Positions 1-25,803 of a stretch of DNA of 25,803 nucleotides are shown here, piece by piece. Position 1 is the stretch's first letter. Each line of letters opens with the position of its first letter. Under the pieces are notes generated by a model that worked only from the letters and a program-made list of their open reading frames with translations, had not been told where the DNA came from and ran no database searches. Source of the DNA: a virus. The position numbers and the translations under genes were made by a program. The DNA lies in IMG/VR virus record IMGVR_UViG_3300021962_000578, positions 1-25,803 of that record. One strand, given 5' to 3'.

Positions 1-582
1 TCCAAACTATATGGTAACTATATCCAACCAGGATCATTTATATGGGCCGCTGAAAGTGGTTCAACTTATGATGATGGTGAAGGTAATTTAATATGGTCTG
101 GTACTGGAAATATATGTGGACAAATATTTTATCCTCATGGATTAGCTATTATAACTAGTGATTCTCAACCAGGAGCAGATGTTTATGGAACTGCTATTTA
201 TGGAAGTTCTCCTTACGGCATTTCAGATGTTGTAGTAATTGATAATCTTGTTAATTCTCCTAATGTAACTTGTTCCTTTTCTTCCTCACTTACAATTTAT
301 GAAACACAATATAAATGTACAGTAGGACAAAATGAATTTAATTTTAGTCAAAACCCAACAATTACCTCAGGAAGTACAGCAATTTCAAGCTCTATAGGAA
401 CTTTTTATACTCCTGGAGAATATATTTATGATTGGGCAACAGGTTCATATTTTCAACCTTATGTAACAACAATTGGTTTGTACAATGAACAACAAGAGTT
501 ATTAGCAGTAGGAAAATTATCACAACCTTTACCCTTATCACCCACAACAGACACAACATTATTAGTAAATATAGATAGATAA
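1..582 (+). CDS. Tail/baseplate-associated structural protein, 3' end only
   Basis: Frame 1 is open from the first base to a TAA at 580-582, giving about 193 residues of the C-terminal part of a larger protein whose start lies outside the window. The visible part is rich in G, S, T, Y and N, with few charged residues, typical of phage tail or baseplate surface proteins. Landmarks are KLYG and PGSF near the beginning, IYETQYKC in the middle, and the ending PYVTTIGLYNEQQELLAVGK followed by a TTDTTLLVNIDR tail. From memory this ending recurs in structural proteins of uncultured marine T4-like phages; no search was run. The next gene starts 2 bp downstream, so the two are probably co-transcribed. 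The exact structural role cannot be decided from the fragment. Confidence 0.6.
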   Translation, partial: SKLYGNYIQPGSFIWAAESGSTYDDGEGNLIWSGTGNICGQIFYPHGLAIITSDSQPGADVYGTAIYGSSPYGISDVVVIDNLVNSPNVTCSFSSSLTIYETQYKCTVGQNEFNFSQNPTITSGSTAISSSIGTFYTPGEYIYDWATGSYFQPYVTTIGLYNEQQELLAVGKLSQPLPLSPTTDTTLLVNIDR

Positions 583-584
583 TT

Positions 585-1271
585 ATGGCAACTTTAGACT
601 CAACTAACGTAGTAAACGGAAATACAATAGAAGCAACAGATGTTCTTCAATTATACCAAGCTTTCGGTTCTGCTGGAGCCGGCATTACTGGTTTGGCAAT
701 GACTGGTAGTTTATATGGTAATGCTTTAACAGCTACTACTGCTACAACAGCAATAACAGCTTCCAATATTAATTCAGCTATTGTTTCTACTGGTACTTAT
801 TACTTAGCTTTTGTAGCTGGTTCTGGAGTTAAACCTACTAAAATTGCTTCTCTTTTAGAATACAATGCTGCTACTAATGAATTAAATGTTACAGCTTCTT
901 ATGCTACTGAAGCTGAAAATGCTTGGGATGGTTTATATTCTTATTTCCAACCCACAGGCAATCCCTCTACTCCTACAATAGTAGATTCAAATACCCAACA
1001 ATATCTTATAGTAGATACTTCTGCTGCTCTAGGTTTTGCTTTTTCGAATGCTCAAGATGGACAAATAGTAAATTTTACATCTATAGAATCTCAACCTAGT
1101 ATTAGTTATAATAATATAGCTGTTACTGCTTCCGGAGTAAATGTTTTTGGACTTAATGGTGGTATTATTACTACTGGAAATGATAATACTTTAGATAACA
1201 TATCTGGTTTACCTAATGGGTACTCATTCAAATTTATGTTTAGAGCAGGAAACTGGTATTTTATTCAATAA
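585..1271 (+). CDS. Fibre-like phage structural protein
   Basis: A 228-residue protein of low charge, rich in A, T, S, G and N. It has an alanine/threonine tract (roughly residues 48-62, TALTATTATTAITAS-like) and a C-terminal half of predicted beta-strand character ending in FKFMFRAGNWYFIQ. This composition is typical of trimeric tail-fibre or baseplate decoration proteins, and the position next to another structural gene agrees. The ATG at 585 is 2 bp after the upstream stop and has no Shine-Dalgarno sequence. I recognise no catalytic motif and cannot assign it to a named T4 gene product. The repetitive Ala/Thr region may be a flexible or coiled linker between an attachment end and a receptor-facing end (inference). 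Confidence 0.5.
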   Translation: MATLDSTNVVNGNTIEATDVLQLYQAFGSAGAGITGLAMTGSLYGNALTATTATTAITASNINSAIVSTGTYYLAFVAGSGVKPTKIASLLEYNAATNELNVTASYATEAENAWDGLYSYFQPTGNPSTPTIVDSNTQQYLIVDTSAALGFAFSNAQDGQIVNFTSIESQPSISYNNIAVTASGVNVFGLNGGIITTGNDNTLDNISGLPNGYSFKFMFRAGNWYFIQ

Positions 1272-1284
1272 TAAAAAATTAACA

Positions 1285-1725
1285 ATGTGGTTATACAACG
1301 AAAAAGTTATAGAAAATATTGAGGATTTCCCTCAAAATACATTTGGTTTTATTTATATGACAACTCATAAACCAAGTGGTAAATCTTATATTGGTAAAAA
1401 GGTATTATACCACAATGTAAAGAAAAAACTAACAAAAAAGGAACTAGCAGAACAAACAGGTCCAGGCAGAAAACAACAAAGCAAATTAGTAACAAAAGAA
1501 TCTGACTGGAAAACATATTATGGCTCTGCTAAACCAATTTTAGAATTCATAAAGGATGGTAAACAAAAGGACTTTACCCGTGAAATTTTACAATTGGTTC
1601 CTAATAAAAAACTTCTTACTTACTACGAATGTAAGTACTTATTTCAATATGATGTTTTAGAACGACCTGAACATTATTTTAATGATAATATATTAGGTAA
1701 ATTCTTTTCTAAAGATTTCGCTTAA
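1285..1725 (+). CDS. GIY-YIG family endonuclease-like protein
   Basis: A 146-residue protein. The N-terminal half carries the signature of the GIY-YIG nuclease fold: GFIY at residues 21-24 and SYIG at 34-37 followed by KK. A conserved Glu in YYECKYL (E115) fits the catalytic/metal-binding Glu of the family, and the DWKTYYGS segment (about 74-81) recalls the W-x-x-Y-x-G-S segment of phage GIY-YIG enzymes. T4 uses such nucleases both as homing endonucleases (Seg) and for host DNA degradation (DenA); which applies here cannot be told. The start is placed at the ATG at 1285, although the frame is open upstream to 1216, because 1216 would overlap the fibre-like gene and the extra 23 residues show no family character. 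The protein precedes the primase gene but is separated from it by a promoter-like sequence that overlaps its own stop codon. Confidence 0.68.
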   Translation: MWLYNEKVIENIEDFPQNTFGFIYMTTHKPSGKSYIGKKVLYHNVKKKLTKKELAEQTGPGRKQQSKLVTKESDWKTYYGSAKPILEFIKDGKQKDFTREILQLVPNKKLLTYYECKYLFQYDVLERPEHYFNDNILGKFFSKDFA

Positions 1726-1755
1726 TTTGGTAATCCAATTATTTTTTATTATATT
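1723..1755 (+). promoter_or_regulatory. Bipartite promoter-like sequence upstream of primase
   Basis: TAATTTGG at 1723-1730 is followed after exactly 16 nt by TATTATATT at 1747-1755, 7 nt before the primase ATG. The same two boxes at the same 16-nt spacing occur at 21745-21777, and a close variant at 20334-20366. The TTTG box plus a TA-rich downstream box resembles Bacteroidetes vegetative promoters and also sigma70 -35/-10 geometry. The first three bases are the TAA stop of the upstream gene. A start site about 7 nt after the TA-rich box would give an almost leaderless mRNA. Confidence 0.6.
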
Positions 1756-1762
1756 GTAGGGG

Positions 1763-2692
1763 ATGTTGAATCAACCTTTAATTGCCTTAACAAATTCTGT
1801 TTTAGGAACCGGTAGACAAACAGCAAGAGGTAACTATGCTTACCATTGTCCTTTTTGTAACCACCATAAACCTAAATTAGAAGTTAACATGTCTGAAAAT
1901 GCTAAAGGAGAAAATCCTTGGCATTGTTGGGTTTGTGATAAACGAGGTAAAAAAATATTTCAATTATTTAAAAAAGTTTCAACCCCCCCTGAAAAAATGG
2001 CTGAATTAAATGCCATTGTAAAATATGTTGGTCCTGAAACTAATTTTGAGGTTAAAGAAACCTTATCTTTACCCAAAGAATACAAAACATTTAATAACCT
2101 AACCAAATCAGATATTGAAGGAAGACATGCTCTAGCATATCTAAAATCCAGAGGTATTACTGAAGAAGATATTCTTAAATATAGTATAGGGTATTGTGCA
2201 ACAGGTCCTTATGCTAAAATGGTTATTGTTCCTTCTTATGATGCTAATGGAACATTAAATTATTTTACAGCCCGTTCAATTGATAAAGATGCTAAAATAA
2301 AATATAGAAACCCATCTGTATCTCGTGACATCATACCATTTGAATTGTTTATAAACTGGGATATACCGTTTATATTATGCGAAGGACCATTTGATGCCAT
2401 AGCCATCAAAAGAAATGCTATCCCGCTGTTAGGCAAAAATATACAAGCAACATTAATGAAGAAGATTGTAAAGTCTTCTGTAGATAAAATATATATAGCC
2501 CTTGACAAAGATGCCCAAAAACAAGCTTTATCGTTTTGCGAGCAACTTATGAACGAGGGTAAAGAAGTTTATCTTGTAGATATGCAAGATAAGGACCCAA
2601 GTGAAATGGGTTTTTCTAATTTCACAAAATTAATACAAGAAACTTATCCTTTAACTCTTTCTGAGTTATTAGGTAAAAAACTATTTTTATGA
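1763..2692 (+). CDS. DNA primase, CHC2 zinc finger plus TOPRIM (T4 gp61-like)
   Basis: A 309-residue protein with the layout of a phage primase that makes RNA primers at the replication fork. An N-terminal zinc-binding module has C29, C32, C55 and C58 (CPFC and CWVC pairs). A TOPRIM catalytic domain in the C-terminal half has the acidic motif LCEGPFDA (E207, D211) and the LDKDA motif (D248, D250) expected to bind Mg2+. The length is close to that of T4 gp61 (about 340 residues). No helicase domain is fused, so a separate DnaB/gp41-type helicase is expected elsewhere. It has its own promoter-like sequence upstream, and its last 4 bases overlap the start of the nuclease gene (ATGA), indicating translational coupling. 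Confidence in primase is high; the link to gp61 specifically is by architecture. Confidence 0.87.
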   Translation: MLNQPLIALTNSVLGTGRQTARGNYAYHCPFCNHHKPKLEVNMSENAKGENPWHCWVCDKRGKKIFQLFKKVSTPPEKMAELNAIVKYVGPETNFEVKETLSLPKEYKTFNNLTKSDIEGRHALAYLKSRGITEEDILKYSIGYCATGPYAKMVIVPSYDANGTLNYFTARSIDKDAKIKYRNPSVSRDIIPFELFINWDIPFILCEGPFDAIAIKRNAIPLLGKNIQATLMKKIVKSSVDKIYIALDKDAQKQALSFCEQLMNEGKEVYLVDMQDKDPSEMGFSNFTKLIQETYPLTLSELLGKKLFL

Positions 2693-3462
2693 GTAAAAAG
2701 AATATCAAAAAGTCTTACGATAGGATTTTAGAAATTTCGGATGATGCGAAACAAATTACAATGCCTGACTCCAGGTATTACAGAAGAAACGGTGAATACT
2801 ACCCCTCAGTAACTTATGTTTTAAGTTATTACCCAAAAGGTAAATTTTTTGAAGACTGGCTTAAAAAAGTAGGTTACTCTTCAGAATACATTGTTAAAAA
2901 AGCCGGTGAAGAAGGTACAGCCGTTCACGAAATGATTGAAGAGTATTTGAATGGAAAAGAATTAAATTTCCTTAACCAATATGGTAATCCTCAATATAGT
3001 CCTGACGTATGGCAGATGTTTTTACGTTTTGTAGAATGGTGGGAAGAATACAATCCCAAATTAATCGAAACAGAAGTACATCTATTTTCAGACGAATTAA
3101 AAATAGCAGGTACCTGTGATATAGTTTGTGAAATTGAAGATGAACTTTGGATTATTGACTTTAAAACTTCAAACCACCTCCAGACAACTTATGACTTACA
3201 AACGGCAGTTTATGGTAAGTGTTATGAAGAGTGTTATGGTAAAACTCCTGACCGTTATGGTATTCTTTGGTTAAAATCTTCTAAGCGTAAAGGTGCAACT
3301 GGTAAGATGCAAGGTAAAGGATGGGAAATGTATGAGTCGTCTCGTTCACAAGAAGATAACTTAGATATCTTTAAAACAGTTAAGAAATTATTTGACCTAG
3401 AAAATCCCGAACATAAACCAATATTTACTGAATTCAGAACGCAAGTAAAAAGAAATCTGTAA
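2689..3462 (+). CDS. PD-(D/E)XK nuclease, RecB/Cas4-like exonuclease family
   Basis: A 257-residue protein with an almost complete RecB-family nuclease signature. H80 is in GTAVHEMIEEYL, a possible acidic residue is E129, D144 lies in the GTCDIV strand, D157-F-K159 lies in the IIDFKTS strand, and Q171-x3-Y175 follows. These residues bind the metal and cut DNA in RecB, AddB, Cas4 and lambda-exonuclease-like enzymes. The coding overlap with the primase suggests a role in replication, recombination or DNA-end processing, but host DNA degradation is also possible. The overlapping ATGA start fixes the 5' end. Its TAA stop is the first part of a TAATATTTAT motif that precedes the next transcription unit. 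Confidence 0.82.
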   Translation: MSKKNIKKSYDRILEISDDAKQITMPDSRYYRRNGEYYPSVTYVLSYYPKGKFFEDWLKKVGYSSEYIVKKAGEEGTAVHEMIEEYLNGKELNFLNQYGNPQYSPDVWQMFLRFVEWWEEYNPKLIETEVHLFSDELKIAGTCDIVCEIEDELWIIDFKTSNHLQTTYDLQTAVYGKCYEECYGKTPDRYGILWLKSSKRKGATGKMQGKGWEMYESSRSQEDNLDIFKTVKKLFDLENPEHKPIFTEFRTQVKRNL

Positions 3463-3469
3463 TATTTAT
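3460..3469 (+). promoter_or_regulatory. TAATATTTAT motif (candidate late promoter), copy 1
   Basis: TAATATTTAT begins at the stop codon of the nuclease gene and lies 15 nt before the ATG at 3485. It is one of six near-identical copies found just upstream of + strand genes in this window (others at 3880, 13401, 19181, 22937 and 25661). No consistent upstream -35-like box is seen, which fits a single-block late promoter of the T4 type. Role inferred from recurrence and position only. Confidence 0.5.
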
Positions 3470-3484
3470 GGTAAATTAATTTTT

Positions 3485-3865
3485 ATGAAAAAATATATAT
3501 TATCTGAAGAATTTAAACGCATGCAAAAAATAGCAGGTATTATTAATGAAAATAAATCTGCTGCTCCTTTTCCTCCTGAAAAATGGACAAGTCTTGGAAA
3601 AGATTTTGAATTTGAAGAAGATGAAACTACATATACTGATGGTACATCAGAACCAGAGTATCGATACACATACTATGGAATTAACTTTTATCCTACAGAA
3701 GATAAAACATTAGAGTCCGAAATTCAATATGATGACTACACAGATGAAGAGTGGAAAATAGTAGATAAAAAATTAGATGAATTGATGGCTATACTAGATA
3801 ATAATGGTTATGAGTATAGGGCTATGGAATATAGTAGGGGAATAGATTTTACAATTTCTTATTAA
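3485..3865 (+). CDS. Small acidic protein with capsid-targeting-like leader
   Basis: A 126-residue acidic protein of unknown function. Its N-terminus is a short basic amphipathic helix (LSEEFKRMQKIAGIINENK, about residues 6-24) ending in I-N-E at residues 20-22 before N23. T4 internal head proteins carry similar leaders, and the gp21 protease cuts after (L/I)-x-E, so I infer this protein may be packed in the head and processed to about 104 residues. The remainder is rich in D, E and Y, with a YRYTYYGINFYP segment and no catalytic motif that I recognise. It stands alone between two copies of the TAATATTTAT motif, so it may be a monocistronic unit. The leader is recurrent in this window; the mature domain is not recognised. 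Confidence 0.6.
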   Translation: MKKYILSEEFKRMQKIAGIINENKSAAPFPPEKWTSLGKDFEFEEDETTYTDGTSEPEYRYTYYGINFYPTEDKTLESEIQYDDYTDEEWKIVDKKLDELMAILDNNGYEYRAMEYSRGIDFTISY

Positions 3866-3879
3866 TATGCATTAAGTTG

Positions 3880-3889
3880 TAATATTTAT
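3880..3889 (+). promoter_or_regulatory. TAATATTTAT motif (candidate late promoter), copy 2
   Basis: TAATATTTAT, flanked by TG and G exactly as in copy 1, lies in the 38-bp gap before the P-loop kinase gene (ATG 3904). This is the one copy whose TAA is not the stop codon of the preceding gene, which argues that the motif is selected for itself and not for the stop codon. Confidence 0.5.
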
Positions 3890-3903
3890 GACAAACCCTA
3901 TCT

Positions 3904-4665
3904 ATGATTGGACTGATATCTTTATTAAAGGAAATTCAAGGTAAGCCAAAAGCAATCTTTATGGCCGGTCCTGCTGGATCAGGGAAATCATATATCTCTT
4001 CTAAATTAGTACCCTCAGATTTTACTACAATAAATGTAGATGATACCTATGAAGCCTTGTTAAAGGCTTCTGGTATTGGTATGAAGCTAGCCCAAATGTC
4101 ACCTGACGAACTAAAAAAATCAGGTGAATTAATGGGTCAAGCAAGAAAAACTACTACTAAAAAATATGAGGATGCTATTAAAGATGCTAAAAACATTTTA
4201 ATTGATAGTGTAGGAGGTTCTTCTAAAACACTCCTTAAGAAAAAACAACAATTAGAAGATTTAGGTTATGATACTATGATGATAATGACATACGTTTCGC
4301 CTATTACCTCACTAGAGCGTAATAAACAGCGAGACAGAACATTGTTGCCGAGTATTGTGATTCGTTCTTGGCGCGACGTAAATAAAAATATAGATACATA
4401 CAGACAAGCTTTTGGTCAAAATTTAATATTACTAAATCTAGATCCAGATAGTGCTAATAAAAAGTTCGATGAAGAATATATTTTTAAAACATTTATTGAA
4501 CCTTTAGGACAAATAGGTAAAGAAAAAACCCCTGAAGAAAAAGCAAAATCTGAAGAAGAAAAACAACAAATTTATTCTGATATCAAAAAAGCAATTGATA
4601 ACCAACCAGAATTTGATACATTAGAACACGCACAACAAAAAATTACTAACTTTATAAACAAATGA
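3904..4665 (+). CDS. P-loop kinase-like protein (zeta-toxin/AAA_33 type) with short leader
   Basis: A 253-residue protein with a clear Walker A motif, GPAGSGKS at residues 22-29, in the arrangement of small P-loop kinases. A strand ending in INVDD (about 45-49) and a later ILIDSVGG segment (about 99-106) fit the substrate-binding and Walker B regions of zeta-toxin-like or polynucleotide-kinase-like enzymes. An arginine-bearing segment, ERNKQRDR, fits a lid. The substrate cannot be predicted. The first ten residues, MIGLISLLKE, form a hydrophobic leader ending in L-K-E, similar to the other leader-bearing proteins here, so the enzyme may be delivered from the capsid (inference). The C-terminal 50 residues are charged and probably helical. 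The stop overlaps the next ATG by 4 bp. Confidence 0.68.
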   Translation: MIGLISLLKEIQGKPKAIFMAGPAGSGKSYISSKLVPSDFTTINVDDTYEALLKASGIGMKLAQMSPDELKKSGELMGQARKTTTKKYEDAIKDAKNILIDSVGGSSKTLLKKKQQLEDLGYDTMMIMTYVSPITSLERNKQRDRTLLPSIVIRSWRDVNKNIDTYRQAFGQNLILLNLDPDSANKKFDEEYIFKTFIEPLGQIGKEKTPEEKAKSEEEKQQIYSDIKKAIDNQPEFDTLEHAQQKITNFINK

Positions 4666-5027
4666 AAAAATTATTAGATTTACTTAACGAAGTAGAAGAA
4701 AAACAAATCGAAAAACCAATTAAAGAAGAAGGTTCTTCTGTAGTAGATGAAATTGGTAAATTCTTTGTAGTTAAAAAACCTGGGAAGGGTATGACTAAAG
4801 AAGATATGGTATATGAAGCTACTATCTTTGACGAAATCAAAATGAAAGAAACTAAAGGTGCTTATAAAAACAGATCTGAAGCTAATCGTCATGCTACTGA
4901 GGCTTTAAAAGAATACGAAATGCAGCTTAAAGAAATGGAAGATGCTATGAACGAATTCCGTGAAGCTAAAAAATCTATTGAAGATAAGAAAAAAGCTGCT
5001 AAAGAAAAAATCAAAGCTTTACAATAA
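4662..5027 (+). CDS. Coiled-coil protein with leader, possible internal head protein
   Basis: A 121-residue protein, highly charged. It starts with MKKLLDLLNEVEE, whose L-N-E at residues 8-10 is a candidate prohead-protease site. The middle (about 27-60) is a small mixed region, and roughly residues 68-121 are a continuous Lys/Glu-rich helix, almost certainly coiled coil (KEYEMQLKEMEDAMNEF and onward). Such composition is typical of T4 internal or scaffold proteins, but no specific homologue is recognised. It overlaps the kinase gene by 4 bp and abuts the giant multidomain gene with no spacer, so the three are probably translated together. Confidence 0.6.
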   Translation: MKKLLDLLNEVEEKQIEKPIKEEGSSVVDEIGKFFVVKKPGKGMTKEDMVYEATIFDEIKMKETKGAYKNRSEANRHATEALKEYEMQLKEMEDAMNEFREAKKSIEDKKKAAKEKIKALQ

Positions 5028-8000
5028 ATGAATAAACTAACTAAATTCCTTATTAAGGAACTGTTAGATGAACCTCAAACAGTGGCCATTTATGGTGGTG
5101 GGTTTAAACCCCCTACTAAAGGTCATTTTAATGTAGCTGAAAAAGTATTAGCTAATTTTCCTGAAATAGATGAATTAAAAATATTTGTAGGTAGTGGTGT
5201 TAGGGATGGTATTACTCAAGACGAATCTATTAAAGTTTGGAATATCTACAAAAATTACCTTTCAGATAAAGTAGATGTAGAACCATCTATTGCCCCTGTT
5301 AAATCAGTTTTAGGATACGCTAAAGAAAATCCTGATACAAAAGTATATTGGATATTAGGAGCTAGAGAGGGTGATGAAGAAGATTTAAAAGATATTGTTA
5401 GTAGAACTAGAAGTATTGATAAATATCCTAATTTAGAGGTTAAAGTTATTTCTACAAAAGGTGGTGTTAGTGGTACTAAAACTAGAAAAGCAATAGCCGA
5501 CAATAATAAAGAACAATTTTTTTATATGATTCCTGATGTTAAAGAAAAGGAAGAAATATGGGATATTGTTTCTAACCTTCAAGAATCAGTTACTCCAGAT
5601 GAATTAAAACAAGCAGATGCTTTTGCTGATAAACAATTAGCTCCTATTGATATTGACTTAACATCAGATCATGTCTTAAAAAGACTAACAGGCAGAGATT
5701 CAGATGTTACTTTAGCTCAATTAATAGGATTTTTTAAACGTTTAGGTAAACGTAAAAAAGAGTTTATGGATTTCTTTTCTAAGTTTAAAGAAATTGTAGC
5801 TACAGATGATAGAACAAATTTAAATATTCCTTTTATTAATTTAGCAAACAAAGCAATTGCTAAAACAATTATGCGAAAGGATGATTTTGAAACATCAAAT
5901 CCAAAGTTAGTATTTGAAGTAGGCGAAGCAAATCTTAAACCATATGATTGGGAAGAAACTGATAGATATGACAGAACTTTAGAAGTTAGATTTACAACAG
6001 ATTCAGAAACAGATTATATAGTTGAACTTACTGCTTTTTCTTGGAGAAACATACCAGCAATTGATATAGAATTTTCTGCTAGACTTAAAAATGATGGTGG
6101 TTTTTCTTCTAAAAGAATGACTAATAAAGGTGAATTATTTAAAGTAATGGCTACCATTACTGATATTGTAAAACACTATACTGATGAAGCAGGAGTTAAA
6201 GTTTTAATTTATTCTCCTCATAAAAAATCATCAGATGACATTTCAAACCAAAGAGGTAAACTTTATAGAACATTTATCCAAAAACAATTTCCTGGTGTCA
6301 AATTTAAAGTTATTGCTGGTGAAACAGATATTGCTATTTTACCTGGTTGGGAAAAGACAATTGATTTTGAACCTACAGATGATTTAATTAATGAAGGTCG
6401 TTATGATTCTTTAACTAGAAATGTTGTTAGAGATATTATGGACGATTGGAAATCTCAATTTGATGGTTCAAATGGTAAATTAGAGTTTAATGAAGATTAC
6501 GAGAGTGGAGTTATTGATTTTGAACTTTATGCTGTACTAACTGTTAAAGAAACTAAGTATGGATTATATAAAGTTGATGGTGGGGCTGACCCATTAAGAA
6601 AACCAGCTTATTTAGAAATTAAATTCCAAGTTGACCCAAGAGATTTACCTCAAAAATGGGAAGACATTTATATGGATTTAACGGATGTTGTTAGACACGA
6701 GTTAGAACATATGACTCAACAAGGTACTAACGTTATTGCCTCTAAAGAAATGGCTGATGATGAAATACTTAGAAAATTAATTAAACTAAAATTCTTACCA
6801 AAATCAGATTACTATAAATTAGAACAAGAGGTAGATGCTATGCTTCAGGGTATGTACTTGAAAGCTAAAAAATCTAAAACACCTTTTATAGAGGTAATTA
6901 ATGATTATTTTGATAAAGCAAGAGTGAGTAAAAAAGATAGACAAGATATTTTAGATCTATGGAGACAAAGAGCAAAAGCTTTATCTTTACCTTTAAATGA
7001 GGCTGACCCTAAAAAAGGAACAGGTAAAAAACCAAAAGGATCTGGTCGTAGATTATACACAGATGAAAATCCTAAAGATACAGTAGGTATTTCTTTTAAA
7101 ACAAAAGAAGATATTGTTGATACTTTAAATAAAGCATCTTTTAAATCAAAATCACATGCTCGTCAATCTCAAATTATTAATTTAATTCATCAACGAGTTA
7201 GAGCTGCCTATGGTAAAGCAAAAGATCCTGAGGTAAAAGCAAGATTAAAACGTGGTTTAGATTATATTGAATCACGTAAAGAAGCATCTAAAAAGAAAAC
7301 AGAACGTTTACGCAAAATGAAAGAAGCCTCAGACCCACAAGCTGGAACAGCTTTACCTTTAAAAGAAAACTACTCTGAACTTGAACAGTATAGGAAGTTA
7401 ATACTTAAACAACTTATAGATTCAAAAATAGGCAAACAGATAAGAAATGCAGTTGAAGATAAAGTTGGAAAAGAAGCTGTAGAAGGAGTTTATATAATAG
7501 GATCTGTGTTAGATTCAAAAAAATTTCATGAAGAAAGCGATATAGACATAGCGGTGCTTATAAATGTTCCTAATATGGATAAGGGGACTAATGAAGAAAT
7601 GAGCTATGAACTCTCCCAAACATATTCAATTCCAGATGGAGGTTTTGTTGATGTATCTATATGGAATAGATCCAAACCTTTAGGGAAAATGGTAAAACTT
7701 AAAGAAGCCTCAGACCCACAAGCTGGAACCGCTTTACCTTATGGTTCAGGATTTGCTCCTGTAAAAGAATTAGTAACAGCTACACAAGTCATTTGTGATA
7801 ATTGTGGTTGGGAATGGGATAAAAAAGATGGTGGTAAAGACTTATATATTTGTCATAAGTGTGGACATGATAATACCCCTAGTAAAGATTTATTTGGTTT
7901 AAATGAATTAGCAAGAACTTTTGTAAAAGAAGTTTTTGAAGAAAGTTGGAATCCCAAAGAAGCATTCTTATCTTTATGTGTATTTATGAAAGACAATGGA

Positions 8001-8321
8001 ATGAACATACTCCCATTGCCTAAAATTAAGGTTATATCGGACGATAAAGAAAACGCGTCTCGTCTTTTGGGTAAGACAGCTTATTACAATCCAGCTGACA
8101 AGTCAATTACTCTTTACACCTTTGGAAGGCACCCAAAAGACGTTCTACGTTCTTTTGCCCATGAGATGGTTCACCATGAACAAAACTTAAATGATACATT
8201 AGGAAATATTAGCACAACTAATACAAATGAAGATGGTCATTTAGAAAAGTTAGAAAAAGAAGCATATTTAAAAGGTAACATTATGTTACGTAACTGGGAA
8301 GATAGTATAAAAAATGTATAA
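5028..8321 (+). CDS. Multidomain (possibly self-separating) protein: nucleotidyltransferases, HExxH domains, zinc ribbon
   Basis: A 1097-residue mosaic. Residues 1-15: leader ending L-D-E. About 17-185: cytidylyltransferase/NMNAT-like fold with GGGFKPPTKGH (T/HxGH motif, 23-33) and VSGTKTR (147-153). About 190-450: two regions not recognised. L-I-N-E at 453-456, then a metallopeptidase-like domain with HELEH at 557-561. L-N-E at 656-658, then a basic module (about 659-765) resembling what I remember as DUF5872. M-K-E at 764-766 and L-K-E at 778-780, then a Pol-beta-type nucleotidyltransferase (GS at 825-826, SDID 837-840, D875). L-K-E at 891-893, then a zinc ribbon (C923, C926, C942, C945). 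L-N-E at 958-960, then a second HExxH domain (HEMVHH, 1045-1050). Domain junctions coincide with L/I/M-x-E sites, so I infer cleavage by the prohead protease into separate products. Domain calls are firm for the first nucleotidyltransferase and moderate for the rest. Confidence 0.75.
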   Translation: MNKLTKFLIKELLDEPQTVAIYGGGFKPPTKGHFNVAEKVLANFPEIDELKIFVGSGVRDGITQDESIKVWNIYKNYLSDKVDVEPSIAPVKSVLGYAKENPDTKVYWILGAREGDEEDLKDIVSRTRSIDKYPNLEVKVISTKGGVSGTKTRKAIADNNKEQFFYMIPDVKEKEEIWDIVSNLQESVTPDELKQADAFADKQLAPIDIDLTSDHVLKRLTGRDSDVTLAQLIGFFKRLGKRKKEFMDFFSKFKEIVATDDRTNLNIPFINLANKAIAKTIMRKDDFETSNPKLVFEVGEANLKPYDWEETDRYDRTLEVRFTTDSETDYIVELTAFSWRNIPAIDIEFSARLKNDGGFSSKRMTNKGELFKVMATITDIVKHYTDEAGVKVLIYSPHKKSSDDISNQRGKLYRTFIQKQFPGVKFKVIAGETDIAILPGWEKTIDFEPTDDLINEGRYDSLTRNVVRDIMDDWKSQFDGSNGKLEFNEDYESGVIDFELYAVLTVKETKYGLYKVDGGADPLRKPAYLEIKFQVDPRDLPQKWEDIYMDLTDVVRHELEHMTQQGTNVIASKEMADDEILRKLIKLKFLPKSDYYKLEQEVDAMLQGMYLKAKKSKTPFIEVINDYFDKARVSKKDRQDILDLWRQRAKALSLPLNEADPKKGTGKKPKGSGRRLYTDENPKDTVGISFKTKEDIVDTLNKASFKSKSHARQSQIINLIHQRVRAAYGKAKDPEVKARLKRGLDYIESRKEASKKKTERLRKMKEASDPQAGTALPLKENYSELEQYRKLILKQLIDSKIGKQIRNAVEDKVGKEAVEGVYIIGSVLDSKKFHEESDIDIAVLINVPNMDKGTNEEMSYELSQTYSIPDGGFVDVSIWNRSKPLGKMVKLKEASDPQAGTALPYGSGFAPVKELVTATQVICDNCGWEWDKKDGGKDLYICHKCGHDNTPSKDLFGLNELARTFVKEVFEESWNPKEAFLSLCVFMKDNGMNILPLPKIKVISDDKENASRLLGKTAYYNPADKSITLYTFGRHPKDVLRSFAHEMVHHEQNLNDTLGNISTTNTNEDGHLEKLEKEAYLKGNIMLRNWEDSIKNV
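7320..7359 (+). repeat. 40-bp direct repeat, copy 1, coding KEASDPQAGTALP linker
   Basis: This 40-bp stretch inside the multidomain gene matches 7701-7740 at 39 of 40 positions; the only difference is a synonymous A/C in an Ala-preceding Thr codon. The copies are 381 bp (127 codons) apart and in frame. They flank the Pol-beta-like nucleotidyltransferase domain and encode a Pro/Gly/Ala linker that follows a candidate protease site. Confidence 0.9.
7701..7740 (+). repeat. 40-bp direct repeat, copy 2
   Basis: Second copy of the 7320-7359 repeat. It lies between the nucleotidyltransferase and the zinc ribbon/HExxH part of the same protein. Nucleotide-level identity far above that of the flanks implies recent duplication, gene conversion or recombination-mediated cassette insertion. 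Confidence 0.9.
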
Positions 8322-8859
8322 ATTAAAATTAACAGATGTATACAAGCAGCTTAAAGAGGATGAAAACCAAGCTGAAGAACAAAGATACAGAATCTATTGT
8401 GATATGGATGGCGTACTTTGTGACTTTGATAAGCGTTTTACTTCTCTAAACCCAGAACACCTTTCTCCAACTCAATATGATGCCAAGTATGGTTCAGAAA
8501 AGTTTTGGGATTTAATTGACAATCAAGTAGGTGTTAAGTTTTGGGTAGGTATTCCTTGGATGAAGGATGGTAAAGAATTATGGGATTATATTTCAAAATA
8601 TAAACCAACACTTTTATCGGCTCCTTCGCGACAAAACGAATCACGTTTAGGAAAACGTTTATGGGTTAAAAATAATATCCCTGGAACTAAATTGATTCTT
8701 TCATCAGCTTCTAAAAAACAAAATTATTCCGGCAGAGATAAAATACTTATCGATGATCGCCCAGATAATATCGAACAATGGAGATCAAAAGGTGGTATAG
8801 GTATTTTACATACAAGTGCCGCTGACACGATTAAACAATTACAAAATATAGGACTATAA
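8314..8859 (+). CDS. 5'(3')-deoxyribonucleotidase-like HAD phosphatase with leader
   Basis: A 181-residue HAD-superfamily protein. Motif I is YCDMDGVLCDFD (nucleophile D30, acid/base D32), motif II may be S102 in LLSAP, and motif IV is LIDDRPDN (D147, D148). The size, the WVGIPWM segment and the ILIDDRPDNI ending fit 5'(3')-deoxyribonucleotidases, which remove phosphate from dNMPs. In phages these could recycle host nucleotides or adjust pools. The N-terminus adds about 25 residues before the HAD core: KLTDVYKQLKEDENQ, with L-K-E at 13-15, another candidate head-targeting leader. The ATG overlaps the end of the multidomain gene by 8 bp, so co-translation is likely. The enzyme family call is strong; substrate preference and encapsidation are inferred. 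Confidence 0.8.
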   Translation: MYKLKLTDVYKQLKEDENQAEEQRYRIYCDMDGVLCDFDKRFTSLNPEHLSPTQYDAKYGSEKFWDLIDNQVGVKFWVGIPWMKDGKELWDYISKYKPTLLSAPSRQNESRLGKRLWVKNNIPGTKLILSSASKKQNYSGRDKILIDDRPDNIEQWRSKGGIGILHTSAADTIKQLQNIGL

Positions 8860-9296
8860 TGGCATCACCAATAACATACAAAAGATTAGTTTTATCTGGA
8901 GATAAAGCAAAAGAAACAGCCGATGAGGTTAAATCCAAAATGTCTAAAGAATGGAAAAAAGATTTTCCTGATGGTAAATTAGATATTAAAGCTGGTGTAG
9001 AAGGCAAAATGGTGATCGATGTAAAAACCAAAGATTCATCAGCCGCTTCATTAGCTTCTAAAATTAAAGATGTAGCTTCTAGAAATAAAGTAGATGTAGT
9101 TACTAAAGATAAACCTACTTTAAAAGCTGTTAAAGAAAACGAAGATGATATTATGAAACGAATTAAATCGTCTTTATCATTTCAAGTTTCAGGAGGCAAA
9201 AAAGGTAAGCCAATGTCTTCAGGACAAGATTTACCAGCAAATACAAAAATAACTAAGTCTGAATTAAAAGAACTTATTAAAAAGTTTAATAAATAA
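8859..9296 (+). CDS. Lys-rich protein of unknown function
   Basis: A 145-residue protein, Lys- and Ser-rich. An N-terminal globular part (about 1-90, alternating strands and helices, VLSGDKAKETADEVKSKM and onward) is followed by a linker with VKENEDD and a C-terminal KITKSELKELIKKFNK. That last segment resembles the basic helix used as a leader in neighbouring proteins (compare KKELKEIIK), but here sits at the extreme C-terminus. It shares one base with the HAD gene stop (TAATG) and the next gene follows with no gap. No catalytic motif is visible. A nucleic-acid or capsid-interior role would fit the charge, but this is only a guess. Confidence 0.55.
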   Translation: MASPITYKRLVLSGDKAKETADEVKSKMSKEWKKDFPDGKLDIKAGVEGKMVIDVKTKDSSAASLASKIKDVASRNKVDVVTKDKPTLKAVKENEDDIMKRIKSSLSFQVSGGKKGKPMSSGQDLPANTKITKSELKELIKKFNK

Positions 9297-9866
9297 ATGA
9301 ATAAAAACTCAGTTTTAAAAAAAGAATTCAAACAGAAAGACGTTCAACGTCTCCGTAACTTGGTTCAAGGCAAGCATGGAGAAAGAACTACTGTTGGAAT
9401 TGGTTACGATAAACCTAAAGAATTTCATTCGGAAGGCGATATATGGGAAGAAGATGGTCGAACATGGACTATCAAAAATGGTTTAAAACAAAATATAACA
9501 AAATTAGATAAGGCAAAAGAAGGAATTGTACTACCTTTATTTTGCCCTACTTGTTCTCGTACGATGAAACCCCATTTAGATAAAAGGTGGTATGTAATGT
9601 ATGGGCACTGTTTTGATTGTCAGGTTGATTTTGAAGCCGAATTAAAAAAACAAGGTAAACTCCAAACATTTGAAAATGAAGTAGTTAATGCTAACATTGA
9701 TGGAGCTATTAAAGACTTTGAAGTTTGGTTTGAAGAATTAATTAATGAAAAACAACAATTCATAACTGAAGATGGTGACATTGAAAAATGGGATGGTTCT
9801 GGTAAAACACAATTATTAAAATATAAAGAAGAAGCACTAGAATATTTAAAAAATAAAAAAAGATAA
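9297..9866 (+). CDS. Zinc-ribbon protein of unknown function
   Basis: A 189-residue protein with a four-cysteine zinc ribbon: FCPTC (C83, C86) and HCFDC (C105, C108), 18 residues apart. The N-terminal 40 residues are basic (KKEFKQKDVQRLRNLVQGKHGERT), and a TWTIKNG strand region precedes the ribbon. The C-terminal 60 residues are helical and charged, ending in KNKKR. Basic N-terminus plus zinc ribbon suggests nucleic-acid binding or interaction with the transcription machinery. From memory, similar proteins recur in uncultured marine myoviruses without assigned function. It is packed tightly between its neighbours (ATG directly after the upstream stop; stop overlapping the next ATG by 1 base). 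Confidence 0.6.
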   Translation: MNKNSVLKKEFKQKDVQRLRNLVQGKHGERTTVGIGYDKPKEFHSEGDIWEEDGRTWTIKNGLKQNITKLDKAKEGIVLPLFCPTCSRTMKPHLDKRWYVMYGHCFDCQVDFEAELKKQGKLQTFENEVVNANIDGAIKDFEVWFEELINEKQQFITEDGDIEKWDGSGKTQLLKYKEEALEYLKNKKR

Positions 9867-10480
9867 TGGAACCAATAATGATGATTTCAACGATACTTGT
9901 TGCCCTTATAACGGCTGTATTCGGACCAGTTGCTGTTGAATGGGCAAAGAATTATTTTTCAAAGAAAAAAGAAGAAAAAAATCCTGTAGATGAAGCAATT
10001 TTAATGAATAACTTAGTTGATGAACAACTTGATGTTATTATGGATGAATTAAATTGCGATAGAGTATGGGTTACTCAATTCCACAATGGTGGACATTTTT
10101 ACCCAACAGGTAAATCAATCCAGAAATTTTCTATGTTCTATGAAAAAGTAGCTCCTGGTAATCAACCATCACAACAAAGTTTCCAAAACGTTCCTGTTTC
10201 ATTGTTTCCAAAAGCAATGACTGAACTCTATAAAAATGGTGAAATAGCAGTTCCTGATACTGAAGGTGAAACTTATGGTTTAGGATCAGCTGCTGAACCT
10301 TATGGTGCTCAATCTTACTATTTGATAGCATTAGACGATTTACACGATCGTTTTATTGGTGTGCTTTGCGTAGATTTCCAACAAAAATACAAATTATCTA
10401 AGGAAGATTGGATATTTATAAGACAGAAAGCAGGTGTCATTGGCACTTTGCTTGATGAATATTTAAATGCTAAAAAATAA
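9866..10480 (+). CDS. Membrane-anchored GAF-like domain protein
   Basis: A 204-residue protein. Residues about 5-25 (MMISTILVALITAVFGPVAV) form one transmembrane segment, followed by a basic stretch (KNYFSKKKEEK) that would place the remainder in the cytoplasm by the positive-inside rule. The soluble part (about 45-200) looks like a GAF/PAS-type fold: an alpha-helix (DEQLDVIMDELNCD), strand RVWVTQFHNGGHF, a long variable loop, then YLIALDD, strand FIGVLCVDFQQ and a final helix. GAF domains bind small ligands or proteins. A single-pass GAF protein in a phage might sense a metabolite or act at the host inner membrane. A holin is unlikely given the large soluble domain. The fold call is from pattern only. 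Confidence 0.55.
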   Translation: MEPIMMISTILVALITAVFGPVAVEWAKNYFSKKKEEKNPVDEAILMNNLVDEQLDVIMDELNCDRVWVTQFHNGGHFYPTGKSIQKFSMFYEKVAPGNQPSQQSFQNVPVSLFPKAMTELYKNGEIAVPDTEGETYGLGSAAEPYGAQSYYLIALDDLHDRFIGVLCVDFQQKYKLSKEDWIFIRQKAGVIGTLLDEYLNAKK

Positions 10481-10481
10481 A

Positions 10482-10724
10482 ATGGAAAAGTATTTACAAA
10501 ATAAAAGATTGTTTAATAGTCCTATAACTATTACTAAGGATACTATTGTAAATCAAACTCCTCCCCCTCCAACTCCTAAAAAAGTAACACCTACTCCAAA
10601 ACCAGAACCAAAAATTGAAGAAATAATTCCTGAACCTATTCAAGAAGAAATAATTGATGAGGTTCAAGAAGAAATAATTAAACCAAAACGTACTCGTAAG
10701 AAAAAAACCGATGAAGGATATTAA
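10482..10724 (+). CDS. Small Pro/Glu-rich basic-tailed protein
   Basis: About 80 residues from the ATG at 10482; an in-frame ATG at 10467 would add five residues and overlap the upstream gene. The N-terminus MEKYLQNKRLFNSPI is followed by a proline-rich stretch (TPPPPTPKKVTPTPKPEPK), then Glu/Ile repeats (IEEIIPEPIQEEII, VQEEIIKPK) and a basic end RTRKKK. It is evidently disordered. A 17-bp exact repeat (10639-10655 and 10663-10679) underlies the QEEII repeats and suggests slippage. It might be a flexible linker or spacer protein, but function is unknown. Its end overlaps the start of the 798-residue gene by 14 bp. Confidence 0.5.
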   Translation: MEKYLQNKRLFNSPITITKDTIVNQTPPPPTPKKVTPTPKPEPKIEEIIPEPIQEEIIDEVQEEIIKPKRTRKKKTDEGY

Positions 10725-13107
10725 AAAAATACAAGAATTCTTTTCTAAACCTTTAAACGAAGGTAAACAATTAGATATTACAGACTTTCAAAAAGTAGTT
10801 CAGGCCGTAAAATCAACAGGTCATCCTGCTACTGTAATGTTAGTTCCAAAATGGAACGAAATTGAAATCATTACAGGTATGAATGCTCCTGATGACATGA
10901 TTTATGATATTAGTAAAGCAACTTCTCCTCTAGGTTATAACCATAAAGAACTTTCTATGTCTGGTGATTCTTCAAGCTTAGGCAGAGGTGAGTATAGTGA
11001 GATTGAAAAAGTGAACGGTGGTCATATGGACTATCGCCGATTTGAAGAATCAGTAAAAGAAATGGAATACGGAGATCCAGTAGATGCTGTATTTAGAAAA
11101 TACGCTGGAAAAACTATCGAAATGGATTTTGAAGATATGGAGTCTGATTGGGCTAATCTTTTAAATGATTTAGAAGATTATTTCCCTGGAGATAAATTAT
11201 CTGACTTTATGGATAGTGGAGAGGCTGATCTTTATTTAGATGATTATAACATTACTCTTATGGAACCAATTATGGACAAAGATGTTGATTTGGATGTCTT
11301 AAAAAGAGCTAAAGCTAAAATGGATATTGATAAAATGAGATACGATGCTGGAATGCCTCCTATGGACTCAATTGCTAGCTTAAATGAAGATGAAGATATT
11401 GACTTTGAATATAGAGCTGTATTAGATAAATTCAAAGATATAATGAAGGGATTAGACGTTAAAGAAGCTGATGCCTTACAACAAAAATTAAAAGCCTATT
11501 TTGCTGGCTTAGACGAAAACATGAAAAAATCATTCACAGACTATACAAACCAAGAATTAGCTGCTTACGTTAAAAACACTAAAGATAAAAAAGCAGCTAA
11601 AGAATTACATAAACGCTCTCAAAAACTTAAAAATTTATCTCGTACTGATGTAAACGAGCGAGCGGATCATGTAAACCCAATGGTAGCTAAAGCATATAAA
11701 GATTATATTAAAGCCAAAAAAGACTCAGCTGCTGATATAGACTTTGCCGAAGACCCAGAAAAAGCATATCGCTACTACTCTAAAAAATTAAACAATACTT
11801 ACTCTACCAAAGCAGATAGAGATGCTATCGAAGCTATCTTAAAGAAAAAATACGGTAGTGCTTTAGAAGAATCCCTAAAAGAAATGGATATCAACGACCC
11901 AGTCGCTATGAAATTTAGAGCAGCTCAAGATAAGTTAGCCAAAATGAGAGCAGCTAATGCTGGTGATGATGGTAACGATAAATTCTTTGATGCAGCTAAA
12001 TTACGTGCTTTAAAATCTAAACGTGCTCAAATTATGCGTGATATGGAACAAGAAGCAGAACCAGAAGGTGGTCCAATTGCTAACCGTTACGGTGATATGC
12101 TTAATGCTGTTGATGCAGAAATTGCTAAAGAAAAAGCTATGATGGGTTTAGAAGAAAATAAACCTGCATTTAATGTTAACAACCACATCAAAGCTATCCA
12201 AATCCAATTACAACAATTGGGTGTTAAATATGAAATGTCAGGCAACCCATATAAACCATTTAAAGTAATTTACAAACCAGTAAACAAAGACGATAATTGG
12301 TATAAAAACTTTGATGATATTATATTCAGATATAATCTTGGAAGTGTTGTAAAAACAACAATGGATGAAGCTACAAAAGACGAAGAAACTACATTCCATA
12401 AAAAATTAGATAAATTAGTTCATGATACCTTTGGTAAAAGAAAAGGTGAACTAGAAGAAGCAGCTGACCAAAAACAAGCCGATATCTATGCTTATCAATT
12501 TATGCAATATTTTGATAAAATGAGAAGGATAGTTGGAAGTAACTTTGGAGATGATACTAGAAAAGAATTTGAAAAACTAGTACAAAATAAGTTTTCTAAC
12601 CATACAGTAAATGAAACAGAAGAATTAACCGAAGCATATGTTCCTTCAAACATTAAAGAATTTGCTAAAAGAAGAGGTGTATCTTCTTTAGTAAACAAAG
12701 TAGCAGGTTGGGCTGAAAAAGTAGGCGCTCGCATTACTGGCGGAACAGCAATTGGTAAAAATTATAACACTTTAATCCTCGATTTAGGTTACCAAACAGC
12801 CGATATTCGTATTGATATTGAAGACGAAACAATCGAATTATACGACGAACCAGTTTACAGCTTTGCTGATTTCAAAAATGTGTTTATTGAAGAAGTAACC
12901 CGTCAACAAATGGAACACGATGAAGAACAATTACGTCGTGAGCGTGGTTTAGAAGAAAAAATTGCTGAAGCATTAGATAAAATTAACGAAGAACTTTGCC
13001 CTGCTGGTAAAGCATATATTAAGAAAAGACAAGCAGCTGGCGAAAAATCATCTGCTTATCTTTCAGGTCGTGCTGTAAAGGTATGTAAAGGACAAATGAA
13101 AGGATGA
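10711..13107 (+). CDS. Large modular protein with multiple L-x-E sites, putative internal head polyprotein
   Basis: A 798-residue acidic, helix-rich protein. It begins with MKDIKKIQEFFSKPLNEGK, a leader with candidate cleavage after E17. Further L/I-x-E sites fall at module edges: LNE 224-226, LEE 480-482 before N, LEE 581-583 before A, LTE 639-641 before A, and INE 758-760. Between them are five or so separate regions: a first alpha/beta region (about 20-115), an acidic helical module (about 115-215), a coiled region (about 230-480), a small mixed module (about 485-550), and about 643-730 with an RITGG...NTLILDLGY strand pattern. The last is a compact basic module CPAGKAYIKKR...SSAYLSGRAVKVC (763-792). 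The segments ESVKEMEYGDPVDAVF (113-128) and ESLKEMDINDPVAMKF (387-402) are related. No enzyme motif is recognised. I infer a cleaved internal/scaffold-type polyprotein. Confidence 0.6.
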   Translation: MKDIKKIQEFFSKPLNEGKQLDITDFQKVVQAVKSTGHPATVMLVPKWNEIEIITGMNAPDDMIYDISKATSPLGYNHKELSMSGDSSSLGRGEYSEIEKVNGGHMDYRRFEESVKEMEYGDPVDAVFRKYAGKTIEMDFEDMESDWANLLNDLEDYFPGDKLSDFMDSGEADLYLDDYNITLMEPIMDKDVDLDVLKRAKAKMDIDKMRYDAGMPPMDSIASLNEDEDIDFEYRAVLDKFKDIMKGLDVKEADALQQKLKAYFAGLDENMKKSFTDYTNQELAAYVKNTKDKKAAKELHKRSQKLKNLSRTDVNERADHVNPMVAKAYKDYIKAKKDSAADIDFAEDPEKAYRYYSKKLNNTYSTKADRDAIEAILKKKYGSALEESLKEMDINDPVAMKFRAAQDKLAKMRAANAGDDGNDKFFDAAKLRALKSKRAQIMRDMEQEAEPEGGPIANRYGDMLNAVDAEIAKEKAMMGLEENKPAFNVNNHIKAIQIQLQQLGVKYEMSGNPYKPFKVIYKPVNKDDNWYKNFDDIIFRYNLGSVVKTTMDEATKDEETTFHKKLDKLVHDTFGKRKGELEEAADQKQADIYAYQFMQYFDKMRRIVGSNFGDDTRKEFEKLVQNKFSNHTVNETEELTEAYVPSNIKEFAKRRGVSSLVNKVAGWAEKVGARITGGTAIGKNYNTLILDLGYQTADIRIDIEDETIELYDEPVYSFADFKNVFIEEVTRQQMEHDEEQLRRERGLEEKIAEALDKINEELCPAGKAYIKKRQAAGEKSSAYLSGRAVKVCKGQMKG

Positions 13108-13400
13108 TAACACGAGAGCGTCTACAAGAAATTATCAATGAGTCATTACGCGACTGGTTCAAAAAAGAGGACTGGGTGCGTATTGATACTCAAGGTAACA
13201 TTACTGGTCCTTGTGGAACAATGAAAAAAGGACAAGCTACTACTCGTTGCTTACCTCGTAAAAAAGCTCAATCATTATCTAAAGCCGAAAGAGCTAAAAC
13301 ATCACGTAAAAAAGTTGCTGGCTCTAAAAAAGGAAAACAGTTTGTAAAAAACACAGAAAAAGCAGAATACAAAAAAGGCACATATCAAAAGAAAAAATAA
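13104..13400 (+). CDS. Small highly basic protein with leader
   Basis: A 98-residue, strongly basic protein. The leader MITRERLQEIINESLRDW has I-N-E at residues 11-13 before S14, a candidate prohead-protease site. The mature part contains WVRIDTQGNI, then a Cys-bearing motif GPCGTMKKGQATTRCLP, and a Lys/Ala-rich tail with KKAQSLSKAERAKTSRKK. The same type of short basic cysteine-containing module is, from memory, widespread in marine phages and some giant viruses. Charge and size suggest DNA binding or condensation inside the capsid (inference). The ATG overlaps the TGA of the preceding gene by 4 bp, so the two are translationally coupled. Confidence 0.62.
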   Translation: MITRERLQEIINESLRDWFKKEDWVRIDTQGNITGPCGTMKKGQATTRCLPRKKAQSLSKAERAKTSRKKVAGSKKGKQFVKNTEKAEYKKGTYQKKK

Positions 13401-13410
13401 CATATTTATA
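13401..13410 (+). promoter_or_regulatory. CATATTTATA motif (candidate late promoter), copy 3
   Basis: CATATTTATA follows the stop codon of the basic-protein gene directly and lies 10 nt before the ATG at 13421. It shares the ATATTTATA core with the other copies but starts CA instead of TA. Position and core agree with a promoter for the 517-residue gene. Confidence 0.45.
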
Positions 13411-13420
13411 ACATATTATT

Positions 13421-14974
13421 ATGGCAAACTTTGACTATAGAAAAGCTATAAAAGAAAATAAAGCTACCTTCTTTTCATCATTGACTGAAGGTCAATTTTC
13501 TTGGATGACTCAAGACACCGAACAACAAATCGGCTCAGAACCAGAAAATACAATCCCTGTATACATGTTTGATAATAAAGGTAAATCTTATTATGAAAAA
13601 GAGTATAGTGGGTATGGTGAATTTGGTGGTAAAGATTACTACGAATTAGTAGCTGAAATGAATGGCTACACAAAAGATGATGCTTATGAATTGGGTGGTA
13701 CTTTTAAAGATTTAAGAGGTATTGGTATTAAATTAGCTTTTGGTGATCTAGAACCAAAAAATGGTGGACCAGTATTATTTCCTGCTTTGGTCGCTGACCC
13801 AAGTATGTTTAACTATAAAACCCATGACTTTACTCAAGAAGCAGAAAACGATCCAAATCAATCTTGGTATGCTCCTGAAGAAGAGGAAGATGAAGATGAT
13901 AATTATTCTTGGGAAGATGAATATGGTGATGACGAAGAAATTGACGAAGGTAAAGACGAAATGAGCGCTGAAGAAAAAGCTAACGTATTCGTTAGAGAAG
14001 CTGAAGGCGAAGTAATGGTTGATGCTAAATTGTTATCTTCATATATTGACGAAATGATTTCTTTAGCAGATGATATGGATTACACTCCAGCTATTATTAA
14101 ATCATTAAAAGGCCTTAAATCAAAATTATCAGGTAAAATGAGTGTAAAAGATGCACTTGATTTTGTTAAAAAGACTATTGATATTACAGGTGATGATATT
14201 GATGCTATTGAAGCTTTAGGTCAAGCTACTAAATATAATGATGCCGTTATTGCTAAAGCAAAAGAAATTAGTGGTATCAAAGAAAATAAATCAAATAAAA
14301 TGACTAAAAAAGAATTAAAAGAAATTATCAAATCAGCTCTAATGAATGAGATTGATCTTGATATCGATAAAATGGAAGACGCTCCAGAATCTGAAGTTGA
14401 TTTCTTATCAGAAACCCAAAACAGAGAAGTATTAGCTATGGCTGATATGATCATGGATGCTTTGGGGGCTGAAAAATTTGTTGAAGAGTTAATCTTAGCA
14501 ATGTCCACAAACGAAGCTAAAGATAATTTAGAGCACATTATCCAAATGTATGATTTAGAAGATTATAGTTCTTTAAGAGAAGCTGAAGAAGAAGTAGAAA
14601 CAGAAGAAGAAGTAGACGTAGACGTTGAAGAACCAACTCCATCAGACGAACCAAAAGGTGGCATTGACGTAATGCAAAATGCTGATGCTGACTTAACTGG
14701 TGTTGAAAAAGAAGTTCAAGATAACTTAGAGGCAGCTATGGAAGCAGCTAAAAAATTGAACGACGAAAAATTACAACAACAAATTGGTAATTCATTAACA
14801 TTCTTTACTCGTCAGCATGTTGTTAAAGAAAACAACAAAAAATACTACAAAGACGCTGAAGCTGATGATGCTGAACATATTAAAGCTTTAGAAAAAGATA
14901 TGAAAGACGATAAAAAATCTTCTGAAAAATTGCAAGAAGCAATGTTCCCAATATTAAAGAAAATTTTAAAATAA
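13421..14974 (+). CDS. Large acidic modular protein with leader and internal leader-like helix
   Basis: A 517-residue acidic protein. The N-terminus MANFDYRKAIKENK continues to SSLTEG with candidate cleavage after E23. Residues about 25-150 form a first domain (SYYEKEYSGYGEF, GGTFKDLRGIGIKLAFGDL), then an acidic stretch (154-176, mostly D/E) ending in IDE-G. A helical region follows (about 180-288), then a second complete leader-like helix, MTKKELKEIIKSALMNE (294-310). After it come a helical module (about 330-380), another acidic linker (386-405) and a C-terminal helical module ending LQE-A (504-507) and FPILKKILK. L/I-x-E followed by G, N or A recurs at 23, 176, 288, 387 and 506. The internal ATG at 14300 could also initiate a separate shorter protein. 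No enzyme motif is recognised; a packaged, cleaved internal protein is inferred. Confidence 0.6.
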   Translation: MANFDYRKAIKENKATFFSSLTEGQFSWMTQDTEQQIGSEPENTIPVYMFDNKGKSYYEKEYSGYGEFGGKDYYELVAEMNGYTKDDAYELGGTFKDLRGIGIKLAFGDLEPKNGGPVLFPALVADPSMFNYKTHDFTQEAENDPNQSWYAPEEEEDEDDNYSWEDEYGDDEEIDEGKDEMSAEEKANVFVREAEGEVMVDAKLLSSYIDEMISLADDMDYTPAIIKSLKGLKSKLSGKMSVKDALDFVKKTIDITGDDIDAIEALGQATKYNDAVIAKAKEISGIKENKSNKMTKKELKEIIKSALMNEIDLDIDKMEDAPESEVDFLSETQNREVLAMADMIMDALGAEKFVEELILAMSTNEAKDNLEHIIQMYDLEDYSSLREAEEEVETEEEVDVDVEEPTPSDEPKGGIDVMQNADADLTGVEKEVQDNLEAAMEAAKKLNDEKLQQQIGNSLTFFTRQHVVKENNKKYYKDAEADDAEHIKALEKDMKDDKKSSEKLQEAMFPILKKILK

Positions 14975-14980
14975 AAGTAT

Positions 14981-15151
14981 ATGAACACACAAGAATTATT
15001 TGACAAAATTGACGCTTTATACGAAACATTTAAAGCTGAACACGCTGGTAAATCTAAAGCTGCTCACGGCCGCGCTCGTAAAGCTTTAGGTGAGATCAAA
15101 AAATTGATCACAGAATATCGTCAAGCATCCGTTGCTGAAGATAAAAAATAA
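14981..15151 (+). CDS. Histone H1/Hc1-like small basic protein
   Basis: A 56-residue protein from the ATG at 14981, 6 bp after the preceding stop. The N-terminal half is an amphipathic helix (MNTQELFDKIDALYETFKAEH), then SKAAHGRARKALGEIKKLI, then EYRQASVAEDKK. The K-x-K-A-A-x-x-R-A-R-K-A-x-x-E-I-K-K-L pattern and the size match small histone H1-like Hc1 proteins of Bacteroidetes as I remember them. These bind DNA and compact the nucleoid. It is too short to be caught by a typical length filter. It sits among putative internal head proteins, so it may coat packaged DNA or act on the host nucleoid (inference). Unlike many neighbours it lacks an L/I-x-E leader. A next gene begins 7 bp downstream. 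Confidence 0.72.
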   Translation: MNTQELFDKIDALYETFKAEHAGKSKAAHGRARKALGEIKKLITEYRQASVAEDKK

Positions 15152-15158
15152 AAATAAA

Positions 15159-15851
15159 ATGAAAGACAACTTCGATTTGAGAAAATACCTTGCTGAAGGT
15201 CGCTTATTAAAAGAAAACACAGGTAAAACCATTTCATATATTCAGGATGGTGACAACAAAATACTTTTTCTTCCTCCTGGAGAATATCCATTAATAGTAA
15301 GTGGATTTTATGGTGGTGGATCATATAGAAGTTTTAGAAAACAACCAGTGTCAACCCTTACTGTTAAAGATAATGGTTTAGAACTCCCAATTATACGTGG
15401 TAACCTTGTATATAAAAACACTCCACCGGTTACCCATCCAAACCAACTCCCTGATGGTTATTCTCCTTATGTAGATGCTTTTAGGGAAAAAGTTAAAAAA
15501 CGTAGAATTAGCGATGAAACTGGCCTTCATGTAGATTTAAGAGACTTTGATTTTAATGAAGTTGATAATTTTGATAATCTAGCTGAAGGCCGCTTATTGA
15601 AAGAAGCCATTGACTTCCCAGAAATGGAAGATGAGTTTGAAGGTGCTATGTTAGCTTCTACTCAGTCAAAAGAAAGCTATCTTAGAGATATTGCCGATAT
15701 TCCATATTATGAAATTGATTTAAGCGGCTACTATGAGGTAGAAAACGCTATAGAACAAGGAGTTTATACAGAAGAAGAAGCTTTGAAGCTTATGAAAAAA
15801 TGGGCTAAAGACAAATTACAAGAATTATATCGCGAAGGAAACTATGATTAA
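15159..15851 (+). CDS. Two-module protein with duplicated LAEGRLLKE leader
   Basis: A 230-residue protein from the ATG at 15159; an in-frame ATG at 15132 would overlap the Hc1-like gene and add nine low-complexity residues. The leader FDLRKYLAEGRLLKE (5-19) offers cleavage after LAE (before G14) and after LKE. A first module follows (about 22-130), strand-rich, with LPPGEYPLIVSGFYGGG and HPNQLPDGYSPYVDAF. The leader end recurs as FDNLAEGRLLKE (138-149), then a second, acidic helical module (150-230, IDFPEMEDEFEGAM, YYEVENAIEQGVYTEEEALKLM). The duplicated junction makes it look like two former genes or cassettes joined at the processing site. The C-terminal end overlaps the next gene by 8 bp. 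No known domain is recognised. Confidence 0.58.
   Translation: MKDNFDLRKYLAEGRLLKENTGKTISYIQDGDNKILFLPPGEYPLIVSGFYGGGSYRSFRKQPVSTLTVKDNGLELPIIRGNLVYKNTPPVTHPNQLPDGYSPYVDAFREKVKKRRISDETGLHVDLRDFDFNEVDNFDNLAEGRLLKEAIDFPEMEDEFEGAMLASTQSKESYLRDIADIPYYEIDLSGYYEVENAIEQGVYTEEEALKLMKKWAKDKLQELYREGNYD
15189..15215 (+). repeat. LAEGRLLKE-coding repeat, copy 1
   Basis: Twenty-seven bases coding LAEGRLLKE at the end of the leader. The second copy is at 15579-15605, in frame and 390 bp (130 codons) away. The two copies differ at only a few mostly synonymous positions, so homologous recombination or duplication of the junction is plausible. Confidence 0.7.
15579..15605 (+). repeat. LAEGRLLKE-coding repeat, copy 2
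   Basis: Second copy of the processing-site repeat, between the two modules of the same protein. Parallels the 40-bp repeat pair in the 5028-8321 gene: a candidate cleavage linker duplicated on both sides of a module. Confidence 0.7.
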
Positions 15852-16743
15852 CGAACGCGAACTTACTAAAGCCGAACTCAATAAAAGAGAAGAAATTATT
15901 AAAGACCTTAAAAAACAAAAAAAGTCTTTAGTAAAACGATATGGTAAGGACGCAGAAAAGGTTATGTATGGTCGCGCAACAAATATAGCTAAAAAACAAG
16001 CCGAATCAATGAACAAAGAAAAATTAAAAGAACTCGTTAGAAAATCTTTAATGAACGAAACAGAAGAATTTTCAGAAGAAGATATCCAAGATGTTATGAC
16101 AACTTTCAACATCTCTAGAGAAGAGGCTATTGACCACTTACGTCAACAAGAAGCTGATTACAGACGATTTGATATGGATGAAGCTAAAGGTAAAGACTTA
16201 GATGGTGATGGCGATGTTGATTCAGATGATTACTTAGCTGCTCGCGATGCTGCTATTAAAAAAGCTAAAGCAAAAAAAGAAATGAAAGAAGATATGGACT
16301 TAGGTCACGAAGACAACGAACCACACATGCTTAAAGCAGACCTTTATCGTATTGGAAAATACGCTATGGAATTATACCAAATGGTAGATGAGTTTGAAGG
16401 TAAAGGTGAGGTTGATTTTCCTCATTGGTGGCAAGCTAAAATTATTAATGCTAAAGAAGCTTTAGTTGGCGCTAAACATTATCTTGATTTTGAGATGAAA
16501 GAACCTCAAATCGATGCTATGGTAGATGTTGCTGCTGAAGAAGATGTAATCGATGAGGGCTTACCTAAAGGCTTTTGGGCTAAAAAGATTCCTGGTGGTT
16601 TAGACGAATCATACGAAACTTTAGTTAAAAAAATAACAGGACAAGGTAAGTCAGAAAAAGCAGCTAAAGCAATTGCTGGAGCTGTTGCTTCATACAAAGC
16701 AAAAGGCGGTGGAAAAGGTCCAACTGCTAAACAACGTAAATAA
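15844..16743 (+). CDS. Modular protein with EF-hand-like Ca2+ loop and internal leader
   Basis: A 299-residue protein. Residues 1-54 are a basic helical module (ELTKAELNKREEIIKDLKKQ, MYGRATNIAKKQAE). A complete leader-like helix follows at 56-72, MNKEKLKELVRKSLMNE. Then come an acidic region and MDE-A (111-114), and an EF-hand/dockerin-like loop DLDGDGDVDSDD at 118-129 with D118, D120, D122, G123, V125 and D126 at the canonical positions. Residues about 158-230 are a helical module with DFPHWWQAKIINAKEAL, then IDE-G (236-239) and a Lys/Ala-rich basic tail with GQGKSEKAAKAIAGA. Candidate I/L-x-E cleavage sites separate these modules. Ca2+ binding would couple processing or stability to ion conditions (inference). 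The start overlaps the preceding gene by 8 bp. Confidence 0.6.
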   Translation: MINERELTKAELNKREEIIKDLKKQKKSLVKRYGKDAEKVMYGRATNIAKKQAESMNKEKLKELVRKSLMNETEEFSEEDIQDVMTTFNISREEAIDHLRQQEADYRRFDMDEAKGKDLDGDGDVDSDDYLAARDAAIKKAKAKKEMKEDMDLGHEDNEPHMLKADLYRIGKYAMELYQMVDEFEGKGEVDFPHWWQAKIINAKEALVGAKHYLDFEMKEPQIDAMVDVAAEEDVIDEGLPKGFWAKKIPGGLDESYETLVKKITGQGKSEKAAKAIAGAVASYKAKGGGKGPTAKQRK

Positions 16744-17228
16744 TGACTCAAGACGAATTAAAAGAAAAAATCAAAATAATTGTCAGAAAGATAAGAAAAC
16801 CAGAACACTTATCTGCTGACGATACTGTTTCTTTAGATGCTCCTAAGTTCCCTGTTTTAGAAAAATTTCCAACATTAAAAGAAGTTATTGTTAATTTATT
16901 AACAGACCAATACGAATTATTTATAACAGATATCCAGTGGGTGGCTCCAAAACCAACCACTTTTCGTGTTATACTTGGGAATGGTGAAACTTTTATGTTA
17001 ACTTATTCCCCACGAAGTTGGATTGCTCAAATTGAAGGTAAAAAATATTACTTATTAAATTTGAGTGAAGAAGAATCAGCCACAGAAGCTATCGCTCGTA
17101 TTTTATCTTACGGAATGCAAGAAGAAGCAGGAGCAGAAGCTGAAGGAGGCGAAACAACAGCCGCTGAAACACCTGCTGCTGGAGAAGAACCAGCAGCTGC
17201 TGGAGAAGATATAACCGCTGAAGCATAA
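16743..17228 (+). CDS. Conserved-looking phage protein with Ala/Glu-rich tail
   Basis: A 161-residue protein. The N-terminus MTQDELKEKIKIIVRKI is a basic helix like the other leaders but has no good L/I-x-E site right after it. The folded core (about 35-118) has LEKFPTLKEVIVNLLTDQYE, FITDIQWVAPKPTTFRVIL and KKYYLLNLSEEE, which looks like one compact alpha/beta domain. The last 35 residues are a low-complexity Ala/Gly/Glu/Thr tail. From memory, the WVAPKPTTF core recurs in uncultured marine phages, probably as a virion-associated protein, but no function is known to me. It is tightly coupled to its neighbours (1-base overlaps at both ends). Confidence 0.58.
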   Translation: MTQDELKEKIKIIVRKIRKPEHLSADDTVSLDAPKFPVLEKFPTLKEVIVNLLTDQYELFITDIQWVAPKPTTFRVILGNGETFMLTYSPRSWIAQIEGKKYYLLNLSEEESATEAIARILSYGMQEEAGAEAEGGETTAAETPAAGEEPAAAGEDITAEA

Positions 17229-18190
17229 TGGAATTATCTAGAGAACATATAATTCATACTTTAGGAATCTCAGTTCCCTTAAATGAATCTGTCCAACTTA
17301 GCAGGTCTATGGAATTAAAAATTCTTCATGAACAAATGCTTTATGAAACATTTTTAGACACTGTAAAAAATTACGCCCAAGATAAATTAGATAAAGTAGT
17401 TTCTAAGATTAATGATTGGAAAGATTTTGCCGCTCATATTGGTCAAGTACTTTCTAATCCTGATTTTTTAAAAGATCTTTTAACTCCATTATATGGTAGA
17501 GTTTTAAGATTACTTAAACCCTTAAATGATTTTCTTAAAAAATTACAACTTGATAGTTTTATCCCTAAAATAAAAGATTTTTTAGAAAAAATTAAATCTC
17601 AAGGAGGGTGGAAAGCATTTATGGGATTTGTAGCTTTAGGAAGTATTATTACTTATATTACTAATAAACTAAAAAATTTAGCCCCAGACGCTATTAAAGA
17701 TTTTCTTACTAAACAATTTTCTGGAGATTTTGTAACCACTATTTTTAGTAAATTAACAGACTGGAAATCATATTTAGGATATTTACAACCTGTTGTAAAA
17801 GGTGCAGAAGTTATTTTTGACTTTTTACAACCTTTTTTACAAGCGGCTGTATTATCTAAAAAACAAGGTGGATATTTAAACTTAATGAGAGAAAACAAAA
17901 TGAAAAAATCAGACTTAAAAAAATTAATTAGAGAACGAATTTTAGAAGAAGCTGAAGTCGCTCCTACACTTCAAGGTCAGATAAAAACCGAATTATTTAA
18001 AAAATTAGGAGTAGCAGATTTTGATCCTGCTAAATTTTCTACAACAATTAATTTAGTAAAACAAAATAAATCATTAAATACAGCCGCTAATAAAGTATTA
18101 GCAGATGTTATGATTGCTATGATTAAAACAAGTGATGATAACTTGTTAAATCAAATATTTTCTAACTTAAAACAAATCGAAGCCAAATAA
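17228..18190 (+). CDS. Helical protein with hydrophobic segment and internal leader, possible two-protein fusion
   Basis: A 320-residue protein. The leader ends SVPLNES with candidate cleavage after E20. Residues about 30-125 are amphipathic helices, followed by a hydrophobic stretch at about 128-145 (WKAFMGFVALGSIITYI) that could insert in a membrane, then more helices to about 215. An entirely new leader then begins at M225: MKKSDLKKLIRERILEEAE, nearly the same as the start of the 22951 gene. It is followed by an 80-residue helical module (QIKTELFKKLGVADFDPAKF and onward). The ATG at 17900 could start the second half independently, or the two may be separated by cleavage near LEE-A. I infer fusion of two leader-bearing genes. 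No homologue is recognised. Confidence 0.58.
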   Translation: MELSREHIIHTLGISVPLNESVQLSRSMELKILHEQMLYETFLDTVKNYAQDKLDKVVSKINDWKDFAAHIGQVLSNPDFLKDLLTPLYGRVLRLLKPLNDFLKKLQLDSFIPKIKDFLEKIKSQGGWKAFMGFVALGSIITYITNKLKNLAPDAIKDFLTKQFSGDFVTTIFSKLTDWKSYLGYLQPVVKGAEVIFDFLQPFLQAAVLSKKQGGYLNLMRENKMKKSDLKKLIRERILEEAEVAPTLQGQIKTELFKKLGVADFDPAKFSTTINLVKQNKSLNTAANKVLADVMIAMIKTSDDNLLNQIFSNLKQIEAK

Positions 18191-19183
18191 ATGGACGCAC
18201 TAGATCTATTTTTTAAAAAAGTTTCTTATAAATTTCCTAAAGGCTATCCTGATATGAATAGTCCTGAGGACGTTTTATTATTAAAAAGATTAGTAGAAGA
18301 ATACACTAAAGAAGATGTTTCTTTAATTAAAGAAAGTTCTGAGGTATATGATGCTACTATTAAAAAAGCATTAGGTGTTGAAGAAATACCTAGATCAACA
18401 AACAAATATGATTTCCCAGGCAAAGGAGGATCTACTTTTTCTATTCAAGTAAGAGAAGGTGATAAAGATGTTTGGGACAAATTATATAATGTAGCTCCAC
18501 CTAAAAAAGGTGAAGAAGAAGGTGAAACTAAAGGTGTAGGTAATGGTGAAATTGCCTTATATTGGCTTTACAATTACTCAGATAGTGGAGTAAATGTTGA
18601 AGAAGGTAGAGAAGGAGATGATCCTGATTTGTTCTTTAATGGAGTCGGTGTTGAGGTTAAAGCATATACTTCTCACACTGGTAAAATTGGTTTAGGAAGA
18701 TTTGGAGCAGATAAAGAAAATTTAGCTTTATTAAGTGTAATTTTTGGTATTAATGCTTTAAGTAAAGCCTTAGGTGGTGGTGATGTAGCTAGAACAGTTA
18801 ACCCAACAAACTTTAAAGGTGAAGATTTAATACCTGCCTTTGATCAAGTATTAGAGTTAGAAAAAATAGATGATTTAGCAGGTTTAGCAACTAAATATCC
18901 TATTTTTAAAACATTAAAAGATAATATTGATACTATCAATTCAGCCCTAGAAAATCCAGACACTTCAAAAGATGCTGCTATGGCTATGACTTATAAAATG
19001 TTAGAAGCCAAATTAGGCAGAAAACCAGGTGATGGAGGATATTTAGCTAATGTATTAAAAAATGGAGATGTTAAATTCTTTGGCATTAGTTTAGACAAAC
19101 TTAGAACCTCAGATAGCTTATTAGATAATTTTTCAGCAAAACAAAGTGCTATTTATCTTAATTTTGCTAAAATCTTTGGATAA
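18191..19183 (+). CDS. Possible PD-(D/E)XK nuclease-fold protein
   Basis: A 330-residue protein. The central region has the spacing of a restriction-endonuclease-like active site: GVGNGEIALYWLYN (E120), DDPDLFF (D146) and GVGVEVKAYT (E155-x-K157). In this fold an Asp and an E-x-K on two adjacent strands bind metal, preceded by an acidic residue on a helix. The following segment HTGKIGLGRFG is well defined but not recognised. The N-terminal 60 residues are charged helices with LIKES (I-K-E at 46-48 before S) as a possible processing site, and the C-terminal half (175-330) is helical. It directly abuts the preceding gene, and its stop codon starts a TAATATTTAT motif. The nuclease call is from motif spacing only; it may be a structural protein. 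Confidence 0.5.
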   Translation: MDALDLFFKKVSYKFPKGYPDMNSPEDVLLLKRLVEEYTKEDVSLIKESSEVYDATIKKALGVEEIPRSTNKYDFPGKGGSTFSIQVREGDKDVWDKLYNVAPPKKGEEEGETKGVGNGEIALYWLYNYSDSGVNVEEGREGDDPDLFFNGVGVEVKAYTSHTGKIGLGRFGADKENLALLSVIFGINALSKALGGGDVARTVNPTNFKGEDLIPAFDQVLELEKIDDLAGLATKYPIFKTLKDNIDTINSALENPDTSKDAAMAMTYKMLEAKLGRKPGDGGYLANVLKNGDVKFFGISLDKLRTSDSLLDNFSAKQSAIYLNFAKIFG

Positions 19184-19191
19184 TATTTATA
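19181..19191 (+). promoter_or_regulatory. TAATATTTATA motif (candidate late promoter), copy 4
   Basis: TAATATTTATA begins at the preceding stop codon and ends 3 nt before the ATG at 19195. The whole 14-nt block TAATATTTATAATC before ATG is identical to that at 22937-22950. If TAATAT acts as a -10 box, transcription would start at or within a base or two of the ATG, giving a leaderless mRNA. Confidence 0.55.
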
Positions 19192-19194
19192 ATC

Positions 19195-20022
19195 ATGGAC
19201 TTAAAAAAGTTAATTAAAGAAGCTTTAGATAACAGAAATTGTTGCCAAGCTACAAAACCAAAAAAGTCGTTTATATTAAATGAAAGTGTTGCTCCACGTG
19301 AGATATTGTCTGAGGGTCTTAAATACCATATAGACAATAATAAGCCGCTTACTGAGCATTTATACCGCGCTGGATCCGATAAATACTTTCACTTATGGGC
19401 TGAAGCTCGTTCATTTTATTCTCGTAATATTATTGAAGTAACCAACTCAGATGATTTAGCTATTTTAACCGAAACAAATTTAGGTGAATTTGGTACATTA
19501 GAAGATGGTACTCGTGTTCCTTTAGATTTTATTATGGAAGATGTTTACCTTGATTTAAATGAAATGGCTTTAGATTCACCTAATGTTGAAAAAACTCTTG
19601 AAAAATTAGAAAAACATTGGGAAGAATTAGGTTTTGGTAGTTATGAAATTGCTAAACAATATATTAAAGATCATGGCGTAGAAGAGTTTGAAAGAATAAA
19701 AGATGAATTAAACGCTTTAACCGAAGCCAAAACAGGCAAAAAGAAAGACCCACCTGTAGGAAAACCAATGCGTGATTCATCAGGCGGTAAAGCTTACAAA
19801 GTATATGTTCGCGACCCTAAAACCAAGAAAATCAAAACAGTACGTTTCGGTTCAGGTGGTTTAAAGGCAAAAATTAATAATTCAAAAGCTCGTCAAGCAT
19901 TTGCTAAACGTCATAAGTGCTCAACTAGGAATGACAAAACAAAGGCATCATATTGGAGCTGTAGATTACCACGTTATGCAAAATTACTCGGACTCAAATC
20001 AAACTTCTCAGGATTCTGGTAA
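19195..20022 (+). CDS. Leader-bearing protein with C-terminal basic RHKC/YWSC module
   Basis: A 275-residue protein. The leader MDLKKLIKEALDN offers I-K-E before A10; L-N-E (28-30, before S) and L-S-E (38-40, before G) follow closely. The first folded region (about 41-165) includes LKYHIDNNKPLTEHLYRAGS, then ILTETNLGEFGTLEDGTRVPLDF. LTE-A (about 176-179) leads into a basic C-terminal module: VGKPMRD, YKVYVRDPKTKKIKTVRFG, ARQAFAKRHKC and YWSCRLPRYAKLLGL. From memory, both parts recur in marine T4-like phages, sometimes fused and sometimes alone, which supports a modular build. The C/H/C residues of RHKC and YWSC could hold a metal (inference). The last 47 bases overlap the next gene in another frame. 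Confidence 0.65.
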   Translation: MDLKKLIKEALDNRNCCQATKPKKSFILNESVAPREILSEGLKYHIDNNKPLTEHLYRAGSDKYFHLWAEARSFYSRNIIEVTNSDDLAILTETNLGEFGTLEDGTRVPLDFIMEDVYLDLNEMALDSPNVEKTLEKLEKHWEELGFGSYEIAKQYIKDHGVEEFERIKDELNALTEAKTGKKKDPPVGKPMRDSSGGKAYKVYVRDPKTKKIKTVRFGSGGLKAKINNSKARQAFAKRHKCSTRNDKTKASYWSCRLPRYAKLLGLKSNFSGFW

Positions 20023-20284
20023 ACCATACACAGATTTAGAAGTTACTGACAAATACATTATTCGAGAGTTTGATGAAAACATTGACCCAATAGAGTTAAT
20101 GTGGCATCGTGATGATGAAGATAGAATAATTGAAATCATAGACCCCGGTAAAGGTTGGAAACTTCAGTTTGAAGATGAATTACCTTGGGATTTAGAACCA
20201 AATATGTCAATATGTATATTAAGACATGAGTGGCACCGAGTTTGGAAAGGCGAGGGAAAACTTAGGTTAAAAATAAATTTATAG
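19976..20284 (+). CDS. Small cupin/jelly-roll-like protein
   Basis: About 102 residues from the ATG at 19976. The frame is open upstream to 19901, but the extra residues lie fully inside the preceding gene and lack family character. The core reads DKYIIREFDENIDPIELMWHRD, then IIEIIDPGKGWKLQFEDELPW, then SICILRHEWHRVWKG and KLRLKINL. This repeating strand pattern with His residues in WHRD and EWHR fits a small double-stranded beta-helix (cupin-like) domain. Similar single-domain proteins occur in T4-like phages without known function. It is the last gene before the terminator at 20323-20357, so it ends the long leftward-to-rightward operon block. Confidence 0.6.
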   Translation: MQNYSDSNQTSQDSGKPYTDLEVTDKYIIREFDENIDPIELMWHRDDEDRIIEIIDPGKGWKLQFEDELPWDLEPNMSICILRHEWHRVWKGEGKLRLKINL

Positions 20285-20322
20285 ACGGATTCATAGCCCG
20301 TCGCTAAAAAAGAATTTTAGAG

Positions 20323-20357
20323 AGCTGTGGCCTCAATTTGGGGCTACAGCTTTTTTT
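20323..20357 (+). terminator. Rho-independent terminator
   Basis: AGCTGTGGCC (20323-20332) pairs with GGCTACAGCT (20342-20351) through ten base pairs including one G-U, with a 9-nt loop, followed by a run of seven T. It lies 39 bp after the stop of the cupin-like gene and closes the internal-protein gene block. Confidence 0.9.
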
Positions 20358-20366
20358 ATTTATATT
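20334..20366 (+). promoter_or_regulatory. Bipartite promoter-like sequence embedded in the terminator
   Basis: CAATTTGG (20334-20341) lies in the loop of the terminator hairpin and is followed after exactly 16 nt by ATTTATATT (20358-20366). This repeats the geometry of the 1723 and 21745 sites, with 7 of 9 matches in the downstream box. The ATG of the FAD oxidoreductase gene is 13 nt downstream. Terminator and promoter therefore seem to be interleaved. Confidence 0.5.
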
Positions 20367-20379
20367 AATGTGTTAAAAT

Positions 20380-21747
20380 ATGAGATCAAAGAAAATCGTA
20401 ATTGTAGGAGCAGGTGTAGCAGGTGTTAATGCTGCAACCAAATTAGTTGACAATGGTTTCCCTGGAGAGAACATTACCATTATTGATATGGGTAATGATC
20501 CTTACAACAGGAAACCTGAGGAAGTAATGACTGGTTTTTTAGGTGCCGGTGGATGGTCTGATGGTAAATTGACTTATCATACAGCAATTGGAGGTCAATT
20601 ATCTAAGTATGTTGGTGAGAAAAAAGCAATGGCTTTAATGGATGAAGTAATCAACAATTTTAAACGATTCCATCCTAATCCAGAGGAAGTACAATGTTCA
20701 AATCCAGAGGAAGAACCAGATTTTATTAAACCATATTTTGGACTTCGTTTATTTCCAGTATGGCACGTAGGAACTGATTATCTACACGAGATTGGTAAAA
20801 ATTGGTATGACTACCTTGTGTCTAAAGGTGTAAAGTTTGTTTGGAATGAAAAAGTATTCAAGATTGATTTTGAGTCTCGCCTAGTATATTTTACTTATAA
20901 AAATGAATTTGGTGAGGGTGCTATGGAATATGATGAATTAATTTTTGGAGTAGGCAAATCAGGCATTGATTTTGCTCAAAAATTACAAGATGAATATCAC
21001 TTAGAAACAGAACCTAAATCAGTACAAATTGGAGTACGATTTGAGGCACCACAAAAACACTTCCAAAAACTCATTGATATCAGTTACGATTTTAAATTAT
21101 ATCGTAAATTCGAAGATAAAGGTGTTTCATTACGTTCATTCTGTACAAACAACAACGCAGCTTATGTTGCTGTAGAAGAAACTTATGGAGATCATAGTTA
21201 CAATGGTCACGCTAAAAAAGATATGCGTTACCGAAATGATATGACTAACTTTGGTATTTTGATGGAAATTAATGGTATTAAAAATCCATTCGAATGGTCA
21301 CGTAATGTAGTCAATAAATTACAATTTGGTGGAACTGGTTTATATTATTCACCATCTCGTATTCCCTCATCAACATCAGAAGGTGAAGAAGTTAGTGCTT
21401 TCCAAATCGATAATTTGAATGGTGTAAAACACGTAATGGGTGAATATTGGGATTATATTGAAGACTTTATCGAGGATATGAAAAAAGTATTCCCATCACT
21501 TAAAGATGATTGGGGTGTTTATATTCCTGAAGTAAAATATTTGTCACCTGAACCTCTTGTTTATCATAGTGATTTAGCACTTATGGAATATCCAGATGTT
21601 CACTTTGTAGGAGATGCTTTATCAGCTCGTGGTATTACAGTTTCAGGAGCTCAAGGTATTTTAGCAGTAGAAAAACTTATCAAACCAACAGACCATTGGA
21701 TGGATGAGTGGGATAACCATTCAGGAGATATGGTTTATTTTAAATAA
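20380..21747 (+). CDS. FAD-dependent oxidoreductase, COG2509-like
   Basis: A 455-residue flavoprotein. The Rossmann dinucleotide-binding motif GAGVAG is at 10-15, with an acidic strand end IIDMG for the ribose. GAGGWSDGKLTYHT (55-68) matches the G-x-G-x-(F/W)-SDGKL signature that I associate with COG2509 FAD-dependent dehydrogenases. GVRFEAP follows at 218-224, and the C-terminal FAD motif is HFVGDALSARGITVSGAQG (408-426). The length is normal for the family, so the gene looks intact. The substrate is unknown. It is isolated between a terminator and a promoter-like site, so it forms its own unit. Redox enzymes of this kind are unusual in T4-like phages; it is probably an auxiliary metabolic gene acquired from a host. 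Confidence 0.82.
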   Translation: MRSKKIVIVGAGVAGVNAATKLVDNGFPGENITIIDMGNDPYNRKPEEVMTGFLGAGGWSDGKLTYHTAIGGQLSKYVGEKKAMALMDEVINNFKRFHPNPEEVQCSNPEEEPDFIKPYFGLRLFPVWHVGTDYLHEIGKNWYDYLVSKGVKFVWNEKVFKIDFESRLVYFTYKNEFGEGAMEYDELIFGVGKSGIDFAQKLQDEYHLETEPKSVQIGVRFEAPQKHFQKLIDISYDFKLYRKFEDKGVSLRSFCTNNNAAYVAVEETYGDHSYNGHAKKDMRYRNDMTNFGILMEINGIKNPFEWSRNVVNKLQFGGTGLYYSPSRIPSSTSEGEEVSAFQIDNLNGVKHVMGEYWDYIEDFIEDMKKVFPSLKDDWGVYIPEVKYLSPEPLVYHSDLALMEYPDVHFVGDALSARGITVSGAQGILAVEKLIKPTDHWMDEWDNHSGDMVYFK

Positions 21748-21777
21748 TTTGGAAAATTTAAAAAAAGGTATTATATT
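21745..21777 (+). promoter_or_regulatory. Bipartite promoter-like sequence, third copy
   Basis: TAATTTGG (21745-21752, starting at the stop codon of the oxidoreductase gene), then exactly 16 nt, then TATTATATT (21769-21777). The boxes are identical to the site at 1723-1755. The next ATG is 6 nt after the second box, so a leaderless or near-leaderless transcript is expected for the 21784 gene and probably the two genes after it. Confidence 0.62.
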
Positions 21778-21783
21778 ACAATT

Positions 21784-22032
21784 ATGACTACAAAATATCA
21801 ACCAAGTAAAAAACTAAAAAAAGAAGATGGTACTATAGCCTACGTTTGGGAAGGAAAACTTCACAATTGGGAAGGTCCAGCTTATATTCCTGGGGGTGAT
21901 AATCGTAAAAGAGAATATTATATTCACGGAATCAAATATACAGAAGATGGTTGGAAAGAAGCTCGTCGTAATCGTGAAGGATTGCCCTGGTTTAAAAATC
22001 CGGCAATGACAAATCAAAGAACAGCAGGATAA
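21784..22032 (+). CDS. Small protein with GPA motif, function unknown
   Basis: An 82-residue protein. The centre reads YVWEGKLHNWEGPAYIP, then KREYYIHGIKYTEDGWKEARR. This resembles short repeat units of the form LHR-x-DGPA-x-x-x-x-G-x-x-x-x-Y-x-x-G seen in phage and bacterial proteins (MORN-like beta-hairpins). Only one full unit is present, so it is at the short end. The C-terminus is basic and polar (FKNPAMTNQRTAG). It opens a compact three-gene unit with the cupin and kinase genes (2-bp gap, then a 31-bp overlap), driven by the promoter-like sequence just upstream. Confidence 0.55.
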   Translation: MTTKYQPSKKLKKEDGTIAYVWEGKLHNWEGPAYIPGGDNRKREYYIHGIKYTEDGWKEARRNREGLPWFKNPAMTNQRTAG

Positions 22033-22034
22033 TT

Positions 22035-22436
22035 ATGGAAAAACCTATTGTAATTAATGCAAAAGAATGCCCTGAATGTAATGTTCCTAAAGGTTGGGGA
22101 CATGAAATTATATTTGAAAACAATGAACTTTACTGCGGTAAGTTGTTAGTGTTCAAAAAAGGTTGTAACTTCAGTATGCATTACCATTTAATTAAAGATG
22201 AAACATGGTATGTAGATGAAGGAGAGTTTTTATATCGTTGGATTGATACTGAAAATGGAGAAGTAAATGAGGTTGAACTTAAAGAAGGTGATAGTGTTAG
22301 ACAATATCCTGGACAACCACATCAACTTTTAGCATTGACTGATGGAGTTGTATTTGAAGTATCGACACAACATTTTGATGAAGACAGTTATAGAATTTAT
22401 AAAAAATGGCTAAAATCGGATTCTGCGGAACAATGA
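22035..22436 (+). CDS. Cupin-domain protein, mannose-6-phosphate isomerase type II-like
   Basis: A 133-residue single cupin. Motif 1 is SMHYHLIKDETWYVDEGE, with metal ligands H49, H51 and E56. Motif 2 is QYPGQPHQLLA, with H96. The N-terminal VPKGWGHEII is the conserved entry segment of the C-terminal cupin domain of GDP-mannose pyrophosphorylase/mannose-6-phosphate isomerase fusions, and EVSTQHFDEDSYR also fits. It may isomerise or bind a sugar phosphate or another small ligand; the substrate cannot be read from the sequence. The paired cysteines ECPEC (11-15) are unusual for this group. It overlaps the kinase gene by 31 bp. Confidence 0.75.
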   Translation: MEKPIVINAKECPECNVPKGWGHEIIFENNELYCGKLLVFKKGCNFSMHYHLIKDETWYVDEGEFLYRWIDTENGEVNEVELKEGDSVRQYPGQPHQLLALTDGVVFEVSTQHFDEDSYRIYKKWLKSDSAEQ

Positions 22437-22939
22437 GTGTAGGCAAAACAACGCTAGTTAATGCGTTAAAAGAATTGCCCGAATTTAAAGATTATCAGTT
22501 TGCTACTGAACGTTCAAAATATTTAAACGATTTAGGTATTCCATTGAATACTGATTCAACTATTAAAGGACAAATTGTATTTTTAGCTGAGCGTGCTAGT
22601 GAATTGATGTGTGAAAATATTATTACAGATCGTACTGTAGTTGATGTTGTTGCTTTTACTAAAGCAGCTAAATCTATTGATTATCGTGAATCTGAAGCCT
22701 TTGTTAATTTAGCTTATCGTTTACTTAGTGAATACGATTACATTTTTTATGTTTCTCCTGAAGGAGTAGACATGGAAGACAATGGGGTTCGTGAAACTGA
22801 TCAAAATTACCGCGAACTGATCGATTTTATTATCAATAATGTACTTAGATCTCAAAGTTGGAAAATTAAAAATTTAACAACATTATCAGGTTCAACTGAT
22901 GAACGTATTGCAAAAATTAAAGAAACACTTTTCGGATAA
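22406..22939 (+). CDS. P-loop NTPase/kinase, NadR-C/AAA_28-like
   Basis: A 177-residue protein with Walker A GTMSVGKTT (8-16) at the N-terminus. A Walker-B/DRT segment is NIITDRTVVDVVAFT (about 71-85), and DYIFYVSPEG (about 111-120) is the usual final strand of this family. It resembles the ribosylnicotinamide-kinase half of NadR and other small nucleoside/nucleotide kinases annotated as AAA_28 in phages. If it is a nicotinamide riboside kinase, the NMNAT-like domain of the 5028 gene would provide the next step of NAD synthesis, but both substrate calls are inferences. The start overlaps the cupin gene by 31 bp; the stop codon begins a late-type motif. Confidence 0.7.
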   Translation: MAKIGFCGTMSVGKTTLVNALKELPEFKDYQFATERSKYLNDLGIPLNTDSTIKGQIVFLAERASELMCENIITDRTVVDVVAFTKAAKSIDYRESEAFVNLAYRLLSEYDYIFYVSPEGVDMEDNGVRETDQNYRELIDFIINNVLRSQSWKIKNLTTLSGSTDERIAKIKETLFG

Positions 22940-22947
22940 TATTTATA
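22937..22947 (+). promoter_or_regulatory. TAATATTTATA motif (candidate late promoter), copy 5
   Basis: Identical to copy 4 over the whole block up to the start codon (TAATATTTATAATC then ATG), although the genes on both sides are unrelated. It begins at the kinase stop codon and marks the return from the metabolic cassette to leader-bearing and structural genes. Confidence 0.55.
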
Positions 22948-22950
22948 ATC

Positions 22951-23430
22951 ATGAAAAAGTCTGATTTAAAAGCAGAAATTAAAGAATATATTGTAGAAAT
23001 CTTGTCTGAAGTTGATGTAGAGGAAGTTACTATAGTTGGTCCTAAAACAGACCCATCAGATATAGCAGACATAGCTAAAACTGAAAAAACAGACCCTAAT
23101 ACTGTTAAGGCAGCTCTTGCTAAAGCTAAACAAACAAATACTTCAGTTACTGTAGCCGAATCAGATAATGAAGATAGAGAACCTACTAAAGCTGAACTTG
23201 AAAAAGAAAAAGTAAAAGGTGCTCCTTCTAAATTCAAAGTTACAAATTCTGAATTTGAAGATTTTAAATCTAGACTTTCTACATTAGTTAAAAAAATTAA
23301 AGGAATGGAAAAGGGAGCTGAAAAAGATAAAAAAATGGCTGCCTTAAAACAATACATTAAAAAACCAGAATTAGTTAAAGCGTTTAAAGAAAGAGACGTT
23401 AAAATTGATACTGGTGGATTAATCGGTTAA
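22951..23430 (+). CDS. Leader-bearing Lys/Glu-rich protein, putative internal head protein
   Basis: A 159-residue charged protein. MKKSDLKAEIKEYIVEILSEVD is the clearest leader in the window: a basic amphipathic helix ending L-S-E at residues 18-20. Its first six residues equal the internal leader of the 17228 gene. After the leader come VTIVGPKTD, a helix-turn-helix-like pair of helices (DPSDIADIAKTEKTDPNTVKAALAKA, about 33-58), an acidic linker and a C-terminal helical module (about 90-150) with FEDFKSRLSTLVKKIKGME. A helix-turn-helix would suggest DNA binding, but this is a weak reading. It is separated from the upstream metabolic genes by a late-type motif and precedes the spanin-like pair by 1 bp. 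Confidence 0.6.
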   Translation: MKKSDLKAEIKEYIVEILSEVDVEEVTIVGPKTDPSDIADIAKTEKTDPNTVKAALAKAKQTNTSVTVAESDNEDREPTKAELEKEKVKGAPSKFKVTNSEFEDFKSRLSTLVKKIKGMEKGAEKDKKMAALKQYIKKPELVKAFKERDVKIDTGGLIG

Positions 23431-23431
23431 T

Positions 23432-23773
23432 ATGGAAAAATATATTGCACAAGCGGTTACAATTTGGGTATCCATATTTTTGGTATGGTTCCTCTTTTTT
23501 TATAACGATTCTAGTTTTTCTAGTAAAGATAAAGAATACCAAGCAAAAATTGATTCCCTCCAGAATAAAATTGTTTTAAACCAAACTCAAATTGATTCTT
23601 TAACTTTGACTCAATTAAATTTAGATTCACTTTATTCTGTTAATAAAGGTAAGTTAAACGAAATTTCTAAAAAAGCAGAAATCTATAAACAAAAATACAA
23701 TGAAGAACGTAATCGCATTAATGCTATGTCTAGTGATGATATCGTCCGTGAGTTCACAACAACGTTCGAATGA
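23432..23773 (+). CDS. Rz-like i-spanin candidate
   Basis: A 113-residue protein with an N-terminal transmembrane segment at about 7-25 (QAVTIWVSIFLVWFLFFY), then a long periplasmic-type helix rich in Q, N, K and S with heptad-like spacing (EYQAKIDSLQNKIVLNQTQIDSLTLTQLNLDSL and on to about 97). A type II membrane protein with a coiled-coil ectodomain fits the inner-membrane spanin that helps break the outer membrane at lysis of Gram-negative hosts. The next gene starts inside its 3' end in another frame, as in Rz/Rz1 pairs. No holin or endolysin is recognisable next to it, so the call rests on topology and overlap. Confidence 0.5.
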   Translation: MEKYIAQAVTIWVSIFLVWFLFFYNDSSFSSKDKEYQAKIDSLQNKIVLNQTQIDSLTLTQLNLDSLYSVNKGKLNEISKKAEIYKQKYNEERNRINAMSSDDIVREFTTTFE

Positions 23774-24101
23774 TTCAGCAATTATTCCTATTAAAAATTT
23801 AAGGAATGCTATTTTAATAAAAGTTGATTTTGATGAATGTCAAAACAAATTAGTTTCTGCTCAAGATTCTATTAAAATTCAAGATAGTATTATTCGCGAT
23901 CAGTCTCAATCTATTATTGTTTTGTCTTCAAAAGTTAATCTTTTTGAAGCTAACGATAGTTATTATACTCAAGTTGTAAATTACAAAGATAGCGTTATTG
24001 GTGTTAGAGACCAAAATATACAACATTATAAAGGAAGCGCTAGAACAGCCTGGCTAATTACCGGCTTAAACACTATTGTTTTCCTTTTACTCCTAATATG
24101 A
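23700..24101 (+). CDS. Secreted/membrane coiled-coil protein overlapping the i-spanin candidate
   Basis: A 133-residue protein whose first 25 codons overlap the previous gene in a different frame. The N-terminus MKNVIALMLCLVMISSVSS is a good signal peptide with a possible signal-peptidase I site before QQ. A cysteine is present at residue 10 but there is no proper lipobox, so it is not a classic Rz1 lipoprotein. The middle (about 45-105) is a coiled coil with repeats such as SAQDSIKIQDSIIRDQSQSI, and the C-terminus is a hydrophobic anchor (AWLITGLNTIVFLLLLI). Signal plus C-terminal anchor suggests an envelope protein working with the upstream partner in lysis. It overlaps the terminase gene by 4 bp. 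Confidence 0.48.
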   Translation: MKNVIALMLCLVMISSVSSQQRSNDSAIIPIKNLRNAILIKVDFDECQNKLVSAQDSIKIQDSIIRDQSQSIIVLSSKVNLFEANDSYYTQVVNYKDSVIGVRDQNIQHYKGSARTAWLITGLNTIVFLLLLI

Positions 24102-25663
24102 GTCAGGATCTAAAACAAATAATCAGAGAAGAATACTTAAAGTGTGCTCAAGATCCTGCTCACTTTATGAAAAAATACTGTAATATTCAACATCCACAAC
24201 GTGGTAGAGTATTATTTAATTTATACCCATTTCAAGAAAAAACATTACGTTTATTTAGAGACAATCCATACTCAATTGTATTAAAATCTCGTCAGTTAGG
24301 TATCTCAACATTAGCCGCAGGTTATTCTTTATGGTTAATGTTATTCCATAAAGACAAAAACGTACTTTGTATCGCAACAAAACAAGAAACCGCTCGTAAC
24401 ATGGTTACAAAGGTTAAGTTTATGTTCGATAACTTACCTTCTTGGTTAAAAATAAACGCCGAAGAAAATAACAAACTATCATTACGATTAAGTAATGGTT
24501 CACAAATTAAAGCAACCTCAGCAAGTAGTGATGCTGGTCGATCAGAAGCAGTATCTTTGTTGATTGTGGATGAGGCAGCTTTTATTGAACAAATTGGAGA
24601 AATATGGGCATCAGCACAACAAACACTAGCCACGGGTGGTGGAGCAATAGTACTTTCAACACCATATGGAACTGGAAACTGGTTTCACAAGACATGGGTG
24701 TCAGCGGAATCAGCGGAAAACGACTTTTTACCTATCAAGCTTCCTTGGTATGTACATCCGGAAAGAAATGAGGATTGGAGAAAACGACAAGATGAATTAC
24801 TTGGTGATCCTAGATTAGCAGCACAGGAGTGTGACTGTGATTTTAGTACATCTGGTGATGTTGTATTTTATCCTGAATGGATTGAGTTTTTAAAACAAAC
24901 AACAATTAAAGATCCTATTGAACGTAGAGGAACAGACCAAAATTTATGGGTTTGGGAACCCGCAGATTATAGTAGAGAATACATGATAGTAGCTGACGTA
25001 GCTAGAGGCGATGGTAAAGACTCTTCTGCTGCTCACGTAATTGATATTCAAACTAATACACAAGTTGCCGAATATAAAGGACAATTACCTCCTAAAGAAT
25101 TTGGTTATTTTTTAGTTGGTTTAGGTTCGGAATACAACAACGCAATGTTAGTAGTAGAAAATGCTTCGATTGGTTGGGCAACATTAGATGCTATTATTGA
25201 AAGAGGTTATCGCAACCTATACCATTCTCCCAAATCAGACCAATTAACAGCAGATTCTTATTTAAAAGTATTTGAAGGAAATTCAGATATGACTCCTGGA
25301 TTTACAATGTCTTTGAGAACAAGACCGTTAGTTGTAAATAAATTTAGAGAGTACGTTGGTGACAGAAGTGTTACAATTCACTCTAAACGATTATTAGAAG
25401 AAATGAAAGTATTTATCTGGAAAAATGGTCGGCCTGAAGCTCAAACCGGTTATAACGATGACTTAGTTATGTCATTTGGTATTGGGATGTTTTTACGAGA
25501 TACTTCATTAAAATTTCAACAAATGTCTCATGATATGACTCGCGCTACACTTGGAAATATGAGCAAGAGTACGTATAATGGGGGGTATAATAGCAACCAA
25601 ATGAGAAATCCGTATTCTGTTCAAACAGATCATGGATTTGAGGACATTAAATGGCTATTGTAA
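24098..25663 (+). CDS. Terminase large subunit (T4 gp17-like)
   Basis: A 521-residue DNA-packaging motor, complete. The ATPase domain has the Walker A variant SRQLGIST (64-71), Walker B LLIVDE (154-159, with E159 as catalytic Glu) and coupling motif STP (187-189). The C-terminal RNase H-like nuclease domain has VADVARGDGKD (D300), VVENASIG (E354) and YNDDLVMS (D454/D455), the metal ligands that cut concatemeric DNA. It is shorter than T4 gp17 (610 residues) but has all parts. The initial MSQDLKQIIREEYLKCAQDP resembles the leaders of the internal proteins, which may be chance. The downstream portal gene follows after 12 bp, as in other T4-like genomes, with a late-type motif at the junction. 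Confidence 0.95.
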   Translation: MSQDLKQIIREEYLKCAQDPAHFMKKYCNIQHPQRGRVLFNLYPFQEKTLRLFRDNPYSIVLKSRQLGISTLAAGYSLWLMLFHKDKNVLCIATKQETARNMVTKVKFMFDNLPSWLKINAEENNKLSLRLSNGSQIKATSASSDAGRSEAVSLLIVDEAAFIEQIGEIWASAQQTLATGGGAIVLSTPYGTGNWFHKTWVSAESAENDFLPIKLPWYVHPERNEDWRKRQDELLGDPRLAAQECDCDFSTSGDVVFYPEWIEFLKQTTIKDPIERRGTDQNLWVWEPADYSREYMIVADVARGDGKDSSAAHVIDIQTNTQVAEYKGQLPPKEFGYFLVGLGSEYNNAMLVVENASIGWATLDAIIERGYRNLYHSPKSDQLTADSYLKVFEGNSDMTPGFTMSLRTRPLVVNKFREYVGDRSVTIHSKRLLEEMKVFIWKNGRPEAQTGYNDDLVMSFGIGMFLRDTSLKFQQMSHDMTRATLGNMSKSTYNGGYNSNQMRNPYSVQTDHGFEDIKWLL

Positions 25664-25671
25664 TATTTATA
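25661..25671 (+). promoter_or_regulatory. TAATATTTATA motif (candidate late promoter), copy 6
   Basis: TAATATTTATA starts at the terminase stop codon and ends 4 nt before the portal ATG at 25676. Portal genes are expressed late, which supports reading this motif as a late promoter. Confidence 0.55.
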
Positions 25672-25675
25672 AGAT

Positions 25676-25803
25676 ATGGCAGATACTAGTTTATTCACCC
25701 GATTACAACGTTTATTTTCAACGGACGTAATTATACGAAATCAGGGTGGCAACGAATTAAAAGTAATGGACGTTGATTCAATCCAACGTTCAGGAGATAT
25801 AGC
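25676..25803 (+). CDS. Portal vertex protein, 5' end only (T4 gp20-like)
   Basis: Only 42 codons are present before the window ends. The start MADTSLFTRLQRLFSTDVII followed by RNQGG and LKV recalls the N-terminus of portal proteins of T4-like marine phages (LFTKLQRLFS-type opening). The position directly after the terminase large subunit is the expected T4-like gene order. Portal proteins form the dodecameric channel through which TerL pumps DNA. The call depends on the gene order plus this short N-terminus. Confidence 0.75.
   Translation, partial: MADTSLFTRLQRLFSTDVIIRNQGGNELKVMDVDSIQRSGDI

Follow-up and report, generated by a model that had tools for sequence, protein, structure and literature searches.

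In phage T4, the first 10 residues of the internal protein IPIII are enough to have a protein packaged, and gp21 cleaves at L/I-x-E sites (PMC9026906). The gp21-processed proteins of T4, IPI-III and Alt, use a single class of short N-terminal leader on otherwise unrelated bodies. The head ejection proteins of phiKZ and SPN3US, phages of another lineage, also comprise many head-internal proteins with propeptides cut after x-E; in SPN3US, however, long propeptides of 111-254 residues predominate, and 42 head proteins go without cleavage (PMC10052503). In T4-like cyanophages, NMNAT/cytidylyltransferase-like proteins recur by mass spectrometry in virions, among them those of S-SM1, S-SCSM1, S-CREM2 and S-SZBM1 (PMC10665884, PMC3037559, PMC9602691, PMC9146016).

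The window analysed here is the whole 25,803-nucleotide stretch of IMG/VR virus record IMGVR_UViG_3300021962_000578. It is like the T4 system in its short N-terminal leaders with an L/I-x-E site reused on unrelated bodies, in its S77-family protease (here encoded in relatives) and in its neighbourhood of core and head genes, and like the cyanophages in its NMNAT/cytidylyltransferase-like cargo and, via HTVC008M, in a related gene cluster. It differs from T4 in the number of unrelated leader classes, at least four against one, and in carrying multi-module enzymes, internal leaders and linkers. The first-pass annotation had spoken of far more such proteins than in T4, and about 12-15 carriers in 20 kb, against Alt and three internal proteins, agree with it. 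Aromatic residues at positions 4 and 7, as in T4 leaders, were looked for and are absent from the window leaders, which are of other classes; cyanophage leaders match. Our preferred reading, to which we give a probability of about 0.82, is that the leaders are T4-type capsid-targeting propeptides which have diversified into the interchangeable classes of a modular cargo system, some of whose ORFs appear to be processed polyproteins.

Leaders and their carriers

Twelve genes had been singled out as beginning with a leader that ends in L/I-x-E, and all 12 start as proposed and contain the site. The residue following it (P1') is poor in three: P in ORF 5028, D in ORF 8314 and I in ORF 3904. Relatives cited for comparison include Flavobacterium phage immuto, whose host is Flavobacterium sp. 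LMO8. Features of the window are as follows, with a slash at each predicted cleavage position and a residue number after each motif.

3485..3865, +: predicted cargo gene; class D leader MKKYILSEEFKRMQKIAGIINE/N (3485-3550; INE22), a copy of the scaffold C-terminal tail
3904..4665, +: P-loop kinase, Zeta-toxin/AAA_33-type (Pfam Zeta_toxin, 2.4e-10); class C leader MIGLISLLKE/I (3904-3933; LKE10)
4662..5027, +: small predicted cargo gene; class C leader MKKLLDLLNE/V (4662-4691; LNE10)
5028..8321, +: predicted multi-module cargo ORF, 1097 aa; leader MNKLTKFLIKELLDE/P (5028-5072; LDE15)
7314..7358, +: internal linker cassette MKE/ASDPQAGTALP, candidate processing site
7695..7751, +: internal linker cassette LKE/ASDPQAGTALPYGSG, also found at other module junctions in G001, G003 and immuto gp084
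8314..8859, +: 5'(3')-deoxyribonucleotidase (NT5C, HAD); leader MYKLKLTDVYKQLKE/D (8314-8358; LKE15)
9246..9293, +: class-A-like element KITKSELKELIKKFNK at the C-terminus of ORF 8859-9296, possible C-terminal tag
10711..13107, +: predicted cargo ORF, 798 aa; leader MKDIKKIQEFFSKPLNE/G (10711-10761; LNE17), a type common to G001, G003 and G006
13104..13400, +: small basic Cys-containing module; leader MITRERLQEIINE/S (13104-13142; INE13)
13421..14974, +: predicted cargo ORF, 517 aa; class-B-like leader MANFDYRKAIKENKATFFSSLTE/G (13421-13489; LTE23)
14300..14350, +: internal class A leader MTKKELKEIIKSALMNE with IKENKSNK before it, candidate polyprotein junction
15159..15851, +: predicted cargo gene; class B leader MKDNFDLRKYLAEGRLLKE/N (15159-15215; LAE13, also LKE19)
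16009..16059, +: internal class-A-like element MNKEKLKELVRKSLMNE within ORF 15844-16743
16743..17228, +: gene with a class-A-like N-terminus
17228..18190, +: predicted cargo gene; leader MELSREHIIHTLGISVPLNE/S (17228-17287; LNE20), conserved in G001
17900..17950, +: internal class A leader MKKSDLKKLIRERILEE with LMRENK before it; same junction in G001, with LIKENK
18191..19183, +: conserved cargo candidate with the pattern E120...D146...E155-x-K157
19195..20022, +: predicted cargo gene; leader MDLKKLIKE/A..FILNE/S (19195-19284; IKE9, also LNE30)
22951..23430, +: predicted cargo gene; class A leader MKKSDLKAEIKEYIVEILSE/V (22951-23010; LSE20)
24098..25663, +: terminase large subunit, lineage marker, 58% identical to immuto gp075

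The kinase of ORF 3904 has a homologue in HTVC008M gp129 (E 3e-29), and the alignment covers only the part past the leader. ORF 5028 contains, in order, an NMNAT/cytidylyltransferase-like module, an HExxH module, a Pol-beta-type nucleotidyltransferase and a second HExxH module, and its cyanophage relatives have been detected in virions. At ORF 13104 the site [LIV]xE/SLRDWF is kept in G002, G006 and G008 and also in the fused version of G009. The gene at 16743, free-standing in the window, is fused in immuto gp079 with a leader-like helix retained at the junction. The body of ORF 19195 is common to immuto gp099, HTVC008M gp131 and Methylophilales phage Melnitz. ORF 18191 is possibly a PD-(D/E)XK nuclease, to judge by its motif; its family had no match in Pfam, and a PDB fold search with its AlphaFold2 model (mean pLDDT 75) gave no match at E<=0.001.

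The scaffold tail, head genes and virions

The phage's own scaffold protein has as its C-terminal tail the sequence of the class D leader, (S)EEFxRMQKLAGIITE. When IMG/VR was scanned for RMQKLAGI without regard to position, the motif stood at the extreme C-terminus of 66 ORFs, at the extreme N-terminus of 14 and internally in one. Of the C-terminal cases, all but five (61/66) have the major capsid gene directly downstream, and the bodies behind the 14 N-terminal copies are essentially unrelated; an independent set fetched by terL gave 18 C-terminal, three N-terminal and no other occurrences. Just ahead of the tail, the scaffold of relatives has a conserved site, PI[LV]E followed by V or S. The RMQKLAGI tail was not found on T4 or cyanophage gp22, whose tails differ from it, and an extension of scaffold mimicry to T4 was dropped; copying of the scaffold tail by a leader is in this respect a difference from T4. 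The herpesvirus scaffold likewise has a tail after its protease site, adjoining the shell protein, and a protease of a related class, though we know of no reuse of that tail as an N-terminal cargo leader. A direct scaffold link is seen for class D only; classes A-C are putative targeting leaders by position, site motif and analogy.

The fragment ends just past terL, with the portal, protease and capsid genes outside it, and the evidence on head genes is that of relatives. A search for a gp21 homologue, as the first-pass annotation had advised, found an S77 prohead protease encoded in all 11 relatives tested (gp070 in immuto). Homologues of gp17, gp20, gp21, gp22 and gp23 follow in order in immuto and in those relatives whose contigs span the region, and xE sites are conserved in the major capsid protein (QLVTE followed by A or S) and in the protease (QLTE/G) of relatives. 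Eight contigs with leaders are without the S77 protease. No full match to the major capsid gene turns up in any of them (one shows weak partial matches), and the two that carry terL end just after it, so they are probably truncated ahead of the head genes and not counterexamples.

Small genes lying between those of protease and scaffold also carry class B, class D and internal leaders, as does gp071, located between portal and protease. These positions, and the effect of IPIII on head assembly in T4 (PMC9026906), would suit core-assembly helices, with the proteins entering the scaffold core as aids to head building or sizing, later to be degraded or expelled and not delivered, like T4 gp67/gp68. 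We think this unlikely, because the bodies include recognisable enzymes with intact motifs, vary highly among relatives, and have homologues that persist in mature cyanophage virions. A scan of S-CREM2 found four T4-type leaders (MKxFxxFLxE/A), fewer carriers than in the window, and 4/4 carrier ORFs were detected in virions by mass spectrometry, in a test that is partly post hoc since the regular expression was composed after four of the N-termini had been viewed. These carriers are a cytidylyltransferase, a kinase, a SAM hydrolase and one unknown protein (PMC10665884, which does not mention targeting leaders); several other detected S-CREM2 proteins have no T4-type leader. A literature search for virion proteomics of the window's own lineage, immuto included, found none.

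Reuse, exchange and enrichment of leaders

Compared across relatives, the leaders are reusable modules of at least four classes, set on unrelated bodies and exchanged between orthologues. In IMG/VR, 58 body families account for the 89 class B occurrences, and 53 families for 77 class A bodies. Near-identical leaders precede non-homologous bodies in immuto gp083 and gp230, and again in gp003, gp076, gp077 and gp092. Orthologues differ in leader class through swapping, as with ORF 4662, whose G002 orthologue has a class A leader in place of class C, and one orthologue of ORF 5028, in G006, has no leader at all. Fusion and fission involve NT5C, the gp079 C-module and the basic modules; several of the junctions carry sites or leaders, and some have no clear site. 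The terL-related Microcystis phage Mel-JY01 has few class A-C leaders, so leaders are not used throughout the clade.

The enrichment test that had been proposed, run over eight relatives that are not independent of one another, found [LI]xE[AGSN] within residues 6-34 in 76 of 197 homologous-block genes and in 65 of 661 others (odds ratio 5.8, p=7e-19); in residues 61-89, used as an internal control, the figures were 22/197 and 42/661. Leader HMMs trained on other contigs, with immuto and G002 held out, matched 14 of 190 immuto N-termini against 3 of 775 internal windows. Block genes were matched more often than those outside in both immuto (10/29 vs 4/161, p=1e-6) and G002 (6/30 vs 1/152, p=8e-5), and these counts are conservative, as the class HMMs miss several listed leaders. 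Immuto also has 32 non-homologous protein pairs with similar N-termini, against 1-3 in shuffles; the same test inside G001, and inside the window alone, gave no excess: the leaders there are distributed across several classes. Some leader genes lie outside the block.

Relaxed to [LI]xE, the motif is also common outside the block (199/661), and a class-A-like gene (immuto 81525 and its orthologues) lies among baseplate genes. Both observations would fit generic amphipathic helices, unrelated to the capsid, that serve dimerisation, solubility or targeting to host structures, with L/I-x-E as a by-product of helix composition. This we regard as very improbable, given that class D is identical to the scaffold tail and is distributed at protein termini, that the strict site is enriched alongside an internal control, and that S-CREM2 leaders agree fully with virion detection.

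In NT5C, 29 residues precede DxDGVL; in 13 bacterial homologues a start may lie 5-12 residues ahead of that motif. A second NT5C copy outside the block, G002_5929, is leaderless. Enzymes at 20380 (NAD/FAD fold) and 22406 (P-loop), within the same interval, begin directly at the domain, so the leader is a selective feature. That these are ordinary auxiliary or nucleotide-metabolism genes working in the infected cell, their extensions start-codon artefacts, is barely credible: NT5C, kinase and nucleotidyltransferase are indeed common phage metabolic genes, but the extensions and their sites are conserved in relatives, bacterial NT5C homologues and the G002 copy have none, and leaderless neighbours begin at their domains.

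A proposed route into the head and the cell

The capsid-targeting interpretation of the first-pass annotation is partly supported, in that the leaders behave as such propeptides: they are modular and swapped, class D copies the scaffold tail, relatives have an S77 protease and conserved xE sites, and mass spectrometry finds the shared cargo family in cyanophage virions. From this we infer that proteins of this lineage are packaged, cleaved and delivered to targets in the host. Most likely the head takes up leader-tagged proteins, which are trimmed inside it and probably released into the bacterium with the phage DNA. During head assembly, the leader would bind the scaffold or core, or the partner of the scaffold tail, and so bring its protein into the prohead, class D doing so by copying the scaffold's C-terminal tail. 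The S77 protease would then cut after (L/I/V)-x-E, shedding the leader and freeing the mature protein inside the head, where the modules of putative polyprotein ORFs, parted by internal leaders or LKE-type linkers, would also be cut from one another. The cargo entering the cell with the DNA would include the kinase, the NMNAT-like nucleotidyltransferase, the NT5C deoxyribonucleotidase, metalloprotease-like domains and basic modules.

It is an even bet, in our view, that a widespread group of aquatic phages of the T4 superfamily uses a 'zip-code' cargo system of this kind, in which several unrelated leader classes, at least one copying the scaffold tail, direct at least a dozen enzymes into the head, some of them in polyprotein form to be cut apart there, and a ready set of nucleotide, NAD and protease-like activities is delivered with the genome. 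Such a system would account for the NMNAT-like enzymes, kinase and SAM hydrolase in cyanophage virion proteomes and would offer ready-made packaging tags, the scaffold's own tail among them. It would also give a sequence rule for predicting head-carried phage proteins, by which many 'hypothetical' genes of abundant aquatic phages may become testable as injected cargo.

Leaders in the window and its relatives

The window, a 25.8 kb IMG/VR virus record, encodes a terminase large subunit that shares 58% identity with its counterpart in Flavobacterium phage immuto (160 kb); the values are 52% for Microcystis phage Mel-JY01 and 29-34% for cyanophages and Rhodothermus phage RM378. In immuto the block, the homologous gene region up to terL, carries an "NAD synthetase"-annotated gene, primase, exonuclease, a nucleotidyltransferase ORF, the 5'(3')-deoxyribonucleotidase NT5C, large helical ORFs and terL; portal, gp071, S77 prohead protease, scaffold and major capsid protein (MCP) follow. 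The gp21 homologue sought downstream of the portal is represented in immuto, and S77 protease (PF03420) occurs in 11/11 of the longer IMG/VR contigs fetched as relatives. The window stops shortly past terL, and we infer its phage's portal, protease, scaffold and MCP from these relatives. Window 1285-1725, labelled NAD synthetase by phrog_447, is probably mislabelled: it also matched homing endonuclease PHROGs and opens with a GIY-YIG-like stretch (FGFIYxxTHxPSGKxYIGKK).

The first-pass annotation listed twelve N-terminal capsid-targeting-like leaders, short helices ending in L/I-x-E, and all twelve are present with their sites, but the P1' residue is unfavourable at three, which counts against the proposal. 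The enrichment test that it proposed succeeded: pooled over eight relatives that are not mutually independent, [LI]xE[AGSN] falls within residues 6-34 in 76/197 block versus 65/661 other proteins (p=7e-19), with 22/197 and 42/661 at residues 61-89 as an internal control. Immuto alone has the site near the N-terminus in 11/19 block versus 14/170 other proteins. Leader-class HMMs trained without immuto, Mel-JY01 and the relatives G001 and G002 matched 14 of 190 immuto N-termini versus 3 of 775 internal segments, the former divided 10/29 in the block versus 4/161 outside (p=1e-6); for G002 the division is 6/30 versus 1/152 (p=8e-5). Non-homologous immuto proteins gave 32 N-terminal pairs above the similarity cut-off, versus 1-3 after shuffling.

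Leader classes
Class A: MKKSELKxxIKEEIxxxLSE
Class B: MxNFDLKKYLAEGKLLKE
Class C: MIxLxxLLxE
Class D: MKKQILSEEFxRMQKLAGIITE
Rarer types: e.g. MKDIxKIxEFFSKPLNE

Leaders are reused on many bodies. With no start codon in the query, the class B core NFDLKKYLAE was counted 89 times in IMG/VR, on 58 body families; 82 of the 89 copies lie no more than 15 residues from the first Met of their ORF. Class A, queried with its ATG, occurs 87 times (77 usable bodies, 53 families). Leaders are also swapped on one body: VDEIGKFF is preceded by class C in the window, G001 and G003 and by class A in G002, and CPxPTQ by class C in G001 and class B in G002. The window NT5C has 29 residues ahead of its DxDGVL motif; in 13 bacterial homologues a possible start lies only 5-12 residues ahead of it. 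A G002 NT5C copy outside the block has no recognisable leader, and the leaderless window enzymes 20380 and 22406 start directly at their domains. Counting against the scheme, one orthologue of window ORF 5028 in G006 is leaderless and some leaders lie outside the block. A conserved gene beside the baseplate genes (immuto 81525; G002 165189; G003 64132; G006 53507; G008 23692) has a class-A-like N-terminal helix, which also counts against the scheme; its product may belong to the tail and break the cargo rule. Relative G004 (IMGVR 3300042294_004161) has five small clustered genes at 54224-56762, nearly all starting MKVTQLRQLIREEIQSVVKE or a near variant, with bodies that look different.

Predicted protease sites and polyprotein-like ORFs

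T4 gp21 cleaves after L/I-x-E; for packaging, the ten N-terminal residues of IPIII are enough, with leader residues 4 and 7 steering targeting and 8 and 10 processing (PMC9026906). Conserved xE sites (↓, predicted cut) occur at places where a prohead protease is expected to cut: in the MCP (NQAKQLVTE↓A or S, near residue 60), in the protease (QLTE↓G) and in the scaffold (PI[LV]E, ahead of its tail).

Modules that stand free with a leader in one phage are fused in another. NT5C is free-standing in the window, G001 and immuto versus fused in G005, G006 and G009; the gp079 C-module is fused in immuto and free-standing as window 16743; and the basic SLRDWF module, free-standing as window 13104, is fused in G009, where I-A-E↓S is retained though the preceding residues are unrelated. 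A KENK-type stretch tends to precede internal leaders.

Internal leader junctions (L328 and L353, other fetched loci)
Window 13421 ORF: IKENKSNK-MTKKELKEIIKSALMNE
Window 17228 ORF: MRENK-MKKSDLKKLI
G001: IKENK-MKKSDLKKLI
L328: LKENK-MENFDLKKYLAE
L353: class B, then ENK-MIKLTDLINES

A cassette, LKE↓A[SD]DPQAGxAxPYGSG, is repeated at module junctions in the window, G001, G003 and immuto. These ORFs might be processed at their junctions, a hypothesis that we go no further than because some junctions have no clear protease site.

Proposed cargo and cyanophage virions

Among the leader carriers of the window are a zeta-toxin-type P-loop kinase, an NMNAT/cytidylyltransferase-like domain, a Pol-beta nucleotidyltransferase, two HExxH segments and NT5C. 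Window 18191-19183 belongs to a conserved family that shows KGYPD close to its N-terminus together with an E..D..ExK pattern; fold search gave no decisive match, and its motifs make a packaged nuclease possible. In Pelagibacter phage HTVC008M, genes related to the kinase (32%), NT5C (38%) and the cytidyltransferase (23%) lie together in a single cluster, similarity to the window kinase and NT5C starting past the leader. The gp130 of this phage shares 40% identity with the cytidyltransferase of cyanophage S-RIM2, whose N-terminus reads MKKFSAFLTE↓A.

Mass spectrometry has revealed NMNAT/cytidylyltransferase-like proteins in purified virions of S-SM1 (PMC3037559), S-SCSM1 (PMC9602691, which cites S-CBWM1), S-CREM2 (PMC10665884) and S-SZBM1 (PMC9146016). 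Scanning both strands of the whole S-CREM2 genome, with any start codon, for M-x(1-3)-[FLYW]-x-x-F-[LIM]-x-E returned exactly four ORFs: gp154 cytidylyltransferase, gp14 APH/ChoK-like kinase, gp13 and gp6 SAM hydrolase. Each of them appears on the published virion list (52 of ~219 proteins; chance 0.003, only indicative because the pattern, modelled on the T4 leader, was written after viewing these N-termini). The informative part is that no match was virion-undetected; some detected proteins are leaderless, which counts against the rule. The S-CREM2 paper proposes encapsulation without mention of any leader (PMC10665884). The virion-detected Cas9-like nuclease gp12 (OR473000; L262:4205-6814) has a T4-type motif, FASFMAE↓A, after a short N-terminal extension, which suggests head packaging.

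Class D leaders and the scaffold tail

In immuto, Mel-JY01 and those relatives that have a scaffold gene, the protein encoded just before the MCP terminates in PI[LV]E[VS]..[VF]xR[WFM][QK]xLAGI or a close variant; this C-terminal scaffold tail is the class D element. A position-unconstrained IMG/VR scan for RMQKLAGI-encoding DNA returned 81 copies: 66 lie at an ORF's extreme C-terminus, 14 at its extreme N-terminus and one is internal. An MCP gene lies within 900 nt downstream of 61 of the 66, the contig ending first in 4. An ITE/LTE/INE-type site follows most N-terminal copies, whose bodies are mutually unrelated except for one weak pair, and ITE↓S follows the internal one. Loci fetched independently by terL gave, with a looser motif, 18 C-terminal, 3 N-terminal and no other copies. 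A single G008 protein combines an N-terminal class A leader with a C-terminal class D element. At locus L206, a 286-aa ORF outside the head gene order and adjoining cargo-type genes ends in RMQKLAGIIK, and is possibly a C-terminally tagged cargo.

T-even phages are known to place capsid-targeting leaders on unrelated proteins, and at least 10 internal proteins have been reported (PMC12373910; PMC3012670); head proteolysis of multiple substrates is known in SPN3US and phiKZ (PMC10052503). Nothing in the literature examined was found to describe a leader system of several classes on enzymes, leaders that copy a scaffold tail or the cyanophage match between leader and virion enzyme.

Sequence data establish the identity and reuse of the leaders, the copy of the scaffold tail and the protease context. 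On the simplest explanation, that tail binds a prohead partner (shell protein, core and portal are candidates) and cargo leaders copy it. We strongly infer that cargo behind class D leaders is packaged; for classes A-C packaging is probable, by analogy and from the cyanophage data. The leaders would then be cleaved and the cargo delivered.

Follow-up and report, generated by a model that had tools for sequence, protein, structure and literature searches.

The window, i.e. the whole 25.8-kb virus fragment analysed here as its source record, contains a gene whose product is, in our judgement, probably a polyvalent polyprotein with interchangeable cassettes that are bounded by predicted cleavage sites and exchanged through recombination at junction repeats. 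The comparison of related sequences reveals cassette shuffling, a recent transfer, empty-site alleles and junctions located at [LIVMF]xE.

The polyprotein gene and its context

The window phage is a T4-like virus, probably of Flavobacteria. Among isolates, the Flavobacterium immuto phages are closest to it; they encode T4-like gp20 and gp23 proteins, a prohead core protease and a recombinase of the RecA type. The polyprotein gene (Table 1) encodes, in this order, an NMNAT-like domain, D2, D3 (DUF6934-like), the metallopeptidase-like domain Zmp1, SHARQ, linker 1, a nucleotidyltransferase, linker 2, a Zn ribbon and the metallopeptidase-like domain Zmp2, where all domain names outside the Pfam matches are working labels of the present analysis. 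The N-terminal extension in front of the NMNAT domain might be a capsid-targeting-like leader.

The neighbouring genes show some related features. A zeta-toxin-like kinase with an N-terminal LLKE leader (window 3904-4665; PF06414, 2.4e-10) adjoins the polyprotein gene, and an NT5C-type 5' nucleotidase is encoded by a separate gene here (window 8314-8859), whereas the polyproteins of L058, L069 and L007 include it as a fused domain. The products of the long window ORFs 10711-13107, 13421-14974 and 15132-18190 may likewise be packaged and cleavable; these ORFs show an early LxE leader or numerous [LI]xE sites in their interior.

Table 1. Coordinates of the polyprotein gene and its parts in the window
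Feature	Position	Strand	Basis
Polyvalent-type polyprotein ORF, 1097 aa	5028..8321	+	Pfam matches and comparison of relatives
N-terminal extension MNKLTKFLIKELLDE, before the NMNAT domain, LxE/IxE-ended	5028..5072	+	T4 site comparison (PMC5694885)
SHARQ domain, left of the linker in most relatives	7044..7319	+	210/240 nt identical to L003
Linker copy 1, encodes KEASDPQAGTALP, then LKE	7320..7359	+	Sequence
Mobile nucleotidyltransferase cassette, 343 bp, from GAAAACTAC (E-N-Y) to KLKE	7364..7706	+	L030 comparison, Pfam
GAAAACTAC, single occurrence in the window	7365..7373	+	9-bp search of the window
Linker copy 2, encodes KEASDPQAGTALP, then the usual YGSGFAPVKE	7701..7740	+	Sequence
Zn-ribbon cassette (CDNCGWEW..CHKCGHDN), also widely shuffled	7765..7875	+	Weak Pfam zinc-ribbon matches
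C-terminal metallopeptidase-like domain (HEMVHH), in most relatives	7884..8321	+	PF14891, weak (0.0027)

The two linker copies

A preliminary description of this DNA had reported two 40-bp direct repeats with one mismatch, spaced 127 codons apart, with dissimilar flanks and a Pol-beta-like domain between them, and we could confirm each of these points. The copies are identical at 39/40 positions, the exception being an A/C mismatch in the third base of a Thr codon (ACA/ACC), and they lie 381 bp apart from start to start and in frame. Compared to the single linker of L003, only 30/120 positions match to the right of copy 1 and 40/120 to the left of copy 2, and the 113 residues between the copies give profile matches to PF18765 and PF01909. 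With a score of 37 against 13 for the runner-up, the pair far exceeds every other internal repeat of the ORF, and none of 100 codon shuffles of the ORF reached this level (best score 18).

The meaning of this identity is less straightforward. Given the same peptide, the chance of 12 matching codons is 10^-3.5 with the codon usage of the window. However, the linkers of different phages are also identical at 39 or more of 40 positions in 57/299 pairs (19%), so that the identity of the copies alone is weaker evidence than the preliminary description assumed. More informative are three codons, GCC-TCA-GCT, which both copies have in common and which occur together in no other linker listed; among the linkers of the 23 relatives listed, GCC is found in 0/23, TCA in 1/23 and GCT in 1/23. 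This combination marks the two copies as recent sisters. It also speaks against the view that a functional linker peptide was duplicated long ago, passed on vertically and kept similar by selection on protein and codons. The near invariance of the peptide and the 19% of unrelated-phage pairs sharing 39-40 of the 40 bases would fit such a history, but no relative with two copies was found, and the enclosed cassette has a foreign codon usage and is 98.5% identical to a sequence in another phage, which makes an old duplication very improbable. The idea that the linker is under special conservation at the DNA level was rejected, since the difference at fourfold positions is 0.25 as compared to 0.215 in the adjacent domain.

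Copy 1 lacks the YGSGFAP that comes after the linker in nearly all relatives. It is possible that its 'ALP-LKE' arose via a 21-bp deletion between CCTT repeats, in agreement with relatives that read FAPLKE. The first six bases of copy 2 (K-E) also form part of the shared end of the cassette.

The linker and domain orders in relatives

A degenerate scan of IMG/VR yielded 28 contigs with the linker, each with one copy per gene; none of the linker-bearing relatives found in IMG/VR has two copies in one gene. To the left of the linker, SHARQ is found in most cases, the Zn ribbon in L016, L019 and L024, and another domain in L002. To its right stand a Zn ribbon, the terminal metallopeptidase (either immediately or behind an FGLNE lead), SHARQ itself or one of three other domains, namely an SYQFKVSDK domain, an EGRYDSIT metallopeptidase domain and an NDQELD domain resembling an ADP-ribosyltransferase. 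A linker variant, KEADDPQAGKAAPYGSGYAKVK, is present in another gene of the isolate immuto. About 70 related ORFs show about 40 different domain orders; NMNAT almost always comes first and the metallopeptidase usually last.

L003 has the layout SHARQ-linker-YGSGFAPVKE-Zn ribbon and does not contain the nucleotidyltransferase cassette. It matches the window at 210/240 nt to the left of the junction and at 152/175 nt to the right and is an empty site for the cassette. The preliminary description had proposed to look in related contigs for linkers bordering other domains and for relatives with a single copy and no cassette, and both were found. Together with the occurrence of the cassette in a different gene of another phage, this bears out its proposal of a gain, loss and exchange of domains at linkers. 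Neither a linker confined to the window nor relatives that always carry both copies with the same domain were observed, since the linker borders other domains, single-copy relatives exist and the cassette is present in another phage. Its terms 'processing linker' and 'delivered protein' seem well motivated, both denoting presumed properties.

The nucleotidyltransferase cassette and its recent transfer

The cassette matches PF18765 (1.2e-6, 29.1 bits; cut-off 26.9) and PF01909 (3.6e-5, 24.5 bits; cut-off 21) and possesses the catalytic GS...DxD motif in the form of IIGSVLDSKKFHEESDIDIAV and FVDVSIW. With both the catalytic motif and the profile matches, it belongs to the Pol-beta superfamily of nucleotidyltransferases. 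Its predicted structure (pLDDT 51) is too uncertain to serve as a query in a structure search.

In L030, a 191-kb phage contig that is otherwise unrelated to the window at the nucleotide level, the cassette is present with 338/343 identical nucleotides (98.5%), in a different gene and downstream of a GNAT domain. Positions 7364-7706 form the sole blastn block common to the two loci, and homologous proteins of the two phages are merely 32-60% identical. Moreover, the cassette uses ATA for 10/11 Ile codons, as compared to 19% in the window, its codon usage lies at the 1.6th percentile, and a log10 likelihood ratio of 8.6 favours an L030-like codon usage. The high identity, the single shared block and the atypical codons indicate that the cassette moved recently, and a phage of the L030 type is its likelier source. 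A donor with exactly the arrangement of the window was not found among the sequences searched.

The shared block is bounded by E codons on either side, just inside the linkers, and L030 carries the cassette without a linker of the window type. The preliminary description had suggested swapping by recombination between linkers. Swapping at linkers is well supported, but an exchange within the linkers themselves is not, and since the transferred block stops inside them, the entry event was not a simple crossover in the window linker.

Related nucleotidyltransferase cassettes were absent from the isolate phages searched and from 84,980 bacterial and archaeal genomes, and the linker was likewise absent from these genomes. 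The NMNAT polyprotein of the isolate (immuto35A_182, L031:11173-13896) opens with a different Pol-beta-like domain (GSVKAGSKADFGDLDIIV), so that nucleotidyltransferases seem to be recurrent cassettes.

Repeat-flanked inserts in other phages

The same signature is found around other inserts. In the L030 gene each of the three segments begins with the 9 bp GAAAACTAC, which are absent from the rest of the 12.3-kb L030 locus, and the insert in L030 is bracketed by TATCTGATTT[GT][CA]AAGAAAACTACG with 22/24 identical positions. L090 and L106 contain a different insert, bracketed by a repeat of the same junction (540 bp from start to start) with 28/30 and 26/28 identical positions, respectively. In all three contigs the bracketing repeat is the strongest internal repeat, a strength reached in 0/100 codon shuffles each. 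L091 and L093 possess a single copy of this junction and no insert. Repeat-flanked cassettes with single-copy empty alleles are thus present in two genes and with three kinds of insert. Further recent two-sided exchanges connect L026 with L043 (455 bp, 96.7%) and L040 with L048 (131 bp, 96.2%).

Direct repeats around inserts in three settings, with one copy in the empty alleles, are also what a target-site duplication by a dedicated mobile element or nuclease would leave behind. We consider this improbable, because the repeats vary in length (40, 24 and 28-30 bp), their copies are imperfect and they coincide with conserved junction peptides. The insert in the window consists of the Pol-beta-type nucleotidyltransferase domain only and encodes no transposase, integrase, other recombinase of its own or homing nuclease, nor does it exhibit an attachment site or a splicing domain that would make it a transposon, integron or intein. 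An assembly chimera of two strains joined at the 40-bp linker also has to be weighed, since the window is a metagenomic contig and both linker flanks exist apart in relatives. However, the cassette is in frame with the linker at either end, and joining two strains at a single copy would not produce the two novel junctions. Three other contigs also contain comparable inserts between repeats, so that such an artefact is very unlikely.

Two additional observations concern these loci. The L048 ORF contains two tandem D3 domains at nt 132-640 (63% protein identity) with 41-bp leaders that are identical at 39/41 positions; this is suggestive of a leader duplication at most, since between-phage pairs reach 39 or more in 34/136 cases. 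The C-terminal tail GKSRPGRVK..YHWCANMKGGKKK (L030:6385-6555) recurs in 596 or more IMG/VR stretches, the region has no Pfam match, and the tail appears to be a very widespread, unnamed phage tail segment.

Junctions and prohead-protease sites

Breakpoints were defined as the positions where nucleotide similarity between related ORFs ends, which resulted in 514 distinct contexts from 63 ORFs, with random positions in the same ORFs as control. The motif [LIVMF]xE lies within three codons of 66% of the breakpoints as compared to 12% of the control positions, and [LIV][NKQ]E is enriched 9.5-fold. In 29 of 37 junction families most members have the motif at a distance of up to four codons; the corresponding binomial p-value of 2e-17 is too optimistic, as the junction families are still partly related and the breakpoints of this analysis are non-independent observations.

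LxE and IxE are sites of the type cut by the T4 prohead protease, and T4 Alt is processed by this enzyme after ITE-6 and LTE-619 (PMC5694885). A gp21-like protease (Peptidase_S77, PF03420) is encoded in the records of 10/20 relatives and in 6/6 of those with at least 140 kb. Relatives of the window phage combine such a protease with LxE/IxE sites at breakpoints and in N-terminal leaders, as is typical of T4-type substrates. In immuto, [LI]xE occurs at residues 6-24 in 17/22 genes of the region syntenic to the window and in 36/137 genes elsewhere (Fisher p 7e-6); this latter group comprises, among others, the genes for the capsid protein and the protease and neighbours located between portal and capsid. 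The syntenic genes would thus fit a set of head-packaged, protease-trimmed proteins, and the LxE leaders together with the syntenic position before the terminase indicate indirectly that the polyprotein may be packaged too.

One could also assume that the shuffling is real but unrelated to protease sites, i.e. that breakpoints fall at domain boundaries simply because no other recombinants work, with the composition of linkers producing LxE incidentally. That selection for functional recombinants leads to domain mosaicism is indeed established in phages (PMC10684548). Nevertheless, this explanation seems unlikely to us, since the enrichment is specific to hydrophobic-x-Glu: [LIVMF]xK, xD, xQ/N and xS/T as well as non-hydrophobic xxE show no enrichment at breakpoints (0.6-1.0-fold of control), and the same motif is present in the N-terminal leaders of the syntenic genes.

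Proposed mechanism and its significance

According to the mechanism we favour, short junctions, each with a hydrophobic-x-Glu site at its centre, would delimit the cassettes. A T4-type prohead protease probably cuts these junctions inside the head and thereby releases the domains, which would be injected as separate enzymes along with the DNA. Phage recombination might add or remove cassettes at junction repeats some 10 to 40 bp long, a site of action suggested by the resemblance of junction sequences across cassettes and phages. The L030-type nucleotidyltransferase cassette would have entered the SHARQ/Zn-ribbon junction together with a second linker copy, which either arrived as part of a linker-nucleotidyltransferase unit (for instance as a circle integrating by homology) or was duplicated upon insertion, and the direct repeats left behind would permit a precise in-frame loss. 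The nucleotidyltransferase might modify a host target. That the protein is cleaved and packaged, that the junction repeats serve homologous recombination and that the nucleotidyltransferase acts against the host are our inferences.

The mosaicism of polyvalent proteins was already known, but not how their domains move. The sequences analysed here resolve to the single base where cassettes begin and end, which alleles are empty, which repeats flank an insert and what a recent donor-type copy looks like. If the junctions are protease sites, an inserted domain would be freed as a separate enzyme and would not need to fold beside its neighbours, which would account for the tolerance of so many domain orders. 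The maturation of the head could then be tied, in a concrete and testable manner, to how injected anti-host proteins evolve. More tentatively, and with rather less confidence than we place in the cassette arrangement itself, maturation-protease sites of this phage group might double as the joints of a combinatorial payload, with cassettes between direct junction repeats gained and precisely lost in frame at a high rate. It is equally tentative that a phage population could in this way vary its sets of injected enzymes without dedicated recombination machinery.

Comparison with known systems

Polyvalent proteins are encoded by phages and conjugative elements and comprise 2 to 15 domains per polypeptide (Iyer et al. 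2017, PMC5512222). The protein described here has at least seven domain units in 1097 aa and a repertoire of conflict effectors (matches to PF18765, PF01909, PF13508 and PF15633, partly below the curated cut-offs). Like the proteins described by Iyer et al., it unites many effector-type domains in one chain (metallopeptidase, Pol-beta nucleotidyltransferase, ART, GNAT) and is extensively mosaic. These authors predicted that polyvalent proteins are packaged and likened small neighbouring ORFs to recombining polymorphic-toxin cassettes; they do not mention linkers or shuffling as such, and their Pol-beta nucleotidyltransferases come mainly from mobile elements of firmicutes (PMC5512222). In contrast, we observed cassette edges at hydrophobic-x-Glu, direct repeats, empty alleles and a transfer with 98.5% identity.

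The LxE/IxE sites, the N-terminal leaders and the gp21-like protease are shared with T4 internal head proteins and Alt (PMC5694885, PMC9958956), and the T4-like head genes of the relative immuto are a further likeness to that system. However, T4 proteins are trimmed at their ends, whereas the putative sites described here lie between many domains of one chain. Smug et al. (2023) also reported high-identity fragments common to otherwise unrelated phage proteins; most of the contemporary cases in that study concern receptor-binding proteins, endolysins and replication proteins, and it makes no mention of polyvalent proteins, linkers or prohead sites (PMC10684548). Within the literature covered, which is incomplete, we found no description of cassette edges at prohead-type sites or of repeat-flanked insertions with empty alleles.

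Polymorphic toxins consist of a constant part and exchangeable effector domains. The polyprotein resembles their cassettes, with which Iyer et al. drew a comparison (PMC5512222), in just this combination. Unlike in polymorphic toxins, the cassettes are both internal and terminal, several are present per protein, and the junctions are short peptides bearing LxE.
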